A DNA stretch of 64,000 nucleotides, taken from Parapedobacter lycopersici. Its GTDB lineage: Bacteria > Bacteroidota > Bacteroidia > Sphingobacteriales > Sphingobacteriaceae. The notes under the pieces were generated by a model. That model was not told the origin of the DNA and made no database searches. It saw only the letters and a list, made by a program, of their open reading frames with translations. Of this stretch, positions 1-64,000 are shown one piece after another (position 1 is the first letter of the stretch; each line of letters opens with the position of its first letter). The DNA lies in NCBI RefSeq assembly GCF_024643285.1, contig NZ_JAMSLW010000005.1, positions 62,001-126,000 on the forward strand. The letters run 5' to 3'. Position numbers and translations under genes: made by a program.

Positions 1-502
1 TAGCCCACGAAGCAACGGCTCCGCGAATGGTATTGGATACGCCCAGATTGGGCAATGGTGTTTTCACTGACGTGGAAATAATATTAATAATGCGTCCGTA
101 GCCTGTTGTTTCCATGGATGGAAGTACGGCCATGGCCAACCGTTGGTTACACAGCACGTGTTGCCGGAAGGTACGCTCAAACGCTTCCAGGGTGGCATCC
201 TGCAATGCACCCGGTGCAGGCCCGCCGGTATTATTTATCAATATTTCAACCGGATAGTCCCGGACAATCCGGTCGATTGCCTGTCCTACCGATTCGATGT
301 CACTGAAATCAGCTACTGCATAATCATGCCGTTGTCCATCGGCATCTGGCAATGAGGCGACAGCCTGTTGTAGTTTCTCTTCATTCCGGGCCAGCAAAAT
401 ACAAGTGGCACCTAACCCGGCGAGCACCCGCGCCACCTCCAGGCCGATACCCTGCGTACTGCCGCACACCACGGCATATTTGTTCTCTAATGTGATCTGC
501 AT
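1..502 (-). CDS. SDR-family oxidoreductase, C-terminus cut by window edge
   Basis: The reading frame starts with ATG at 502 and stays open to base 1, giving about 167 residues of a short-chain dehydrogenase/reductase. Near the N-terminus the glycine-rich nucleotide motif reads GSTQGIG. The middle has NNTGGPAPG, corresponding to the NNAG motif, and ISTS supplies the usual catalytic serine. Thirteen residues after that serine, where SDRs have Tyr-x-x-x-Lys, this protein reads Ser-Asn-Thr-Ile-Arg, so both Tyr and Lys are replaced. That fits a subgroup usually labelled 3-oxoacyl-ACP reductase-like, which departs from the catalytic tetrad. It probably binds NAD(P), but substrate and even oxidoreductase activity are uncertain. 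It is divergent from the deacetylase gene at 755. The last third of the protein lies outside the window. Confidence 0.85.
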   Translation of the reverse strand, partial: MQITLENKYAVVCGSTQGIGLEVARVLAGLGATCILLARNEEKLQQAVASLPDADGQRHDYAVADFSDIESVGQAIDRIVRDYPVEILINNTGGPAPGALQDATLEAFERTFRQHVLCNQRLAMAVLPSMETTGYGRIINIISTSVKTPLPNLGVSNTIRGAVASWA

Positions 503-602
503 AATTAATAATCTCCAATGAATAAAGATAAAACCTAACTGTCAAAAAAAGAATTTTTACATCATTTCATCATTAATACTGCATATCCGATAAAAGGAAG
601 AC

Positions 603-621
603 TTTCGGGAACCACCCGAAA
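603..621. repeat. 7-bp inverted repeat in divergent intergenic region
   Basis: TTTCGGG and CCCGAAA flank a five-base spacer. The element lies between the SDR gene and the promoter at 648-678. Neither side is followed by a clear T-tract, so an operator or a leader hairpin is more likely than a terminator. Its role is unknown. Confidence 0.4.
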
Positions 622-647
622 ATGACTAACCACAGTCTGCCTATCGC

Positions 648-678
648 TTGCATATTCAGTCAACTTTCCCTAAGTTTG
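648..678 (+). promoter_or_regulatory. Promoter of the deacetylase/DUF5009 unit
   Basis: TTG at 648-650, a 20-base spacer and TAAGTTTG at 671-678 match the Bacteroidota housekeeping promoter (TTTG/TTG, N19-21, TAnnTTTG). Transcription would start near 685, leaving a leader of about 70 nt before the ATG at 755. Confidence 0.65.
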
Positions 679-710
679 AGTAACATAACCCTAATAACCA
701 ATTATATGGC

Positions 711-728
711 GTTGTACACGGGTACAAC
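711..728. promoter_or_regulatory. Perfect 7-bp inverted repeat downstream of the promoter
   Basis: GTTGTAC and GTACAAC are separated by four bases (ACGG). The element sits about 26 nt past the predicted start site of the promoter at 648-678 and before the ATG at 755. It could be a repressor operator blocking elongation or a hairpin in the mRNA leader; the sequence alone does not decide. Confidence 0.5.
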
Positions 729-754
729 GGCCGGCACTGACATTATGTTTCAAT

Positions 755-2098
755 ATGATGACTAATCAAGCAAAAACCGGCATTATCGCCTTAGCGGTGC
801 TACTTTATACCGGGTGTACCGGCCCCACGCATCGGACCGGACACACTGAAATCATGAAATGGCCGCAGGGAAAAAAAACAGCAGTATCCATTACCTACGA
901 TGACGGGTCAATCAATCAGTTCAAAAAGGCAATGCCCATTATGAACGCGCTGGAACTGCCGGGCACATTTTTTATCATTACCGGCCAGATTCCAGGATCC
1001 AGTTACCAGGGCCGCTTTATCGGCCGGCCGGTAGCCGAAATAATTGCGGAAACCGCTAAAGTAGCCACCAATAAACAAAATTTCTTTGAACGCACCTCTG
1101 CTATTGCCTTTGCGGGATACAAAGGCGGATTAACCTATCATACCCAGGCAGGCGGTCGGTTTGAAGCGGGCGATACAACGGCGGCTTACCAAGTAATAGA
1201 TGAAGCATATAGCCGGATCAGGAAGGGCGAACTGCCTTCCGGAAGCGAACAAAGCAATGAAGTATCGGAGGCCGCAGGCATTACCTGGGATGATCTTAAT
1301 ACGTTTGCTGATCAGGGCCACGAGTTTGGAAGCCATACCGTTACCCACCCTTATCTCGCCGTACTCGATGAGGAAAACATGCTGTACGAACTGGAAAAGA
1401 GCAAAGAAGACATATTAACGCATCTTGGTCCCGCCCATACGTTCTCGGCCGAGGGGCCTTACGGTACCGAAGATCCCCGGGCAGTTGAACACATCAACCG
1501 ATTATACCCCGCGGCAAGAAACCGGATGCCGGAACCCTTTCTGGAAGAACTGAACCGCGGAAATAAAACCTCCCCAACACGATATGCCGATAAGGAATAC
1601 GTACAATGGCAACGCGGAGCCTACACCCGGACAACCCTTGCCGAAATGAAAGCATGGGTGGATACAGCGACAACCCAGGGGAATATTTGGCTGGTATTGG
1701 TTTTCCATGGAATAGACGGCATCGGCTGGGAGGCAGTAGACAGTGAATTACTTAATACGTACTTCCAGTATATCAAGGCAGAAAATGACGCCTGGGTTGC
1801 TACATTCGGAGATGTTGCCCGATACATGAGGCAACGGATGGATGCTACGGTCGACACCGAAATAGACGATACCCGCGTTACGGTCAGGCTGACCCATCAG
1901 CTGGACACTTCGAAGTACGCCATACCGCTTACCCTAAAGACCTATCTTCCCGCGGAGCTCGGCACGGCCGGTAACACCGTAAAAGTCAGGCAGGGAAATA
2001 AGGAACAATTGGTCCCGGCGGAGCAGGACACCGCAGGGGTATATGTGCAATATGCGGCCCATCCAAACCAGGCACCTATCGAGATTACCAAACCATAG
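755..2098 (+). CDS. Polysaccharide deacetylase-like (NodB fold) lipoprotein/secreted protein
   Basis: The 447-residue protein starts with an export signal ending in a cysteine (LLYTGC), so it may be a lipoprotein; the lipobox is imperfect. The NodB homology domain follows: TYDDGS at about residue 48 corresponds to the TFDDG motif with its two aspartates, and SHTVTHP near residue 197 supplies the HxxxH metal ligands. The two motifs are farther apart than in typical NodB domains because of an insertion of about 100 residues. A beta-rich segment of about 100 residues ends the protein. Family members remove acetyl groups from N-acetylated glycans in a metal-dependent way; the substrate here is unknown. 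The downstream membrane protein gene begins three bases after its stop, so the two are probably cotranscribed. ATG at 758 is an alternative start. Confidence 0.82.
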   Translation: MMTNQAKTGIIALAVLLYTGCTGPTHRTGHTEIMKWPQGKKTAVSITYDDGSINQFKKAMPIMNALELPGTFFIITGQIPGSSYQGRFIGRPVAEIIAETAKVATNKQNFFERTSAIAFAGYKGGLTYHTQAGGRFEAGDTTAAYQVIDEAYSRIRKGELPSGSEQSNEVSEAAGITWDDLNTFADQGHEFGSHTVTHPYLAVLDEENMLYELEKSKEDILTHLGPAHTFSAEGPYGTEDPRAVEHINRLYPAARNRMPEPFLEELNRGNKTSPTRYADKEYVQWQRGAYTRTTLAEMKAWVDTATTQGNIWLVLVFHGIDGIGWEAVDSELLNTYFQYIKAENDAWVATFGDVARYMRQRMDATVDTEIDDTRVTVRLTHQLDTSKYAIPLTLKTYLPAELGTAGNTVKVRQGNKEQLVPAEQDTAGVYVQYAAHPNQAPIEITKP

Positions 2099-2101
2099 CC
2101 C

Positions 2102-3304
2102 ATGTCCGTTACTCCTCCCTCCGTTTCTACACGCATTGCGTCCATCGATATCCTCAGGGCATTGACCATGGTGCTGATGATTTTTGTAAACGACCTTTGG
2201 TCTCTAAACAATATTCCCGATTGGCTGGGGCATGTCGAACGGGGTGTCGACGGCATGGGATTGGCAGATACTATTTTCCCAGCTTTTTTATTCATCGTCG
2301 GCATGTCATTGCCTTTTGCCATACGCGCGCGGAGAAAACAGGGAGCAACCCCCTGGCAACTGGTACAGCACGTCCTGGTCCGCACCGTCGCGTTGCTCGC
2401 AATGGGTGTATTTCTGGTCAATGGCGAGTCGATAAATGCGGCAGCCATGCCAATTCCGCGATGGCTATGGAACCCGCTATGTTGCATCGCCTTCATCCTC
2501 ATCTGGAACAGCTATCCGAAGACGTTGTCGAGGTCGTTGGTTTACGGGCTCAAGGGTTTAGGGATTGCGACGTTGCTTGTGCTTGCCGTGATCTACCGCG
2601 GGGGCACGCCTGAAACATTACAATACTTTGCCCCGAAATGGTGGGGAATATTAGGGCTTATCGGGTGGTCATACCTGGCAAGCGCGCTGGTTGTCATACT
2701 TTCCGGAGACCGCCTGGCCGGACTCCTTATCGGATGGCTATTATTCGCCGTATTGAGCCTCTGCTCCGCTGCGAATTTAATACCCACAGGAGGCATCTTC
2801 TCACTGATACCCCATGCAATCCTCGGCGGTACACTGCCTGGACTCGCCATGGGCGGCGTATTGACAGCCGTTACATTCCGCCATTATCAAAAACAGCAAC
2901 GCCAGGTAAAGATGACCCTGATTTTTATCCTGGCAGCGGCAGTCCTCGTTGCGCTGGCCGGGCTTACGCGCCCTTACTGGGGGATCGCCAAACTGGGTGA
3001 AACCCCCGCGTGGCTATTCCTTTGCAGCGCGATCACCCTCCTGGCCTTTGTAGTGATTTACTGGATTGCCGACGGTTATGGAAAGCAGAACTGGTTTAAT
3101 TTGATCAGGCCCGCCGGAACCGACACGCTGCTGTGTTACCTCATTCCTTATTTGCTCTATGCGTTATTCCGGCTGGTCAATTTCAGGTTTCCTCCGGAGT
3201 TATTAACCGGTGCGGTCGGGTTGGCCAAGTCGCTCGCACTGGCCATGTGCTGTGTCTTTATCACGCACGGATTAAATAAGGCAGGGATCCGTTTGAAGCT
3301 ATAG
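2102..3304 (+). CDS. DUF5009 / heparan-alpha-glucosaminide N-acetyltransferase-like membrane protein
   Basis: This 400-residue protein is hydrophobic throughout, with roughly ten membrane segments. The N-terminal signature SIDILRALTMVLMIFVNDLW and the following DTIFPAFLFIVGMSLPFAI are typical of the COG4299/DUF5009 family, related to lysosomal HGSNAT, which moves an acetyl group from cytosolic acetyl-CoA across a membrane to a terminal glucosamine. Function is inferred from family only. It starts three bases after the deacetylase-like gene, so one transcript would encode a predicted N-deacetylase and a predicted acetyl transferase. Its stop lies five bases from the stop of the convergent argE. 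Confidence 0.78.
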   Translation: MSVTPPSVSTRIASIDILRALTMVLMIFVNDLWSLNNIPDWLGHVERGVDGMGLADTIFPAFLFIVGMSLPFAIRARRKQGATPWQLVQHVLVRTVALLAMGVFLVNGESINAAAMPIPRWLWNPLCCIAFILIWNSYPKTLSRSLVYGLKGLGIATLLVLAVIYRGGTPETLQYFAPKWWGILGLIGWSYLASALVVILSGDRLAGLLIGWLLFAVLSLCSAANLIPTGGIFSLIPHAILGGTLPGLAMGGVLTAVTFRHYQKQQRQVKMTLIFILAAAVLVALAGLTRPYWGIAKLGETPAWLFLCSAITLLAFVVIYWIADGYGKQNWFNLIRPAGTDTLLCYLIPYLLYALFRLVNFRFPPELLTGAVGLAKSLALAMCCVFITHGLNKAGIRLKL

Positions 3305-3309
3305 TCGGG

Positions 3310-4377
3310 CTATTCGACCACGTGCCGCAGGATATCGATATACAATCCGATACCCGCTTCGATTTCATCGATATAAATAAACTCATCGGCCATATGCGAC
3401 CGGGCGGAGTCCCCCGGGCCCAGCTTTAGCGAAGGAATATCCAGCAACGCCTGATCGCTGGTTGTCGGGGATCCGTATGTTGTACGCCCCAATGCCATCC
3501 CTGCCATTACCACAGGGTGCTCTTTGGAAATGGACGAGGGTTTCAGCCGCGTGGACCGCGGCTTTACTTCGCAGGACACGTGCTGCCGGATGATATCCAG
3601 TACCTCCTCATTGCGGTAAGCGTCCGTCACCCGGACATCCACCACAAATTCACACCTAGCGGGCACCACGTTGTGCTGGGAGCCTGCGTGTATAACCGTA
3701 ACGCTCATCTTAACCGGGCCAAAGGCATCCGATTCTTTGGGAAAGCGATACGTGTTAAACCACTCGATATCTTTAAGTGCCTTATATATGGCGTTATCCC
3801 CCTCTTCGCGTGCCGCGTGTCCGGCCTTGCCGTGCGCCACGCAATCCAGCACCATCAGTCCGCGTTCGGCAACGGCCAGCTGCATCAGCGTAGGTTCACC
3901 TACAATAGCGAAGTCCAGCGGCCCTAAATCAGGGACGATCAATTCCAGGCCGTTAAGACCCGAGATTTCCTCTTCCGCCGAGGCTGCCAGGCAGAAATTA
4001 TATTTCAGGTTTTCCTGAGCATAAAAATGCAGAAATACAGCCATCAGGGAAACCAGGCACCCTCCGGCATCGTTACTCCCAAGGCCGAACAATTTACCCT
4101 CCTCCACATCCGGAGAAAACGGGTTCCGCGTATAACCGCTATTCGGCTTTACTGTATCATGATGCGAATTGAGTAATATGGTGGGCTTCGCAGTGTCGTA
4201 ATGCTTGTTATACGCCCACACATTGTTGCACTTGCGATGTGTCTTAACCCCCCGCTGCTGCAGGAAACGCTCGATGGTATCCCCCGTTTGATTCTCTTCT
4301 TTGCTAAACGATGGAATCCGAATCAGGTCCCGTAACAGATCCGTGCTATCCCGCACCAGTTTTTCCCGATCAATCAT
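3310..4377 (-). CDS. argE: ArgE-type M20 deacylase (acetyl/succinyl-ornithine or -citrulline)
   Basis: A 355-residue M20-family metallohydrolase. The two-zinc ligands are visible: HHD at residues 72-74, D103 in GLGSNDAGG, and the EEE run at 135-137 with the general base; IVGEPT follows. I chose the ATG at 4377 because it overlaps the proC stop by eight bases (ATGATTGA), a translational-coupling arrangement; an in-frame upstream ATG would extend far into proC. As the last gene of the argD-argF'-argB-proC-argE operon it would remove the acyl group. With an ArgF' enzyme upstream, the natural substrate is probably N-acyl-citrulline rather than N-acyl-ornithine (inference). Confidence 0.88.
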   Translation of the reverse strand: MIDREKLVRDSTDLLRDLIRIPSFSKEENQTGDTIERFLQQRGVKTHRKCNNVWAYNKHYDTAKPTILLNSHHDTVKPNSGYTRNPFSPDVEEGKLFGLGSNDAGGCLVSLMAVFLHFYAQENLKYNFCLAASAEEEISGLNGLELIVPDLGPLDFAIVGEPTLMQLAVAERGLMVLDCVAHGKAGHAAREEGDNAIYKALKDIEWFNTYRFPKESDAFGPVKMSVTVIHAGSQHNVVPARCEFVVDVRVTDAYRNEEVLDIIRQHVSCEVKPRSTRLKPSSISKEHPVVMAGMALGRTTYGSPTTSDQALLDIPSLKLGPGDSARSHMADEFIYIDEIEAGIGLYIDILRHVVE

Positions 4378-5173
4378 GGTATAATTCGCCTGCCTTAAGC
4401 GCAGATAATTTGATGCCTTTGATGAACGCCGAACTGAACCCGTTGTGTTCCATTTCATTCAGCCCTGCTATCGTGCAACCCTTTGGAGAAGTTACTTTGT
4501 CAATTTCACGCTCGGGGTGGCTTTGCGTCTGCAGTAACAGGTCGGCTGCGCCCTTTGCCGTCTGCACAGCCATCTTAAGCGCATCGTGGGCATGAAAACC
4601 AATTTCAACCCCGCCCTGTGAAGCCGCCCGTATGCTCCGCAGGAAAAAGGCGATCCCGCACGCGCACAACGCCGTAGCAGACGTCATGAGGTCCTCGTTG
4701 ATGGTGACCACCAAACCCACTGTTTCAAACATCCTGGTGACGCGCTCCAGCTGTTCTTCGGCAGCGTTGTCGGAGGCAATGCAGGTCATGGACTGGCCAA
4801 TGGCAATCGCCGTGTTGGGCATCACCCGGATTACCTGCACATGATCACCCAACTCCCGGCGGATGTCCGCACAGGTCACGCCGGAAATCACCGATACCAC
4901 AATCTGCTTTTCAGGCACAATCGCAGCCGAGATCTCGTCCAGTACTTTCTTTAACTGTTGCGGAAGTACCGCAAGCACAATGACATCGGCATCATAAATT
5001 GCCGCTTTGTTATTGTCACTAACCTTAAATCCCTTCGCTGCTTCTTCGGAAAGTGATTTCAGGTTCCGGCGGGTCAATGTGATTTCCTCCGCATGGCAAT
5101 ACGCTTTATCAACCAGGCCCCTGGCCAACGAAAGGCCGATGTTTCCGCTCCCGATAATGGTTATGTTGTTCAT
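4370..5173 (-). CDS. proC: Pyrroline-5-carboxylate reductase
   Basis: A 267-residue protein with an N-terminal Rossmann motif GSGNIG at residues 8-13. The conserved central stretch VIRVMPNTAIAIGQSMTCI is the ProC signature around the dinucleotide site. The enzyme reduces pyrroline-5-carboxylate to proline with NAD(P)H. Its placement inside an arginine operon links the two glutamate-derived pathways, as seen in other Bacteroidota. The ATG at 5173 places the Rossmann strand right at the start; an ATG seven codons earlier is possible. The 3' end overlaps argE by eight bases. Confidence 0.9.
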   Translation of the reverse strand: MNNITIIGSGNIGLSLARGLVDKAYCHAEEITLTRRNLKSLSEEAAKGFKVSDNNKAAIYDADVIVLAVLPQQLKKVLDEISAAIVPEKQIVVSVISGVTCADIRRELGDHVQVIRVMPNTAIAIGQSMTCIASDNAAEEQLERVTRMFETVGLVVTINEDLMTSATALCACGIAFFLRSIRAASQGGVEIGFHAHDALKMAVQTAKGAADLLLQTQSHPEREIDKVTSPKGCTIAGLNEMEHNGFSSAFIKGIKLSALKAGELYHD

Positions 5174-5202
5174 TGCAGTATGATGATTAATCAAATATTC
5201 GT

Positions 5203-6012
5203 TTATTCAACCATGCGTGTCCCGAATTTCTGCTGTGCCAGCAACTGCAGGTCGTCCGCGCTGCCCACATACACTTCGCTGACCCCTTTTGAAATCGCTT
5301 CAAACGCATTGTGCAATTTAGGGATCATGCCATCGGCGATGACGCCCGTTGCTTTCAGCTGTTCAAATTCGCCTGCGGGGATTTCCGGTATGACCGAATC
5401 GGCATCTTCGATATTCCGCAGCACGCCCTTTTTCTCAAAACAATACACCAATGACGTAGGATACATTCCCGCCATCGCCACCGCCAGCGCGGAGGCAATG
5501 GTGTCCGCATTCGTATTCAGCAGCTGGCCCTGTCCGTCGTGTGTAATGGCCGAAAAGACAGGGGTAAAGCCATCCTCCAGTAAGTTGGCCAAACCCGTGG
5601 CATTTACCGAATCCACATGCAGGTCGCCCACCCATCCGTAATCGATATCCCTGACCGGTCGCTTTACGGCGGTAATGCTGTTTCCATCGGCGCCACTGAG
5701 CCCGATGGCATTGCAGCCCTTTGCCTGCAGCGTGGCAACAAGCTGTTTGTTGGTTAATCCGGCATACACCATCGTTACCACACGGAGCATCTGCTCATCG
5801 GTAATGCGGCGGCCATCCACCATGCGGGCCTGGATACCCAGGTCGGCCGCCATCCGGGTTGCGATCTTGCCACCTCCATGCACCAGGATTTTCCTTTCGG
5901 GGAGCGCCGCAAATTTTTCCAGGAACCCCGCTAACTGGTCCGGATCGTCAATTACATTTCCACCGATCTTAATAATGAATAACCTTGACGAAGTCATCGT
6001 GTTCTTGTCCAT
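5203..6012 (-). CDS. argB: Acetyl(succinyl)glutamate kinase
   Basis: A 269-residue amino-acid kinase. IIKIGGNVIDD near residue 13 is the nucleotide-binding start of the fold, LVHGGGKIAT is the glycine-rich loop, and VFSAITHDGQGQLLNTNADTIA is the second conserved block with the NTNADT core. It phosphorylates N-acylglutamate in the second step of arginine synthesis. The start is ATG at 6012, which lies in the gap after argF'; an in-frame ATG five codons later (5997) is also plausible. Longer frames reaching 6180 would overlap argF' and are rejected. No argC is present in this operon, so the next enzyme must be encoded elsewhere. Confidence 0.9.
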   Translation of the reverse strand: MDKNTMTSSRLFIIKIGGNVIDDPDQLAGFLEKFAALPERKILVHGGGKIATRMAADLGIQARMVDGRRITDEQMLRVVTMVYAGLTNKQLVATLQAKGCNAIGLSGADGNSITAVKRPVRDIDYGWVGDLHVDSVNATGLANLLEDGFTPVFSAITHDGQGQLLNTNADTIASALAVAMAGMYPTSLVYCFEKKGVLRNIEDADSVIPEIPAGEFEQLKATGVIADGMIPKLHNAFEAISKGVSEVYVGSADDLQLLAQQKFGTRMVE

Positions 6013-6044
6013 TTTACTATTTATACACCAGCCCCTAAGGGCGG

Positions 6045-7007
6045 TTACAACTGTTCCAGTATGCGTTTTAGTACGGTCTGCGCAGCCCATACCCGATTTC
6101 CCGCTTCCTGGATCACCAGTGAATGAGGACTGTCCAGCACGTCGGATGCCAGCTCCAGATCCCGGCGTACCGGAAGGCAATGCATTACCTTAGCTTCATT
6201 GGTTATATCCAATCGCGACCGGTCCAACAGCCAATTTTCATTGACGGGAATGATTTTCCCGTAATCGGTGTAAGACGACCAATTCTTCACGTAAACAAAA
6301 TCCGCCCCAGTCAGCGCATCGTCCAGGTTATGGGTAACGGCGGCACCAGCTGTAAATTGAGGTGCAAGCGCGTAGCCCTCGGGATGCGCAATGGTAAACT
6401 CAACGAGCCCCTCCTCCTGCGCACGGCACATCCATTCCGAGAAGGAATTGGGTACCGCCTGGGGCAGCGCTTTCACGTGGGGAGCCCATGCCAGCACCAC
6501 CCGGGGCTTAGCCGGTTGCTGCCAGTGCTCACGGATGGTAATCAAATCAGTAAAGCTTTGCAGCGGGTGCCGCGTTGCGCTTTCCAGGCTAACTACCGGT
6601 ACCTGGCAGTATCGCATAAACTTCTTAAAGTAGTCCTCGCTGTAATCTTCTTCCCGGTCCTGCAATTTCGGAAACGATCGCATGCCCAGAATCTCACAAT
6701 ACTGGCCCATTACAGCGGCAGCTTCCCGGATATGCTCCACGGTGGTCCCGTTCATGGTTACGCCTTCGCGGGTTTCGAGCGTCCAGCCGTCTTTGTCCAT
6801 ATTCATCACCATCACTTCCATTCCCAGGTTTGTTGCCGCGCGCTGCGTGCTCAGCCGTGTACGTAAGCTGGGATTCAGGAAAATCAATCCCAGTGTTTTC
6901 CGTTTACCCAACTGTTCATGGGCAAAGGGATGTTGCTTTAACCAGAGTGCCTCGTCTACGATGCCTGACAGGTCATCGACATCGGCCACCGAAAAAAATT
7001 GTTTCAT
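6045..7007 (-). CDS. argF': N-succinyl/N-acetyl-L-ornithine transcarbamylase
   Basis: A 320-residue transcarbamylase. The carbamoyl-phosphate loop NPSLRTR is at residues 45-51, ATRHPLQS follows near 160, and MHCLPVRRD is near the C-terminus. The protein resembles the Bacteroides fragilis N-succinylornithine and Xanthomonas N-acetylornithine enzymes rather than classical ornithine transcarbamylase. The residue known to decide between them is Pro90 in the B. fragilis enzyme and Glu92 in the Xanthomonas enzyme. Here the aligned position is Val90, within MNGTTVEH. Absence of Glu argues for succinyl rather than acetyl substrates, as an inference. Carbamoylation of an N-acylated ornithine means the deacylase at the operon end acts on N-acylcitrulline. 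Confidence 0.9.
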   Translation of the reverse strand: MKQFFSVADVDDLSGIVDEALWLKQHPFAHEQLGKRKTLGLIFLNPSLRTRLSTQRAATNLGMEVMVMNMDKDGWTLETREGVTMNGTTVEHIREAAAVMGQYCEILGMRSFPKLQDREEDYSEDYFKKFMRYCQVPVVSLESATRHPLQSFTDLITIREHWQQPAKPRVVLAWAPHVKALPQAVPNSFSEWMCRAQEEGLVEFTIAHPEGYALAPQFTAGAAVTHNLDDALTGADFVYVKNWSSYTDYGKIIPVNENWLLDRSRLDITNEAKVMHCLPVRRDLELASDVLDSPHSLVIQEAGNRVWAAQTVLKRILEQL

Positions 7008-7035
7008 TGATCAATTAATTTAATTCCATTCCGTG

Positions 7036-8172
7036 CTACAATGCACTAAGTCTTTCCTGCAGTGCCTCCAGAAAATGGTCGGCATGGGCCTGTGTTATCC
7101 CCAACGCCGGAAGCAGCCGAATGACGTTCGGTTTAGCTTCGCCCGTGAAGATACGGTTTTTGGCCAATAAATCTTTCCGGACCCCTGCGAGCTCCTCGGG
7201 CAGATCGATCCCGATCATTAAACCCCGTCCCCGCACTTCCTTCACCCGGTCAAACTTCCGCAGCTCGTTTACGAGGTAGTCACCCACCCGTCCGGCATTC
7301 GCGATCAGCTGCTCCTGCTCAATCACCTCCAATACAGCCAGTGCAGCAGCGCAGGCCAGGTGATTGCCGCCAAAAGTCGTCCCGAGCATGCCATACCAGG
7401 GTTTGATATTTGGCGAAATGGCAATACCTCCTATCGGAAATCCATTACCCATGCCTTTAGCCATGCTATAGATATCAGCCTCGATCCCCGCATGGTCATG
7501 CGAGTAGAACTTACCCGTACGTCCGTAACCACACTGCACCGAATCAGCAATGAACACCGATCCATATTGCGTCGTCAGCGCCCGGATTTTCCGGAGGAAA
7601 CCGTCGGTAGCCACCCGAATACCGCCAACACCCTGGATCCCCTCGATGATCACGGCCGAAACCGTTTCACCATAGGCAGCAAAAGCCTGCTCCAGCGCAG
7701 TCTCGTCATTAAAGGGCAAGAACACCACGTTTTCCGTTTCGTTGACCGGCGCTACAATCTTCGGATTATCGGTTGCTGCCACGGCAAGCGAGGTACGCCC
7801 GTGGAACGCGCCGCTGAATGCAATTATCTTCTTCCTTCCATTATGAAAAGAGGCCAGTTTCAACGCATTTTCATTTGCTTCAGCGCCGGAATTGCAAATA
7901 AAGAGCTGATAACCTTCTTTCCCCGAAGTCTTGCCGAGGCGTTGTGCCAGTTCCCGCTGCAGCGGCATTTCCACCGAATTCGAGTAGAAACCGATCTGCT
8001 GCAGCTGATCGGTAATGCGTTTTACATAATGGGGATGCGTGTGTCCGATGGAAATAACGGCGTGACCGCCGTATAAGTCCAGGTATTCATTACCCTGGGC
8101 GTCCCAGACGGCGCTACCCTGCGCCTTTACAATTTCGACGGGATTAAGGGGATAAACATCAAATAGATTCAT
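7036..8172 (-). CDS. argD: Acetylornithine/succinylornithine aminotransferase
   Basis: A 378-residue class III PLP aminotransferase. NSGAEAN at 94-100 contacts the phosphate, GAFHGRT at 121-127 stacks on the cofactor, D210 in IADSVQCGYGRTGK pairs with the pyridine nitrogen, and K239 in SMAKGMGNGFPIGG forms the Schiff base. It transfers the amino group from glutamate to N-acylglutamate semialdehyde. It is the first gene of the arginine operon, with its own promoter at 8195-8226 just after the terminator of the ribosomal operon. Gaps to argF' (28 bases) and onward are short. Confidence 0.92.
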   Translation of the reverse strand: MNLFDVYPLNPVEIVKAQGSAVWDAQGNEYLDLYGGHAVISIGHTHPHYVKRITDQLQQIGFYSNSVEMPLQRELAQRLGKTSGKEGYQLFICNSGAEANENALKLASFHNGRKKIIAFSGAFHGRTSLAVAATDNPKIVAPVNETENVVFLPFNDETALEQAFAAYGETVSAVIIEGIQGVGGIRVATDGFLRKIRALTTQYGSVFIADSVQCGYGRTGKFYSHDHAGIEADIYSMAKGMGNGFPIGGIAISPNIKPWYGMLGTTFGGNHLACAAALAVLEVIEQEQLIANAGRVGDYLVNELRKFDRVKEVRGRGLMIGIDLPEELAGVRKDLLAKNRIFTGEAKPNVIRLLPALGITQAHADHFLEALQERLSAL

Positions 8173-8194
8173 TTCTTTTTTAGATAATCGTTAA

Positions 8195-8226
8195 CAAATG
8201 TACAATATTGACGAAGACAACATCAA
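8195..8226 (-). promoter_or_regulatory. Promoter of the arginine operon
   Basis: On the minus strand TTG (8226-8224), a 21-base spacer and TACATTTG (8202-8195) fit the Bacteroidota promoter consensus. The start site would fall near 8188, giving a leader of about 15 nt before argD. It lies just past the terminator at 8237-8272, so arg genes need not depend on ribosomal read-through. Confidence 0.6.
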
Positions 8227-8236
8227 CTAAAAAGCA

Positions 8237-8272
8237 ACAAAAAACCCGTTTTTTGATTCCAAAAAACGGGTT
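8237..8272 (-). terminator. Intrinsic terminator of the ribosomal protein operon
   Basis: AACCCGTTTTTT and AAAAAACGGGTT form a perfect 12-bp stem (8243-8254 with 8261-8272) around a six-base loop. On the minus strand it is followed directly by six T (8242-8237). It lies 24 bases after the rplQ stop. Confidence 0.9.
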
Positions 8273-8296
8273 GTCGCTCATGCCTTTCGGCATTAC

Positions 8297-8887
8297 TTAT
8301 TCTTCATCTTTATCCTTCTTGGGCGTTTCTTCCGTTTCTGTGGATTCCGCTTGTTCAGCTGCCGCTTCCGCTACAGGAGCCGCTGCTTCCGGTACTTCTG
8401 CTACAGGAGCTTCCTCAGCTGCTGCAACGTTCGTTTCCACTTCAGCCTGTGCTGCGGCCGGTTTCTTTTTACCTCCGCGTCGTCGGGTACCCTTCCGATC
8501 AGCAGTTTCTCCGCCTTTCTTGTAAACCTCATTATAGTCAACCAGCTCGATAAACGCCATTTCCGCGTTATCACCTAACCGGTTTTCCAGTTTAATAATC
8601 CGGGTATATCCTCCTGGACGATCCGCCACTTTTTCTGAAATTTCACGGAACAGAATCGTAATGGCATCCTTGTCCTGCAAGTAGCTGAATACCGTACGCC
8701 GCGAATGCGTCGTATCATTTTTCGATTTCGTAATCAGGGGTTCTACATATTTACGCAGGGCCTTCGCCTTTGCCAATGTAGTGGTAATGCGCTTGTGCTT
8801 AATCAGCGATGTAGCCATGTTTGCCAACATCGCATTACGATGACTTGCTGTGCGGCCTAAATGGTTGAATTTTTTTCCGTGTCTCAT
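8297..8887 (-). CDS. rplQ: 50S ribosomal protein L17 with long acidic C-terminal tail
   Basis: The first 120 or so residues are ordinary L17 ([24 protein letters not shown]), a protein near the peptide exit tunnel. The following 75 residues are a lysine-rich link and then an Ala/Glu/Val-rich, strongly acidic, probably disordered tail ending in KKDKDEE. Many bacterial L17 proteins are only about 120-130 residues; extended forms are common in Bacteroidota. It is the last gene of the operon, after rpoA, and is followed by the terminator at 8237-8272. Confidence 0.96.
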
Positions 8888-8905
8888 TGTACTTTGTTAA
8901 TTTGT

Positions 8906-8941
8906 GCATACCGTCCCCGATACAATCGGAGGGAATTATGC
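8906..8941 (-). other. Stem-loop in the rpoA-rplQ spacer
   Basis: GCATA and TATGC enclose an inner CCGAT-TGT-ATCGG hairpin. There is no T-tract on the minus strand, so it is unlikely to terminate. It may be an RNA processing or stabilising element in the 95-nt gap. Confidence 0.45.
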
Positions 8942-8982
8942 AACAGGTCGCTAAATATTGTGCCACCTGGGTGGCGTTGTTA

Positions 8983-9975
8983 TTATTCTTCGTCGAGTTT
9001 GTATTTGCCCAGGTTCATACCAAAAGACAATCCCTTTGACTTCACCAATTCCTGGATTTCACTCAATGATTTTTTACCGAAGTTCCTAAACTTCAACATG
9101 TCTGCCACATCATACGTTACCAGCTCAGCCAGCGTGCGGATATCCGCAGCTTTCAGGCAGTTCAGTGCGCGTACCGACAGGTCTAAGTCGACCAGCTCCG
9201 TTTTGAGGATTTTACGCATGTGCAGAATCTCTTCGTCCACTACCTTCGTCTCCTCTTTCGCCTGCGATTCAAGCAGCATGTTTTCATCCGAGAACAGCAT
9301 GAAATGCTGGATCAGGATTCGCGCGGCATCTTTCAATGCATCTTCCGGATGAATAGAGCCATCCGTAGTGATATCCAGCAAAAGCTTCTCATAGTCGGTC
9401 TTTTGCTCAACCCGGAAATTCTCGATGGTATATTTTACGTTCTTGATCGGGGTAAAGATAGAGTCTACTGCAATCAGTCCCACCGGGCCGTCCGCCACCT
9501 TATTTTCCTCGGCATTAATATAGCCGCGTCCTTTGGCAACGTTGATCTCAACTTCAAGGGTAACCGAATTCTCCAGATTACAGATAACCAGGTCTGGATT
9601 CAGCACCGTGAAATTGGTGGAGAAGTTGGTAATATCACCGGCGCTCAATTGGGTCTGTCCATTGATTACCATGAAAATTTTCTCCGAATCACCCAATTCA
9701 CCGGTTTTCTTGAACCGTACCTGTTTCAGGTTAAGGATGATCTCCGTAACGTCTTCCACCACACCCTTAATCGTCGAGAACTCATGCGATACTCCCGAAA
9801 AACGAATCGACGTAATTGCATATCCTTCCAACGAGGACAATAAAATACGGCGTAAAGCATTACCAATGGTCACACCGAAACCCGGTTCCAATGGCCGAAA
9901 CTCAAACGTGCCATCAAAGTCCGTGGACTTCTGCATGATAACTTTATCGGGTCTTTGAAATGCTAAGATTGCCAT
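8983..9975 (-). CDS. rpoA: DNA-directed RNA polymerase subunit alpha
   Basis: A 330-residue alpha subunit. The N-terminal dimerisation domain contains [18 protein letters not shown] at about 37-54. The C-terminal domain has the helix-hairpin-helix signature [20 protein letters not shown] and [11 protein letters not shown], which contacts DNA and regulators. It sits between rpsD and rplQ, the standard order, and nucleates assembly of the core enzyme. Length is typical. Confidence 0.97.
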
Positions 9976-10028
9976 TATTTCTTCTTAAGTTGTTTACACT
10001 AAAACTAAAAACTAATTGTTATACACGA

Positions 10029-10064
10029 GGAAAAGCACCTGATCATACCGACGTGTGCTATTCC
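10029..10064 (-). other. Stem-loop in the rpsD-rpoA spacer
   Basis: GGAA-A-AGCAC pairs with GTGCT-A-TTCC across a 16-base loop. No T-tract follows on the coding strand. It is one of several hairpins in the larger gaps of this operon. Confidence 0.35.
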
Positions 10065-10074
10065 CCTGCATTAC

Positions 10075-10683
10075 TTATTTCGAATACAATTCGACAATTA
10101 AGTTTTCTTTTATATTCTCGGGGATCTCCGAACGCTCCGGGTAATTCAGGAATTTTCCGCTCAATTCATTGGCATCCCATTCCAGCCAGCTGAATTTATT
10201 GATTTTCCTTCCGGCTACCGCGTTGGTGATTGCTTCCAGTGACTTAGAACGTTCGCGTACCGTTACCACATCGCCGGGGCGAAGGCTGTAAGACGGGATA
10301 TTAACCACTTCACCATTTACGGTGATGTGTTTGTGTCCGACCAGCTGGCGTGCTGCCGAACGGGTGGGGGCAATGCCCAAACGGTATACGGTATTATCCA
10401 ACCGTGCTTCCAGTAATTTCAGGAAAACCTCACCGGTGATACCTTGCTTGGAAGAAGCTTTCGCGAACAGATTGGCAAACTGGCGTTCAAGTACGCCATA
10501 CGTATATTTCGCCTTTTGCTTTTCCAGCAACTGGACGGCATATTCCGATTGTTTACCCCGGCGGCGCGAAGCACCGTGTTGTCCCGGAGGATAGTTTTTA
10601 CGTTCTAATGCTTTATCAGGTCCGAAAATAGGTTCCCTGAACTTACGTGCGATTTTGGACTTTGGTCCTGTATATCTGGCCAT
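10075..10683 (-). CDS. rpsD: 30S ribosomal protein S4
   Basis: A 202-residue protein beginning [18 protein letters not shown], as in Bacteroidota S4. The S4 RNA-binding domain is visible as [20 protein letters not shown] and [17 protein letters not shown] around residues 95-145. It binds 16S rRNA early in 30S assembly and in other bacteria represses its own operon. It sits between rpsK and rpoA in the usual alpha-operon order. Length is typical and there are no zinc cysteines at the N-terminus. Confidence 0.97.
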
Positions 10684-10759
10684 ATTACCGTTGGATTTAA
10701 AGTATCATGCAGCCTGTAGCTGATGAATCTTAGCTTTAAAAAATATATTACTTGTTTGT

Positions 10760-11149
10760 TTATACCCTTCTGCGTTTCGGAGGGCGGCATCCGTTATGCG
10801 GAAGCGGGGTGATGTCCTTAATGGTAGTCACCTCAATTCCTGAGCTTTGCAGCGTACGGATAGCAGATTCACGTCCGGCTCCCGGACCTTTTACAAACAC
10901 CTCTACCTTACGCAGGCCCAGGTCATGTGCAACCTTACCGCAATCCGAAGCCGCTTGAGAAGCTGCATACGGAGTGTTTTTCTTAGAACCCCGGAAACCC
11001 ATTTTACCGGCACTTGACCATGAGATGGTCTGTCCCTGGCTATTGGTAAGGGTGATGATGATATTATTAAACGTAGCATTAATGTGGGCCTCGCCAACCG
11101 GCTCAATCGCCACAACACGCTTCTTGCTTACTTTTTTACTCTTCGCCAT
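10760..11149 (-). CDS. rpsK: 30S ribosomal protein S11
   Basis: A 129-residue protein with the S11 signatures [20 protein letters not shown] and [18 protein letters not shown], ending [12 protein letters not shown]. It forms part of the 30S platform near the mRNA exit. I take ATG at 11149 ([10 protein letters not shown]), which matches family starts; an ATG three codons upstream is also in frame. It follows rpsM after 12 bases. Confidence 0.96.
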
Positions 11150-11161
11150 TGTATTCAATTA

Positions 11162-11539
11162 TTATTTGGTCGCTTTCTTCTTGTTTGCAACGGTCTTACG
11201 TTTTCCTTTGCGTGTACGCGAGTTGTTCTTCGTCCGCTGTCCCCGAACAGGCAGGTGCTTACGATGACGGAGGCCACGATAGCAGCCGATATCCATCAGA
11301 CGTTTGATATTCAATTGAACCTCAGAGCGAAGCGCTCCTTCGACTTTGATCTCTTCGTTAATGATATTACGGATAGCCGAAAGCTGTTCGTCATCCCATT
11401 CCTGTACCTTCACATCGTAGTCGATGCCGGCTTTGTTCAAAATACGTTGGGCGGTTGAACGGCCAATTCCGTAAATATACGTGAGGCCAATTTCCCCTCT
11501 CTTGTTTTTAGGTAAATCTATACCCGCGATCCTTGCCAT
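11162..11539 (-). CDS. rpsM: 30S ribosomal protein S13
   Basis: A 125-residue protein starting [26 protein letters not shown], with the helix-two-turn-helix region and the C-terminal [24 protein letters not shown] stretch that reaches the P-site tRNA. It sits in the head of the 30S subunit and forms bridges to the 50S. It lies directly between rpmJ and rpsK. Length is typical. Confidence 0.97.
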
Positions 11540-11567
11540 ATATTTCTTAAGCGATTATTATTGTTAA

Positions 11568-11684
11568 TTAACCCTGGCGTTGTTTAAACTTCGGGTTCTT
11601 CTTATTGATTACAAATACTTTGCCTTTGCGACGGATGATCTTGCAATCCGCGCTGCGTTTTTTTATGGATGCTCTGACTTTCAT
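11568..11684 (-). CDS. rpmJ: 50S ribosomal protein L36
   Basis: A 38-residue gene in the gap between infA and rpsM. Translation from ATG 11684 begins [21 protein letters not shown] and ends [12 protein letters not shown] before TAA at 11568. Only one cysteine remains (Cys14) of the usual zinc set, so this is the zinc-free type expected in Bacteroidota. Position infA-rpmJ-rpsM is canonical. Confidence 0.95.
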
Positions 11685-11717
11685 GATCGTTTATTATTTC
11701 ATATCAAACGCCACTTT

Positions 11718-11936
11718 TTATTTGTAGCGATATGTAATTCTTCCTTTTGTCAAATCGTAAGGCGACATCTCCAGCTTAACCCGGTCGCCCGGTAAAATTT
11801 TGATGTAATGCATGCGCATTTTACCCGATATATGGGCGATGATTTCATGTCCGTTTTCCAATTCTACACGAAACATCGCATTGGAAAGCGCTTCTTTGAT
11901 AACTCCGTCTTGCTCAATCGAGGATTGTTTCGCCAT
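11718..11936 (-). CDS. infA: Translation initiation factor IF-1
   Basis: A 72-residue single OB-fold protein, [22 protein letters not shown], with [24 protein letters not shown] in the middle. It occupies the A site of the 30S subunit during initiation together with IF-2 and IF-3. Position between map and rpmJ is standard. Length is exactly that of the family. Confidence 0.97.
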
Positions 11937-12008
11937 ATAGTCTTGATTATTATCTGATTATACCCCCGCACAAACAGGGATGCAAAGATAAGCAAAAAAA
12001 ACGCAATG

Positions 12009-12794
12009 TCAATTGTTTTTACTCAAAACTTCTTCAATATAAGCAAAAGTGGTGAGGACATCCGGCTCTCCCTTCTTTATCGCCACCATATGTTCAAAGT
12101 GCGCGGAAGGCTTGCCGTCCGCTGTACTCACCGTCCATCCATCGTCCCAGAACTTCACGGCCGCTTTTCCGAGGTTAATCATCGGCTCAATACAGATGAC
12201 CAGTCCCTCCTCCAGCTTAACACCCGATCCCCTTTTACCGTAATTGGGTACCTCAGGTTTTTCATGCAACTTATAGCCTACCCCGTGTCCGACCAGTTCA
12301 CGGACAATCCCGTAACCATACTGGCCCACATGCTCCTGAACAGTGTAAGCGATATCGCCAACCCGTTTTCCGGTTACGGCCTGTTTAGTAGCCAGGTTGA
12401 GCGATTCCAGTGTTACGCGAAGCAGCTGGCTGACCTCGTCACTCACTTCCCCCACCGCAAACGTATAAGCGGAATCGCTGATGTAATTATTCAGCTCCAC
12501 CCCACCATCTACCGATACGATATCGCCGTCACGTAACTCATAGTCTCCCGGAATGCCGTGTACTACCTGATCGTTGACCGATATACAAAGCGAATTAGGG
12601 AATCCCTGGTAATTCAGAAATGCTGGCCGGCCGCCGTGATCGTGAATGTAATCGTAAGCGAGTTTATCCAGCGATCCGGTGGTAATACCGGGCCTGATTT
12701 CCTTTGCTATTTCACCAAGCAGTTGGGAAAGTACGGTAGCCGCCTTACGCAACTGCTCAATATCTTCAGCCGATTTGTAGTAAACTTTAGACAT
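12009..12794 (-). CDS. map: Methionine aminopeptidase, type I
   Basis: A 261-residue metallopeptidase that removes the initiator methionine. Metal ligands can be placed in VDGGVELNNYISDSAYTF (two aspartates), in VGHGVGYKLHEKPEVPNYG (histidine) and in CIEPMINLG (glutamate), with a final glutamate near the C-terminus. No N-terminal extension is present, which defines type I. It starts nine bases after secY, the usual arrangement in this operon. Confidence 0.96.
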   Translation of the reverse strand: MSKVYYKSAEDIEQLRKAATVLSQLLGEIAKEIRPGITTGSLDKLAYDYIHDHGGRPAFLNYQGFPNSLCISVNDQVVHGIPGDYELRDGDIVSVDGGVELNNYISDSAYTFAVGEVSDEVSQLLRVTLESLNLATKQAVTGKRVGDIAYTVQEHVGQYGYGIVRELVGHGVGYKLHEKPEVPNYGKRGSGVKLEEGLVICIEPMINLGKAAVKFWDDGWTVSTADGKPSAHFEHMVAIKKGEPDVLTTFAYIEEVLSKNN

Positions 12795-12802
12795 GCTAAA
12801 GG

Positions 12803-14140
12803 CTATATCACCGACTGTGTCGGTCCGGAAGCCACAGCGGATGTACGTCCCTTAATCCGGCCTGTCTTCATCAGTCCGTCGTAATGACGCATCAGCAGGT
12901 GGCTTTCGATCTGCTGCAGTGTATCCAATACCACACCCACCAGGATCAACAGGGATGTACCGCCGTAAAAATGTGCAAACTGCTGGTTAACACCAAAAAG
13001 ACTTGCAATAGCGGGTAATATCGCAATGATCGCCAAAAAGATGGCGCCGGGCAGGGTAATCTTCGAAATTACACTGTCAATGAAATAGTTCGTTGCATGT
13101 CCCGGTTTTATACCCGGAATAAAACCACCGTTTTTCTTCATGTCTTCCGACATCTGCTGCGGATTAACCATGATTGCCGTATAAAAAAACGTAAAGGCAA
13201 TGATTAAAAAGGCAAATGTCACATTATAAGCCACGGAGGTATAGTTGCTCAGCGAAGTCAGGAATGACGACTGCAGGTCAGGGAAAAACTGGCTCAGGCT
13301 CATCGGCACAAACATAATTGCCTGGGCAAAAATGATCGGCATTACCCCGGCAGCGTTTACCTTCAGGGGGATATACTGCCGCACTCCGCCATATTGCTTA
13401 TTTCCCACGATTTTCTTTGCGTACTGAACCGGTATTTTGCGCACACCCTGTACGATCAATATGGTAAAGATCACCACAAAGAACAACGCAACAAACTCCA
13501 ATAGCAGGGGAATAGGTCCACCGCCACCGGTGCTCATCCGGGAAAACCATTCCGCGGTAATCCCGCTCGGAAGCTGTGCAATAATCCCCACCATGATAAT
13601 CAGCGAGATTCCGTTTCCAATTCCCTTATCGGTGATTTTCTCACCCAGCCACATCACAAACAACGTTCCGGCCGTCAGTACAAACGCTGACAGGATCGTA
13701 AACATCGGGTCGCCGATCATCTTCGCTGCGTCGTCTATCTGCGTACGCACGTAGGCGATGGATTGTACCAGCGTAATCGCCAGTGTCAGGTAACGCGTGA
13801 TCTGCGTCATCTTCTTCCGGCCGCTTTCACCCTCCTTCTGCAATTTCTGGAAATACGGTACCGCAATGCCCAGCAGCTGGACAACGATAGACGCCGAGAT
13901 ATAAGGCATTACCCCCAGCGCAAAGATGGCCGAACGGGAAAATGACCCACCGGCAAACATGTCCAGCAGCCCAAGCAGGCCTTCCTTAGCTTCCGTTTTC
14001 AGCGCATCCGGGTTAACGCCCGGCAATACAATATGACAACCGATACGGTATATCAGAAGAAATAAGAGCGTATTCAGGATACGCGTTCTTAAATCATCAA
14101 TTTTCCAAATATTGGTTAAGGTTGTGATTAGCTTCTTCAT
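12803..14140 (-). CDS. secY: Protein translocase channel subunit SecY
   Basis: A 445-residue integral membrane protein with about ten transmembrane segments. The beginning NIWKIDDLRTRILNTLLFLLIYRIGCHIVLPGV and the plug-region stretch MFAGGSFSRSAIFALGVMPYISASIVVQL are characteristic. It forms the channel for Sec-dependent export, including the many signal-peptide proteins encoded further right. It starts three bases after rplO. Confidence 0.97.
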   Translation of the reverse strand: MKKLITTLTNIWKIDDLRTRILNTLLFLLIYRIGCHIVLPGVNPDALKTEAKEGLLGLLDMFAGGSFSRSAIFALGVMPYISASIVVQLLGIAVPYFQKLQKEGESGRKKMTQITRYLTLAITLVQSIAYVRTQIDDAAKMIGDPMFTILSAFVLTAGTLFVMWLGEKITDKGIGNGISLIIMVGIIAQLPSGITAEWFSRMSTGGGGPIPLLLEFVALFFVVIFTILIVQGVRKIPVQYAKKIVGNKQYGGVRQYIPLKVNAAGVMPIIFAQAIMFVPMSLSQFFPDLQSSFLTSLSNYTSVAYNVTFAFLIIAFTFFYTAIMVNPQQMSEDMKKNGGFIPGIKPGHATNYFIDSVISKITLPGAIFLAIIAILPAIASLFGVNQQFAHFYGGTSLLILVGVVLDTLQQIESHLLMRHYDGLMKTGRIKGRTSAVASGPTQSVI

Positions 14141-14143
14141 GTA

Positions 14144-14590
14144 TTAAAGTTTTACAATCGAGCCCCCTGCTGCTTCAATCGCTTGTTGCGCAGTGGCAGA
14201 AAATGCATGCGCGGTCACTTCAACTTTTGATTTCAATTCGCCCCGTCCCAGAATCTTCACCACATCATTCTTAGAAACCAAACCATGTGATTTGAAGGTG
14301 TCGAAATCGATGGAAGTCAGGTTATACTTTTCCACCAGGCTCTGCAATACGTCGAGGTTAACACCCACGTATTCCACCCGGTTCGGGTTCTTAAATCCGT
14401 ACTTCGGCAAGCGGCGCTGCAGGGGCATCTGGCCACCTTCAAAACCGATCTTGGTGCTGTTACCGGAACGGGAGCCCGCTCCTTTGTGTCCGCGGGTAGA
14501 TGTACCACCGCGGCCTGACCCTGTACCACGGCCAATACGCTTTTTGTTCTTTACCGATCCTTCTGCGGGTTTTAGATTACTTAAGTTCAT
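14144..14590 (-). CDS. rplO: 50S ribosomal protein L15
   Basis: A 148-residue protein starting MNLSNLKPAEGSVKNKKRIGRG. The Gly/Arg-rich N-terminal extension GRGTGSGRGGTSTRGHKGAGSR inserts into 23S rRNA, followed by the globular domain GFEGGQMPLQRRLPKYGFKN. Length is typical. It lies between rpmD and secY. Confidence 0.97.
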   Translation of the reverse strand: MNLSNLKPAEGSVKNKKRIGRGTGSGRGGTSTRGHKGAGSRSGNSTKIGFEGGQMPLQRRLPKYGFKNPNRVEYVGVNLDVLQSLVEKYNLTSIDFDTFKSHGLVSKNDVVKILGRGELKSKVEVTAHAFSATAQQAIEAAGGSIVKL

Positions 14591-14654
14591 CTTTACAATT
14601 CACGTTGTGCTGCATCTTCGCTTTCACTATACAGATGCAGCGATTAATGGTTAA

Positions 14655-14688
14655 CACCGAGAAAAGAGGGAATCTCTTTTCTCGTGTG
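14655..14688 (-). other. Perfect 11-bp stem-loop in the rpmD-rplO spacer
   Basis: CGAGAAAAGAG (14658-14668) pairs with CTCTTTTCTCG (14674-14684) around five bases, and CAC/GTG can extend it over one bulged base. It is the most stable-looking of the internal hairpins but has no T-tract on the minus strand. It may stabilise or punctuate the mRNA just before rplO-secY. Confidence 0.5.
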
Positions 14689-14694
14689 CCGGTT

Positions 14695-14874
14695 TTATAC
14701 TTGCTCTACGGCTACCAGGTGATTTACCTTACGTACCATACCGATAATGGATGGTGTAGCCTCCACTTCCACACTGTGGTTGATTTTGCGCAACCCCAGG
14801 GCTTTGATGGTTCTTTTTTGGCGTTCACTACGATCGATGACGCTCTTAATCTGGGTGATCTTGATTTTTGCCAT
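14695..14874 (-). CDS. rpmD: 50S ribosomal protein L30
   Basis: A short gene of 59 codons between rpsE and rplO. Translation from ATG 14874 reads MAKIKITQIKSVIDRSERQK, then TIKALGLRKINHSVEVEATP and ends VNHLVAVEQV before TAA at 14695. These match the L30 fold and its usual length. Its position rpsE-rpmD-rplO is canonical. Confidence 0.95.
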   Translation of the reverse strand: MAKIKITQIKSVIDRSERQKRTIKALGLRKINHSVEVEATPSIIGMVRKVNHLVAVEQV

Positions 14875-14879
14875 GATGC

Positions 14880-15398
14880 TTATCCGTTAAATACCTTATT
14901 TAAATCAACACCGCGCTGTTGGGCTACGGTACGCGCATCGCGCATTTTCAGCAACGCATCGATGGTTGCCTTAACTACGTTGTGCGGGTTGGACGATCCC
15001 AGCGATTTTGCCAATACGTCGGTTACCCCGGCACTTTCCAATACGGCACGCATTGCACCGCCGGCCAGTACACCCGTACCGTGAACCGCTGGTTTGATCA
15101 GCACATTGCCTCCGGCGTATTTTCCGCGTTGCTCATGTGGTACGGTTCCCTTGATAATGGGCACCTTAATCAGGTTCTTCTTCGCATCGTCTATGCCTTT
15201 CGTGATGGCTTCCGTCACCTCTTTGGCCTTTCCCAGTCCGTATCCTACCACACCCTGCTCATCACCTACAACCACGATAGCCGAAAAACTGAACGTCCGG
15301 CCGCCTTTGGTTACCTTCGCCACACGCTGGATGCTTACTAAGCGATCTTTTAATTCGATCTCGCTCGATTTTACTCGTTTTATATTGCTTAATGACAT
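14880..15398 (-). CDS. rpsE: 30S ribosomal protein S5
   Basis: A 172-residue protein. [20 protein letters not shown] starts the double-stranded RNA-binding domain, and [19 protein letters not shown] with [18 protein letters not shown] forms the second domain. S5 contributes to decoding fidelity. I prefer ATG 15398 ([10 protein letters not shown]) because the longer frame to 15440 overlaps rplR. The gap to rplR is ten bases. Confidence 0.96.
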
Positions 15399-15408
15399 TT
15401 CCTGATGA

Positions 15409-15762
15409 TTAAAAATCCAAACCGGCTTCGCGGGCGCCATCTGCCAGTGATTTCACACGGCCGTGATACAAGTACCCATTACGGTCAAAAACTACTTTAC
15501 TGATTCCTGCTGCGATTGCCTTCTCTCCGATCAACTTACCAACTGCCTTGGATTGCTCCACCTTGTTGCCTGTAGTCGAAAAATCCTTTGCCAGGGATGA
15601 AGCCGACACCAGGGTTACTCCGCTGATGTCATCAATCACCTGTGCATAGATTCCTTTATTGCTCCGGTATACCGATAAGCGTGGGCGTTCAGCAGACCCG
15701 GCAAGGCGCTTCCGGATGCCTTTTTTGATTCGCTCCCTACGCGATAATTTTTTTCCTGCCAT
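15409..15762 (-). CDS. rplR: 50S ribosomal protein L18
   Basis: A 117-residue 5S rRNA-binding protein starting [20 protein letters not shown], with [20 protein letters not shown] and the C-terminal [23 protein letters not shown] block. Together with L5 it anchors 5S rRNA in the central protuberance. Order rplF-rplR-rpsE is standard. Confidence 0.97.
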
Positions 15763-15770
15763 GACAATTA

Positions 15771-16328
15771 CTATTTTTTAGCTGCTGATTTACCTGCTTT
15801 ACGACGCAGCTGCTCACCAGCAAATTTAATACCTTTTCCTTTATATGGTTCAGGCGCGCGCAATGAACGGATCTTTGCGGCCACTTGTCCCAACAACTGC
15901 TTGTCTATCGACTCCAACGTGATCGTCGGGTTTTTACCCTTTTCCGCTGTGGTTGATACTTTCACCTCTTTCGGGAGGATAAGTACCACCTGGTGTGAAA
16001 ATCCCAGCGTGAGATCCAGCGTGCTGCCCTGTGCAGAAGCCCGGTAACCTACACCCACCAATTCCTGGACAGTTTTGTATCCTTCGGTTACACCAACGAC
16101 CATATTATTCAGCAGTGAACGGTACAAGCCATGCAGTGCTTTATGTTTTTTCTGTTCGGTTGGGCGCTTGACCAACAGCTGGCCGTCTTCCTGTGTTACG
16201 GAAATGGCCACGTCCACCTGTTGTGTTAATTCGCCTTTCGGTCCTTTTACCGTTACCAGGTTCTTATCTGATACGGAAACCGTCACGCCTGCGGGTATCG
16301 TGATCGGTGCTTTTCCAATTCTTGACAT
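15771..16328 (-). CDS. rplF: 50S ribosomal protein L6
   Basis: A 185-residue protein of two similar RNA-binding domains. It starts [17 protein letters not shown], and the C-terminal signature [22 protein letters not shown] is the L6 motif. It sits near the GTPase-associated region. Length is typical and spacing to rplR is eight bases. Confidence 0.97.
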
Positions 16329-16346
16329 CTTACGTGCTCCTTCTGA

Positions 16347-16745
16347 TTAATATACGTAACATAAAACTTCACCACCCACATTCTGAAGACGTGCTTCTTT
16401 GTCTGTCATTACCCCTTTCGAGGTAGACAGGATGGCTATACCAAGCCCGTTCAGTACGCGCGGTATGTTGTCTACTCCTGCATATTTTCTCAGACCAGGC
16501 TTGCTCACACGTTTCAAGGTGCGGATAGCTGGAATCTTGCTGATCGGATGATACTTCAATGCAACTTTGATAGTGCCCTGCACGGTATCGTCGTCAAATT
16601 TATAATTTGCAATATAACCCTTATCGAAGAGCACCTTGGTGATCTCCTTTTTCAGGTTCGATGCAGGAATTTCAACAACCCTGTGGTTGGCCTTGATGGC
16701 ATTCCTTACTCGGGTAAGGTAATCCGCTATTGGATCTGTATTCAT
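16347..16745 (-). CDS. rpsH: 30S ribosomal protein S8
   Basis: A 132-residue protein starting [20 protein letters not shown] and ending with the conserved [27 protein letters not shown]8 binds 16S rRNA helix 21 and, in enterobacteria, represses the spc operon by binding its mRNA. An imperfect long stem-loop occupies the leader just upstream (16763-16806), which makes autogenous control conceivable here; this is inference. Confidence 0.97.
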
Positions 16746-16762
16746 TTGTATGATTTAATTAT

Positions 16763-16806
16763 GATAACGGTATCCGCCGGCCACCGCGGCCATCGGACCT
16801 ATTATC
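16763..16806 (-). promoter_or_regulatory. Long imperfect stem-loop just upstream of rpsH
   Basis: Nested pairs GATAA/TTATC, GG/CC, TCCG/CGGA and GGCC/GGCC with small internal loops fill most of the 79-nt rpsN-rpsH spacer. No T-tract follows. Bulged helices of this sort are the kind of structure ribosomal protein S8 recognises, but no specific S8 core was identified. Confidence 0.4.
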
Positions 16807-16824
16807 GGTTAAAATGCAATTAAT

Positions 16825-17094
16825 TTACCAGGAAGCTTTCTTTACCCCCGGGATTTTGCCTGCCAGGGCCATTTCACGGAAAGTTACCCGCGAAATACCA
16901 AACTGGCGCATGTATCCTTTCGGCCGGCCGGTGAGCTTGCAACGGTTGTGCAGGCGTACAGGAGAGGCGTTCTTAGGCAACTTGTCCAGCGCCTCGTAAT
17001 CGCCTGCTGCTTTAAGTGCAGCCCGTTTTTCCGCATATTTCGCCACCAGTCTCGCGCGCTTTACTTCGCGCGCCTTGATTCCTTCTTTAGCCAT
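16825..17094 (-). CDS. rpsN: 30S ribosomal protein S14 (zinc-free type)
   Basis: An 89-residue protein, [20 protein letters not shown], with the conserved [20 protein letters not shown] segment. The CxxC pairs of the short zinc form are absent, and the length fits the longer form. Its start overlaps the rplE stop by eight bases, suggesting translational coupling. Confidence 0.96.
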
Positions 17095-17656
17095 TCGTAG
17101 TAGTATTTTGATTTTTAAATGGTAATCCGAATTGTTTCAACAGCTCCAACGCCTCTACGTCAGTCTCGGCACTGGTTACAAAGGTAATATCCATTCCCTG
17201 AATCTTGTTGATTTTATCAATATTGATTTCCGGGAAGATAATTTGTTCCGTGATACCCAGTGTATAGTTGCCGCGGCCGTCAAAACCTTTGTCGTTGATG
17301 CCGCGGAAATCGCGGATACGGGGCAGTGCCACCGCTACCAACCGGTCCAGAAACTCATACATTTTGGTGTCGCGGAGCGTCACCTGCACCCCGATCGGCA
17401 TTCCTTTACGGAGTTTGAAGTTAGACACGTCCTTTTTGGACCGCGTAGCAACTGCCTGCTGCCCAGTGATCAGTGTCATTTCGCCAATTGCGTTGTCAAT
17501 CAGTTTCTTGTCGGCAGTTGCCGCGCCAACTCCCTGGCTGATGGCAATCTTTTCCAACTTCGGAACCTGCATGACGCTTTTATATTGAAATTTCTCTTTT
17601 AGCGCCGTACGGATTTCTTCCTTATACTTTGTTTTCAGTCTTGGTATGTAAGTCAT
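17087..17656 (-). CDS. rplE: 50S ribosomal protein L5
   Basis: A 189-residue protein starting [20 protein letters not shown]. The conserved [25 protein letters not shown] and [21 protein letters not shown] blocks identify L5, which binds 5S rRNA and touches the P-site tRNA. It overlaps rplX by one base (TAATG) and rpsN by eight. Confidence 0.97.
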
Positions 17657-18006
17657 TAGTCGATCTCCTCCCCTGATTTTTTTGCAATGCGTACAACTTT
17701 CTTTTTGCCGTCTACTTCTTTTACCTTCCGTCCGATGCGGGTAGGCTTGCCCGACTTAGGGTCGAGAAAAGCCAGGTTGGAAATATGAATGGCCGCTTCT
17801 TTTTCAACGATACCGCCATTCGGGTTGGCCGCATTTGGCTTGGTGTGTTTCTTTACGATATTTACGCCTTCTACAATAGCCCTGTTCTCAGCTACCAGCA
17901 CCTGCAGTACCTTACCCTGAGCGCCTTTGGAATTACCGGAAATGACTGTCACCAAATCTCCCGTGCGGATCTTGATTTTATGCGTTGATGTTTTTGTCTG
18001 TCCCAT
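17656..18006 (-). CDS. rplX: 50S ribosomal protein L24
   Basis: A 116-residue protein with an N-terminal KOW motif ([22 protein letters not shown]) and [21 protein letters not shown] downstream. It initiates 50S assembly by binding the 5' end of 23S rRNA. Stop and next start overlap as TAATG with rplE. Confidence 0.97.
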
Positions 18007-18008
18007 GA

Positions 18009-18377
18009 TTATAATACCTCCGGTGCTAATGATACGATTTTCATGAACTGCTTCTCACGCAATTCCCGTGCTACCGGGCCAAAGATACGCGTTCCCCGCG
18101 GTTCATCCTGATTATTCAATAATACCGCAGCATTGTCGTCGAAACGGATATAAGAGCCATCCTTACGACGGATTTCCTTTTTCGTACGGACAACCACTGC
18201 TTTGGAAACCGTTCCTTTTTTGATGTTTCCTGAAGGCAAAGCGCTTTTCACGGTTACAACAATCTTATCGCCAATCGATGCATAACGTTTGCCTGTACCG
18301 CCCAACACCCGGATCACTAAAACTTCTTTAGCTCCGCTGTTGTCGGCCACATTGAGTCTTGATTCCTGTTGTACCAT
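18009..18377 (-). CDS. rplN: 50S ribosomal protein L14
   Basis: A 122-residue protein beginning [20 protein letters not shown], with the [29 protein letters not shown] block and the [20 protein letters not shown] signature. L14 lies at the subunit interface. Length is exactly typical. Spacings to rpsQ and rplX are one and two bases. Confidence 0.98.
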
Positions 18378-18378
18378 G

Positions 18379-18633
18379 TTACTTAGCCCTTTCTAAAATT
18401 TCAACTAAACGCCAATTCTTGGTTTTGCTCAGTGGACGCGTTTCCATGATCAACACCGTATCGCCGATACCGCAGGTGTTCTCTTCGTCATGAGCCTTGA
18501 ATTTGGTAGTTTTTTTCACGAACTTACCATAAATAGGGTGTTTCACTTTACGTTCAACAGCCACTACGATGGATTTATTCATCTTGTTGCTTACTACCAA
18601 GCCGATTCTTGTTTTTCTTAAATTTCTTTCCAT
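18379..18633 (-). CDS. rpsQ: 30S ribosomal protein S17
   Basis: An 84-residue OB-fold protein, [20 protein letters not shown], with [20 protein letters not shown] and [23 protein letters not shown]. It is a primary 16S rRNA-binding protein. Order rpmC-rpsQ-rplN is standard. Confidence 0.97.
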
Positions 18634-18647
18634 TTCGACTTTGATGT

Positions 18648-18881
18648 TTATGCCTCAGCGGCTGTTTCGGTAGTTGCGCTGGCCGCCTTTTCGGCGTTCC
18701 TGCGCTTCGTCAGCTCGGTCAGCAACCGCGCAACATTCTTGCGGGTTTGCTTAATCCGGTTCGGATTCTCTATCGCGGAAACAGCATGTGCAAATTTCAA
18801 TTTCGTGAGGGTAGCCTTTTCATCTGTGATCTTGGCCACTAATTCCTCTGTTGACAATTCTACGATTTCTGAATGCTTCAT
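18648..18881 (-). CDS. rpmC: 50S ribosomal protein L29 with short acidic tail
   Basis: A 77-residue protein from ATG 18881 ([20 protein letters not shown]). The two-helix L29 core includes [29 protein letters not shown]. After it comes a small Ala/Thr/Glu tail, longer than in most bacteria. The in-frame ATG at 18926 would add residues unlike the family and is rejected. L29 is near the exit tunnel and signal recognition particle docking site. Confidence 0.94.
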
Positions 18882-18925
18882 TTTGTTTAATTGTAATACC
18901 GGATATCTTCCATTTCGATACGGCA

Positions 18926-18946
18926 CCTGCCGGTAACGGCGGCAGG
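18926..18946 (-). other. Short stem-loop in the rplP-rpmC spacer
   Basis: CCTGCCG and CGGCAGG form a 7-bp stem with a seven-base loop in the 99-nt gap. There is no T-tract. Role unknown. Confidence 0.4.
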
Positions 18947-18980
18947 GCCAATGGCAGACAGCGCCAGTTGCCTTTATGGG

Positions 18981-19397
18981 TTATACGTAATCTCTACGTA
19001 ACACAAACTTTGTCTGTACCGGCAGCTTCTGTGCAGCTAGGCGAAGTGCTTCCTTGGCTACTTCCAGGGGAACTCCCTCTGCCTCAAACAGCATCCGTCC
19101 GGGACGGACCACGGCTACCCAATACTCCGGGGCACCTTTACCTTTACCCATCCGCACTTCAGCAGGCTTCTTGGTTACAGGCTTGTCGGGGAAAACGCGG
19201 ATCCATACCTGTCCCTCCCGTTTCATATAGCGGGTCACCGCAATACGGGCCGCTTCAATCTGGCGGCTGGTAATCCATGCGGGCTCCATTGATTTGATAC
19301 CGAACGAGCCAAAAGCCAACTCCGACCCACGGGTCGCGTTGCCTTTCATTCGGCCCTTCTGCATCTTCCTGAACTTTGTTCTTTTTGGCTGTAACAT
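18981..19397 (-). CDS. rplP: 50S ribosomal protein L16
   Basis: A 138-residue protein starting [20 protein letters not shown]. Conserved blocks [22 protein letters not shown] and [20 protein letters not shown] identify L16, which helps form the A-site tRNA pocket. Length is typical. It follows rpsC after a 52-nt spacer. Confidence 0.97.
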
Positions 19398-19449
19398 GTT
19401 CGTATCTTACTTTATGCTGCGTCGCGCAGCTGTGTTTTTAATCCTTTAC

Positions 19450-20235
19450 TTATCCTCTGTTTCCACCACCACGGTTTCCACCACCACGGCGCTGATCGCC
19501 TCCACGGCCACGGCGTTGATCGCCACCGCCGCGACGCGGTTCGCCCGCACCTTCTCCTCCACGTGGTTTCGGTCCGGATGCCTGGCCTACATTCGGCGAC
19601 AGGTCACGTTTGCCATATACCTCGCCTTTGCAGATCCACACTTTCACGCCGATCTTACCGTATGTAGTCAATGCTTCAACCAGGGCATAATCGATGTCTG
19701 CACGGAACGTGTGCAGGGGAATCCGTCCTTCTTTATACTGCTCGGTACGGGCCATTTCGGCACCGCCCAAACGGCCGGAGCACATGATCTTGATCCCTTC
19801 AGCACCCATGCGCATGGTCGAGGCGATGGATGTTTTCATCGCACGGCGGAAAGAGATACGTGCCTCCAGTTGTTTCGCAACACCCTCAGCAACCAGGTGA
19901 GCTTCCAATTCCGGACGCTTGATCTCAAAAATATTGATCTGTACGTCTTTCTTGGTTAATTTTTTCAGCTCTTCCTTGATCTTATCCACTTCCTGTCCGC
20001 CCTTACCGATCACGATACCCGGACGAGCCGTGTGTACGGTTACGGTAATGCGCTTCAGTGTACGTTCGATCACCACCTTGGCTACACCGCCTTTGGCGAT
20101 ACGCACCGAAAGGTATTTCCGGATTTTCTCGTCTTCAACTAATTTATCGGAATAGTTATTGCCTCCGAACCAATTGGAATCCCAACCTTTGATGATTCCT
20201 AATCTGTTACCTATTGGATTTGCTTTTTGTCCCAT
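19450..20235 (-). CDS. rpsC: 30S ribosomal protein S3 with Gly/Arg-rich tail
   Basis: A 261-residue protein. [20 protein letters not shown] begins the N-terminal domain, the KH domain holds [14 protein letters not shown], and the C-terminal S3 domain includes [24 protein letters not shown]3 lines the mRNA entry channel. The last 35 or so residues are a low-complexity run of Arg-Gly-Gly units, absent from the 233-residue E. coli protein. The DNA there is a matching imperfect repeat (about 19450-19555). Confidence 0.97.
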
Positions 20236-20246
20236 TACTTGATAAA

Positions 20247-20681
20247 TTAGTTTTGTGCTACGCTGTTTTGACTATCCACCACCAACGTGACGTGGTTCGA
20301 CCGTTTCCGGATACGGTATCCGCGGCCCTGTGGAGCCGGACGCAGCCTTTTCAATTGACGCCCTCCGCCTACAAATACTTCTTTGACAAATAAACCGCTT
20401 TCTTCCACGGATTTATCTTCATTCTTGGTCTCCCAGTTTTTAATTGCCGAGAGCAGCAGTTTCTCCACGCGGATCGCTGCTTCCTTATTCGTATGCTTAA
20501 GGATATAAAGGGCGTGCTCTACTTTTTCACCGCGGATCAGATCCACCACCAGGCGCATCTTACGCGGCGACGTAGGGCAGTTCAATAACTTGGCAGTAGA
20601 AGCTCCTCCTACCTGAGCTTTTTCCTGCTCTTTCCGCTGTTTGATGATAACAGACTTCTTCAGTTTTCTTGTTGCTTCCAT
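20247..20681 (-). CDS. rplV: 50S ribosomal protein L22
   Basis: A 144-residue protein. The N-terminal 25 residues are a charged extension; the core begins [20 protein letters not shown] and ends [17 protein letters not shown]. The extended hairpin of L22 reaches the narrow part of the exit tunnel. Longer than the 110-residue E. coli protein because of the extension. The rpsS stop is six bases upstream. Confidence 0.96.
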
Positions 20682-20687
20682 TGCCTA

Positions 20688-20954
20688 TTATTTTTTCTTT
20701 TCTGCGTGGCCTCTGAATGTACGCGTAGGCGCAAATTCACCAAGCTTATGACCCACCATGTTTTCCGTTACATATACGGGAATGAATTTATTGCCGTTGT
20801 GTACCGCAAAGGTATGGCCAACAAAATCAGGTGAAATCATAGATCTCCGAGACCAGGTCTTGATGACTGACTTCTTATTTGTTTCATTCATAGAAAGAAC
20901 TTTTCTTTCTACGTTGTGATCGATATAAGGACCTTTTTTAATTGAACGAGCCAT
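20688..20954 (-). CDS. rpsS: 30S ribosomal protein S19
   Basis: An 88-residue protein, [20 protein letters not shown], with [24 protein letters not shown] and [17 protein letters not shown]. It pairs with S13 in the 30S head. Its start overlaps the rplB stop by one base (TAATG). Confidence 0.97.
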
Positions 20955-21778
20955 TATTTCTTCCTTCTCTCAATAATGTAACGATTCGATACTTTCTTCT
21001 TGCTGCGGGTTTTGTAACCTTTAGCCAACAGGCCTTTGCGCGACCGCGGATGACCTCCGGATGCACGGCCTTCACCACCACCCATCGGGTGATCTACCGG
21101 GTTCATAGCCACACCACGTACCCGTGGGCGACGACCCAGATGGCGTTTCCGGCCTGCTTTGCCCAGCACTTCATTCGCTTTCTCGGCATTCGATACCGAG
21201 CCAATGGTAGCCAGGCAGGTAGCCAGGATCATACGGCTTTCACCGGAAGGCAATTTAATGATGGCATATTTGCCATCACGTGCCGCCAGCTGTGCATAAG
21301 TACCGGCGCTGCGCGCGATTGTGCCGCCCTGTCCGGGATTCAATTCGATGTTGTGAATGATGGAACCCAACGGAATGTATTGCAACGGCAGTGTGTTTCC
21401 TACTTCGGGAGCCACCTGGTCGCCAGAAATAATCGTTTGCCCTACCTGAAGCCCTTCCGGCGCCAGGATGTAGCGTTTCTCTCCATCCGCGTAATGCAGC
21501 AATGCGATGCGTGCGGTACGGTTCGGATCATATTCGATCGTGGCAACTTTTGCGGGGATATCTTTCTTATCGCGTTTAAAGTCTATCAATCGGTATGCTT
21601 TTTTATGCCCCCCACCGAGATAACGCATAGTCATTTTACCGGAATGGTTTCTACCGCCTGACTTCTTGATTTTCACTACCAACGACTTTTCGGGAACGTT
21701 TGTAGTGATCGCCGTATAGTCCGCGCCTACTCTGAAGCGCGTGCCAGGGGTAACCGGTTTGAATCTTTTAACTGCCAT
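20954..21778 (-). CDS. rplB: 50S ribosomal protein L2
   Basis: A 274-residue protein starting [20 protein letters not shown], with [21 protein letters not shown] and the conserved [20 protein letters not shown] region close to the peptidyl transferase centre. The C-terminus is basic. Length is typical. It lies two bases after rplW. Confidence 0.98.
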
Positions 21779-21780
21779 CT

Positions 21781-22071
21781 TTATATCGTACTGTAAAAGT
21801 CAATGGTTTCGCCATCTTTAATCGTAATGATGGCTTTTTTATATTTCGCGGTCTTTCCGGATACGAATCCAGCCTTGGTATAGCGGTTCTTTGCTTTACC
21901 GGCAGTCACGATGGTGTTGACAGCAACAACCGTCACGCCGAACATCGCTTCCACAGCCTGCTTGATCTGTATCTTGTTTGCCTTCGGATCCACTTTGAAA
22001 GCGTAGCGGTTACGTTGCTCCGTAAGCAATGATGCTTTCTCAGTCAATACGGGTTTCTTAATGATTTCCAT
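21781..22071 (-). CDS. rplW: 50S ribosomal protein L23
   Basis: A 96-residue protein from ATG 22071, [20 protein letters not shown], with [22 protein letters not shown]23 is the docking site for trigger factor and SRP at the tunnel exit. The ATG four codons upstream overlaps rplD, so the later start, one base after the rplD stop, is preferred. Confidence 0.96.
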
Positions 22072-22072
22072 A

Positions 22073-22702
22073 TTACTTGGCAAATGCCTCCTCCAATGTT
22101 TTAACAGAAGCCTTCGTTAGCAAAAGTTTGCCGGCGTTCAATACGTCATACGTATTCAGCTCATTGGCAGTAATCACTTTCGCCTGCTTCAGGTTCCTGC
22201 TTGATAAATACACGTTGTTGTTTTGTTCGGCCAAAACCAGCAAGGTTTTTTCCCCGGCTACCTTCAGGCTGTTTACCAGGTTTACATAGTGTTTGGTTTT
22301 GATGGAATCAAAATTCACATCATCCAATACCACGATATTGTTTTCCTTAGCCTTGTAGCTCAATGCCGATTTACGGGCCAGCGATTTCAGCTTTTTGTTC
22401 AATTTAAAGCTATAGTCGCGGGGTTGCGGACCAAAAATACGGCCACCGCCATTAAACAGTGGGGATTTAATGCTGCCTGCACGGGCACCGCCGGTTCCTT
22501 TTTGCTTATGCAATTTGCGTGTAGAGCCTGCGATTTCGTTGCGTTGTTTGGATTTATGCGTTCCCTGGCGCTGATTAGCGAGGTATTGCTTTACATCCAG
22601 GTAAATCGCGTGGTCATTGGGTTCCACCGCGAACACCGATTCAGGAAGTTGCACCTTGGCACCTGTTTCTTTCCCTGATATATCTAAAACGTTAACTTCC
22701 AT
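22073..22702 (-). CDS. rplD: 50S ribosomal protein L4
   Basis: A 209-residue protein starting [20 protein letters not shown]. The tunnel loop holds [20 protein letters not shown] and [20 protein letters not shown]. In enterobacteria L4 regulates the S10 operon through its leader; whether it does so here is unknown. It begins four bases after rplC. Confidence 0.97.
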
Positions 22703-22706
22703 CTCC

Positions 22707-23324
22707 TTATTTATCTACGATTACGTAAGAACCTTTGGCTCCGGGAATGGAACCGCTAACCACGAGCAGGTTTTGCTCCGGATAGATCTTCAGCACCTGC
22801 AGGTTCTGAATCTTTACGCGGTCGCCGCCTGTACGGCCTGCCATGCGCATCCCTTTGAATACGCGCGAAGGCCATGACGAAGCACCCAGTGAACCGGGGG
22901 CGCGCAGGCGGTTGTGCTGTCCGTGGGTAGCCCCACCAACACCACCAAACCCGTGACGCTTCATAACGCCTTGGAAACCTTTTCCTTTTGAAGTGCCGAC
23001 TACATCGATGTACTCGCCCTCCTCAAAAATGGAAACCGTTACCGTGTCGCCGAGTTCCTTCTCGTCGGGAAAGGTTTTAAATTCTACCAATTTACGCTTG
23101 GGCGTGGTCTTCGCTTTGGCGAAGTGCCCTTTCAAAGGGGCCGTGGTGTTCTTCTCTTTCCTTTCATCGAAGGCGAGCTGAACAGCGGAATAGCCATCCT
23201 TTTCCTCCGTGCGTATCTGCGTTACCACGCACGGGCCAGCTTCAATCACTGTACAGGGAATATTTTTTCCCTCAGCGTCGAAAATGCTGGTCATTCCTAC
23301 TTTTTTTCCAATAATTCCTGACAT
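22707..23324 (-). CDS. rplC: 50S ribosomal protein L3, first gene of the operon
   Basis: A 205-residue protein, [20 protein letters not shown], with the conserved [20 protein letters not shown] and [20 protein letters not shown] stretches that reach towards the peptidyl transferase centre. It is the first gene after the promoter at 23400-23430. In most bacteria rpsJ (S10) stands directly before rplC; no S10 reading frame exists between here and the next gene at 23706. Confidence 0.97.
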
Positions 23325-23343
23325 GTTTTTATTAATCTATTAA

Positions 23344-23398
23344 CGTCCATCGAAGCAGTAGGGCTTCGTTCAAGACATACATCCCGCTAAAACGGACG
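23344..23398 (-). promoter_or_regulatory. Structured leader of the rplC operon
   Basis: The leader of about 70 nt contains a hairpin CGAAGC-6 nt-GCTTCG (23351-23368) and an outer pairing CGTCC (23344-23348) with GGACG (23394-23398). The nested fold could bind a ribosomal protein for feedback control; that is inference from position only. Confidence 0.4.
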
Positions 23399-23399
23399 G

Positions 23400-23430
23400 C
23401 AAAGATAGGAAACTTACATTAAGTATCAAA
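23400..23430 (-). promoter_or_regulatory. Promoter of the ribosomal protein operon
   Basis: On the minus strand TTTG (23430-23427), a 19-base spacer and TATCTTTG (23407-23400) match the Bacteroidota housekeeping consensus exactly. The start site would fall near 23393, about 69 nt before rplC. No other promoter of this quality was noticed in the operon. Confidence 0.8.
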
Positions 23431-23506
23431 CAGTTAGTGAATTATTTTTTTCTTTCGGAAGGACAGGGGTGAAAAACCGGATTCATCGGGATTGGTTTGG
23501 CCTGCA

Positions 23507-23705
23507 TTCGGGAATGTTTCGGGAATTCCCCGGGGTTCCTTCGAGACTCCTTCGGCTGGGCTTCGGGGCTGTCCGAAACCCAGCCGAAGGAATGTCGAAC
23601 AGCAGTCGAAGCGGCCCCGAAGCGCGGTCGAAGGAGCCTCGAAGCAGTCTCGAAGACGTGTCGAAGCGCTCCCGAACACCTCCCGAAGCGGGATCGAAGG
23701 AATGG
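23507..23705. repeat. 11-bp-periodic CGAA/TTCG repeat array with inverted halves
   Basis: From 23574 to 23695 the tetramer CGAA recurs at exactly 11-bp steps, twelve times (23574, 23585, 23596 and so on to 23695). On the left the reverse complement TTCG recurs in 11-bp steps at 23507, 23518, 23540, 23551 and 23562; the unit at 23529 is degenerate (CCCG). The remaining bases of each unit vary. Where the halves meet, CCTTCGGCTGGG (23549-23560) and CCCAGCCGAAGG (23579-23590) form a perfect 12-bp stem. The last unit ends at the base before the stop codon of the AGE-like gene at 23706; the left end lies about 75 bp upstream of the rplC promoter. Because 11 is not a multiple of three, all frames look similar and several stay open; none looks like a protein. 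Function unknown. Confidence 0.85.
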
Positions 23706-25016
23706 TTACGCCGCGCCGCCCTGCGTATCCTGCTTTTGGATCATGCGTTCAAGTGACTGTAACCCAAACATCAGCTGGCGGGGTTCGTGGTAATTTTCCA
23801 TGCTTTTGGTCCGGAGCACGGCTGCCTTGCGGTCGGCATACGAAGGCCAGAACTTATAACCGTCCTGGATAATTTTTTCTTCCACGTAATTCAGCGTCCG
23901 CATATAGGTTTCCCAGGCCCATGGATCGCCCGAGCGTTCCACGAGCATCAGCGTGCCGTTGAGCACTTCCATGGATGTCCAGAGCTGCTTATCGAGTATC
24001 CATGTGTATGCGGCTACATTTTTTACGGTGTGGAAGTATCCGCCGTACACCCGGTCTTCGGCAATTTCAACATGGCGTTTAAATGCGGCACTCGCCCGTT
24101 CAAACAGCGCATCGTCCTTTCGGCGCTCGGCCTCGCGCATGACAAACATCAGTGTTTCAAAGCCGTGGCCAATGACCGAAAACTGGTCATAGCCATTTAC
24201 AGGCGTCGACAGGTCGTGGTTGATCACCTCATTCGTCAGCCCGTGTTCCCGATTGATGTGATGATCCATAATGGCGTTCACGCTGCGGTTGGCCAGCGCC
24301 TCCAGGTCGGCGTCCGCGCCATGCTTTAACATCTGTGTGGATAAACTCAAAAAAATCATCCAATGCCCGAGTATCCGCGGCGCTTCGATGGGCGGCATTC
24401 CCGCCGAGCCAACCACGTAGCTGTAATCCGGGCGGTCATAACGGTCCACGCAACTAAAGATCAGCTGCTTGGCCAGTTCGCGGTATTGCGGCTCCCCGGC
24501 GGCTATCGCATATTCGGCCAGTCCCTCGGCAACAAAAAGGTTCCCGTAGATATCACCCGGGCCATCCAGCGGTTTGCCTTCCCGGCTGTATGTCTTTACC
24601 CAGAATGCATCGCCTTCGGGTCGGAGGGATAGCAGCAGGTCCTTCGTCTTCCCGGCAATTTCAAGGTATTTCGGATTCTTTTCAAAATTATTGTACAGGT
24701 AGGCATAAACCCACAGTCCCCGCCCGTCGAACCATGAACGTTTATCGGTGCCCAGCAGTTCGCCCGTAGCGCAATCCACCTGAAGCAGGAATCCGCCATA
24801 TTCGTGGTCGACCACATAGCTGTCCATATTAGGCAGGAACTGGTCGAAGAGCGCGGTGCGGTACTGATCGCGCAACCGGCTGAGGCCGGCCGGTGTATAA
24901 GGGCTCTCCTGGCCGGATGCGGAGGCTGCACCGGGGATGGCTACGCGGGTTAACAGCGGTGCGCTTAGCCCCAGTAAGAGGTTGTTTTTGATGAATGTTC
25001 TTCTGTTGTTACTCAT
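23706..25016 (-). CDS. AGE-family epimerase/isomerase-like exported protein (copy 1)
   Basis: A 436-residue protein from ATG 25016 (MSNNRRTFIKNNLLLGLSAP), with a twin-arginine-like export signal. The body matches the N-acylglucosamine 2-epimerase family, an (alpha/alpha)6 barrel: DHEYGGFLLQVDCATGE, RSWFDGRGLWVYAYLYNNF, RILGHWMIFLSLSTQML, GLTNEVINHDLSTP, FSVIGHGFETLMF and DRVYGGYFHTV carry the usual conserved His, Arg and Trp residues. It is a clear paralogue of the next gene. Members epimerise or isomerise free sugars or sugar acids; the substrate is unknown and an exported site is unusual for an epimerase. An intrinsic terminator sits immediately before its start, so its expression may depend on read-through. 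Confidence 0.82.
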   Translation of the reverse strand: MSNNRRTFIKNNLLLGLSAPLLTRVAIPGAASASGQESPYTPAGLSRLRDQYRTALFDQFLPNMDSYVVDHEYGGFLLQVDCATGELLGTDKRSWFDGRGLWVYAYLYNNFEKNPKYLEIAGKTKDLLLSLRPEGDAFWVKTYSREGKPLDGPGDIYGNLFVAEGLAEYAIAAGEPQYRELAKQLIFSCVDRYDRPDYSYVVGSAGMPPIEAPRILGHWMIFLSLSTQMLKHGADADLEALANRSVNAIMDHHINREHGLTNEVINHDLSTPVNGYDQFSVIGHGFETLMFVMREAERRKDDALFERASAAFKRHVEIAEDRVYGGYFHTVKNVAAYTWILDKQLWTSMEVLNGTLMLVERSGDPWAWETYMRTLNYVEEKIIQDGYKFWPSYADRKAAVLRTKSMENYHEPRQLMFGLQSLERMIQKQDTQGGAA

Positions 25017-25019
25017 AGC

Positions 25020-25054
25020 GAAAAAAAGCATACCACCCTTTACGGATGGTATGC
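25020..25054 (-). terminator. Intrinsic terminator between the two AGE-like genes
   Basis: On the minus strand GCATACCATCC pairs with GGGTGGTATGC (11 bp with one G-U pair) around a five-base loop (25028-25054), followed by seven T (25027-25021). It ends only four bases before the ATG at 25016, so it overlaps the ribosome-loading region of the downstream gene. Confidence 0.8.
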
Positions 25055-25062
25055 GGTTAAAA

Positions 25063-26406
25063 TTAAGCAAATAGGTTCGAAATATTCCCTTTTCTTTCGA
25101 TCATCCGGTCGACCGTCAGCAGTGCCAGCATCAGTTGGCGTGCATGGTGATAGTGTTCCATTAAGCCGGTATTGGGGTCTTCCATTTTCCGGTCGCCGCC
25201 TGAATTCCAGAACTTGTTGCCCGGTTGATAAAATTTCGCATACATGTACTGATACGTTTCCGCGAAGGTCCGCAGCGCCCATTCGTCGCCGGTGTGCTCA
25301 ATTAAAAAGAGGCTGCCATTCAGGACTTCCTGCTGGTTCCAGAGCGATTTACGAACATCCCAGACATAGTTATCGATGTGCTGGATCGAATGAAAATAAC
25401 CGCCGTAAACCGCATCCCTGGCCACGTCCACATGCTTTTTAAAGGCCTGCTGTGCCCGGTTAAAGAGCGCGGAATCTTTCTTCCTGGCCGCCTCAAACAT
25501 GACAAAGGCGAGGGTTTCCAACCCGTGCCCGATGACGGAGAACTGGTTGTATGCATTGTCCGGCAAACTGAAATCGTGGTTGATCACCTCATTGGTAAGC
25601 CCGTACGCCGGGTTTAAGTGATGTTCCATGATTGCGCTCACGGACCGTGCGGCCAGCTGCTCCAGTTCCTCGTCCGGCTCATGCTTCAGCATCTGGGTCG
25701 ATAAACTCAGGAAAATCATCCAATGACCCAAAACACGGGGACCGTTGATTTCCGGCGCGTCCTTAAGGTAAGACATGTGGTATTTGTAATCCGGCTGATC
25801 GTAGCGGTCGACGCAGCTGAGGATAATCTGTTTGGCCATCGCACGGTGCTGGGGCTCGCCGGAGGCCTTCGCATATTCGGCCAGTCCTTCGGCGACGAAT
25901 AGGCTGCCGTAAATGTCGCCCGGACCGGTAAGCGGCTGACCCTCCCTGGAGAACCGCTGCGGCCAGAAGCTGTTATCTGTTGGCTGCAGCTTCAGGAGGA
26001 TATCCTTTGACTTCGCCGCAATCTCCAGGTACCGGGCATCCTGCCGCAGGTTGTTGTATAAAAAGGAGTATACCCACAGTCCCCGTCCGACAAACCAGGC
26101 CGTTTTCTCCATATTTGTGAGCGCCCCGGTGCGGACATCCAGTGAGCACATTACCCCGCCGAACTCATGGTCTATTGCATATTGGTCCATACTGGGCAGA
26201 AAATGGTCGAACAATTCCGTATGCAGCTTATCCCGCAGTTCCTGAAGCGACCATTCGCCAATGCTGGAAACGACGTTATCTCCGGACGACCCGGAACCTG
26301 TTCCGGCGTTGGTGCACGATTGGCCAACAGCCCCCAAGGCCAGCGTACCCAGTCCGGCCACGGCATTCCCCTTGATAAAATGGCGTCTTGATATGATATT
26401 TTTCAT
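25063..26406 (-). CDS. AGE-family epimerase/isomerase-like exported protein (copy 2)
   Basis: A 447-residue protein. MKNIISRRHFIKGNAVAGLG is a twin-arginine-like signal, followed by a possible lipobox ending GQSC near residue 31. The AGE barrel motifs are the same as in copy 1: DHEFGGVMCSLDVRTG, TAWFVGRGLWVYSFLYNNL, RVLGHWMIFLSLSTQML, GLTNEVINHDFSLP, FSVIGHGLETLAF and DAVYGGYFHSI. It follows susD of unit 1 after 32 bases and so is probably part of that operon. The likely role is conversion of a sugar released or bound at the cell envelope; direct evidence is lacking. Confidence 0.82.
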   Translation of the reverse strand: MKNIISRRHFIKGNAVAGLGTLALGAVGQSCTNAGTGSGSSGDNVVSSIGEWSLQELRDKLHTELFDHFLPSMDQYAIDHEFGGVMCSLDVRTGALTNMEKTAWFVGRGLWVYSFLYNNLRQDARYLEIAAKSKDILLKLQPTDNSFWPQRFSREGQPLTGPGDIYGSLFVAEGLAEYAKASGEPQHRAMAKQIILSCVDRYDQPDYKYHMSYLKDAPEINGPRVLGHWMIFLSLSTQMLKHEPDEELEQLAARSVSAIMEHHLNPAYGLTNEVINHDFSLPDNAYNQFSVIGHGLETLAFVMFEAARKKDSALFNRAQQAFKKHVDVARDAVYGGYFHSIQHIDNYVWDVRKSLWNQQEVLNGSLFLIEHTGDEWALRTFAETYQYMYAKFYQPGNKFWNSGGDRKMEDPNTGLMEHYHHARQLMLALLTVDRMIERKGNISNLFA

Positions 26407-26438
26407 CTTTTTTGTTTTTAAATGTACAATGACGGCGG

Positions 26439-28013
26439 TTATTTTTTATCCCACCACAGTTTGGTTACCCCGTTATCGGCCCCGCCCAAAAGGGTAATGG
26501 CCTCTTCAACGGCCGACCGGTTGGTATCGAATTCCGAACTCACATAAGGTAACCGACGCGGGATATCGCTCACCGTGAAATCCGGATTGTCACTCATCAG
26601 CCGGTCAAGCAATACCGGGTATCCGGTTCTGCGCCTTTCGGCCCAGGCTTCCTCGCTGTCGGGGTAAAGCGCAATCCACTTTTGCGTAATGATCTGCTCC
26701 AGCTGGCGCTCTTTGCCGGCCCCTGCATCGTAAGCAATGGGGACTGTTGAAGCGGGCGCGGTTACGGCATCCGGCTTGACGGGTACCCGCGTACTGGTCA
26801 GGTAATCGTTACCCAGCAGGTCGGTTCCCGCATGGCCGTATTCCGCGAGCGACATCAGGACACCCTGATTGTATAATGCCTCTGGGGTTCCGCCCATGTT
26901 CCATCCCTCCAGGGCGCCTTCCGCCCGTAAAAAATACGCCTCAGCCGCGCGGAGCAATTGCCAGTTTGGCCCCTTGTTGCCCACCAGTAAATAAGGTGCG
27001 GCCATATTGGAAGCCTTCGCGTTAAATCCCTGTCCCTGCTTATCCGATTTGGACTGCCCGTTCCGGATGCCCTCGTAATTGAACACCACACCGGCGGGGT
27101 CATCCGCCGCGTCAGGCTGTGCAGCCTCCGAATAATAATCGGCTACCCGGGGATCCAGGTATCCCTTTAACACGCTTTCCATATCGGCACTCATCCGGAA
27201 GTCGCTCCACTGGGTAATGGTGTTGTACGGGTTGGGCCAGTCGATGGAACTGGTTACATAACCATTATCGGCATTATCGGTAATTACGCCGTCGGCAACA
27301 GCCTGTTCCGCATGTGTTTTGGCCAGTTCAGGTTCCACATACTTTATCCGCATGGCGAGCCGGAGCCGGAGCGTGCTGGCCAGTTTCAGCCACTGGTCTA
27401 CCTTGCCTCCGTAGACCACATCCTGACTGCCCAGGAACGAGGTTTGTCCCGCATTCGCTTTAAACACTTCAATGGCCGCTTCCAGCGTGCTTAAAAAATC
27501 ATGGTAAATCACATCCTGCGCATCATAACGCACCGTCTTTTCCCCGTTTCCAAAATTCGAATACGGAATCGGCCCCCAGAAATCCGTGATTTTATGGTAC
27601 GTGTATACCCGCCAGACTTTCATCATCGCCGCTTCAACCTGGTAATTATTCTCCACCGCGAAATCTTCGACGTACTTGATCTGAGGTGCGGCATTCCGGT
27701 AAAATCCAGTGAAAAACTCGTTCAGCCAGGCACCGTTTAAAACAAAGCTGTCAGAGAAAAAATCCGGGTGGGTATGTGCCTGATAATTGGCATAAAGATC
27801 GGTGAAGGCGGCATGCCCCCTTAGAAACGGCATCACATCGCCATAAAATACCGCTCCATAAAATGCCTTTTTCACGACAAGCCCGTAGGATGACTGGTCT
27901 AAGCCACCGACAGTGACGCTTTTGGGATTTGTATTGATCTCGTCAAATTTTTCCGTACAGCCCATGCCCAAAGACAGCATGGATACGGCTAATAAGTATC
28001 GTATCGTTTTCAT
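26439..28013 (-). CDS. SusD-like surface glycan-binding lipoprotein (unit 1)
   Basis: A 524-residue lipoprotein; the signal MKTIRYLLAVSMLSLGMGC gives Cys19. FDEINTNPKSV just after it is a SusD-family hallmark, and the C-terminus ends LWWDKK like the other SusD proteins here. SusD lipoproteins form a lid over the SusC channel and capture ligand. ATG 28013 is chosen because the longer frame overlaps susC. It lies ten bases after susC of unit 1. The family does not reveal the ligand. Confidence 0.9.
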   Translation of the reverse strand: MKTIRYLLAVSMLSLGMGCTEKFDEINTNPKSVTVGGLDQSSYGLVVKKAFYGAVFYGDVMPFLRGHAAFTDLYANYQAHTHPDFFSDSFVLNGAWLNEFFTGFYRNAAPQIKYVEDFAVENNYQVEAAMMKVWRVYTYHKITDFWGPIPYSNFGNGEKTVRYDAQDVIYHDFLSTLEAAIEVFKANAGQTSFLGSQDVVYGGKVDQWLKLASTLRLRLAMRIKYVEPELAKTHAEQAVADGVITDNADNGYVTSSIDWPNPYNTITQWSDFRMSADMESVLKGYLDPRVADYYSEAAQPDAADDPAGVVFNYEGIRNGQSKSDKQGQGFNAKASNMAAPYLLVGNKGPNWQLLRAAEAYFLRAEGALEGWNMGGTPEALYNQGVLMSLAEYGHAGTDLLGNDYLTSTRVPVKPDAVTAPASTVPIAYDAGAGKERQLEQIITQKWIALYPDSEEAWAERRRTGYPVLLDRLMSDNPDFTVSDIPRRLPYVSSEFDTNRSAVEEAITLLGGADNGVTKLWWDKK

Positions 28014-28023
28014 TGTTACAGGT

Positions 28024-31000
28024 TTAAAATCCGAAATTAAGGGATACGCCAAACGACCGGGTGGTTGGCAACGACAAGGCTTCCCTTCCCTCTGAATTGT
28101 TTGAGATATCCGTCATGATTTCAGGGTCCACATATTTCGCCTTGTTCGATATAAAAAAGAGGTTTCTGCCAACCACCGAAAGCCGGGCCGACTTAACGAA
28201 TGTTTTCCCGAGCAGGCGCTGCGGCAGGGTATAGCCGAAGATCAGCTCACGCAGCCGGATATTCGATGCGTCGCGCACGAAGGCTTCCCCCGAGGGGGCA
28301 CCGACGCCACCCAGGTGGTTCCATAAGTCCTCCGAAGACACCTGTATGGTATTGGGATCACCGGATTCGGTGACCGCGGTTTCTTCGTCAAATATGTTTT
28401 CACCGAATACCAGCGAACCGTCCCGGCCCTGTGCGGTATAATCCAGTACGCCGATACCGGATTCGATCGCCTCGGTAAATGAAATCAGCGATCCGCCCTG
28501 CCGGATGTCAACCAGGGCACTCAGGGTGAAATCTTTGTACCTGAAGGTATTGCTGATACCTGACAGCCAGTCCGGATTATAATTGGCTACCAACACGTCT
28601 TTTCCCGTTGTGATTTTGGGCAGCCCGTTGGCATCCACAATAACCCTTCCCTGTCCATCACGCACATATCCCCTTGAATAGACCGCGCCAAACGGTTCTC
28701 CTTTGATGAGCTTGTAGGTTCTGATGTAATCATCCGCCTGGTTTAAGACATCAAATCCTTCCGCAATTTCGAGGATCTTGCTCCTGTTTTTGGAAAAGTT
28801 GACATTGATGTCCCATGAAAAGGCATCCCGCGATATGACTGTCCCTCCAAGTGCCATCTCCACACCGCTGTTCTGCACATCGGCACCGTTTTGAAACACA
28901 CTGGCCACGCCCGACCCGACAGGAACCGGAGAGGCAAACAGCTGGTCAAACGTATTGGTCTTATAGTAGGTAACATCAAACCGCAGCCGGTTATTTAACA
29001 AGGTCGCCTCCAAACCGATCTCGGTTGAGCGGGTCGACTCCGGTTTCAGATCGGCATTGGGTAATGTTGGGTTAAGCGAAACCGTACCCTTGTTTATGGT
29101 GGCCAGCCTGTCGAGCATATAAGGGTCGGTATCGTTGCCCACCTCGGCATATGAACCCCTCAGCTTGAGGTAATCAATCGCATCCGGGAGGGTTGCCAGT
29201 TCACTGATAACCGCGGTTAAACCCACTGAAGGGTAGAAATACGACCGGTTATCGGCCGGAAGCGTGGAACTCCAGTCGTTCCTGCCGGTAAGGTTCAGGA
29301 ACAGTGCATTTTTGTAGGAGAGTTCACCAAAGGCGTACACAGACTGTACTTCTTTATGCCGATAATAGGTGTCGATGGGCCGCGGATCCTGTGTGTTTCC
29401 CAGCGCGAACAGGTTTTCTATCTGGAAGTTGACTCCGGAGGCACCGAGTGCATCGGATTTAAACACCCGGTGGTTTGCACCAACGTTCAGATCCAGGGTA
29501 AAACTCGGGGACAACGCCTTATGGTAGTTCAGCAAGGCATCGGTATTCCATTCGTATGCGTTGGAATTATTGCGTGCATACGAGCCCCGGTTTGCCGTTA
29601 CGTAGGTATCGTTTGCCAGCTTGGTTTCGGCAGCTGCATTCGTGCGGTCAATGGCCGAACGGCCTAAAATGGATAAATCATCCGTCAGCTGATAGTGCAG
29701 GCTTAACATACCCAGCAAGCGTTCCTCCAGCTTAGGGTTCAGCACGTTGTGCTGCGTCCAGTAGGGGTTTCCGGCACCGTTGAATCCGGGACTGTAAAAA
29801 TGCTGCCGCGTTTGTCCGGCGCTGTTCACAAACTGATAATGCTGGATATCCTGCGTACGGATGTTCCGCGGGATCTGGTACAAATACCGCATCGGGTTGT
29901 TAAAGCTTTCCCCGGTAAACAGCACATTGTCGAACTGTTGCCGGATGTAGTTAACGCGGGAATCCAGTTTTAACCGGTCGCTTAACGACGCGGTTGTCCG
30001 GATGCTGAGGTTATGGCTCTGCAGGTCATTACCGTCCACAATTCCCGTGGCATCGGTATGGGTATAGCTGAGAAACGTATTGGACTTTTCGGAGTTGATA
30101 TTAACCGACAGGTTGGTTGCGAAGCTCCGGCCTGTCTGGAAAAAGTCCTTGATGTTGTCCGGCTGCGCAGCGTAAGGATAGGTCTCGCTGCCGTTTAGCT
30201 GATTGGCAATATAGCCGGGGTCATTTGACCAGTGCTTTACCGGGCTTCCATCAAACCTGGGGCCCCAGGAAGTAACCGCATTTTCCGAATAGATACCGTT
30301 GGCACCCTGACCGTATTCGTTCTGGAATTTCATTAAGATAATGGGGGTATTTGCCATAAAATTGAAGCCCAGGTTGGTGCTCACTCCCTGTGGTGCGCCT
30401 TTTCCGGACTTGGTGGTAACAATGATTGCCCCGTTGTTTGCGCGGCTGCCATAAAGCGCCGCCGCATTGGCCCCTTTCAGTACGGAGATGGACTCGATGT
30501 CATCCGGACTCAAGTTGGCAATATCCCCGTTTAACGTAATACCGTCAACGACATATAGCGGCTGGCTGCTGCCGCTGATCGACCGGTTGCCCCGCAATAA
30601 GACTTTGGAGGATGCACCGACGCCGGCACCGGAGCTGGTAATGGTCAAGCCGGCAATTTTACCGCTGAGTCCGTCAACCAGGTTTGGTGTCCGGGCCTGG
30701 CTCAGCTTTTCCGCATCGGCACTTTGCGTAGCATAACTCAGTGATTTTTTTTCGCGCGATATCCCCAGGGCTGTTACAACGACTTCGCCCAGCTCACTGA
30801 CCGACTCCTGCAGCACCACGTTTAACGTCGTACCGGCATTGCCCGTCTGCTCAACCGACGAATACCCCAGTAAAGAGAAGGTAAGTGTCGCACGGTTTTG
30901 CGTCAATTCGATCCGGTAATTGCCTGCGGCATCCGTTGTTGTCGCCACCTGGGTGTCCTTAACACGCACGGTAACCCCCTCCAACGGATTTCCCGCGGCG

Positions 31001-31437
31001 CTGGCAACGCGACCGTTAATGATAAATTCCTGTAATGGTGGCTGTTTTTCCGCTGCTTTGGCAGGCCGGTTGATTAACGTAATGATGATATTCTTATCGA
31101 CAATCTTATAGCTCAGCCCCTGTCCTGAAAGGCTTTTTTTCAGCGCTTCATCCAGTGTTACGTTGCGCACATCGATGGTAATGGGTTGCGCCCTGCGGAT
31201 CATGCCCACATCATAGAAAACGTGGTAACCGCTCTGCTTTTTAATGTCTGTTAATACATCCTCCAGTGAGGCGTGCTTTTTTCGAAGGCTAATATCCTGC
31301 GCATACATGTAAGAATATGCACTTACTTGTAAAGCACTGACCAATAGGAGTACGCAGGATAATTTCATGGCAAGGCTATACTTGGAAATCGCATGTATGA
31401 TATGGTGATAACCTTGTATAATAAATTTTTTATACAT
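28024..31437 (-). CDS. SusC-like TonB-dependent transporter with STN domain (unit 1)
   Basis: A 1137-residue outer-membrane receptor. After a signal region, residues of about 48-115 form an STN domain (SLEDVLTDIKKQSGYHVFYD, LDEALKKSLSGQGLSYKIVD), the part that passes ligand signals to a FecR protein. A carboxypeptidase-regulatory-like repeat follows (about 140-210), then the plug starting near GEVVVTALGISREKKSLSYA and VDGLSGKIAGL, and a long barrel ending GVSLNFGF. Together with SusD it imports oligosaccharides using TonB. It differs clearly from the three other SusC proteins in its head region. The predicted antisense RNA at 31447-31541 lies opposite its leader. Confidence 0.92.
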   Translation of the reverse strand: MYKKFIIQGYHHIIHAISKYSLAMKLSCVLLLVSALQVSAYSYMYAQDISLRKKHASLEDVLTDIKKQSGYHVFYDVGMIRRAQPITIDVRNVTLDEALKKSLSGQGLSYKIVDKNIIITLINRPAKAAEKQPPLQEFIINGRVASAAGNPLEGVTVRVKDTQVATTTDAAGNYRIELTQNRATLTFSLLGYSSVEQTGNAGTTLNVVLQESVSELGEVVVTALGISREKKSLSYATQSADAEKLSQARTPNLVDGLSGKIAGLTITSSGAGVGASSKVLLRGNRSISGSSQPLYVVDGITLNGDIANLSPDDIESISVLKGANAAALYGSRANNGAIIVTTKSGKGAPQGVSTNLGFNFMANTPIILMKFQNEYGQGANGIYSENAVTSWGPRFDGSPVKHWSNDPGYIANQLNGSETYPYAAQPDNIKDFFQTGRSFATNLSVNINSEKSNTFLSYTHTDATGIVDGNDLQSHNLSIRTTASLSDRLKLDSRVNYIRQQFDNVLFTGESFNNPMRYLYQIPRNIRTQDIQHYQFVNSAGQTRQHFYSPGFNGAGNPYWTQHNVLNPKLEERLLGMLSLHYQLTDDLSILGRSAIDRTNAAAETKLANDTYVTANRGSYARNNSNAYEWNTDALLNYHKALSPSFTLDLNVGANHRVFKSDALGASGVNFQIENLFALGNTQDPRPIDTYYRHKEVQSVYAFGELSYKNALFLNLTGRNDWSSTLPADNRSYFYPSVGLTAVISELATLPDAIDYLKLRGSYAEVGNDTDPYMLDRLATINKGTVSLNPTLPNADLKPESTRSTEIGLEATLLNNRLRFDVTYYKTNTFDQLFASPVPVGSGVASVFQNGADVQNSGVEMALGGTVISRDAFSWDINVNFSKNRSKILEIAEGFDVLNQADDYIRTYKLIKGEPFGAVYSRGYVRDGQGRVIVDANGLPKITTGKDVLVANYNPDWLSGISNTFRYKDFTLSALVDIRQGGSLISFTEAIESGIGVLDYTAQGRDGSLVFGENIFDEETAVTESGDPNTIQVSSEDLWNHLGGVGAPSGEAFVRDASNIRLRELIFGYTLPQRLLGKTFVKSARLSVVGRNLFFISNKAKYVDPEIMTDISNNSEGREALSLPTTRSFGVSLNFGF

Positions 31438-31440
31438 TTG
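31433..31440 (+). promoter_or_regulatory. -7 element of antisense RNA promoter, unit 1
   Basis: TACATTTG on the plus strand fits TAnnTTTG and contains the reverse complement of the susC start codon (31435-31437). No good -33 TTTG was found at the right distance, so this is the weakest of the four promoters. Confidence 0.45.
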
Positions 31441-31446
31441 AATTGG

Positions 31447-31541
31447 GTTTATAAAAATTGGTTTCCAAATCCGTTTTTTAATCCTAATGGCTTCATTGTC
31501 ATTTAATCAGGGGCGTTGCGACCGCTCCTGATTCTTTTTTT
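31447..31541 (+). ncRNA. Predicted cis-antisense RNA to the susC leader (unit 1)
   Basis: The start near 31447 is inferred from the -7 element at 31433-31440. The end is an intrinsic terminator with an 11-bp stem, AATCAGG(G)GCG with CGC(T)CCTGATT (31505-31515 with 31523-31533), then C and seven T to 31541. The RNA of about 95 nt would be complementary to the untranslated leader of susC. No gene on the plus strand could use this terminator otherwise. By analogy with DonS-type RNAs it would repress the transporter operon. Confidence 0.5.
31505..31541 (+). terminator. Plus-strand terminator between fecR and susC, unit 1
   Basis: 11-bp stem with one G-T pair, seven-base loop and a run of seven T on the plus strand. 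All neighbouring genes run the other way, so it must serve an antisense transcript. Confidence 0.75.
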
Positions 31542-31567
31542 GACAACAAAGCCAGCTGTTGCAGTCG

Positions 31568-32818
31568 CTATGTCATCACAATCACCCTCCTTCCTTCGAT
31601 TTTGAACTTCACTGTTCCCGTCAGCTCAATCGTTTTTAATAATTTTTCAAAGCTTTCAAACCTTGAAATGGTTCCGCCGAAACGCTTGTGCTTTACCGCC
31701 TCTTCTTCATACTCCACGTCTACGTCATACCACCGTGCGATTGTATTCATTACTTCAACCATGTCACTGTTATGAAAGGCAAAATTGCCGTTTTTCCATG
31801 CGATCGCATTTGCCGGGTCGACCGGGACCACTGAAATAAGGCGGCTCCCATGTTTTACGGTTGCCTGCTGATTCGGAGAAAGCACGTTAGCAACCGTTGT
31901 ATTGCTGCCTGCTTTTTGCGGGATGGAAACGCGGACCTTTCCTTCAAGCAGTGTGGTTTTGGTGGCGTTCTCCCCGGGATAAGCCTTGATGTTAAAATGG
32001 GTCCCCAAAACCTCAACCGCCTGGTCAACTGTCTTTACAATAAAAGGGAGCCGGCGGCCGCCCCTGGTAAAACCGCTGACTTCGAAGTAGGCTTCTCCCG
32101 TGAGTTCCACCTGCCGCTCATCACCCGTAAAACGGACCGGGTAACGCAGCGATGACATCGCGTTAAGCCATACCCTGCTGCCATCCGGCAACGCCAGCTG
32201 ATATTCTCCCCCTTTGGGTGTATTTACGGTATTGTACATGGCTTCCATATCACCCGTGACCGCGGTGATCGGCTCATAGAAAAGCTGCCCGTCTTCCGTC
32301 TTTACAATCCGGAAGCCGGCCTGTTCTGCGAGCGCGCCATCCCCTACTTCACCTAGGCTAATCGTGCGGCCGTCGGCCAAGGTGAGCATCGCTTTTTGAC
32401 CGCCCGGGTGAATCGCCGCCTCCATGTGTGTCTGTGCAGCCATTTCCCCCGACTGTTCATCGGTTCCAAACTCAACGTATGGGGCCAGCAGAAAAACAAT
32501 ACAAATCGAGGCGGCGATGCCGGCCACCGAATACCAATAGCGTTTAATCCGTAGGTTTTTCCGTGTGGCTTCCTGTTGTTCCCGATCTGCCAGGATCCGC
32601 GGATCGTTCAGTATCTTCCGGAAAACATGGTCGCTGCGGATCGGCAGGGGCTGGTCAACGTCCAGTTCCGTCCAAAGGTCATCTACAGCCTGGTATAAAT
32701 CCGTTTCATCCCCTTGTTTTGCAACGTAAGATTTCAGCTCCTGAAACTCATCGCTCCGTATGCGATTATTGACATACGCATGCAACAGGTATCGTAACCG
32801 TTCGTTGTTTATCTCCAT
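31568..32818 (-). CDS. FecR-family anti-sigma regulator (unit 1)
   Basis: A 416-residue protein. The N-terminal cytoplasmic part (about 1-85) would bind the sigma factor. A single membrane segment lies at about 92-115 (YWYSVAGIAASICIVFLLAP). The periplasmic FecR domain includes GGEYQLALPDGSRVWLNAMS and ELTGEAYFEVSG, and a C-terminal DUF4974-like region ends GTVKFKIEGRRVIVMT. The STN domain of the adjacent SusC is its expected partner. It follows sigma factor 1 by 100 bases. Confidence 0.9.
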   Translation of the reverse strand: MEINNERLRYLLHAYVNNRIRSDEFQELKSYVAKQGDETDLYQAVDDLWTELDVDQPLPIRSDHVFRKILNDPRILADREQQEATRKNLRIKRYWYSVAGIAASICIVFLLAPYVEFGTDEQSGEMAAQTHMEAAIHPGGQKAMLTLADGRTISLGEVGDGALAEQAGFRIVKTEDGQLFYEPITAVTGDMEAMYNTVNTPKGGEYQLALPDGSRVWLNAMSSLRYPVRFTGDERQVELTGEAYFEVSGFTRGGRRLPFIVKTVDQAVEVLGTHFNIKAYPGENATKTTLLEGKVRVSIPQKAGSNTTVANVLSPNQQATVKHGSRLISVVPVDPANAIAWKNGNFAFHNSDMVEVMNTIARWYDVDVEYEEEAVKHKRFGGTISRFESFEKLLKTIELTGTVKFKIEGRRVIVMT

Positions 32819-32918
32819 GCCCTGGTGTTTGGGACCGTTTATAATTGAGTTAGTTCTACTATAATAAACGGATGAGGCGTGCCGGAGGACTAGTGGGGCA
32901 TCACTTTTTTTTATTTTA

Positions 32919-33506
32919 TCAGTAACTGATAAAAATCAGGAAATACAGGTAGGTGATGTTATTTTTTACAAAGTGTATTTTCAGGGCCTTTAACGCATTA
33001 ACCAGGTGATTTTTGACCGTGTTTCTGGAAATCTGCATGCGCTCGGCAATCTCATCATAGGACAAGCCTTCATTCCTGCTCAAAATGAAAACTGTCTGCT
33101 GTTGCTTGGGCAATTTTTTAATTGCCTCTTCGGTAAACCGATGCAGGTCTGCGGCGTTTACCATATGCTCTGTTTCATCGGACGATTCCGTCAGGTGGTT
33201 GGTTAGGTAGCGCTTCGCTTCGGCCTCGGTCATTTTTCTTCGGAAATGATCAATGGCCAGTCGCCGCGCGGTCAGGTAAACGTAGGGGTATAAGGGTTGT
33301 GAAGGGATCAGCTTGCTGCGGTTGAGCCACAGACTCACAAATGTTTCCTGCAGTAATTCCTCCGCCTGTTCATGGTCCTTGGCCAATAGAAACAGCATGT
33401 GGTAAATGCGCTTGTGCAACTGGTCATATACTGCACGGAATACAGCTTCGTCTCCTTCCTTTAAGTTGGCGACGACCTCGGCAGCTACTTCAATCTTTAA
33501 CGGCAT
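32919..33506 (-). CDS. ECF RNA polymerase sigma factor (unit 1)
   Basis: A 195-residue sigma-70 family protein. Region 2 reads LLAKDHEQAEELLQETFVSL and PYVYLTARRLAIDHFRRK; region 4 is LPKQQQTVFILSRNEGLSYD followed by IAERMQISRNTVKNHLVNAL. The protein ends with a short hydrophobic tail (ITYLYFLIFISY) after the helix-turn-helix. It is expected to direct transcription of the downstream susC operon when released by FecR. Its own promoter at 33558-33589 is of the housekeeping type. Confidence 0.92.
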   Translation of the reverse strand: MPLKIEVAAEVVANLKEGDEAVFRAVYDQLHKRIYHMLFLLAKDHEQAEELLQETFVSLWLNRSKLIPSQPLYPYVYLTARRLAIDHFRRKMTEAEAKRYLTNHLTESSDETEHMVNAADLHRFTEEAIKKLPKQQQTVFILSRNEGLSYDEIAERMQISRNTVKNHLVNALKALKIHFVKNNITYLYFLIFISY

Positions 33507-33557
33507 GACTTAGGGTTGCGAGCGCTTAAATTAGTTAGTTGTTATTATTGCGTGTAA

Positions 33558-33589
33558 CAAACCTAACGCAAAATTTCCAACTTTCCAAA
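33558..33589 (-). promoter_or_regulatory. Promoter of sigma factor 1
   Basis: On the minus strand TTTG (33589-33586), 20 bases, then TAGGTTTG (33565-33558). This is a full match to the Bacteroidota housekeeping promoter. The leader before the ATG at 33506 is about 45 nt. Confidence 0.75.
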
Positions 33590-33646
33590 ATACGCAAGCT
33601 GCCGGACCGCATCAAACCGAAAGGAGGGTCAGCTACCCGGCGGCCA

Positions 33647-34762
33647 CTAAAATACAAGGCAAACCGGAGCGCCCACGTTGATGCGGTGGCCGGTATCTGT
33701 CAATAGTCCGCTATCCGGGTTACGGGCGAAGATCACCACATCGTCTGTCTCCTGGTTGGCCGCAAGCAGGTACCTGCCGTCCGGCGAGATCGTAAAGTTG
33801 CGGGGCCGTTTCCCCAATGTCGACTGGTTCCCGACTTTTGTCAACGTGCCGTCGGTAGCATCCACCCGGTAAATGGCCAGTGTATGGGCATCGCCGCGGT
33901 TGGAGGCATACAGAAACTTACCGTCCGGCGATAACTTAATATCTGCCGCACCGTTAGTTCCCGCATATCCGTCTTCATTTACGGAGATGACCTGAACCGA
34001 TGTCAGCTGCCCGTCTTTCTTGGCATACACCCTGACATTTGCCAGCATCTCTTCAACCAGGTATACGTATTTTCCATCCTTGGAAACGGCGGCATGTCGT
34101 GGGCCGCCGCCGGGTGAACTTTTAACAAACGGCTGTGTGGCCGCTGCCAGCGGACTGGTTGCGTTTTCGGGATGGAAGTCATAAATATTAATCTTGTCCG
34201 TGCCCAGGTCCTGCACATATACTTGCTTTTCGTCGGCACTGAAAAATGCGGAGTGCACATGGGGGCTCTGCTGCCGGTCGGTATTAGGCCCGCTTCCTTC
34301 ATGCTGGATCAACTGGGCAAGGGGACCTAAACTGCCGTCTTCTTCAACCGGAAGCACGCTGACTTTGCCATCGGAATAATTCGCTACGATTACATACCTG
34401 CCCCCGCTATCGATGGTGATGTGGCATGGCCCGTTCGCCTGCACCGGCTGCTGGTTCAGCAACGTCAGCTGCCCCGTTGCCTCATCAAACGCATAGGCAT
34501 TTACCGCTCCCTTCCGGTCTTCGGTCTGTGTTACGGCATAGACATGCGCCCGATCTGCACTGATTGTTAAAAAAGAAGGACTGATGGCCTTGGCAACACT
34601 CCGCTGTGTGGCCTCACCCGTTTCCGTATTAAAATCATAAACGTAAACACCTTCACTTTTACCGGTATTGGTATAAGTGCCTACTAATAAGTTAACATGC
34701 TGTGCGAATAGGCCAAAAGGCAGGCAGGCAAACAGCAGCAGCAAGGAAGTAAATGCTTTCAT
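33647..34762 (-). CDS. Exported lactonase, 6-phosphogluconolactonase-type beta-propeller
   Basis: A 371-residue protein with a Sec signal MKAFTSLLLLFACLPFGLFA. The rest is a seven-bladed propeller of the YbhE/Pgl lactonase family: VNLLVGTYTNTGKSEGVYVY, GPCHITIDSGGRYVIVANYS, SPHVHSAFFSADEKQVYVQD, GGGPRHAAVSKDGKYVYLVE, KRPRNFTISPDGRYLLAANQ. Exported members probably act on sugar lactones rather than 6-phosphogluconolactone (inference). It is the last gene of unit 2, 69 bases after the SBF transporter. ATG 34762 is preferred because the signal peptide starts there. Confidence 0.85.
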   Translation of the reverse strand: MKAFTSLLLLFACLPFGLFAQHVNLLVGTYTNTGKSEGVYVYDFNTETGEATQRSVAKAISPSFLTISADRAHVYAVTQTEDRKGAVNAYAFDEATGQLTLLNQQPVQANGPCHITIDSGGRYVIVANYSDGKVSVLPVEEDGSLGPLAQLIQHEGSGPNTDRQQSPHVHSAFFSADEKQVYVQDLGTDKINIYDFHPENATSPLAAATQPFVKSSPGGGPRHAAVSKDGKYVYLVEEMLANVRVYAKKDGQLTSVQVISVNEDGYAGTNGAADIKLSPDGKFLYASNRGDAHTLAIYRVDATDGTLTKVGNQSTLGKRPRNFTISPDGRYLLAANQETDDVVIFARNPDSGLLTDTGHRINVGAPVCLVF

Positions 34763-34831
34763 AATAGTTGGATTATATGACAATCCAAATATTGGGAATT
34801 TATTTGATATGTCATCGTATTACCCTTGTTA

Positions 34832-35947
34832 CTAAGTTTCTGCCAGCGGCTGCTTTTCAGTGTGTTGTTCTACAATTGGTTTACGATGCCAGTACGACGC
34901 CAGTAATGAGCCGGTAATATTCATTAAAGACGAAAATATAGCCGGAGCCAGGCCGACTGTAGCCATTTTTCCCATCTCCTTGGCAAGACCCGACGCCAGG
35001 CCACCGTTTTGCATACCCACTTCAATTGCTATTGTCCGGCAATCACGCTCATCCATCCGGCATAACCGCCCGGTCCAGTATCCCAGGGTATAGCCCGTCA
35101 GGTTATGGACCAGCACGATCAGAATCAGCAGCCCCCCGATGTCGAGAAGATCATTCCGGCCCGCCGCCGTAATAATAACGATAATGAATGCGATACCAAA
35201 CATGGATACCAGGGGCATTGCATCATCCAGCCATTTCACCTTTCCATGGAAGAACTTATTGAACACGATACCTGCACCAATAGGCAAAATCACCATTTTG
35301 CTGATGTCCCACATCATGTCCAGCACGTCAATTTCAATAAATGCACCGGCCAAAAGTTTCATTAACAGCGGGGTGATAAGCGGGGCAAGCATGGTGGAAA
35401 CAGCGGTAATGGTAATGGACAATGCCAGGTTAGCTTTGGCTAAATAGGAAATCACGTTCGAGGCCATGCCATTGGGTGAGCAGCCGATCAGAATGATTCC
35501 GGCGGCAATTTCAGCAGAGAAACCACTCAGGTTAGCCAGTCCGAAACCCACAAGCGGCATAATAATGAAATGACTGACCACCCCAATAAACACGCCCTTG
35601 GGATTCCGGACAACACCTGCGAAATCCTTGATTCCCATGGACGTGCCCATGCCGAACATAATCAGCTGGATCAAGGGTGTAATCAATACCGCAAACCTGA
35701 AATCACCGATCTGTACGAAATAGTCGGGATAATACAATGCGGTAGCTACTGCCGCAAAAATGGTAACCGTATAGGAATAGCCCCTGAGGAATGAAAACTG
35801 CCGTATTCCGATGGCCAGTGCTAAAAAAAACAGGACGACAAACGGTCCGGTAGCCGCGATGCCCTTCAACGCAAGCGTAATGAGCGCTGCCAGCAGGCTG
35901 GCCGCCGCAATGGAAAGGGTTGCTTTGTAAAAATAACTGGTATTCAT
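34832..35947 (-). CDS. SBF (bile acid:sodium symporter)-family transporter
   Basis: A 371-residue membrane protein with about ten membrane segments. Family signatures are LIQLIMFGMGTSMGIKDFAG, ILIGCSPNGMASNVISYLAK with the conserved helix break, and IAIEVGMQNGGLASGLAKE. SBF proteins couple uptake of organic acids to sodium. Placed between an aldehyde dehydrogenase and a lactonase, it may carry a sugar acid or keto acid rather than bile acid (inference). The gap to the dehydrogenase is 36 bases. Confidence 0.85.
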   Translation of the reverse strand: MNTSYFYKATLSIAAASLLAALITLALKGIAATGPFVVLFFLALAIGIRQFSFLRGYSYTVTIFAAVATALYYPDYFVQIGDFRFAVLITPLIQLIMFGMGTSMGIKDFAGVVRNPKGVFIGVVSHFIIMPLVGFGLANLSGFSAEIAAGIILIGCSPNGMASNVISYLAKANLALSITITAVSTMLAPLITPLLMKLLAGAFIEIDVLDMMWDISKMVILPIGAGIVFNKFFHGKVKWLDDAMPLVSMFGIAFIIVIITAAGRNDLLDIGGLLILIVLVHNLTGYTLGYWTGRLCRMDERDCRTIAIEVGMQNGGLASGLAKEMGKMATVGLAPAIFSSLMNITGSLLASYWHRKPIVEQHTEKQPLAET

Positions 35948-35983
35948 AAGTTAATACGTAAGAATAGAAGGTGCTGTATTTCG

Positions 35984-37555
35984 TTAAACTGCCGATACCC
36001 TGTCCTTGGTGAATGCCCCGTCAATAAGCCGCCAGATACCCAATGGATTTTCATCTTTAAGCGCATCCGGAAGCGCGTTCTCCGGGAAATCCTGATAGCA
36101 TACTGGCCGCGTAAACCGATAGATAGCACCCGTTCCGACGGACGTGGACCGCGAGTCGGTGGTTGCCGGAAACGGCCCCCCATGTACCATGGCAGGGCTA
36201 ACCTCCACTCCGGTGGGAAATCCGTTAAACAACAGCCGTCCGACCTTGCGCTCCAGTATTTTCACCAATTCGCCATATTCTTCCAAGTCTGCGGGTGTGG
36301 CATGCACTGTTGCTGTTAAATGCCCTTCCAGGCGTTCAGCCACCTGATAAAGCTGCGCTTTGTCTTCTGCCGTTACCAACAGGCTGGACGGGCCGAATAC
36401 CTCTTCGGCAAGCGCCGGATGGCGAAGGAGCGTAGCTGCGGAGGCCTGCATCAGGTAAGCAATGCCTTCACAGGGCGCATTCCGTGAAACTCCCCCGGCT
36501 ATTTTACTTACTCCCTTGACCTGTTGCATCCGGAGGACCCCGTCGTTATAGGCCTGCTGTATAGCTGGCGTTAACATGATTCCCGGCGTCGTTGCATTTT
36601 TTTCAAGCGTGCCGGCTATTTCACCGATGAAGCGGGCCGTTTCCGGGCTGTCCAGTGCCAGTACCATCCCGGGATTCGTGCAGAACTGTCCGGTACCCAG
36701 CGTAATGGACGAAACGAGCCCCTGTGCGATTTGTTCCGATTTTTCTTTAATGGCACCGGGTAAAATGAACACCGGATTCGTACTTCCCATTTCCGCATAA
36801 ACCGGAATGGGCTCCGGACGGGAGCTGGCAGCGGCGAAAATTGCCTTTCCGCCTCCCGTTGATCCCGTAAAGCCAACAGCCTTTACGAGCGGGTGCATTA
36901 CCATGGCCATCCCCACATCAGTTGAATGTCCCTGGATCAGGCTAAAAACACCTTTCGGCATTTCCACTGCCTGCACAGCCCGATCGATTGCTTGTCCTAC
37001 CAGCGCCGAGGTGCCGGGATGTGCGGGATGGCCTTTGACCACTACCGGGCAGCCCGCGGCCAGTGCGGAAGCGGTATCGCCTCCCGCTACCGAAAAGGCG
37101 AACGGAAAATTGCTGGCGCCAAATACACACACCACCCCAAGTGGGATCTGCCACTGACGCAGATCCGGCTTCGGCGCGGGCTGTCTTTGCGGCTGGGCGC
37201 GGTCGATCCGTGCCCCCACCCAGGACCCCTCCTCAACCAGCCCGGCAAACAGGTTGAGCTGGTTGATCGTGCGGGTAAGCTCACCATGGAGGCGGGGGAG
37301 CGGCAGGGCTGTTTCGGTTGTACACACCGCCACCAGTGCGGCTCTATTGGCCTCCAGCTCTTCACCAATCCGTCGCAGAAGCGCAACCTTCCGCTGGGGG
37401 GGCTCCCTCCGGAATATTTCAAATGCCTGTTCAGCCTCCTGCACAGCGGCGTCAATTTCGGCAGCCGTATGTTCGCGGAAGCCACCGGGCAATGCTTCAC
37501 CGGTGGCCGGGTTAATCGCGTAAAACAGGTTTTCGGTGTCGTTGGTCGTTTTCAT
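35984..37555 (-). CDS. 2,5-dioxovalerate (2-oxoglutarate semialdehyde) dehydrogenase-type ALDH
   Basis: A 523-residue aldehyde dehydrogenase. VFGASNFPFAFSVAGGDTAS marks the NADP-preferring ketoglutarate-semialdehyde subgroup. The catalytic glutamate is in YAEMGSTNPVF and the nucleophilic cysteine in GTGQFCTNPG near residue 300. The reaction oxidises 2,5-dioxopentanoate to 2-oxoglutarate, the final step of non-phosphorylating pentose and aldarate degradation. Its start is ten bases after the FAH-family gene, which could supply its substrate. Confidence 0.85.
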   Translation of the reverse strand: MKTTNDTENLFYAINPATGEALPGGFREHTAAEIDAAVQEAEQAFEIFRREPPQRKVALLRRIGEELEANRAALVAVCTTETALPLPRLHGELTRTINQLNLFAGLVEEGSWVGARIDRAQPQRQPAPKPDLRQWQIPLGVVCVFGASNFPFAFSVAGGDTASALAAGCPVVVKGHPAHPGTSALVGQAIDRAVQAVEMPKGVFSLIQGHSTDVGMAMVMHPLVKAVGFTGSTGGGKAIFAAASSRPEPIPVYAEMGSTNPVFILPGAIKEKSEQIAQGLVSSITLGTGQFCTNPGMVLALDSPETARFIGEIAGTLEKNATTPGIMLTPAIQQAYNDGVLRMQQVKGVSKIAGGVSRNAPCEGIAYLMQASAATLLRHPALAEEVFGPSSLLVTAEDKAQLYQVAERLEGHLTATVHATPADLEEYGELVKILERKVGRLLFNGFPTGVEVSPAMVHGGPFPATTDSRSTSVGTGAIYRFTRPVCYQDFPENALPDALKDENPLGIWRLIDGAFTKDRVSAV

Positions 37556-37565
37556 CTTTTGATCA

Positions 37566-38402
37566 TTAGGCTACATAATTCACCAATGTTCCAATTGGCT
37601 CAATGGTAATGCGGATCTCATCGTTGCTTTGCAGGGTAAATTCATCGGGAGGCACGATACCCGTACCCGTCATGAGATAGCATCCGTAGGGAAACGCGCA
37701 TTCCCGGAACAGAAAGGACGCCAGTTCTTCCTGACTGCGTTTCATTTTATCAATGCCCACCGTATTTGTAAAAATTCGGGTGCCGTCACGTAAGATTTCC
37801 AACTCGATCTTCGTATCCGCAGCGAGCGGCGTTTTGCTGACGTACAGGCAGGGGCCCAGACCGGCACATCCTTCATAAACCTTGGCCTGTGGCAGGTAAA
37901 GTGGGTTTTCAGCTTCAATTGCCCTGGAACTCATATCATTGCCTATGGTATATCCCTGGATCAGTCCCTGTTTGTTAATAAAAAGCGTGAGTTCGGGTTC
38001 GGGAACATCCCACGACGAATCTTTCCGGATGCGGACGACACCATTCGCGCCCACGGTACGTTGGGCCGTTGCTTTGAAAAAAAGCTCCGGCCGTTCTGCT
38101 TCGTATACCCGGTCATAAAAATACCCTCCACCCTGCGATTCCTCAATCCGGGCTTCGCGGCTCCTGAAATAAGTTACCCCCGACGCCCACACTTCCTGGC
38201 GGGCTATCGGTGGCAACAATTTACCTTGCAACAGGTTGGCGGCGTGATCTTCCTCCAGCCGCTGGAATTTTTCCAAGTGACCCGACAGGTAGTCAAAAAG
38301 GTGATTACGATTCACCAAGCTATCCCAGTTGGCCCTTTCTATGCGGTAATAACCGCCGTCGTGCGCTATTAAAATACCGTCCTTTATTTTATATAACTTC
38401 AT
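37566..38402 (-). CDS. FAH-superfamily hydrolase/dehydratase, possible 2-keto-3-deoxy-pentonate dehydratase
   Basis: A 278-residue protein from ATG 38402 ([20 protein letters not shown]). The fumarylacetoacetase fold is recognised by [15 protein letters not shown], with the ExE metal ligands, and [20 protein letters not shown] with the aspartate ligand. Members cleave or dehydrate keto acids with Mg2+. Ten bases upstream of a dioxovalerate dehydrogenase gene, conversion of 2-keto-3-deoxy-pentonate to 2-oxoglutarate semialdehyde is a good hypothesis. Longer frames to 38528 overlap the beta-helix gene and are rejected. Confidence 0.82.
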
Positions 38403-38418
38403 GATTATCTGATCTAAA

Positions 38419-40464
38419 TCACCTATAAAAGGGGCGGTTATAAACAGGGCCTCTCGGGCCGTATATTGGTTCCTCCTGCCCCACTTCCAGCGCACCCAGG
38501 TCGGGCGCGCTACCCGTGAAATTATCATTGATTGTCGGCAGGGGTACGCCCGCGTCTACTGCTTTACCCCCCGGCTTCAATTTAAAATCAAGGTCAACCG
38601 CGTGGTAAATAAATCCCCGTTTATCAGGATCCGGGACGCTTAGGTTTTCAAAAATATCCGTGTTCACTTCGATGCCGTGCGTCTCCAGGCCGGTAGCTGC
38701 CGTCAGCTCTTTCAGGTGATCAAACGACTTTCCATTTTCACGTACGGTAATGGCATAGTTCATCAGCTCATTTCCCGGAGGGGCCACCCACCGATAATTG
38801 CTGTCTAATCCGTTCGGACGATATCCGTTATAATCTGACGTCGAATAAGCTGTTGCAAAAGGGAACACCGCGACCGGGCGGCCGGGTGTTCCCGTTCCAA
38901 TAAACAAGTTATTCCGATAATGGGCATTTGAATAGGTTTGGGAATTGGTATTCTCACTGATAAACGTATTATGCAGGACATACAGGCCAACCGGCTTGGA
39001 CATGAACTTTAATGCACAGCCCGTTGGTACGTTATAAACAATATTCCTGACAAAATAGGCGGGTCCACCGAACATGGGCTGTGCGCTTAACCCGCATTGC
39101 GCCGCGTTAACACCCCGGTTGCGCATCACGCGGATATTATGCACCCCTCCATCTGTTTCAATGAAATCATCAGCCATCAGGTGGATGTCGTTATTGTATA
39201 TATCAATGGAAACCGCTTTCAGCTCCTGCTCGTTCTCGGGGGTACCATAGGTAGAAACCGTAATCCCGTCATGGAAATACGCCACGTCGTTATGGCAGAT
39301 CACATGACCCGAACCGTATACTTTGATGCCAATGTAACTGTACATTTTATTTTCACCGTATACGCTCCGGGAGTTCGCCCACCCGAGTAACCGATAGCGA
39401 TCATCTTTCCCGATCAACACATTGTCAGCAATATAAAAGTCCCGGGAACCCGCATACTCCGATATGATACCCTGCCCCACATCTTCCATCCGGCAATTCC
39501 GGATGGTCAGGTTTTTGGCCCCGATCATGTGTTTGTTCCCCGCATGGAATGCGGTCCCGGCATTCCGGATGGTAATGCCTTCAAAAATATGGTGTTCGGT
39601 TGCAGAGACATCAAACAGCGTATGTGCCCCTGCTCCGTCAAAAATCACTTCACCATCCCCGGCGGCGCGGATGACGATGGGTTTTTCCGCCGTACCCTTC
39701 GCCGTCAGGAAATAGGTGCCGTCAAAGGTGATTCCTTCGGGGTTCACATACTTATGCCGTTCACCTTCATATAAACCGGCGTGGATTTCGATGATGTCGC
39801 CAGGCTGGACCGTCCGCTCGCGGACAATCGACCAGTCGCCAGTGCCCGAGCCATAATAAGCACCCTGTAAGGTGGTAAATGAGGGTTCTATTTTTTCTCC
39901 GGTATATTTTGCTGGATACACATGCAGCACCCGGCCGCCTTCAGCGGCCTTCGGCTCCGTACGCGTCGTTACCTCAACCACTTTTACCGCTTCGCCGCGG
40001 ACACCATCGGCATCTTCCATGGTAAACCGGCACTCGTAAGTGGTGCCGGGCTTTACATCCAGTATGCTGCCCGCAAACTTGGGGGGGACTTTGTAATCCA
40101 GGTATTCCGTTTCGCGGATCACCCGTTCTCCCCCCATTCGATGCAGCGGTAAAGCGGGCTTCCATGTGGAAGTACCTGTTTCTCGGTACTCCACTTTTAC
40201 ACTTGCATTCCGGTTTTCATCTCCTTTGAAATCCCATTCAAACCCCATATTGATTAATGTGGGGGGTTCTACAATAAATTCGCCCACTTCAGTGGCATTG
40301 CCCTGGGCTGTGGCCTTCGTCGAAAAGACGCACATCCAAAGCAGTAAACCAAGCAAAAAAAGAGACAGGCGGGGAGCCGGGCCATGTGACCACCAATCTA
40401 CAGTGGGATTAAAATTTACGGCTGTTATGCAGCTACTTTCCATATGATGTTCTATCTTGTTCAT
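38419..40464 (-). CDS. Secreted right-handed parallel beta-helix protein
   Basis: A 681-residue protein from ATG 40464, five bases from the susD2 stop. The start is unusual: about 30 polar residues precede a hydrophobic signal ([15 protein letters not shown], about 35-49) ending near ATAQ; ATG 40443 would shorten this. Residues of about 60-160 look like a fibronectin-III-type domain. The remainder has the repeated short strands of a beta-helix, for example [20 protein letters not shown] and [20 protein letters not shown], as in polysaccharide lyases and pectin-active enzymes. Catalytic residues were not assigned. It is the only candidate carbohydrate-depolymerising enzyme in the four units. 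Confidence 0.8.
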
Positions 40465-40468
40465 TTTA

Positions 40469-42064
40469 TTATTCTTTATCCCACCAAATCCGTGTCGTGA
40501 AAAAATCCGGTCCCTGTGCCGCCACTGCGGCCTGGTAATTCTCCGTGTTGACACTGGCGTCCGTTTCCGAATAACGTACCCGTCTCGGGATGGTACCTCC
40601 TGTTGCGTTTCCAGGGTAGTCATATGGAATAAGTACCGGATAGCCCGTGCGCCGCCAATTTGAATAGGCCTCAACGTTACTGCACATAAACTGCGCAACC
40701 CAGAACTGGGTATGGATCTGTTCCATCTGTTGTTCGAAGCTGCCTCCGGTATAGGGGTTGTTGGCCAAATAGGTAACAGCCGCGGCAGTAGCTTCCTCCA
40801 GGGCAATCGCATTGGGGTATATGGTCTGCAATTCAATGGATGCGCGGACGCCCTTTTCATAATGTTCCTGCGGCGTACCAGCGGTCTCCCAACCCCGCAA
40901 CGCTGCCTCGGCCAATAAAAATTCAACCTCCGCATAATGCTGGAAGATCGTGGGCGCATCCAGGTGACCTACTTTATGGATATTCCATTCCGAAAATTCG
41001 GAGAGCATTTCATCCGTCCAGGCCGGGATAATCGTACGTATGGAGCTGTTATCCTGGCCTCCGGGCAATCCCCGCTGCCGCTCCGGTGCCGAATAAGCGG
41101 GTAATTGCGAGATATCTGCATTTCCCTGCCATAACGTTGCGTAAAAGGGTAACCTGGGGTCCTCCGTTTGGACCAAATAATCAATAAAGGTTTGATTGAT
41201 TTTAACAGAAGTCCTCCCTTTCGCCGATAGCGGAATGAATTTTTGCTGCAGGTATTGCGTATTTACATTCCAGTTGGTGGCGGATGCCGAGGTATGCAGC
41301 AACCGGGCACCATCATCATTGCTTTGCATCACACCGCCCGCGATCGCTTTTTTAACCCAGGTTTCGGCCATTGCGGGATCCACTTTAGTTAACCGCATAC
41401 CCAACCGCAGCATCAGGGAATAGGCAAACCGCTTCCACTGTTCCACATTCCCGCCGTAAAGAAAGTCGGCATTTCCAAAGGAAGGCTTCGCCGGATCCAG
41501 GGCCTGGGCCGCAGCATCCAGCTCATTCAACATATCCGCGTAAATGGCCGACTGTGGATCATACTTAGGTTTATAAATCCCGTCTAAATATCCCTGTCCA
41601 GCCTCAAAATAAGGCACATCCCCATACATGTCGGTAATGCGATGGATTACCTCAACCCGCCAGATCCGTGTGATGGAATTTAAGTTCACCAGTTCGGGAT
41701 CGTCCTTCGTTAATTCCAGGATTTGCACGGGTGCCCGCAATTCAGATGAATAAGCCTGTATCCAAAACCGCTCGTAGTTTCCAGCGAGCTCCAAATATTT
41801 ATCTCCGTAAAACTCAAACAATGTCAACGAAGCCAGGTATTGCACCCAGGCGCCTGCTTCCATGAGATCGGGATCGGAGATCTGTCCATTGGCTGAGGCA
41901 TGCTTGATCACGGCATCGGCAAACAGGCTTCCCAACACTGGACTGGTATATGCATTTGGATCCTCATTCATTTCTTCAAACCCTTTATCGCACGATAAAA
42001 CGAGTATGAGCAGCGTTAATGTTGCCGTCAGTACGGCTGCGAATTTTTTCTTAATATATTTCAT
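40469..42064 (-). CDS. SusD-like surface lipoprotein (unit 2)
   Basis: A 531-residue lipoprotein; the signal ends LTLLILVLSC and is followed by DKGFEEMNEDPNAY, the SusD start motif. TRIWRVEVIHRITDMYGDVP and the C-terminal PRRVRYSETDAS and TRIWWDKE are conserved in the family. It is 31 bases downstream of susC and five bases upstream of the beta-helix gene. It should cap the SusC2 channel and bind ligand; specificity is not readable. Confidence 0.9.
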   Translation of the reverse strand: MKYIKKKFAAVLTATLTLLILVLSCDKGFEEMNEDPNAYTSPVLGSLFADAVIKHASANGQISDPDLMEAGAWVQYLASLTLFEFYGDKYLELAGNYERFWIQAYSSELRAPVQILELTKDDPELVNLNSITRIWRVEVIHRITDMYGDVPYFEAGQGYLDGIYKPKYDPQSAIYADMLNELDAAAQALDPAKPSFGNADFLYGGNVEQWKRFAYSLMLRLGMRLTKVDPAMAETWVKKAIAGGVMQSNDDGARLLHTSASATNWNVNTQYLQQKFIPLSAKGRTSVKINQTFIDYLVQTEDPRLPFYATLWQGNADISQLPAYSAPERQRGLPGGQDNSSIRTIIPAWTDEMLSEFSEWNIHKVGHLDAPTIFQHYAEVEFLLAEAALRGWETAGTPQEHYEKGVRASIELQTIYPNAIALEEATAAAVTYLANNPYTGGSFEQQMEQIHTQFWVAQFMCSNVEAYSNWRRTGYPVLIPYDYPGNATGGTIPRRVRYSETDASVNTENYQAAVAAQGPDFFTTRIWWDKE

Positions 42065-42095
42065 GATGATTAATGTCTAATTAAGAATTCCATGT

Positions 42096-45000
42096 TTAAA
42101 ACCGCACCTTTAAATCCAGTCCAAAACTCCGGACCGGAGGTACCCCCTGGTTTTCGAGCCCCTGTGAATCGCCGGCACTGCTGTAATTGGATTCGGGATC
42201 TACATTATCCATGGCGCTGTATAACAGCAGCAGATTCCGTGCAACCAGAGACAGGCTGGCCGCCTTGATCGGCGTTCTTGCGAGCAGCGACTGCGGGAGG
42301 GAATACCCGAAGGTGATTTGGCGAAGTTTTACGAAGCTCGCATCTGACACGAAGAAATCGGTTATCGAAAAGGCGACACCCTGGTAATATTCCTGAGCCG
42401 TAATTGTATGGTGATATGGATCGCCGTTTTGATCCACGCCATCCAGGGTTACACCACTTTCCCGCACACCGTTTTCCGCGGTTTGTTTATGCAACCCATA
42501 AAACGTTCCGTACGCATCGGTCGACACATACATCTTCGACCCGAACTTCCCGTCAATTAAAAAGCCCAGGGAGAAATTCTTAAAGGAAAAATCATTGGAT
42601 ATCCCCATGGTCAGCGGGGGCACGCCCCGGCCCAGGCTCATGAGCTCGCTTTGGATCGGCAGCCCGGTGTCTTTGTTATATACGAAATTTCCGTTCTCGT
42701 CCTGTTTTGGTTTGAATCCGGATACCATGCCATAAGGCATGCCTTCGTAATGATAGATATACGCATTTTGAGTCCGCGGCCGGGCACCGACTAAACTGGT
42801 TAACCCATCCGCAATCTTCACAACCGTGTTTTTATTATAGGCCATGTTATAGCTGATGTTCCAGTTAAATCCTTCGGGCGACTGGAAGGGACGGCCCGTT
42901 AGGAGGAGCTCAACACCCCGGTTCTGGATCTTGCCGATGTTAAGCCTGACATTGGTATACCCTGACGCCCGGGCTACTGATGCACTGACAATATCATTGG
43001 TTGTCGTACGGTCATATAACGTTACGTCCAGTCCGATCCGGTTATTAAACATCCAGGTTTCTATACCGGCTTCCGCTGTGGTCGATGTATAGGGCTGCAG
43101 TGCGTTGGGAATTGTATTTCCGCTGATGCTCATCAACTGCTGGCCGAAATGGGTAACCGAATTGGCGACATAACGAAGGTTTAAACCGTATGGATCGGGC
43201 GCGCCGCCGCCAACCTGCGCCCACGAGGTCCGCACTTTCGCAAAATTCAGCCAGGATGGTCGCGTAGACCAAGCGTCGGAAAGGAGGAAACTCAGTCCTA
43301 CCGATGGGTAGAACAGGCTGTTACTCTCCGGAGACAGGGTAGAGAACCAATCCCGCCTTCCGGTAAGGGTTAAATACAGGTAATTATTAAATCCGATATC
43401 GGCGGACGCGAATAACGAATTAATAGCGAATTCGCTAAAGCTCTTGGAAAATGTCTGGCTGGCGCCGTTACTGATAAAGTATTGAAACGGAACACTAAAC
43501 GGGCCGCTGGACAGGTCGACGGATGAAAGGTTATTATACATTTGATTGCCCCCGAAAATCGCATTGACCGAAAAAGCGCCAAAAGTACGTTCAAAGCCCA
43601 GCAGCAACTCGGCATTTGTCTCATACGTGGTATTTTTCCCTTCGGTCATCTGCCCACTTTCCCGATATAGAATTCCGGTTGGGGTGATGTTGTAATCCTC
43701 GATATTAAAATAGTCGATCCCTACCCTCGCCCGGGCATAGAGGAAATCAGTGAAGTTATAACGCGTGGTGAATGATCCGATAAACCGGCGACGTTCATCG
43801 CCATTCTTGATTTTGTTGACCGCAAAATAAGGGTTTACCACATAGGCATAATCATTCCAGGGAGTTTCATAGCCGTTTTCGTCGTAGCCGGGTGCCAGGG
43901 TACGCACGTCAATATTAGTTCCAACAAGACCAACCGATGCATTCGGATTATTGGTAAAATCGGCAATAAAGGTTCGGTTTTTAGCTTCTTCGATATTGTA
44001 TTGTGCATTTCCCTCGAAGAAAATCTTACCTCCCAGATTAGCGTTTGCGTTTAGGTTAAAGGTCTTGCGGTTGATCGCTGAATTAGGAACGATCCCGTCA
44101 TTGTTCATATCCGACATAGAGAAACGGAAATTTGCCTGCTCGCTTCCGCCGATCAGCGCCAGGGTATTTGTAAACGTGGTTCCAGTATTGTAAAAGTTCT
44201 TGATGTTATTTTTTTGGGGTAAGTAGGGTCTTTCAACGCCATCGGGCTGTACGACCATCGAACCATCCAGCCTGCCACCCCAGGAGGTCCTGCCGTTGGC
44301 AACAGCCTCGCCCTGTGTTGCGGGTTTCTGGCCCCGGGTCCCTGAACCGTATTCGTATTGCCAGTTGGCAAACGTCAGCGGTTCTTCCATGGTGTACGAA
44401 GAGTTAAACTCTACGCCCAAACCCTCCTGCGCCTTGCCCGATTTGGTGGTAATCAGGATGACCCCGTTGGCCGCCCGTGATCCATAAAGTGCTGCCGCTG
44501 TTCCTCCCTTCAGTATGGACATGCTTTCAATGTCATCCGGATTTATACTAAGCAACCCGTCTCCCATATCCCTGCCGCCATATGTACCGGCCGACCCCTG
44601 GTTGGCGTTGTTGATCGGCACACCGTTCACTACATATAACGGCTGGTTATCGCCGCTCAGCGACCCATTCCCCCGGATAAGCACCCGGCTGGATCCTGCT
44701 GGACCGGAGGCCGTGCTGGTGGCGTTTACCCCTGCAATGCGACCGGTTAACGCGTTTCCAAGATTAATCTCCCTGGCTTGGTTCAGGTCCTCACCACCCA
44801 GCTGCGTAACGGAATAACTCAGGGATTTCCGTTCGCGGGAAATACCCAGTGCCGTCACCACGACCTCACCCAGTTCGGCATCCTCCATCTCCAGCACCAC
44901 ATTGATTTTTGTGTTGCCTGTAAGCGCAATTTCGCGGGACTGATAACCTACATACGAAATGTGCAATGTCACATTTGTGCTGGGGACAGTTAATGAAAAT

Positions 45001-45530
45001 AGCCCTTCCGCATCGGTCAGCGTTCCCGCGCTGGCATTACCTTTTACATTAACCGAAGCCCCCTGTAATGGGCGTCCATCGGCATCCACTACGCTACCGG
45101 TAATGCGGACGTCCTGGATGGCGGGAAGCGGTTCCAGTTTCTTTTTCAGCAGCGGACCATTCGGCAACAGATTGACAATTACGGTACTTTCAATAATTTT
45201 GTAGGTCATGTGCTGTTTGTCCATGATCCGTCGGAGCACATCGCTTACTTCCGCGTTTTTCACCTCAATACTTACCGGCTGGGCCTTTTCGATTAGCTCG
45301 TCGCTATATAAAAACTCAATGGCCGTTTGTTTGGTGATTTCGGAGAAAAGCCGTTCTATCTTTTCATTTTTCAGGGAAAGCGTAACTTTTTGTGCTATGC
45401 CTTCGGCATGTACCGCGGTTACCAATACCAACAACATAAAAAAAGTGATTTTCATGGTCAGCATTATTTTTTGTAAAACCGAAAGGCAGGGGGTTGTTTT
45501 CGGTTCTTTGCCAAAAGAAAAGTAATTCAT
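42096..45530 (-). CDS. SusC-like TonB-dependent transporter with STN domain (unit 2)
   Basis: A 1144-residue receptor from ATG 45530 (MNYFSFGKEPKTTPCLSVLQ). A signal region is followed by an STN domain (LSLKNEKIERLFSEITKQTA, VSDVLRRIMDKQHMTYKIIE), a carboxypeptidase-regulatory-like repeat (ITGSVVDADGRPLQGASVNV), the plug starting at GEVVVTALGISRERKSLSYS, and the barrel ending SFGLDLKVRF. The first 200 or so bases are very similar to susC of unit 4, pointing to duplication. The ATG 14 codons upstream (45572) is rejected because all other SusC heads begin at MNYF. Confidence 0.92.
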   Translation of the reverse strand: MNYFSFGKEPKTTPCLSVLQKIMLTMKITFFMLLVLVTAVHAEGIAQKVTLSLKNEKIERLFSEITKQTAIEFLYSDELIEKAQPVSIEVKNAEVSDVLRRIMDKQHMTYKIIESTVIVNLLPNGPLLKKKLEPLPAIQDVRITGSVVDADGRPLQGASVNVKGNASAGTLTDAEGLFSLTVPSTNVTLHISYVGYQSREIALTGNTKINVVLEMEDAELGEVVVTALGISRERKSLSYSVTQLGGEDLNQAREINLGNALTGRIAGVNATSTASGPAGSSRVLIRGNGSLSGDNQPLYVVNGVPINNANQGSAGTYGGRDMGDGLLSINPDDIESMSILKGGTAAALYGSRAANGVILITTKSGKAQEGLGVEFNSSYTMEEPLTFANWQYEYGSGTRGQKPATQGEAVANGRTSWGGRLDGSMVVQPDGVERPYLPQKNNIKNFYNTGTTFTNTLALIGGSEQANFRFSMSDMNNDGIVPNSAINRKTFNLNANANLGGKIFFEGNAQYNIEEAKNRTFIADFTNNPNASVGLVGTNIDVRTLAPGYDENGYETPWNDYAYVVNPYFAVNKIKNGDERRRFIGSFTTRYNFTDFLYARARVGIDYFNIEDYNITPTGILYRESGQMTEGKNTTYETNAELLLGFERTFGAFSVNAIFGGNQMYNNLSSVDLSSGPFSVPFQYFISNGASQTFSKSFSEFAINSLFASADIGFNNYLYLTLTGRRDWFSTLSPESNSLFYPSVGLSFLLSDAWSTRPSWLNFAKVRTSWAQVGGGAPDPYGLNLRYVANSVTHFGQQLMSISGNTIPNALQPYTSTTAEAGIETWMFNNRIGLDVTLYDRTTTNDIVSASVARASGYTNVRLNIGKIQNRGVELLLTGRPFQSPEGFNWNISYNMAYNKNTVVKIADGLTSLVGARPRTQNAYIYHYEGMPYGMVSGFKPKQDENGNFVYNKDTGLPIQSELMSLGRGVPPLTMGISNDFSFKNFSLGFLIDGKFGSKMYVSTDAYGTFYGLHKQTAENGVRESGVTLDGVDQNGDPYHHTITAQEYYQGVAFSITDFFVSDASFVKLRQITFGYSLPQSLLARTPIKAASLSLVARNLLLLYSAMDNVDPESNYSSAGDSQGLENQGVPPVRSFGLDLKVRF

Positions 45531-45537
45531 ACTTTTG
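45507..45537 (+). promoter_or_regulatory. Promoter of antisense RNA, unit 2
   Basis: TTTG (45507-45510), 19 bases, TACTTTTG (45530-45537) on the plus strand. It is a full consensus match. The T at 45530 is the complement of the A of the susC start codon. Confidence 0.75.
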
Positions 45538-45543
45538 TAGAAT

Positions 45544-45624
45544 AAGGTTAATTTAATAATGAGATTTAACAAGATTATTCGGTTAGCCTTAACCTTCGGG
45601 GGTGCTGCAACACTCCCGTTTTTT
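45544..45624 (+). ncRNA. Predicted cis-antisense RNA to the susC leader (unit 2)
   Basis: A start near 45544 follows from the promoter at 45507-45537, and the terminator hairpin at 45597-45618 with six T gives a transcript of about 81 nt. The body carries GGTTA-GCCT-TAACC (45581-45594), a small inverted repeat also found in unit 4. It covers the susC leader from about 14 to 94 nt before the start codon. Repression of susC by pairing is inferred from the analogous RNAs in Bacteroides. Confidence 0.65.
45597..45624 (+). terminator. Plus-strand terminator between fecR and susC, unit 2
   Basis: CGGGGGTG pairs with CACTCCCG (8 bp with one G-T pair) around six bases, followed by six T. On the minus strand no T-tract follows, so it acts rightwards. 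Confidence 0.8.
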
Positions 45625-45694
45625 ATTCGGCCTGCCGTTTACGTCGGAGAAGGATAGATTCGTTTCATACAGTCCTAATTTAATTTGTAATTGG

Positions 45695-46861
45695 TTAGTT
45701 AAAAGTCACAGTTATCTGTCGGCCCGATACCGCGAACTGTGCGCCACTGAGGTACGTCAGCATGTCCAGTACTTTTGATAAATTGACCTCCCGGCGAATT
45801 CTGCCATTATATCGCTTCCCGAAGGAATGGCCGTCGTACTTCACCTCGACATCGTACCAGCGGGCAAGCTGATCCATAATATCTTCAATATGATCACTTT
45901 TGAAATAAAAATAACCGTCTTTCCATGCGATTACCTTATCGATATCCGCCGGATGTATGGTGATGTTTTGGCCTATCCGCGCCTCTTCACCGGGCTTGAG
46001 TAATTGTTGGCCTGATGCATTGGTTATCTTGACCGAGCCCTCCACCAGCGTAGTGGTTAGCTCATTGTAAGCATTCACATTGAACTGTGTTCCCAGCACG
46101 CTGATTTGTGTGCCGTTTACACGTACGATAAATGGCTGCTTTGCATTATGTGAAACATCAAAATAAGCCTCGCCTTCCAAAACCACCGTTCGCTGCGCAC
46201 CTGAAAAATGCAACGGGTACTTAAGCGATGAACCCGCATTGAGCCACACTTTTGTTCCATCTGACAGTGTTGTCTGATATTGGCCTCCGCGGGGTGTGGT
46301 GAGCGTCAGCTCAATAGGAGATTGCACGTTGTTATTCCCGCTTACTTCCACCAGCGAAGTACCGTCATTATAGGTAAGGTCATCTCCGATAACGACACCT
46401 TCTTTATCGGTATTTAATTCTACAATCCGGCCATCCGATAACGTAAGCGTCGCGCGGTCACCGCCAGCGGGTATATCATCACCATATCGGCTTGCTAATG
46501 ATTGTGCGGCTTCCTGACGGGGTATCAAATAAAACCAGCCCAAACCAGCGGACAGGAATACCAAAATGGCCGCGGCGGCCAGCCATACCCGCGGCCGCAG
46601 CCTGCGATTTGGCCGGTCGGTCAATGGATAGTGACTTTTAAAACGCTCGAGCGCGCCAACGGTATCTACGTTCAAAAATGACTGTTCATATGCGTCAAAA
46701 TCACCTTCCCGCGTCATCTTTTCAAAGAGTTTACGGTTATCAGCGCCGGCACCCAGCCACGTGTCCAGCTGCTGCCGCTCGCTGTCATTAAGCGTCCCTT
46801 CAATATGCTTCCGAATGAGCGAAGCAAGCTGAAAAGCCTCATTTACGTGCTGGTTTTCCAT
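45695..46861 (-). CDS. FecR-family anti-sigma regulator (unit 2)
   Basis: A 388-residue protein from ATG 46861 (MENQHVNEAFQLASLIRKHI). The cytoplasmic part is about 80 residues, the membrane segment reads VWLAAAAILVFLSAGLGWFY, and the periplasmic part contains LTLTTPRGGQYQTTLSDGTK and VLEGEAYFDVSH. The C-terminal domain ends SGAQFAVSGRQITVTFN. The middle (GGDRATLTLSDGR, GVVIGDDLTYNDGTSL) is nearly identical to FecR of unit 4. Expected to hold sigma factor 2 until SusC2 signals. Confidence 0.9.
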   Translation of the reverse strand: MENQHVNEAFQLASLIRKHIEGTLNDSERQQLDTWLGAGADNRKLFEKMTREGDFDAYEQSFLNVDTVGALERFKSHYPLTDRPNRRLRPRVWLAAAAILVFLSAGLGWFYLIPRQEAAQSLASRYGDDIPAGGDRATLTLSDGRIVELNTDKEGVVIGDDLTYNDGTSLVEVSGNNNVQSPIELTLTTPRGGQYQTTLSDGTKVWLNAGSSLKYPLHFSGAQRTVVLEGEAYFDVSHNAKQPFIVRVNGTQISVLGTQFNVNAYNELTTTLVEGSVKITNASGQQLLKPGEEARIGQNITIHPADIDKVIAWKDGYFYFKSDHIEDIMDQLARWYDVEVKYDGHSFGKRYNGRIRREVNLSKVLDMLTYLSGAQFAVSGRQITVTFN

Positions 46862-46988
46862 ATCGTTATAATTGGCTTGGTCAAACCGCATCACGGTTTT
46901 CCCCGGTATTGTTATAGAAACCGGTTACATGGGCATTCTGTCCAAAAGAAATTTGATTTTTTTTAGGTAGTTGAAGACGGTATCGGTT

Positions 46989-47606
46989 TCAGCCCAAAAA
47001 GCGATCACTGATCGGATAGCTCATTACGATTGCCCACATCAGCAGGTCCAGGTCTTTGTCAGCCAGGCGTTCCCGGAGCAGGGATAATCCGCGGGCTTTC
47101 TGGCTGTTAATGGTACTGATGGAGATATTCAGCCGCTCCGCGATCTCGGCCGGCTTTTCCCCTTCCTCAAAAATCAACCGGATGATTTTCTGGCATTGCT
47201 CAGGCAAGGTGGAGATGGCCGCTGACAGCGACGAATAAACTTCAGCCCGGATGATTTCTTCAATGACCGGCTGATCGACCTGCGTACCTAACCGTGCGTA
47301 CTTATCCTGGTTTTTGGAACGGTTCCGCGATTTGCTCAATTGGTTTAGGGCAGCATTCTTTGCAGAGATATACAGGAAGGCTTTCAACGACCGCACTTCC
47401 GGAAAATCTTTCCGCCTTTCCCACGCTTTGTGAAACACATCCTGAACCACCTCTTCAGCGGTATCGCCATGCGCCAGAAAACGTGCTGCAAAAAGCAGTA
47501 TTAATGGATAAAACCGATGAAAAAAATAATCAAAAGCACGCTCATCTCCAGCACGCAAGCGATGCAAAAGCGCATCTTCCCGATTATGATATATAGGCTC
47601 GGACAT
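46989..47606 (-). CDS. ECF RNA polymerase sigma factor (unit 2)
   Basis: A 205-residue sigma factor. Region 2 includes DTAEEVVQDVFHKAWERRKD and LKAFLYISAKNAALNQLSK; region 4 is LPEQCQKIIRLIFEEGEKPA with IAERLNISISTINSQKARGL. A hydrophobic tail (LDLLMWAIVMSYP) ends the protein. It is not closely related to sigma factor 4 although the FecR and SusC proteins of units 2 and 4 are similar. Its promoter is at 47621-47652. Confidence 0.92.
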   Translation of the reverse strand: MSEPIYHNREDALLHRLRAGDERAFDYFFHRFYPLILLFAARFLAHGDTAEEVVQDVFHKAWERRKDFPEVRSLKAFLYISAKNAALNQLSKSRNRSKNQDKYARLGTQVDQPVIEEIIRAEVYSSLSAAISTLPEQCQKIIRLIFEEGEKPAEIAERLNISISTINSQKARGLSLLRERLADKDLDLLMWAIVMSYPISDRFLG

Positions 47607-47620
47607 GGTTAGTGTAAACC

Positions 47621-47652
47621 CAAAGTTAGGGAATTGGAATTATTATATCAAA
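47621..47652 (-). promoter_or_regulatory. Promoter of sigma factor 2
   Basis: On the minus strand TTTG (47652-47649), 20 bases, TAACTTTG (47628-47621). It is a full consensus match and leaves almost no leader before the ATG at 47606. Confidence 0.75.
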
Positions 47653-47693
47653 TACAGGTTGAGCTGATACATTGGGAAAGGCATTGCAGTCCC

Positions 47694-47728
47694 GTTAAAA
47701 AACAAGCGCCCCCTTACCGGGGGCGCTT
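47694..47728 (-). terminator. Intrinsic terminator after susD of unit 3
   Basis: AAGCGCCCCC and GGGGGCGCTT form a perfect 10-bp stem (47704-47728) with a five-base loop. On the minus strand it is followed by TGTTTTTTAA. It lies 29 bases after the susD3 stop and separates units 3 and 2. Confidence 0.9.
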
Positions 47729-47757
47729 GGCCAGTTACTGTTTAACAGCAAACGAAT

Positions 47758-49332
47758 TTATGGCTTATCCCACCACACCCTTCCCAGCAATGCATCACTT
47801 TGCGCTTTAATGCTGGGGTCCAATGGGAATCCCTGCCTTGTCAGTGCCTCCTGCTGATTTTCGTTATTCGTTGCCCGTTCATCCGGATAAGGGAGCCTGC
47901 GAAACATTTCCCCGCCGGTTACCGAGCCCGGGTAGGGTTGGTTTCCTTCCCAGTTTTTAAAGTTGAAAGCCGGGTATCCTGTGCGCCTCCAATTGGCCCA
48001 CACTTCATAATCATCTCCGAGGAGCGACAGCCATTTTTGTATGGAAATCTGTTCCAGCCGTTGCTCAAAGGTTCCGCTTTCATTATACGGATAGCCTGTT
48101 TCCAGGTATTGGGCAATGCGCTCTGCCGGAATATTGCTGTCATTAGGTGACAGCGAAGTCACCGTAGGCCACAACGCCCATTGTTCCATTGCACGCGTTA
48201 CGGCAAGGTCATAGGCTGCCTTCTCGGTCACACCATTGTACCAGCCCCGCAATACTGCTTCCGCTACCAAAAGCTGTGCTTCAGCAGGCCCCAGAATAAT
48301 CAGCGGCGAGGAATCGCGGTTCCACCAGATGGGTGAATACTCTGAATAGGTGGGGAAATCGGGTGGATAACCCAGAATAGATCCCGGCACCATCCCTTTT
48401 TGAGCAGCCATCGTTGTATCGGGCACATAGCCGTCTTCCGTCTGCTTCCACACTACTGAAAGTACATAAATGCGTGGATCATGCGTAGCCTTGAACTGAT
48501 CAATCAGGGTGCTGGCCAACTTACGGCCCTGCGCATTATCCGGATCCTGCGTAGCCTGGTACTCTCCAAAAGGTGCACGCGGATTCGTGGCTGTTGCGCT
48601 AAACTGAAGGTATGCAATATCATCGATGTCTGTCATCACCCCACCCTCAATTGCCTTTACGGCATACGTCTGTGCCGTTGCCGGATCTACATTTGAAAGC
48701 CGCATGGCCAGACGCAACATCAACGTATAGGCAAACTTTTTCCATTTCGCGGTATCACCTCCATAGAACACATCGGCCCCGCCGAATGTTGGCATATTGG
48801 GCGTCAACGATGCTGCTGCCTCATCCAGCTCCTTCAACATGTCGTTATAGATGAATTCCTGGGTGTCGTATTTAGGCTCCAGCACACCATCCAGTGCGCC
48901 CATAGCCTCCGAATACGGAACGTCGCCGGTTGCGTCGGTTAAAATATGGTACCCATATGCCCGGACAATGCGCAGCAGCGCAATCTTGTTTACATCATCC
49001 GAAGCCGTCAAAGCGTCCATACATTGTTTAATGGCATTAAACTGCTCGGAATAAATATCAAACCCAAAACCACCAATGTAATCAAACTGCTTGCCGCCAA
49101 TGTCCGGCACATCCTTATACGTAGAAACATACTGCATGCCGCCATGTAGCCCGCCGTTCTGATACGGCATATTCAATTGAATCTGCGAAAAAAGATATTC
49201 AGGGATAACATAATCAACTTTATCCGGATCGATATTCAAATCGGTCAGCTCATCCGGATTACACGCTGCCGTCAAAGCAACCGTAGCCATCAACGCGACC
49301 TTTGTGCTTGTCTTGAAAAATACATTCTTCAT
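47758..49332 (-). CDS. SusD-like surface lipoprotein (unit 3)
   Basis: A 524-residue lipoprotein; the signal ends TVALTAACN with the lipid cysteine, followed by PDELTDLNIDPDKVDYVIPE. The family body includes RIVRAYGYHILTDATGDVPY and the C-terminus reads RVWWDKP. It is 20 bases after susC3 and is the last gene of unit 3; a terminator follows at once. No enzyme gene accompanies this pair. Confidence 0.9.
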   Translation of the reverse strand: MKNVFFKTSTKVALMATVALTAACNPDELTDLNIDPDKVDYVIPEYLFSQIQLNMPYQNGGLHGGMQYVSTYKDVPDIGGKQFDYIGGFGFDIYSEQFNAIKQCMDALTASDDVNKIALLRIVRAYGYHILTDATGDVPYSEAMGALDGVLEPKYDTQEFIYNDMLKELDEAAASLTPNMPTFGGADVFYGGDTAKWKKFAYTLMLRLAMRLSNVDPATAQTYAVKAIEGGVMTDIDDIAYLQFSATATNPRAPFGEYQATQDPDNAQGRKLASTLIDQFKATHDPRIYVLSVVWKQTEDGYVPDTTMAAQKGMVPGSILGYPPDFPTYSEYSPIWWNRDSSPLIILGPAEAQLLVAEAVLRGWYNGVTEKAAYDLAVTRAMEQWALWPTVTSLSPNDSNIPAERIAQYLETGYPYNESGTFEQRLEQISIQKWLSLLGDDYEVWANWRRTGYPAFNFKNWEGNQPYPGSVTGGEMFRRLPYPDERATNNENQQEALTRQGFPLDPSIKAQSDALLGRVWWDKP

Positions 49333-49352
49333 TGCGTTACAAATTAAGTGCG

Positions 49353-52300
49353 TTAGAATTTGATCATTAAATTGAGGCCAAATGTCCTGGTCCTCGGCAA
49401 GTTAATACCGCCTGTACCCTGTGCATTGGCTGTTGACTCCTGAAACTCCGGATCCAGGCCGGCTTCTTTCACACGCTTGTCGCGATAAAGAATCAGCAGG
49501 TTATTCGCCACTAAACCAATAGATGCCGACTGCAACGGCAAATTCAGCTTGTCTACCGGAATACTGTAGTTCAGCACTGCCCGACGCAGTTTAACGAAAT
49601 CCGTATTATATGTAAAGAGTGCCGAATAGCCCCGCCCAACCTGATTGTAGTAGGCCTGGATATTCTGCGGCTCCCACAGGTAATCAAATGGTGCTCCATT
49701 TTCGTCTACACCAGTCAATTGCAAGCCGTTGTCACGGCCCTCCAGCGTCATCGGCGCCAAGCCAAAGCGGGTCGCATAGAACATCAGGTTATTGTACCCA
49801 ACTGCACCGAATTTACCATCAAACAACACATTCAATGAAAAATTCTTGTAGCGGATGTTGTGGCTAAAACCAATGGTATGGGGCGGGTTACCTACGCCGT
49901 AGGCCACCTCTTCCCCTTCCGGGAAATGGCTAATGGAGTTGTAAATCGGCGTACCGTCTGCCGTATGTTTCGGCTGGATAACCATTACCGTTCCATAAGG
50001 CAGGCCCGGGCGGTTCACAATACGGGCACCCTGAATACCATTACCCAATGAAATTTCCGCCACCGTAGGCGCCAATTCTACAATTTTGCTCAAGTTATAC
50101 GAGTAGTTTAAGGTCATGTCCCAGCTAAAGGATCCGGAACGCACCGCTGTACCGTTTAACAATGCCTCAATCCCTTTATTGGTTACTTTACCAATGTTCA
50201 CGTTTCCTCCGGTAAACCCGCTTGCAGCAGTAATATTAACTCCCACAATGTCATTGCTGGTTACCTTGCTGTAATAGGTCAGATCAAGCCCAAGCCTATT
50301 GTTGAACAACCGCGTCTCAAAACCTGCTTCTGATGTAGTCACAGTCAGCGGCCGCAGATCAGGCGTTGGCAACCTGTCTGAAACAATCTGCGTAGGCAGG
50401 TTGTAGCCGTTATTTGTAGAGATGGTATACGTCTGGTTTACCTGTCCGGCATTAATCGTAGCACTACCCACCTGTGCCCAGGATCCCCGAAGTTTCAGGA
50501 AGCTGATGGCCGAAGGCATTTCAATCAGGTCAGAAAGCACCACTGAACTACCCACTGATGGATAAAAAATGGAGTTCGTTCCCGGGTTTAGCGTAGAGAA
50601 CCAATCATTCCGTCCGGTAAACGACAGGAACACCACGCCCCGCCAGTCAAAGTCGGCCGATGCAAACAACGAGTTCGTTCCCGTCCGCGTTTCCCGGTGG
50701 AACGGATTATTACCCGTAGCCGTCGTGGTAATCGTTTTCAGGTTTGTCAAGCTAATGAAGTTTGGAATAACAAAATCCCGACCGCTCAGGTTGTTCCGGA
50801 TAAACGCCGCCCGTTCCATATTTGCGCCCGCCATTGCACTCACATTAAAATCACTCAGGAAAGAGGTATTGTAGTTAATGGTTCCCTGAATGTTCGTAAT
50901 CTGCTCCGTACCGTTACTGGTATTCATGGCACCAAACGGTGTTGAATTCTTTCCAATCGGCACATAGTCCATCCGCTCATACGATTGGAAGTCGCGCTGT
51001 GCCTTACCCAACAGGAACAAATTCGGACTCAGGTTCATCTGGATACTGGCCGAAGCAATGTACCTTCTCGTTTTATCAGCGTTTCCCATCCGGTTCACGA
51101 TAAAATACGGGTTTGGTGCCTCCGGAGCCGGGTTCCAGGCTAATTCTTTTCCGGTTTCAGGATCGTATCCAGGGGCCAGATTGCGAATATCCACCGTATT
51201 GCCTACCAGGTAAATCGGCCAGGCCGCGTTCATTTCAGCATAACCCACCGTTGGACGGTTCTTGCCCTTTACCAGGTTATATTGCACATCCGAACGGATC
51301 ACGAAAAGATCATTTTTACCCAGTTTGGTCATCATCGACAAGTTTGCCGTTTGGCGCCCATATGTAGAATTCGGCTGCATACTGTTCGAGCGTAAGTCGG
51401 ATAATGACAACCGCCCCGTAAACTTCTCTGTGCCGGCGTTAAACGCGATCGTATTCGTAATATCCGAACTTGGCCGATAAAAATTCTTAATGTTTTCCTT
51501 CACCGAAACCGGTGCATAAGGGTGCATTTTGCCATCAACCTGCATGTATTGAATGGAAGGATCTACTTTTGGGCCATAAGAGAGCCGCCCGGAAGCCTGT
51601 GCTTCAGCAACCGTTGTAGGCACCGTGCCATTCTGCCCCTGTCCGTACTGATTCTGGAAATTAGGAAACTCACTTGGTACCCCCATGGTAGCAACCGAGT
51701 TAAACTCAATACCCAATCCCTGCTGAGCCTTACCCGATTTAGTAGTAATCAGGATCACCCCGTTTGCCGCCTGGCTGCCGTACAGTGCTGCTGCCGCACC
51801 ACCCTTCAATACCGAGATCGACTCAATGTCATCCGGGTTGATCATCGATATCCCGTCACCGCGGTCGATATTGAGTCCGGTTGTATTTTGGCTGGCCCCG
51901 TTATTACTATTGTTGATGGGCAAACCATTTACCACATACAGGGGCTGTTGGTTTGGGTTCGATCCGCTCAACGAGTTGTTGCCCCGGATCACCACCCGGC
52001 TGGAACCACCCGGGCCAGAGTTAATCTGCGTAGCATCCACCCCCGCAATCTTACCCGTCAATGCGCTTGCAATGTTATTGTCGCGGGCCTGTGTAAAACT
52101 TTCACCCTGCACCTGGGTCACGGAGTAGCTCAGCGATCGGCGCTCACGGGTAATACCGAGTGCCGTAACAACCACCTCACCCAGCTCTGACGCATCGCTG
52201 GCCAACACAACGGCCAACGTTCCGCCCTGCCCCACGGGCACCTCCTTCGAAATATATCCGATATAGGACACGATTAACACCGCATTTCTGTCGCGGACGT

Positions 52301-52835
52301 TGATCCCGAAACGGCCTTCATTATCCGTAGTGGTACTGCCGCCGCCACCCCTGATGTTGACAGAGGCCCCCTGCAGCGGGGTGCCCACGGAATCGGTAAC
52401 CACACCGGTAATCCGGATATCCTGCTGCAATACCAGCGGCGGAGCCGGTCTTTCCGGCGATTCGGGAATGAGATCAACCGACACGGTCCCTGCGATCACT
52501 TTATACCGCAGCCTGCGGTTTGCCAGTGCGTCGCGGAGTACCTTTTCCGCGTCCCTGTTGTTAACCCGGATGGTTACCGGTGCCGTCCGCTTCGCAACGT
52601 CGTCGCTATACACAAAACGGTAATTGGTCTGTTTGCTGATCTCCTCAAAGAATCGTTCGATTTTTGCGTCTTCCAGCGTAATTGTCACCTTTTGGGCCGC
52701 TACATTGGCTTGGGCAGCGGTGGTCAGTACGAGCAGCAAAAAGGGGATGGTTTTTATCGTTTTTACCCAAAAACGGGTTTCGGCCGGAAGACGGGGAGTC
52801 CGCTTCGGCCTTTTGCCAAATAAAAAGTAATTCAT
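49353..52835 (-). CDS. SusC-like TonB-dependent transporter with STN domain (unit 3)
   Basis: A 1160-residue receptor starting MNYFLFGKRPKRTPRLPAET. Signal region, STN domain (ITLEDAKIERFFEEISKQTN, AEKVLRDALANRRLRYKVIA), carboxypeptidase-regulatory-like repeat (ITGVVTDSVGTPLQGASVNI), plug (GEVVVTALGITRERRSLSYS) and barrel ending TFGLNLMIKF. The head resembles units 2 and 4 in protein sequence but is more diverged in DNA. With SusD3 it should import an unknown ligand and signal through FecR3. Confidence 0.92.
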   Translation of the reverse strand: MNYFLFGKRPKRTPRLPAETRFWVKTIKTIPFLLLVLTTAAQANVAAQKVTITLEDAKIERFFEEISKQTNYRFVYSDDVAKRTAPVTIRVNNRDAEKVLRDALANRRLRYKVIAGTVSVDLIPESPERPAPPLVLQQDIRITGVVTDSVGTPLQGASVNIRGGGGSTTTDNEGRFGINVRDRNAVLIVSYIGYISKEVPVGQGGTLAVVLASDASELGEVVVTALGITRERRSLSYSVTQVQGESFTQARDNNIASALTGKIAGVDATQINSGPGGSSRVVIRGNNSLSGSNPNQQPLYVVNGLPINNSNNGASQNTTGLNIDRGDGISMINPDDIESISVLKGGAAAALYGSQAANGVILITTKSGKAQQGLGIEFNSVATMGVPSEFPNFQNQYGQGQNGTVPTTVAEAQASGRLSYGPKVDPSIQYMQVDGKMHPYAPVSVKENIKNFYRPSSDITNTIAFNAGTEKFTGRLSLSDLRSNSMQPNSTYGRQTANLSMMTKLGKNDLFVIRSDVQYNLVKGKNRPTVGYAEMNAAWPIYLVGNTVDIRNLAPGYDPETGKELAWNPAPEAPNPYFIVNRMGNADKTRRYIASASIQMNLSPNLFLLGKAQRDFQSYERMDYVPIGKNSTPFGAMNTSNGTEQITNIQGTINYNTSFLSDFNVSAMAGANMERAAFIRNNLSGRDFVIPNFISLTNLKTITTTATGNNPFHRETRTGTNSLFASADFDWRGVVFLSFTGRNDWFSTLNPGTNSIFYPSVGSSVVLSDLIEMPSAISFLKLRGSWAQVGSATINAGQVNQTYTISTNNGYNLPTQIVSDRLPTPDLRPLTVTTSEAGFETRLFNNRLGLDLTYYSKVTSNDIVGVNITAASGFTGGNVNIGKVTNKGIEALLNGTAVRSGSFSWDMTLNYSYNLSKIVELAPTVAEISLGNGIQGARIVNRPGLPYGTVMVIQPKHTADGTPIYNSISHFPEGEEVAYGVGNPPHTIGFSHNIRYKNFSLNVLFDGKFGAVGYNNLMFYATRFGLAPMTLEGRDNGLQLTGVDENGAPFDYLWEPQNIQAYYNQVGRGYSALFTYNTDFVKLRRAVLNYSIPVDKLNLPLQSASIGLVANNLLILYRDKRVKEAGLDPEFQESTANAQGTGGINLPRTRTFGLNLMIKF

Positions 52836-52842
52836 ACTTTTA
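52812..52842 (+). promoter_or_regulatory. Promoter of antisense RNA, unit 3
   Basis: TTTG (52812-52815), 19 bases, TACTTTTA (52835-52842); the final G of the -7 consensus is A here. Geometry relative to the susC start codon is identical to units 2 and 4. Confidence 0.6.
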
Positions 52843-52848
52843 CTGAAT

Positions 52849-52930
52849 TAAGGTTAATTGAATGAGTTAATACAACGTGTTGAAACACTTAGCCTTAGTA
52901 CACGGGGGTGCTGCGAACACCCCCGCTTTT
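52849..52930 (+). ncRNA. Predicted cis-antisense RNA to the susC leader (unit 3)
   Basis: A transcript of about 82 nt is predicted from the promoter at 52812-52842 to the terminator at 52903-52930. The body contains TTAGCCTTA (52889-52897), shared with units 2 and 4. It lies opposite the susC3 leader from about 14 to 95 nt before the start codon. Function is inferred as for the other copies. Confidence 0.6.
52903..52930 (+). terminator. Plus-strand terminator between fecR and susC, unit 3
   Basis: CGGGGGTG pairs perfectly with CACCCCCG (8 bp) around seven bases, followed by C and four T. The G-T pair seen in units 2 and 4 is G-C here, so pairing is kept. Confidence 0.75.
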
Positions 52931-52999
52931 ATTTCTTTCAGGGGGGATAAAATGGTCTCATCATTGGCATTGGTTAGTTTGTGGTTCTATTGTTAGTTG

Positions 53000-54169
53000 T
53001 TAAAATTGTACAGTCACTTTCCGCTCTTCGATTTTGAATGTAGCCCGTGTGGCAAAACCCAATATATCAAGCACTTCTGATAAGTTGACATCCCGGCTGA
53101 TGTTACCGTTGTATCCTTTGTGGTAAGGGACATCGCCCACATATACCACGGAGAGGTCATACCAGCGTGCCAACTGTTGCATAATGTCGACAATCCCGTC
53201 GCTCCTGAAATAAAAATCCCCGTTTTTCCAGGCAATCGCTTTTCTCATATCGGCTGGTTCCACCACAATGTCCCCCGTCACCCGTGCCTGCTGGCCCGGT
53301 TTCAGCAATTCGGATTTTTCGGCGTGTATCACTTTCACTGACCCTTCTACAACAGTTGTTGTAACCGCGTTATAGGAATTGATATTGAAATGCGTGCCCA
53401 ATACCTCCACTACTGTGCCGTTCGCTTCCACCTTAAATGGCCGGCTGGCATCCGGCGCCACTTCAAAATATGCCTCGCCTTTCAGAAACACCTTGCGGTC
53501 CGTGTTTCCGAACCGGGTCGGGAATCGTAGTTCAGACATGGCATTCAGCCAAACACTGGTGCCGTCGGACAGCGTGAGGTTATACATCCCCGCCTTGGGA
53601 ACACGCAACTCATTATACAGCAACTCCATGGATGCTGTTTCATCCGGCTGCTGCCGGTTCACATACGTCAGCTCGCCGGTTGCGGTTGTGATGGTTGTAC
53701 CGTCGCGCTCTTTTACAGCGTTTGCACCGGCCGCTAAATCAATGGTACGCCCATCCGACAGCTTCAATACCGCTTGCTGGCTGCCGGGCATCACATCGTT
53801 TCCCGTAACATTGGCCGTTGCCACTTCCGGGGCGTCCGTTTTCGGCGTTGTGCCATACCACCATCCTCCGACTACGGCCAAAAAAACGACTGCGGCTACC
53901 GCAATGCCCAAGCGCCGGAGCGCATGGCCAGTCCCGGTCTCCTTTTCCGGACGCCGGGCGATCTTCTCCCAGGCTTGTTCCATATCAAGGCGGGCAAAAA
54001 AATCCATATCGATCCGGGCTTGCGTATCACTCTGGATCGCTTCAAACGCCGCCCTGTTTTCCTCGTTTGCTGCAATCCACTGTTCCAATACCTCCTCTTC
54101 CTGTACAGTAAGGGTACCGGTTAGGTGTTTATTGATTAGGTCGGCAATATGGTACGGATTACTGCTCAT
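53000..54169 (-). CDS. FecR-family anti-sigma regulator (unit 3)
   Basis: A 389-residue protein, MSSNPYHIADLINKHLTGTL. The membrane segment is LGIAVAAVVFLAVVGGWWYG, the periplasmic FecR domain has AGMYNLTLSDGTSVWLNAMS and FLKGEAYFEVAPD, and the C-terminal domain ends TFKIEERKVTVQF. It stands 55 bases after sigma factor 3 and is expected to be its membrane anchor and inhibitor, relieved by SusC3. Confidence 0.9.
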   Translation of the reverse strand: MSSNPYHIADLINKHLTGTLTVQEEEVLEQWIAANEENRAAFEAIQSDTQARIDMDFFARLDMEQAWEKIARRPEKETGTGHALRRLGIAVAAVVFLAVVGGWWYGTTPKTDAPEVATANVTGNDVMPGSQQAVLKLSDGRTIDLAAGANAVKERDGTTITTATGELTYVNRQQPDETASMELLYNELRVPKAGMYNLTLSDGTSVWLNAMSELRFPTRFGNTDRKVFLKGEAYFEVAPDASRPFKVEANGTVVEVLGTHFNINSYNAVTTTVVEGSVKVIHAEKSELLKPGQQARVTGDIVVEPADMRKAIAWKNGDFYFRSDGIVDIMQQLARWYDLSVVYVGDVPYHKGYNGNISRDVNLSEVLDILGFATRATFKIEERKVTVQF

Positions 54170-54224
54170 CTAAAATAAGGACACAGATCATATGAAAAAG
54201 AGTGACAAAAGAATTGAGGCAAGC

Positions 54225-54776
54225 TTAAGCAACCCCGAATTTAATGAAACACAGCAGGACAGCCCCCAGCAATTCCGGACCGATCCTACCTTTCAACAGT
54301 TTGAGACCCCGTTGTTTTTGCGTCTTAACCGTATTGATGCTTACTTGCAATTTCTCTGCAATTTTCGCATTGCTCCAGCCTTCCAGGTATCCCAGGCGAA
54401 AAATCCGCTGGCACCCCTTTGGCATTGCGGTAATTACCATATATACCTCATTCATTACCTCCGAGCGGATCATTTTGTTAATCACGGTCGATTCCTCTTC
54501 CATGACCTGGGGGTTAAGCCGGAAGTATCGTTCTTCGATTTTAGCGTCCCTCCCCACATTGTGGCAGGCATTTCGTATGGATGTATACAGGTAACTTTTT
54601 ATGGCAGCATCCTTATCTGCCACCATATGCCGGCGCTCGAGGAATGCAGCAAATGCATCCTGCACAATATCCTCAGCCATCACCTCATCCCCCAACAGCT
54701 GCCAGGCGAAATGACATAACCGGGCGTAATACTTCCGGAATAATTTGTCTGCCGAGAATAGGTAAACTTCTTTCAT
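54225..54776 (-). CDS. ECF RNA polymerase sigma factor (unit 3)
   Basis: A 183-residue sigma factor. Region 2: GDEVMAEDIVQDAFAAFLER and IKSYLYTSIRNACHNVGRD; region 4: MPKGCQRIFRLGYLEGWSNA with IAEKLQVSINTVKTQKQRGL. A hydrophobic end (ELLGAVLLCFIKFGVA) follows. No clear housekeeping promoter was seen upstream; a hairpin at 54865-54885 lies about 90 bases before the start. It should activate the susCD3 operon. Confidence 0.92.
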   Translation of the reverse strand: MKEVYLFSADKLFRKYYARLCHFAWQLLGDEVMAEDIVQDAFAAFLERRHMVADKDAAIKSYLYTSIRNACHNVGRDAKIEERYFRLNPQVMEEESTVINKMIRSEVMNEVYMVITAMPKGCQRIFRLGYLEGWSNAKIAEKLQVSINTVKTQKQRGLKLLKGRIGPELLGAVLLCFIKFGVA

Positions 54777-55152
54777 GTAACTGTTTTTTAATTAGTAGCT
54801 GATTGTCCCGGAACTGTTTATGAGTTAAGGCCTGCCCGATGAACGTATCCAAACCAAATCCAGCTGCATAGGACACGCCTATGCACAGGGTCTGCATTCC
54901 CTCAATAGTTTTCCGATAAGGTGATAATTGGTGAATCAAATATTAATATTAAAATTGATAAATCCAAAAAGTTCGCCTCCGGCTTCCAGTCCGATTCATC
55001 GAAAACCGTCCTATAGGCAAAAATTAGCACGCAATCGATTGCAAAATGGCGATATGATAACAAGAATGTTATATAAAGACGGTTCAGGGGCTGTCCGGGG
55101 GGACCTGAAAAAGCACAAAGACGGCTTGGTATTTATGTAGCCGGAACACCGG
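54777..55152. other. Intergenic region upstream of sigma factor 3
   Basis: About 375 bases without a supported gene. It contains a perfect 8-bp inverted repeat, TGCATAGG-ACACG-CCTATGCA (54865-54885), without a T-tract on either side. The rest is fairly AT-rich. A 70-codon frame on the plus strand (54928-55140) shows no recognisable features and is not called. Confidence 0.5.
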
Positions 55153-55193
55153 ATAAAAAAAGAGCGACACACCGGAACCGGTATGCCGCTCTT
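55153..55193 (-). terminator. Intrinsic terminator after the enolase-superfamily gene
   Basis: AAGAGCG and CGCTCTT with an inner ACCGG-AA-CCGGT form an imperfect stem (55160-55193); the minus strand continues with a run of seven T. It closes unit 4, about 52 bases after the stop at 55246. Confidence 0.8.
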
Positions 55194-55245
55194 GGGCAAC
55201 TTTAACTAACTACTAACTAATTGCTGTTGCGACTGGTATCGCCGG

Positions 55246-56607
55246 TTACGGACGGATAATCGTACCGTCCGCTTTCCGCACCTGCCAGTTCGACCGCGTA
55301 TGGATCGGGTATTTTGCAGCTTCTTTTTCATTGATATCCACGCCAATGCCCGGCACCTCGTTTACCGACATATAGCCGTTGTCCATCGTCGGGCAGCCGG
55401 GGAATACTTCCTGCAGTTTATCGGAGAAGCGGCCGGCTTCCTGAATGCCGAAATTCCAGATCGCCATATCCATATGGGCATGTGCCGAATGGCCAACCGG
55501 CGAAACATCGCCCGGCCCGTGCCACGCGGTCCGCACATTGAACCATTCGCCCAGCCGGGCAACCTTCATCGCCGGCGTAATACCACCGATCTGCGACACG
55601 TGGATCCGGATGTAATCGAACCACCGGTTCACAATCGGAAGCTTAAACTCGTTGATGTTGTTGAACAACTCGCCCATGGCTATCGGAACGGTTGTACTTG
55701 CGCGCAGCTGCTCGAACCATTCCATATTCTCCGGCGAAAACGGATCCTCAATGAAAAACGGCCGGTATTGTTCCAGCTCTTTAATCATGTTGATCGCATC
55801 CATCGGCTGTACCCGTTCGTGGATATCGTGCAGCAGCTCCACCTCCTCCCCGCAGGCTTTGCGCACCGTGGCAAACATTTCGGGCACCGATTTCAGGTAC
55901 AGCTGCTGGTTCATGTACGAGTCGCGCTCATAGCCATACCCCGCTTTGCGGAAATCAGGCTCGTCTTCCGTGCTGCCTACGGCACCGTAGCCGCCCTGCT
56001 GAATCCGCACATACTTAAATCCTTGGTCCATAAAGCCCTGCACGCTCTCGGCAACCTCGGCCGCCGTGCGACCGCTGGCGTGCGTATAGCAAGGGATAGC
56101 AAACCGGGTTTTTCCCCCAAGCAGCTGGTACACCGGCATTCCCGCACGTTTCCCCTTGATGTCCCACAGCGCCTGGTCGAGCCCGCTCAAAGCATTATTC
56201 AGTACCGGACCGTTCCGCCAGTAGGAACTCACGTAGGCCGACTGCCACATGTCTTCGATGTTATCCACGTCTTTACCCACACAGAATTCATTCAAGTATT
56301 TATCAATGGCCGTAACCACCGCAAATGCACGTTGCGTAAATGTCGCACAGCCCAGGCCGTATAATCCCGGTTCGCTGGTTTCCACTTTTACCACGATCAG
56401 GTTCGAACCGCTCGGTGCCGTGGCAATGGCCTTTACATTCGTAATGGTAACCGGGGCCATGCCACGCGCATAGGCGGGTGTTTCCCGTTGTGCCGCGCGT
56501 GCCGCCGGGGTTCCAAAGAGGCCAAGCACACCGGCAGCCGATCCTAAACCTAACATTTTCACCATCTCGCGACGGTCAAATCCATTTTTTTCTGTTGTTA
56601 TGCTCAT
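55246..56607 (-). CDS. Exported enolase-superfamily sugar-acid dehydratase-like protein (ManD/RspA type)
   Basis: A 453-residue protein. The N-terminus has a twin-arginine signal (DRREMVKMLGLGSAAGVLGL, cleavage near ARA). The enolase-superfamily barrel shows ELLHDIHERVQPMDAI with the DxH pair, FFIEDPFSPEN, PIAMGELF (the three metal-binding acids) and TAWHGPGDVSPVGHSA with the catalytic histidine. This pattern is that of mannonate/gluconate dehydratases, which convert aldonic acids to 2-keto-3-deoxy acids with Mg2+. The precise acid is unknown. It follows susD4 by 51 bases. Location outside the cytoplasm would be unusual for this step. Confidence 0.85.
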   Translation of the reverse strand: MSITTEKNGFDRREMVKMLGLGSAAGVLGLFGTPAARAAQRETPAYARGMAPVTITNVKAIATAPSGSNLIVVKVETSEPGLYGLGCATFTQRAFAVVTAIDKYLNEFCVGKDVDNIEDMWQSAYVSSYWRNGPVLNNALSGLDQALWDIKGKRAGMPVYQLLGGKTRFAIPCYTHASGRTAAEVAESVQGFMDQGFKYVRIQQGGYGAVGSTEDEPDFRKAGYGYERDSYMNQQLYLKSVPEMFATVRKACGEEVELLHDIHERVQPMDAINMIKELEQYRPFFIEDPFSPENMEWFEQLRASTTVPIAMGELFNNINEFKLPIVNRWFDYIRIHVSQIGGITPAMKVARLGEWFNVRTAWHGPGDVSPVGHSAHAHMDMAIWNFGIQEAGRFSDKLQEVFPGCPTMDNGYMSVNEVPGIGVDINEKEAAKYPIHTRSNWQVRKADGTIIRP

Positions 56608-56658
56608 TGTTTTTCTATTAATAAATGTAGTTAATGATATACGTGTTCTGCTGCATGG

Positions 56659-58191
56659 TTATTCGGTGTCCCACCACACTCTTGTATTGAGGTCATCCGC
56701 TCCCTGGCGCGCATTGGCTTCTGCTACATGCTCACCATTGACCACATATTCTGAATCGGGGTATACCAGCCGGCGGATGAAGTTGCCGGTAATTTCCGAA
56801 CCGGGATAGGGATTGGGGGTCAGGCTGGGGTAGCCGCTCCTGCGGAAATTCGCGAACAGCTCGTTGCCATTCAGGAAAGAGGCCACCCAATACTGGGTAT
56901 TGATCTGCTCCAGCGCATTGGCCATATCCAGGGGGTGTGCGGCCAGATAGGCTTCAATGGCACTGCCATCGATAACGCCCCCCGGACCGTATTCGGCCAT
57001 CTGTTCCAGATTAGCCCGGATACCATTTTCAAACACGGTCGCGGCATCCCCCGTCGCCCATCCCCTTACGATAGCCTCAGCGAGCAGCAGCTGCGTCTGC
57101 GCGTAGGTAACGAAATACTCCGGTGCTGTCTGGGTAACTACCGTAGTCTGGTTCGCCTGCGAATAGTCCCACAGGCTTGCTACGCCGTTCTCCTCATAGG
57201 TCGCTACAATGCTCACATCATTGTAACCGAATGGCATGCCGATCTGCATGTCCGGATCGGATGTTGCGCGGGATGCGGTCTGTTGCGTGCCGTTCTGCGC
57301 GCCCACGTACCGGATTGCATACACCGGCAGCCGGGGATCGTCATTTGCCAGCAAATAATCGACAAAGGGTTCAGCCAAATAGAAGTTGGCTTTTTCACGG
57401 CCCGAGAGCTGTTCACCCATCCAGTTGATGTACAGCGATGAATGCCTGTTCTTGGCGTTATCGGCGTTGGACTCCATCAATCCGCCGGCCACCGCTTTCC
57501 CCACGTAGGTTTCTGCCGTTGCCGGGTCCACTTTGGTTAGCCGCATGGCCGCCCGAAGCATCAGGGAAAAGCCGAAGCGCTTCCATTGAGCCAGGTTGCC
57601 GCCGTAGAGAATATCGCTGGTCACCACCGGGGCCGATTCGTCCAGGCCACTGGAAGCCTCTTCCAACTCCTTCAGGATATCCTGATAGACGGCCTCCTGC
57701 GCGTCGTATACCGGCGCCCTTACCCCTTCCGTATACCCCTTGCCAGCCTCGAAATAGGGAATATCGCCATATGTATCGGTAAGCGCCATGAATACGTATG
57801 CCTTCCATATCCGCGCAAATTGATGCAGGTTGTGCTGTTCGGGCACATCACGCGTGCGCTCCACCACATCGACGATCTGCTTCACAATATTCGGGTAGTA
57901 ATAGTTCCACAAACGGGTGGCATTCTCCCGGTGCAGCTGATTGTAGTTTCCCCCCGTCAGCGAGCTGCCGAACGGCGTAAGGATCTGCTGCACGATGGGG
58001 AAGTTATAACAAAGCATCGCCTGCGTATTCGCGGTAGAGGTAAACGTGATATCCACCACCGCCCGGTTCAACACAAAGACGGGGTCCAAAGACGTCGGGT
58101 CAATTTTATTGGTATTCAGCTCGTCAAAGCCCCGGTCGCATCCCGCCACCGTGACCACGGCTATCAATACCAGTATGATATATCTTTTCAT
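56659..58191 (-). CDS. SusD-like surface lipoprotein (unit 4)
   Basis: A 510-residue lipoprotein; MKRYIILVLIAVVTVAGC gives Cys18, followed by DRGFDELNTNKIDPTSL. Conserved blocks include RIWKAYVFMALTDTYGDIPY and the end TRVWWDTE. It is 39 bases after susC4 and upstream of the dehydratase-like gene. It presumably binds the ligand that SusC4 imports. Confidence 0.9.
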   Translation of the reverse strand: MKRYIILVLIAVVTVAGCDRGFDELNTNKIDPTSLDPVFVLNRAVVDITFTSTANTQAMLCYNFPIVQQILTPFGSSLTGGNYNQLHRENATRLWNYYYPNIVKQIVDVVERTRDVPEQHNLHQFARIWKAYVFMALTDTYGDIPYFEAGKGYTEGVRAPVYDAQEAVYQDILKELEEASSGLDESAPVVTSDILYGGNLAQWKRFGFSLMLRAAMRLTKVDPATAETYVGKAVAGGLMESNADNAKNRHSSLYINWMGEQLSGREKANFYLAEPFVDYLLANDDPRLPVYAIRYVGAQNGTQQTASRATSDPDMQIGMPFGYNDVSIVATYEENGVASLWDYSQANQTTVVTQTAPEYFVTYAQTQLLLAEAIVRGWATGDAATVFENGIRANLEQMAEYGPGGVIDGSAIEAYLAAHPLDMANALEQINTQYWVASFLNGNELFANFRRSGYPSLTPNPYPGSEITGNFIRRLVYPDSEYVVNGEHVAEANARQGADDLNTRVWWDTE

Positions 58192-58230
58192 ATTTCCTTT
58201 AATTAAAAATGATCATTAATCAGGTGCTGC

Positions 58231-61200
58231 TCAAAACTTCACATTCAGGTTGAACCCGACACTCCGGGTCAGCGGCAAGCTTGACCAGCCGGATCCGGCG
58301 CTGTTGCCCCCATAGTCGTAAAGTTCTTCCGGGTCCATATTCTCCGTCCATTTTTTCAGTACGGCAACATTATTGGCTACCACGTTCAGCCGGATTCCTT
58401 TCACGAAAAATGTGCTCGGCAGGTACCTGGTGAAGTCATAGCCCAGGCTCACCTGCCGGAGTTTCCAGAAGCCGGCATTGTAGATGAAGGGTTCATAAAT
58501 ATTCTGTGAAGTGATGGATTCGTAATACGGCTGTACCTCGGCCTGCGTCTCATTGACGCCTCCGTCCGGATTCACGCCGTTGCCGACAACATAACCCACA
58601 TCACGGCCCGGCAGGGTTCCTTTGTGCAGCCCGTGCCGCCAGTAGTTGCGGTTAGATCCGCCGCTGATGATGTAGTTTTTGCCCAGCTTGAAATCGATCA
58701 GCGCCGAAAGGCTGACCCCTTTATAATTGAACATGTTGGTGATGCCACCGAAGAACGACGGCTGGTTGGTACCTACGTTAACCATCTCGGCTGTCCGCAG
58801 CGGAAAGCCGCTGTTTTCATCGAAAATCTGCCGTCCCTGTTCATCCCGCAGGTACATGTATTCGTAGATCTGGCCCATGGGCATGCCCACTACCTGCCGG
58901 ATCCCGCCGACGGTAATCATGTCGTCCTCGTCGGTAAGCCCCAGCTGCAATACCTTGGATGTATTATAAGATAAGTTGGCATTGATGTCCCACGTAAATG
59001 AGCCGGTCCGTACCGGAGTCACATTTACGGCCGTTTCCACCCCGCGGTTCATGCTTCTTCCGACATTGATCAGCTGCGCCGTATAGCCGGTGGTATTGGA
59101 TATCTGGGCCGAAACAATCTGGTCGCGCGATATTTTGTGGTAATAAGCCACGTCCAGGCCCAGGATATTATTGAATAACCGCAGTTCCAGACCGACTTCC
59201 ATTTCGGAAACCCGCAGCGGGCGCAACAGTCCGTTCGGAATGGTATTGGTATTGATTCCGCCAACCGGAATCATGCTGCCCTGCGGATTCGGAAACAGGT
59301 TATTGTTGACCTGGTAATACAGCGCGTTGGAATACGGATCTACGTTATCATCACCTACTTCAGCATAGGCCAGCCGCAGTTTACCGAAGGTCAGCCACTC
59401 GGGCATACCATCCAATGCATCCGTGAATACGAAACTACCCGTTGCGGACGGGTACAGGATACTGCGGCTGCCCGGCGCGAGGGTAGAGAACCAATCGTTG
59501 CGGGCTGTTACGTTCAGGAAAAGATAATCCCGGAAAGATACTTCCGCGGCACCGTAAAGCGAGTTCACCTTCCGTTCACTGACGCTGTAATCCGAGCTTT
59601 TTACCCGTCCGTTCATGATGGTATACAAACCGCGTTCAATAAAATCCTGCACCGATTGGTTTTCCTGATCGAAGCGCCGGTACATCTGGTTGCCGCCCAG
59701 GGTAATGTCGACCCCGAAGTCACCGAATTTACGGTTGGCCCCGAGCAGAAAATCGTAGTTCCGCTCGCGGAACCTCCGGTTGTTCTTAAAATAGGAACCG
59801 TTTACAAATCCCGCAGGCGCCGGACCAATGGCCGCATAGCCGGTTGGGTAGTTAAAATCCTGGTTCCGCACGTAAAAGTCCTGTGCAATGCGCCCCTGCA
59901 GATACAGCCAATCGGTAAAATTATATTTCAGCTGGATGTTCCCGATGAACCGGTCGCGTTTGATGTTCTCGAACTTTTCATACACGGAAAAATAGGGATT
60001 GGTCCGCGGCAGGAACCGCGCGTATACGATTTCGTTCCCTGCAGCATCCTTCCGGTACTGGTTCAGCAGGTCGAGTGGCATGGTGTTGGCCAGCGTTAAT
60101 ACGGAACTCGGGGTAGAGAACTCCTGTCCGCCTACCTGTGCCGGATTCCGGTTATATTCGTTGGAGTAATTTACATTGCCCTGTACGGTCAGTTTTTTGA
60201 AGATGGTCTGCGTAAAACCCAGGTTTACGGTCCGGCGGTTAAAATCGGAGTTGGGCACAATACTCTTGTTATCGGTATTGGAAAGCGACAGGTTAAAACC
60301 GCCGTTTTCACCGCCATTGGAAAGCGCCAGTGAATTGGTGATGTTCTGGCCGGTATCGTAAAACTTCCGGATACGGTCGCGGACAGGCTCATAAGGCACT
60401 TCCACGCCATCGAAGAGCACCTGCGTCATCCCGGGTTCTATTTTCTCCCCGAAGCTCCAGATGCCTGAAGTGGGAAAAGGCTCCGTAGGCCGGACACCAC
60501 GTTCGCCCTGCCCATACTCATACTGAAAATCGGTAAAATCCAGTGGCGTGTCCATGGTATAGTTCACGTTATACGTTATGCCGATACCGCGCCCTTCGCC
60601 TTTGAGCTTGGTGGTGATCATGACGACCCCGTCTTTTGCCCTGGAGCCGTACAGTGCCGCCGCCGCCGCACCCTTCAATACGGTCATCGACTCGATATCG
60701 TCGGCATTGATACTGGAAAAACCATCACCGCCATCCGAGTTATTCAGCCCCTGGCCTCCGAACCGGCTATTGTCGATCGGTACGCCATTAACCACAATCA
60801 GTGGCGTGTTGGTGCCTGTAAATGATGAATTGCCGCGTATCCGGATCCGTGTGGAGCCCTGCGGGCCGGTACCCAGGGTAGTGATGTTCACCCCGCTGAC
60901 CTTTCCCTGCAACGCACCCATCGTCGTATTCGTGCGGTTTTCGGTCAGCTGCTCATGAGCTACCTGTACCGTGGAGTACCCCAGGCTCTTGGCTGACCGC
61001 TCAATCCCCAGCGCCGTAACCACTACCTCGCCAAGCGACTGCGCGTCTTCCGCAAGGGTAATGTTAAGTGTCGTCCGGCCGTTGACCGCCACATCCTGGG
61101 AAAGGTGGCCGATGAACGAGAATACCAGGGTACCCTGCGGGGGTACGGTTAGCAAAAACCGCCCCTGCGCATCGGTCGTGGTGCCGCGCTGCGTGCCGCG

Positions 61201-61683
61201 GAGGTTAACGGTTGCTCCCTGCAACGGCGTGCCGTCCGGACCGGTTACCGTGCCTGTCACCTGGATATCTTCCTGCAGGACCGGCAGTGGTGCCGACCGG
61301 GCGCTGACCGGCTGTGCCTTTACATTAACGGTCACGGTGCCTTCAATCACGCGGTAGGTCATGTTCTGCCGGGCAATCACTTCCCGCAGCACATCGTTGA
61401 CATCGGCATTGCGCACCTGGATGCTTACCGGCTGTGCTTTCTGCAATACCTCATTACTGTACAAGAACTGAATGTTCGTTTGTTTGGTAATTTCGGAGAA
61501 AAGCCGTTCTATTTTTTCATTTTTCAGGGAAAGCGTGACCTTCTGTGCCATACCCTCGGCATGTACACCAGTCACCAATACCAACAGCATAAAAAAAGTT
61601 ATTTTCATGGTTAGCATTATTTTTTGTAAAACCGAAAGACGAGGGTCCCCCTTCGGCCTTTTGCCAAAAGAAAAGTAATTCAT
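58231..61683 (-). CDS. SusC-like TonB-dependent transporter with STN domain (unit 4)
   Basis: A 1150-residue receptor starting MNYFSFGKRPKGDPRLSVLQ. STN domain (LSLKNEKIERLFSEITKQTN, VNDVLREVIARQNMTYRVIE), carboxypeptidase-regulatory-like repeat (VTGTVTGPDGTPLQGATVNL), plug (GEVVVTALGIERSAKSLGYS) and a barrel ending SVGFNLNVKF. The head is nearly the same as in unit 2 while the plug and barrel differ, so ligands probably differ. It would pass a signal to FecR4. Confidence 0.92.
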   Translation of the reverse strand: MNYFSFGKRPKGDPRLSVLQKIMLTMKITFFMLLVLVTGVHAEGMAQKVTLSLKNEKIERLFSEITKQTNIQFLYSNEVLQKAQPVSIQVRNADVNDVLREVIARQNMTYRVIEGTVTVNVKAQPVSARSAPLPVLQEDIQVTGTVTGPDGTPLQGATVNLRGTQRGTTTDAQGRFLLTVPPQGTLVFSFIGHLSQDVAVNGRTTLNITLAEDAQSLGEVVVTALGIERSAKSLGYSTVQVAHEQLTENRTNTTMGALQGKVSGVNITTLGTGPQGSTRIRIRGNSSFTGTNTPLIVVNGVPIDNSRFGGQGLNNSDGGDGFSSINADDIESMTVLKGAAAAALYGSRAKDGVVMITTKLKGEGRGIGITYNVNYTMDTPLDFTDFQYEYGQGERGVRPTEPFPTSGIWSFGEKIEPGMTQVLFDGVEVPYEPVRDRIRKFYDTGQNITNSLALSNGGENGGFNLSLSNTDNKSIVPNSDFNRRTVNLGFTQTIFKKLTVQGNVNYSNEYNRNPAQVGGQEFSTPSSVLTLANTMPLDLLNQYRKDAAGNEIVYARFLPRTNPYFSVYEKFENIKRDRFIGNIQLKYNFTDWLYLQGRIAQDFYVRNQDFNYPTGYAAIGPAPAGFVNGSYFKNNRRFRERNYDFLLGANRKFGDFGVDITLGGNQMYRRFDQENQSVQDFIERGLYTIMNGRVKSSDYSVSERKVNSLYGAAEVSFRDYLFLNVTARNDWFSTLAPGSRSILYPSATGSFVFTDALDGMPEWLTFGKLRLAYAEVGDDNVDPYSNALYYQVNNNLFPNPQGSMIPVGGINTNTIPNGLLRPLRVSEMEVGLELRLFNNILGLDVAYYHKISRDQIVSAQISNTTGYTAQLINVGRSMNRGVETAVNVTPVRTGSFTWDINANLSYNTSKVLQLGLTDEDDMITVGGIRQVVGMPMGQIYEYMYLRDEQGRQIFDENSGFPLRTAEMVNVGTNQPSFFGGITNMFNYKGVSLSALIDFKLGKNYIISGGSNRNYWRHGLHKGTLPGRDVGYVVGNGVNPDGGVNETQAEVQPYYESITSQNIYEPFIYNAGFWKLRQVSLGYDFTRYLPSTFFVKGIRLNVVANNVAVLKKWTENMDPEELYDYGGNSAGSGWSSLPLTRSVGFNLNVKF

Positions 61684-61690
61684 ACTTTTG
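61660..61690 (+). promoter_or_regulatory. Promoter of antisense RNA, unit 4
   Basis: TTTG (61660-61663), 19 bases, TACTTTTG (61683-61690) on the plus strand. Full consensus match, starting on the susC start codon as in unit 2. Confidence 0.75.
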
Positions 61691-61696
61691 TGGAAA

Positions 61697-61780
61697 TTAA
61701 GGTTAATTAATAGTTTGTTGTCAACACGATTATTGGGTTAGCCTTAACCATCGGGGGTGCCACTAACACTCCCGTTTTTT
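61697..61780 (+). ncRNA. Predicted cis-antisense RNA to the susC leader (unit 4)
   Basis: A transcript of about 84 nt runs from the promoter at 61660-61690 to the terminator at 61752-61780. It contains GGTTA-GCCT-TAACC (61736-61749), the same small inverted repeat as in unit 2. It would pair with the susC4 leader. Function is inferred by analogy with DonS-type RNAs. Confidence 0.65.
61752..61780 (+). terminator. Plus-strand terminator between fecR and susC, unit 4
   Basis: CGGGGGTG pairs with CACTCCCG (one G-T pair) around seven bases, followed by six T. No plus-strand gene is near. Confidence 0.8.
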
Positions 61781-61865
61781 ATAAGTCTACTACAGGTGCC
61801 CGGCACCTACTTGGGGTAATGGTAAAATTCACTCATCGTTTATCATATTTGGTTAAAAAATTGGT

Positions 61866-63053
61866 TTATTCAAATGTTACTGTAACCTGCCTGTCCTTCA
61901 CTTCGAACCGGGCCCGGCTCACGTAGGTGAGCATCTCCAGCACGCTGGATAAATTCACTTCCCGGCGGATCCTTCCGTTATAGCCCTTATTGCCCGGTGC
62001 CGTACCTTTATAGGTTACCTCCACATCGTACCACCGCGCCACCTGATCCATGATTTCCATCATGTTATCATCTTTAAAATGGAAATATCCATTTTTCCAG
62101 GCCGTTACTTTATCAAGGTCTGCTGCCTGCACGGTAATGCTTTCCCCAACGTGTGCCTCCTGTCCGGGCTTGAGTAACCGTTGGCCGGTATTATTGGCGA
62201 TTTTCACCGAACCTTCCACCAGCGTAGCAGTAACGCTGTTATACGAGTTTACGTTAAACTGGGTGCCCAGCACTTCGATTTCCGTGTCGTTCACCTGCAC
62301 GGTAAACGGCCGGCCGGCATCGTGGGAAACATCAAAAAAGGCCTCACCCTCCAGCATCACTACGCGCTTATCCGCAGGAAAATGCATTGGATAGCGTAAC
62401 GAGGAACCGGCGTTGAGCCATACTTTGGTGCCGTCGGAGAGGGTCGTCTGGTATTGCCCGCCGCGGGGCGTGGTCAGTGTCAGTTCCGTGACCGCCGGCA
62501 GTTCGCCCTTTCCCTCCACATCCGTCAGCGATGTACCGTCGTTATAGGTGAGGTCGTCGCCGATTACCACCCCCTTTTTGTTGCTGTTCAGCATCACCAC
62601 CCGGCCATCAGACAGGGTCAGTGTGGCACGGTCGCCGCCAGCCGGGACATCGCCGCCATAAGCGCTAACCAACGCCGTGTTCGCCTGCCTTTCGCCTGCG
62701 GTGTAATAGAACCAGCCAATACCCACGGTAAATGCGAGCAATATGGATGCCGCAGCAAGTATTGCCCCTTTGGATAACCGGCGCACCGGATGCGCGGGCA
62801 CCGCCGGCGAATGTCCGTGAATGCGCTGCCTGATTTTTTGCAATGACTCCGCTAATACCCGTTGGACCTCCGGCGAAAGGGCTTCCGTCGATTCCAGCGG
62901 GTCCGCAAGGCGCTGCCGCATCAGGTTGAGCACGTCCGTTTCCGTTTCGTTTCCTTCCTGAAAATAGGCAATCAGCTGCCGTACTTCTTCCGGAGAAGCC
63001 GTATTGCTAATGTACCGATCCAGCAACTTGCTGATATGCGTTGGTTTTTCCAT
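61866..63053 (-). CDS. FecR-family anti-sigma regulator (unit 4)
   Basis: A 395-residue protein, MEKPTHISKLLDRYISNTAS. The membrane segment is AILAAASILLAFTVGIGWFY. The periplasmic part includes GGDRATLTLSDGR, LTLTTPRGGQYQTTLSDGTK and MLEGEAFFDVSH; the end reads RARFEVKDRQVTVTFE. It is the close paralogue of FecR2 over the periplasmic domain, with an unrelated N-terminus. It follows sigma factor 4 by 62 bases. Confidence 0.9.
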   Translation of the reverse strand: MEKPTHISKLLDRYISNTASPEEVRQLIAYFQEGNETETDVLNLMRQRLADPLESTEALSPEVQRVLAESLQKIRQRIHGHSPAVPAHPVRRLSKGAILAAASILLAFTVGIGWFYYTAGERQANTALVSAYGGDVPAGGDRATLTLSDGRVVMLNSNKKGVVIGDDLTYNDGTSLTDVEGKGELPAVTELTLTTPRGGQYQTTLSDGTKVWLNAGSSLRYPMHFPADKRVVMLEGEAFFDVSHDAGRPFTVQVNDTEIEVLGTQFNVNSYNSVTATLVEGSVKIANNTGQRLLKPGQEAHVGESITVQAADLDKVTAWKNGYFHFKDDNMMEIMDQVARWYDVEVTYKGTAPGNKGYNGRIRREVNLSSVLEMLTYVSRARFEVKDRQVTVTFE

Positions 63054-63115
63054 TGGTTATACTGGTAATACGTCCGGACGGAAAAATCCTACCACACCAA
63101 AATGAAAAAAATGAT

Positions 63116-63715
63116 TTATGCCAGGGTATAACCCACAATACCGAGGGCAAACAGGTAACTTAAGTCTCTCGTATTGAGTTGGCTACGGATATTTTTTGTT
63201 GCCTTGGAAAGTTGGTTTCCAATGGTGGCGATGGAAAGCTCCAGCATCGTGGCAACCTCTTCATAACTCCGGCCTTCTACTCGGCAGAGGATAAAAATAC
63301 GCCGTTGCTGCGTGGGCAGCGCATCAATAGCCCGGTCCAGTATGGCCGCAGTTTCCTTTTGCTGGAGCAGCCGTTCGATGTGCTCGTAGCCCTCCGTGGT
63401 AAGCGCTACCAACCGGTCGGTCAATTGCCTGTCCCGCGCCGCTTTGCGGAAGAAATCCCGGATCTGGTTATAGGTGATACGGAATAAATAAGCCCGGAAG
63501 TCCTTATCCGGATCAATGGATTCGCGGTGATTCCATATTTTAATAAAAAGCTCCTGCAGCACATCCAATGCAACCTCCTCCGCTTTTACTAATTTCAGGA
63601 TGTTAACGTAGATAGCCGGGCTATATTTATTGTACAATACCGTAAAAGCGTGCTCATCGCCCCCCTTCAGGTTGCTGATCAGCAGCTTTTCCTCCTCGTT
63701 GTTCACTTTGTCCAT
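63116..63715 (-). CDS. ECF RNA polymerase sigma factor (unit 4)
   Basis: A 199-residue sigma factor. Region 2 reads KAEEVALDVLQELFIKIWNH and FRAYLFRITYNQIRDFFRKA; region 4 is LPTQQRRIFILCRVEGRSYE with VATMLELSIATIGNQLSKAT. It ends in a hydrophobic tail (LSYLFALGIVGYTLA). Expected to drive the unit 4 operon. No full consensus promoter was seen in the 186 bases upstream. Confidence 0.92.
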   Translation of the reverse strand: MDKVNNEEEKLLISNLKGGDEHAFTVLYNKYSPAIYVNILKLVKAEEVALDVLQELFIKIWNHRESIDPDKDFRAYLFRITYNQIRDFFRKAARDRQLTDRLVALTTEGYEHIERLLQQKETAAILDRAIDALPTQQRRIFILCRVEGRSYEEVATMLELSIATIGNQLSKATKNIRSQLNTRDLSYLFALGIVGYTLA

Positions 63716-63901
63716 ATGGTATCCCTATATTTAAAATACAGGTTCAGCAACCTCCAGATGCAGTCTGTTATTCAGCGGCGGCCACTTAAGGTTAACATAG
63801 GCACCGTATGCCAATTGGTTTTATTTCGTCGACAGCCCAAAATCGAATTCCATCGACAAACACAAAATTCAGAAGATTATCGGAAAAATCCAAGGTAAAC
63901 T

Positions 63902-64000
63902 TCACCGGTAGCCGATTCCGCCGGCTATCCCCGCCATTTTGTTACCGCCCACCAAATCCGTGGGGTCCGCCGGCTTATCCCAATACGGGTTTATGTTCCA
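63902..64000 (-). CDS. C-terminal end of an unidentified gene, cut by window edge
   Basis: On the minus strand a frame enters at base 64000 and ends with TGA at 63902, giving 32 residues. The fragment begins WNINPYWDKPADPTDLVGGN and ends GGIGYR. YWDKP resembles the WWDKP-type end of SusD proteins, but the following residues do not. It is too short for assignment; it fits a preceding gene in the same direction as unit 4. Confidence 0.4.
   Translation of the reverse strand, partial: WNINPYWDKPADPTDLVGGNKMAGIAGGIGYR

Follow-up and report, generated by a model that had tools for sequence, protein, structure and literature searches.

Predicted antisense small-RNA genes opposite the susC leaders of ECF sigma/FecR-linked loci in Parapedobacter lycopersici

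The window examined here is a 64,000-nucleotide stretch of contig NZ_JAMSLW010000005.1 of Parapedobacter lycopersici (assembly GCF_024643285.1) and contains four ECF-sigma/fecR/susC loci, units 1 to 4. Opposite the leader of every one of these susC genes there is probably a DonS-type cis-antisense small-RNA gene, whose product would repress susC. Promoter-like box, terminator, geometry, strand and conservation were read from the sequence, and from them we infer RNA production, pairing with the leader and a lowering of susC. The association with susC of the ECF/FecR type holds against susC genes without fecR.

Results

Genes and terminators of the four units

The sigma factor, fecR and susC genes of the four units are on the minus strand and the antisense elements on the plus strand, Table 1. 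The sigma factor, FecR and SusC identities given in the preliminary description were borne out in all four units, the nearest named SusC being from Pedobacter, while the SusD-sized ORFs received no NCBIfam name at E ≤ 0.001. The sigma factor and fecR genes lie directly upstream of susC in every unit; control of susC by the sigma factor is putative.

A plus-strand terminator had been claimed for every fecR-susC gap and was indeed found in all four, each with a T-rich tail, the stems in units 1 to 4 being at 31505-31533, 45597-45618, 52903-52925 and 61752-61774. The four RNAs had also been called paralogous. This stands for units 2 to 4, where BLAST with the unit 2 leader gave 86% and 74% identity, but unit 1 was unmatched; the hairpin theme captured by our model R1 is common to unit 1 and units 2 to 4. 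A search of the whole window with Rfam 15 gave no match at or above any family's gathering score, although three matches below it fell at unit 2 (E 0.77-3).

Table 1. Positions of genes and predicted elements in the four units of the window
Unit	Feature	Position	Strand	Remarks
1	ECF-type sigma factor	32919..33506	-	protein family assignment
1	fecR	31568..32818	-	
1	susC	28024..31437	-	ATG at 31437
1	-7 box TACATTTG	31433..31440	+	overlaps susC start codon (ATG 31437, -)
1	predicted antisense RNA	31445..31541	+	97 nt
1	intrinsic terminator	31505..31541	+	R1 38.8 bits over 31499-31544
1	fecR 3' end, Shine-Dalgarno-like AAGGAGG, 9 nt, ATG-ACA-TAG mini-ORF	31568..31592	-	frame of fecR stop
2	ECF-type sigma factor	46989..47606	-	protein family assignment
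2	fecR	45695..46894	-	
2	susC	42096..45530	-	ATG at 45530
2	-33 TTTG	45507..45510	+	spacer 19
2	-7 box TACTTTTG	45530..45537	+	on susC ATG (45530, -)
2	predicted antisense RNA	45542..45624	+	83 nt
2	intrinsic terminator	45597..45624	+	R1 30.7 bits
2	leader mini-ORF	45639..45668	-	MKRIYPSPT, stop
3	ECF-type sigma factor	54225..54776	-	protein family assignment
3	fecR	53000..54169	-	
3	susC	49353..52835	-	ATG at 52835
3	-33 TTTG	52812..52815	+	spacer 19
3	-7 box TACTTTTA	52835..52842	+	on susC ATG (52835, -)
3	predicted antisense RNA	52847..52932	+	86 nt
3	intrinsic terminator	52903..52932	+	R1 34.2 bits
3	leader mini-ORF	52938..52964	-	MMRPFYPP, stop
4	ECF-type sigma factor	63116..63715	-	protein family assignment
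4	fecR	61866..63053	-	
4	susC	58231..61683	-	ATG at 61683
4	-33 TTTG	61660..61663	+	spacer 19
4	-7 box TACTTTTG	61683..61690	+	on susC ATG (61683, -)
4	predicted antisense RNA	61695..61780	+	86 nt
4	intrinsic terminator	61752..61780	+	R1 25.8 bits
4	leader mini-ORF	61807..61836	-	MSEFYHYPK, stop

Antisense promoter boxes and predicted RNAs

The -7 element proposed ahead of each terminator is present in all four units as a TAnnTTT(G/A) box ending 59-64 bases before the stem, with the form TAnnTTTG in units 1, 2 and 4 and the non-consensus form TAnnTTTA in unit 3. In all four units the box covers the susC start codon, a point absent from the preliminary description. The TTTG said to lie 19 bases upstream of the box in units 2, 3 and 4 was confirmed by counting on the sequence; in unit 1 there is no TTTG at spacer 19, just a CTTG at spacer 16. 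The TTTG of units 2 to 4 arises, in complement, from susC codons that are homologous among the three units, and these occurrences are not independent. When 61 de-duplicated TAnnTTTG promoters were compared, TTTG was found at exactly spacer 19 in 7, units 2 and 4 among them, and TTG in 11, each of the other spacers from 8 to 35 giving 0-2 TTTG and 0-5 TTG. A scan for the sigma-70 consensus TTGACA/TATAAT was set aside because this consensus is unsuited to Bacteroidota.

Sections of a report on F. psychrophilum place the promoter box at -12 to -5 (PMC9723704), and on this basis each RNA was predicted to begin 5 nt after the box and to continue to the end of the T-tract. RNAs of 81-95 nt antisense to the leader had been proposed; the antisense placement stands and the lengths become those of Table 1, calculated between predicted ends. 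Pairing of these RNAs across units 2 to 4 was computed at -73 to -102 kcal/mol, compared with -146 to -162 kcal/mol with their own leaders and with a shuffled baseline of mean -28 and lowest -44.5 kcal/mol. Cross-pairing is energetically possible, thus cross-talk between these units may occur.

Conservation in fecR-susC gaps

An antisense terminator is present in 16 of the 22 fecR-susC gaps of the same genome and a box-terminator pair in 13, where shuffles expect 0.3 and 0.00, respectively. The four neighbouring copies belong to this genome-wide set and do not stand out from it, and the suggestion that the window holds a special cluster was dropped. Across a sample of the phylum, 101 of 194 gaps have an antisense terminator against 2.7 expected, and 8 have one on the sense strand; a further 19 gaps of less than 30 nt stand beside the 194. 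The strict finder detected no terminator in 93 of the 194, and its antisense count was 0 of 9 in f12, 0 of 5 in Mucilaginibacter, 0 of 4 in Rhodocytophaga and 0 of 2 in f31. Among susC genes without fecR the antisense terminator was seen in just 5 of 73 (two control sets, 2 of 24 and 3 of 49). Absence of the promoter-terminator pair from relatives had been set beforehand as a refuting result; the strict pair was found in 68 of the 194 gaps against approximately 0.1 expected.

The box is held at an exact offset to the susC start, namely -1 (37 gaps), -5 (18) or 0 (7), in 62 of the 101 terminator-bearing gaps and in 26 of the 93 gaps without a terminator (co-occurrence of box and terminator, Fisher 3e-6). 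One of the three registers makes Met-Tyr the first codons of susC. At the same offsets the box occurs in 1 of 51 named susC genes without fecR and in 2 of 24 such genes of the same genome.

These figures bear on whether the hairpins might simply be insulators, stopping stray antisense transcription of susC from entering fecR, in which case neither a promoter of their own nor a functional RNA would exist. Pervasive antisense transcription in a flavobacterium, described in sections of PMC9723704, would fit such a role, as would the 39 of 101 terminator-bearing gaps having no TAnnTTTG at any of the three offsets. However, insulation would not account for a box pinned to three exact positions in the remainder nor for the TTTG peak at spacer 19, and the R1 theme is not matched at E ≤ 10 by the strong minus-strand terminators at 47729-47703 and 55193-55160, which also lie in the window. 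We therefore regard insulation as unlikely and favour dedicated antisense RNA genes.

A search with the hairpin model R1 gave a supporting result. Of the distinct sites that it found in the same genome at E ≤ 1, 17 in all, 15 are opposite susC leaders; 11 of these 15 were training sequences, and of the 6 other sites 4 are at susC leaders. R1 was then run on 198 genomes. The first 14 loci examined from genomes other than that of origin included 12 lying antisense in fecR-susC gaps, and 10 of the 12 were neither training sequences nor their near twin. Among 29 phylum loci examined, 15 adjoin no susC. As R1 was built from hairpins selected by the finder, its covariation is partly built in and was given little weight.

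Strand of the hairpin and the leader mini-ORF

In the family to which the host belongs, 42 strong hairpins were scanned with both wobbles treated alike. Read on the antisense strand they contain 36 G.U and 6 A.C, and the T-tail is antisense in 38 and sense in 1. Five strong hairpins from other families, four of which are near-identical f12 sequences, gave no G.U and 4 A.C, with the T-tail antisense in all five. The antisense strand is thus favoured by the side of the T-tract and, in the host's own family, by the G.U/A.C asymmetry.

Could the hairpin instead be a sense element in the leader of the susC mRNA, the antisense T-tract being a by-product of a sense A-tract? The sense strand does fold a hairpin, which in unit 3 is the more stable of the two (-17.1 against -15.0 kcal/mol), a sense mini-ORF lies just upstream of it, and the five hairpins from other families have no G.U excess. 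The preponderance of G.U over A.C in the host's family speaks against this, as does the greater stability of the antisense hairpin in 89 of 101 gaps, a figure biased by the finder, and a sense element appears quite improbable.

The k-mers GCCTATG and TATGA are enriched upstream of the hairpin. They were read as starts of the mini-ORF, although part of the signal may be a promoter. No sense ECF promoter was identified. Attenuation on the sense strand was rejected as a general rule because sense terminators are so few; f12, with sense terminators in 3 of 9, is the exception.

Start-codon contexts in Bacteroidota are A-rich, and the notion that such a context in well translated genes creates the TAnnTTTG box incidentally can be given very little credence, given the near absence of the box from the control genes, themselves susC genes, and its three registers relative to the ATG, one with Met-Tyr as first codons.

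Discussion

Proposed mechanism

A housekeeping promoter of the sigma-A type, TTTG-N19-TAnnTTTG with its -7 box on the susC start codon, would drive an RNA of ~83-97 nt running backwards through the susC leader to the intrinsic terminator. This RNA would pair perfectly with the leader over about positions -12 to -100. Output of susC would then fall, as ribosomes would be kept off the leader and/or RNases could attack the duplex. As the promoter lies inside the gene it would repress, strong ECF-driven transcription of susC should pass over it and silence it. Such silencing would create a threshold switch in which leaky susC expression is suppressed and full induction escapes. A ribosome translating the sense mini-ORF would reach its stop a short way upstream of the sequence that forms the antisense terminator.

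More tentatively, the gap might, across families of the phylum, be a composite RNA switch made of mini-ORF, antisense RNA and start-codon-locked promoter. The mini-ORF ribosome would end just before the hairpin, in one subfamily at a Tyr/Pro-rich end that is likely to be slow, and the 3' terminator hairpin of the antisense RNA would be the matching landing site. The locked promoter would make susC and antisense transcription mutually exclusive. As long as a ribosome occupied the mini-ORF, the antisense RNA would be kept from the leader, which would link the state of translation to ECF-driven uptake.

The anatomy common to 101 of the 194 gaps gives exact predictions of the 5' end, the 3' end and the genes concerned, and also of the bases which could be mutated without altering the protein. 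By this pattern, an antisense brake would often accompany the control of nutrient uptake by ECF/anti-sigma pairs in Bacteroidota.

Comparison with known systems

TnaC-like ribosome-stalling leader peptides precede regulated genes. The mini-ORFs resemble them in being short, often with Pro near the stop, and in lying upstream of a hairpin; unlike in TnaC-type leaders, the terminator formed by the hairpin here belongs to the antisense strand, those on the sense strand numbering 8 of 194.

DonS and other PUL-associated cis-antisense RNAs of B. fragilis were reportedly described, at least in part, by Cao et al. in 2016. Sections of Ryan et al. (2020 and 2024) also describe PUL-associated cis-antisense RNAs in B. 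thetaiotaomicron. In portions of PMC7366714, DonS represents a family of 78-128 nt RNAs antisense and divergent to susC homologues, and the Bacteroides sigma-ABfr promoter is TAnnTTTG with TTTG near -33. According to passages of PMC11697453, host-glycan PULs are typically under ECF/anti-sigma control and the mode of repression by DonS is unknown. Excerpts of PMC10994844 mention that PUL antisense RNAs of B. theta are sometimes positively correlated with their own susC, which counts against repression.

The DonS-type parallel drawn in the preliminary description is supported by strand, geometry, susC association and the conserved pair. As in the DonS family, all four predicted RNAs are antisense and divergent to the susC 5' end and all four susC genes are linked to an ECF sigma/anti-sigma pair, an association which holds against susC without fecR; the lengths of 97, 83, 86 and 86 nt predicted from box and terminator may be set beside 78-128 nt. 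The promoters resemble those of sigma-ABfr in TAnnTTTG (units 1, 2 and 4) and TTTG-N19 (units 2 to 4), a match of motif alone. For comparison within Bacteroidales, 17 fecR-susC loci of B. finegoldii, P. distasonis and P. massiliensis were used in place of the don locus; an antisense terminator was found by finder or model in 7 of the 17, and TAnnTTTG lies on the susC ATG in 7. Unlike the hosts of DonS, Parapedobacter is outside Bacteroidales, and its RNAs are predicted from sequence. Neither a susC leader peptide nor, beyond Bacteroides, an antisense RNA at susC came up in the literature searched, available in part. With DonS compared by its published description, the features described here are the promoter locked on the start codon and the mini-ORF of the leader, and what is apparently new is this promoter, the predicted reach beyond Bacteroides into several families of the phylum and the sense mini-ORF before the hairpin.

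Antisense terminators and boxes of the four units

Each of the four minus-strand ECF sigma/fecR/susC units carries a plus-strand intrinsic terminator in its fecR-susC gap and, ahead of it, a plus-strand -7 box, TAnnTTT(G/A), both as claimed in the preliminary description (4/4 units for each); in every unit the box lies on the susC start codon. The identities of the sigma factor, FecR and SusC were confirmed in all four. Its end is separated from the terminator stem by 59-64 bases. The RNA 5' end was set 5 nt past the box because the part of PMC9723704 consulted places the box at -12 to -5, and the predicted antisense RNAs of units 1 to 4 would then be 97, 83, 86 and 86 nt long. Those of units 2-4 fold into a 5' hairpin, in which AAGGUUAA pairs with UUAGCCUU, followed by the terminator; unit 1 folds differently.

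Features of the four units, in window positions
Feature	Position	Strand	Remark
Unit 1 terminator stem	31505-31533	+	fecR-susC gap
Unit 2 terminator stem	45597-45618	+	fecR-susC gap
Unit 3 terminator stem	52903-52925	+	fecR-susC gap
Unit 4 terminator stem	61752-61774	+	fecR-susC gap
Unit 1 box TACATTTG	from 31433	+	overlaps minus-strand susC start codon 31437
Unit 2 box TACTTTTG	from 45530	+	overlaps minus-strand susC start codon 45530
Unit 3 box TACTTTTA	from 52835	+	overlaps minus-strand susC start codon 52835
Unit 4 box TACTTTTG	from 61683	+	overlaps minus-strand susC start codon 61683
Unit 2 predicted RNA	45542-45624	+	
Unit 3 predicted RNA	52847-52932	+	
Unit 4 predicted RNA	61695-61780	+	
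Unit 2 mini-ORF MKRIYPSPT	45639-45668	-	leader
Unit 3 mini-ORF MMRPFYPP	52938-52964	-	leader
Unit 4 mini-ORF MSEFYHYPK	61807-61836	-	leader
Unit 1 fecR end, GGAGG	31568-31592	-	Shine-Dalgarno-like, made of AGG Arg codons

Occurrence in the genome and the phylum

The genome of P. lycopersici (GCF_024643285.1; 3.6 Mb, 22 contigs, window included) has 48 SusC proteins, which were sorted by fecR directly upstream (22 with, 26 without); the closest named SusC proteins are from Pedobacter. An antisense terminator lies 51-97 nt ahead of the susC start in 14 of the 22. L068 is a fifteenth provided that a later ATG is the start, and L035 a sixteenth at 144 nt. In 13/22 TAnnTTTG has one of the offsets -1, -5 and 0 relative to the susC start, a count that leaves out unit 3 with its TTTA. 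Among the 26 susC without fecR, both terminator and box are present at L031, a weaker terminator at L033 (144 nt), and a box at L046 and L063. L045 and L063 lie at stretch ends and were excluded from later counts; the stricter terminator count is 16/22 with fecR vs 2/24 without (Fisher 1e-5).

Loci matching FecR_C were taken from the genus and family, a phylum sample and 12 named genomes (one without a match). They are mostly the best-scoring matches rather than a random draw; examples of the share of matches taken are 34/405 (eight genus mates), 22/40 (Pedobacter westerhofensis), 19/29 (Sphingobacterium sp. N143), 23/57 (Chitinophaga rhizophila), 13/61 (Chitinophaga sp. CB10), 19/56 (Dyadobacter beijingensis), 6/34 (Rhodocytophaga), 8/12 (Zobellia russellii) and 8/12 (a Prolixibacteraceae MAG). 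A susC-like ORF came next in 213 of the 226 loci; removal of the other 13 and of 19 gaps below 30 nt left 194. In these sampled gaps an antisense terminator was found in 101, vs 2.7 expected from dinucleotide shuffles, and a sense-strand terminator in 8. The preliminary description had made its proposal depend on conservation of the box-terminator pair in relatives, and the pair is present in 68 of the 194 gaps vs about 0.1 expected. By group, antisense terminators number 16/22 (own genome), 19/32 (genus), 13/16 (same family), 11/19 (Pedobacter), 6/15 (Sphingobacterium), 7/14 (C. rhizophila), 5/13 (CB10), 13/17 (Dyadobacter), 4/8 (Zobellia), 5/8 (Prolixibacteraceae), 1/1 (Hymenobacter) and 1/5 (sampled family f10). 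The strict finder used in this survey gave none in families f12 (0/9), f11, f17 and f19 (0/1 each) and f31 (0/2), nor in Mucilaginibacter (0/5), Rhodocytophaga (0/4) or a Bacteroidales MAG (0/1). Named loci retrieved by SusC alone (77 of 80 used) had the terminator in 17/28 cases with fecR vs 3/49 without.

Four gaps of f12, another family (L142, L143, L151, L153), hold an antisense hairpin of other sequence that escaped the strict finder, with a TACATTTA box read in the start context.

A putative promoter box locked to the susC start

Of the 101 terminator-bearing gaps, 37 have TAnnTTTG starting at offset -1 from the susC start, 18 at -5 and 7 at 0, while no other offset has it more than three times. 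At these three offsets it occurs in 26/93 gaps without a terminator and, at susC without fecR, in 1/51 named and 2/24 own loci. Since the box occupies three registers relative to the susC start, the sequences argue for the box itself, rather than the start context, as the conserved item. The offset of -5 gives the receptor the N-terminus Met-Tyr. The TTTG reported 19 bases upstream of the box in units 2-4 is there, but as the complement of homologous susC codons, and is absent at that distance in unit 1. Spacer 19 has TTTG in 7 of 61 de-duplicated boxes, units 2 and 4 among these 7, and TTG in 11; the other spacers from 8 to 35 have 0-2 and 0-5.

Sequence and strand of the hairpin

The 58 aligned hairpins share the theme CCGGnAGTGnT..CACTTCCGG, with both-sided variation at all 11 pairs, a result inflated by selection through the hairpin finder. 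R1, the model from aligned antisense terminators, gave on the window (E<=10) the four unit sites and no further plus-strand site; four additional matches, on the minus strand, fall on these very hairpins. On the own genome (E<=1) there were 17 distinct sites, 15 opposite susC leaders and two elsewhere (C18:277967, C1:789416). Training had included 12 own hairpins, 11 of them among the 15 and one, L002, not retrieved at E<=1; of the six non-training sites, 4 are at susC leaders. Two matches (G000:C22:9083-9127 and G000:C16:101084-101128) oppose susC genes without fecR directly upstream, thus the antisense unit can exist separately from fecR.

On 198 phylum genomes (E<=0.005) R1 matched in 48, with 71 matches outside the own genome. 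Among 29 of the 71, 14 occupy a fecR-susC gap in antisense orientation (12 of the best 14 by E-value) and 15 lie at no susC; the 14 include the training sequence L387 and its near twin L394. TAnnTTT(G/A) stands at offset -1 in 9 of these 14 (G 6, A 3); in L386 and L395 the assigned susC start is too close to the hairpin (-3, +37) and may be wrong.

Hairpins were also scanned with G.T and A.C scored equally and the strong ones read in the antisense sense. The 42 from the own family (15 of the own genome, 15 of the genus, 12 of other genera) show G.U 36 vs A.C 6 (binomial 3e-6) and a T-rich tail on the antisense side in 38 vs the sense side in 1. Contrary to this, five from other families, four being near-identical f12 sequences, have G.U 0 and A.C 4, although their T-tail is antisense in 5/5; four at own susC without fecR, likewise contrary, have G.U 1, A.C 4 and one antisense T-tail.

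A mini-ORF in the leader

The stretch from the fecR stop to the hairpin holds a short sense-strand ORF. Among 54 de-duplicated gaps in which this stretch measures 50 nt or more, a complete mini-ORF begins 20-80 nt before the hairpin in 50 (300 shuffles: mean 25.6, highest 35) and TATG occurs in 30 (mean 8.8, highest 19). GCCTATG is present in 9/56 gaps vs 0.1 expected, the nearest stop falls 10-45 nt ahead of the hairpin in 41/56 (mean 16.7, highest 26), and Pro is in the last two residues of 12/39 peptides of at least 3 aa vs 3.0/24.2 in shuffles. The mini-ORF goes with fecR and not with the antisense RNA alone, because the excess persists in fecR-linked gaps without a detected terminator (28/31 vs 17) and is small at susC without fecR (48 vs 41, n=73; TATG 21/73 vs 25 expected, no excess).

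In the MxYF subfamily, 8 of 10 aligned leaders (L431-L440) encode peptides with Tyr and Pro near the end and synonymous codon changes: the three tabulated, MRQTYHYPK, MKDSNYHPT, MNHFYPP, MKHYYPP and MRNHYP. Three leaders have YPP-stop, and L432 and L433 are without the shared peptide. An inverted repeat, AAAAGTA(T)..(A)TACTTTT, spans the susC start codon and box in L431-L440 (window 45530, 52835 and 61683; perfect in 8/10 aligned leaders as judged by eye); it is possibly a regulator site, or a by-product of the box and Tyr-Phe codons.

In loci of the unit 1 type, with the fecR end near the hairpin, the last 12 codons of fecR contain GGAGG in 24/45, compared with 5/56 long-gap loci and 12/112 without terminator. 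GGAGG is followed by ATG, at most three codons and a stop in 17/45, and AGG makes up 95/203 Arg codons at these ends vs 83/724 in the preceding codons.

Bacteroidales

Unit 2 FecR matched 291 plasmid records by tblastn, and 20 loci of Bacteroides finegoldii, Parabacteroides distasonis and Phocaeicola massiliensis were drawn from the best 40 of the 291; the susC start was placed in 17 (not L421, L424, L429). The finder gave an antisense terminator in four (L418, L420, L423, L425) and R1 an antisense in-gap match in L425 (E 3e-6), L427 (0.028), L428 (0.061) and L419 (0.096), 7/17 combined; R1 matched three more times, and two of these matches lie elsewhere (E 0.7-0.8). TAnnTTTG lies over an ATG in 7/17, the annotated start in L418, L419, L420 and L430 and, by eye, another in-frame ATG in L422, L427 and L428. 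Neither terminator nor start-codon box was found in L411-L417 and L426 (8/17), of which L411-L414 have gaps of 35-62 nt.

The records behind L411-L430, which PLSDB lists as 'plasmids' (B. finegoldii, P. distasonis and P. massiliensis TSDC17.2-1.1), are many per strain, one with gpmA, and look like chromosome fragments entered as plasmids.

Proposed mechanism and known systems

The anatomy of the antisense unit and its conservation are evident in these data; from them we infer antisense transcription, leader pairing, repression and mutual exclusion. A sigma-A-type promoter would drive the antisense RNA, which would pair with the susC leader and lower susC output, and ECF-driven susC transcription across the promoter would shut the antisense RNA off. 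The mini-ORF may, as a proposal only, keep a ribosome near the pairing site.

A literature search, mostly without subscription papers, yielded no report of this antisense class outside Bacteroides, nor of the start-codon-locked promoter or the mini-ORF, a weak negative. In the parts of the sources consulted, a flavobacterial study terms its own antisense list a starting point (PMC9723704) and the mechanism of DonS, the B. fragilis cis-antisense RNA taken as the parallel, is stated as unknown (PMC11697453). The same parts describe 32 antisense RNAs at PULs of B. theta, with mixed correlations (PMC10994844), and, for B. fragilis, such RNAs at 15 PULs (PMC9723704).
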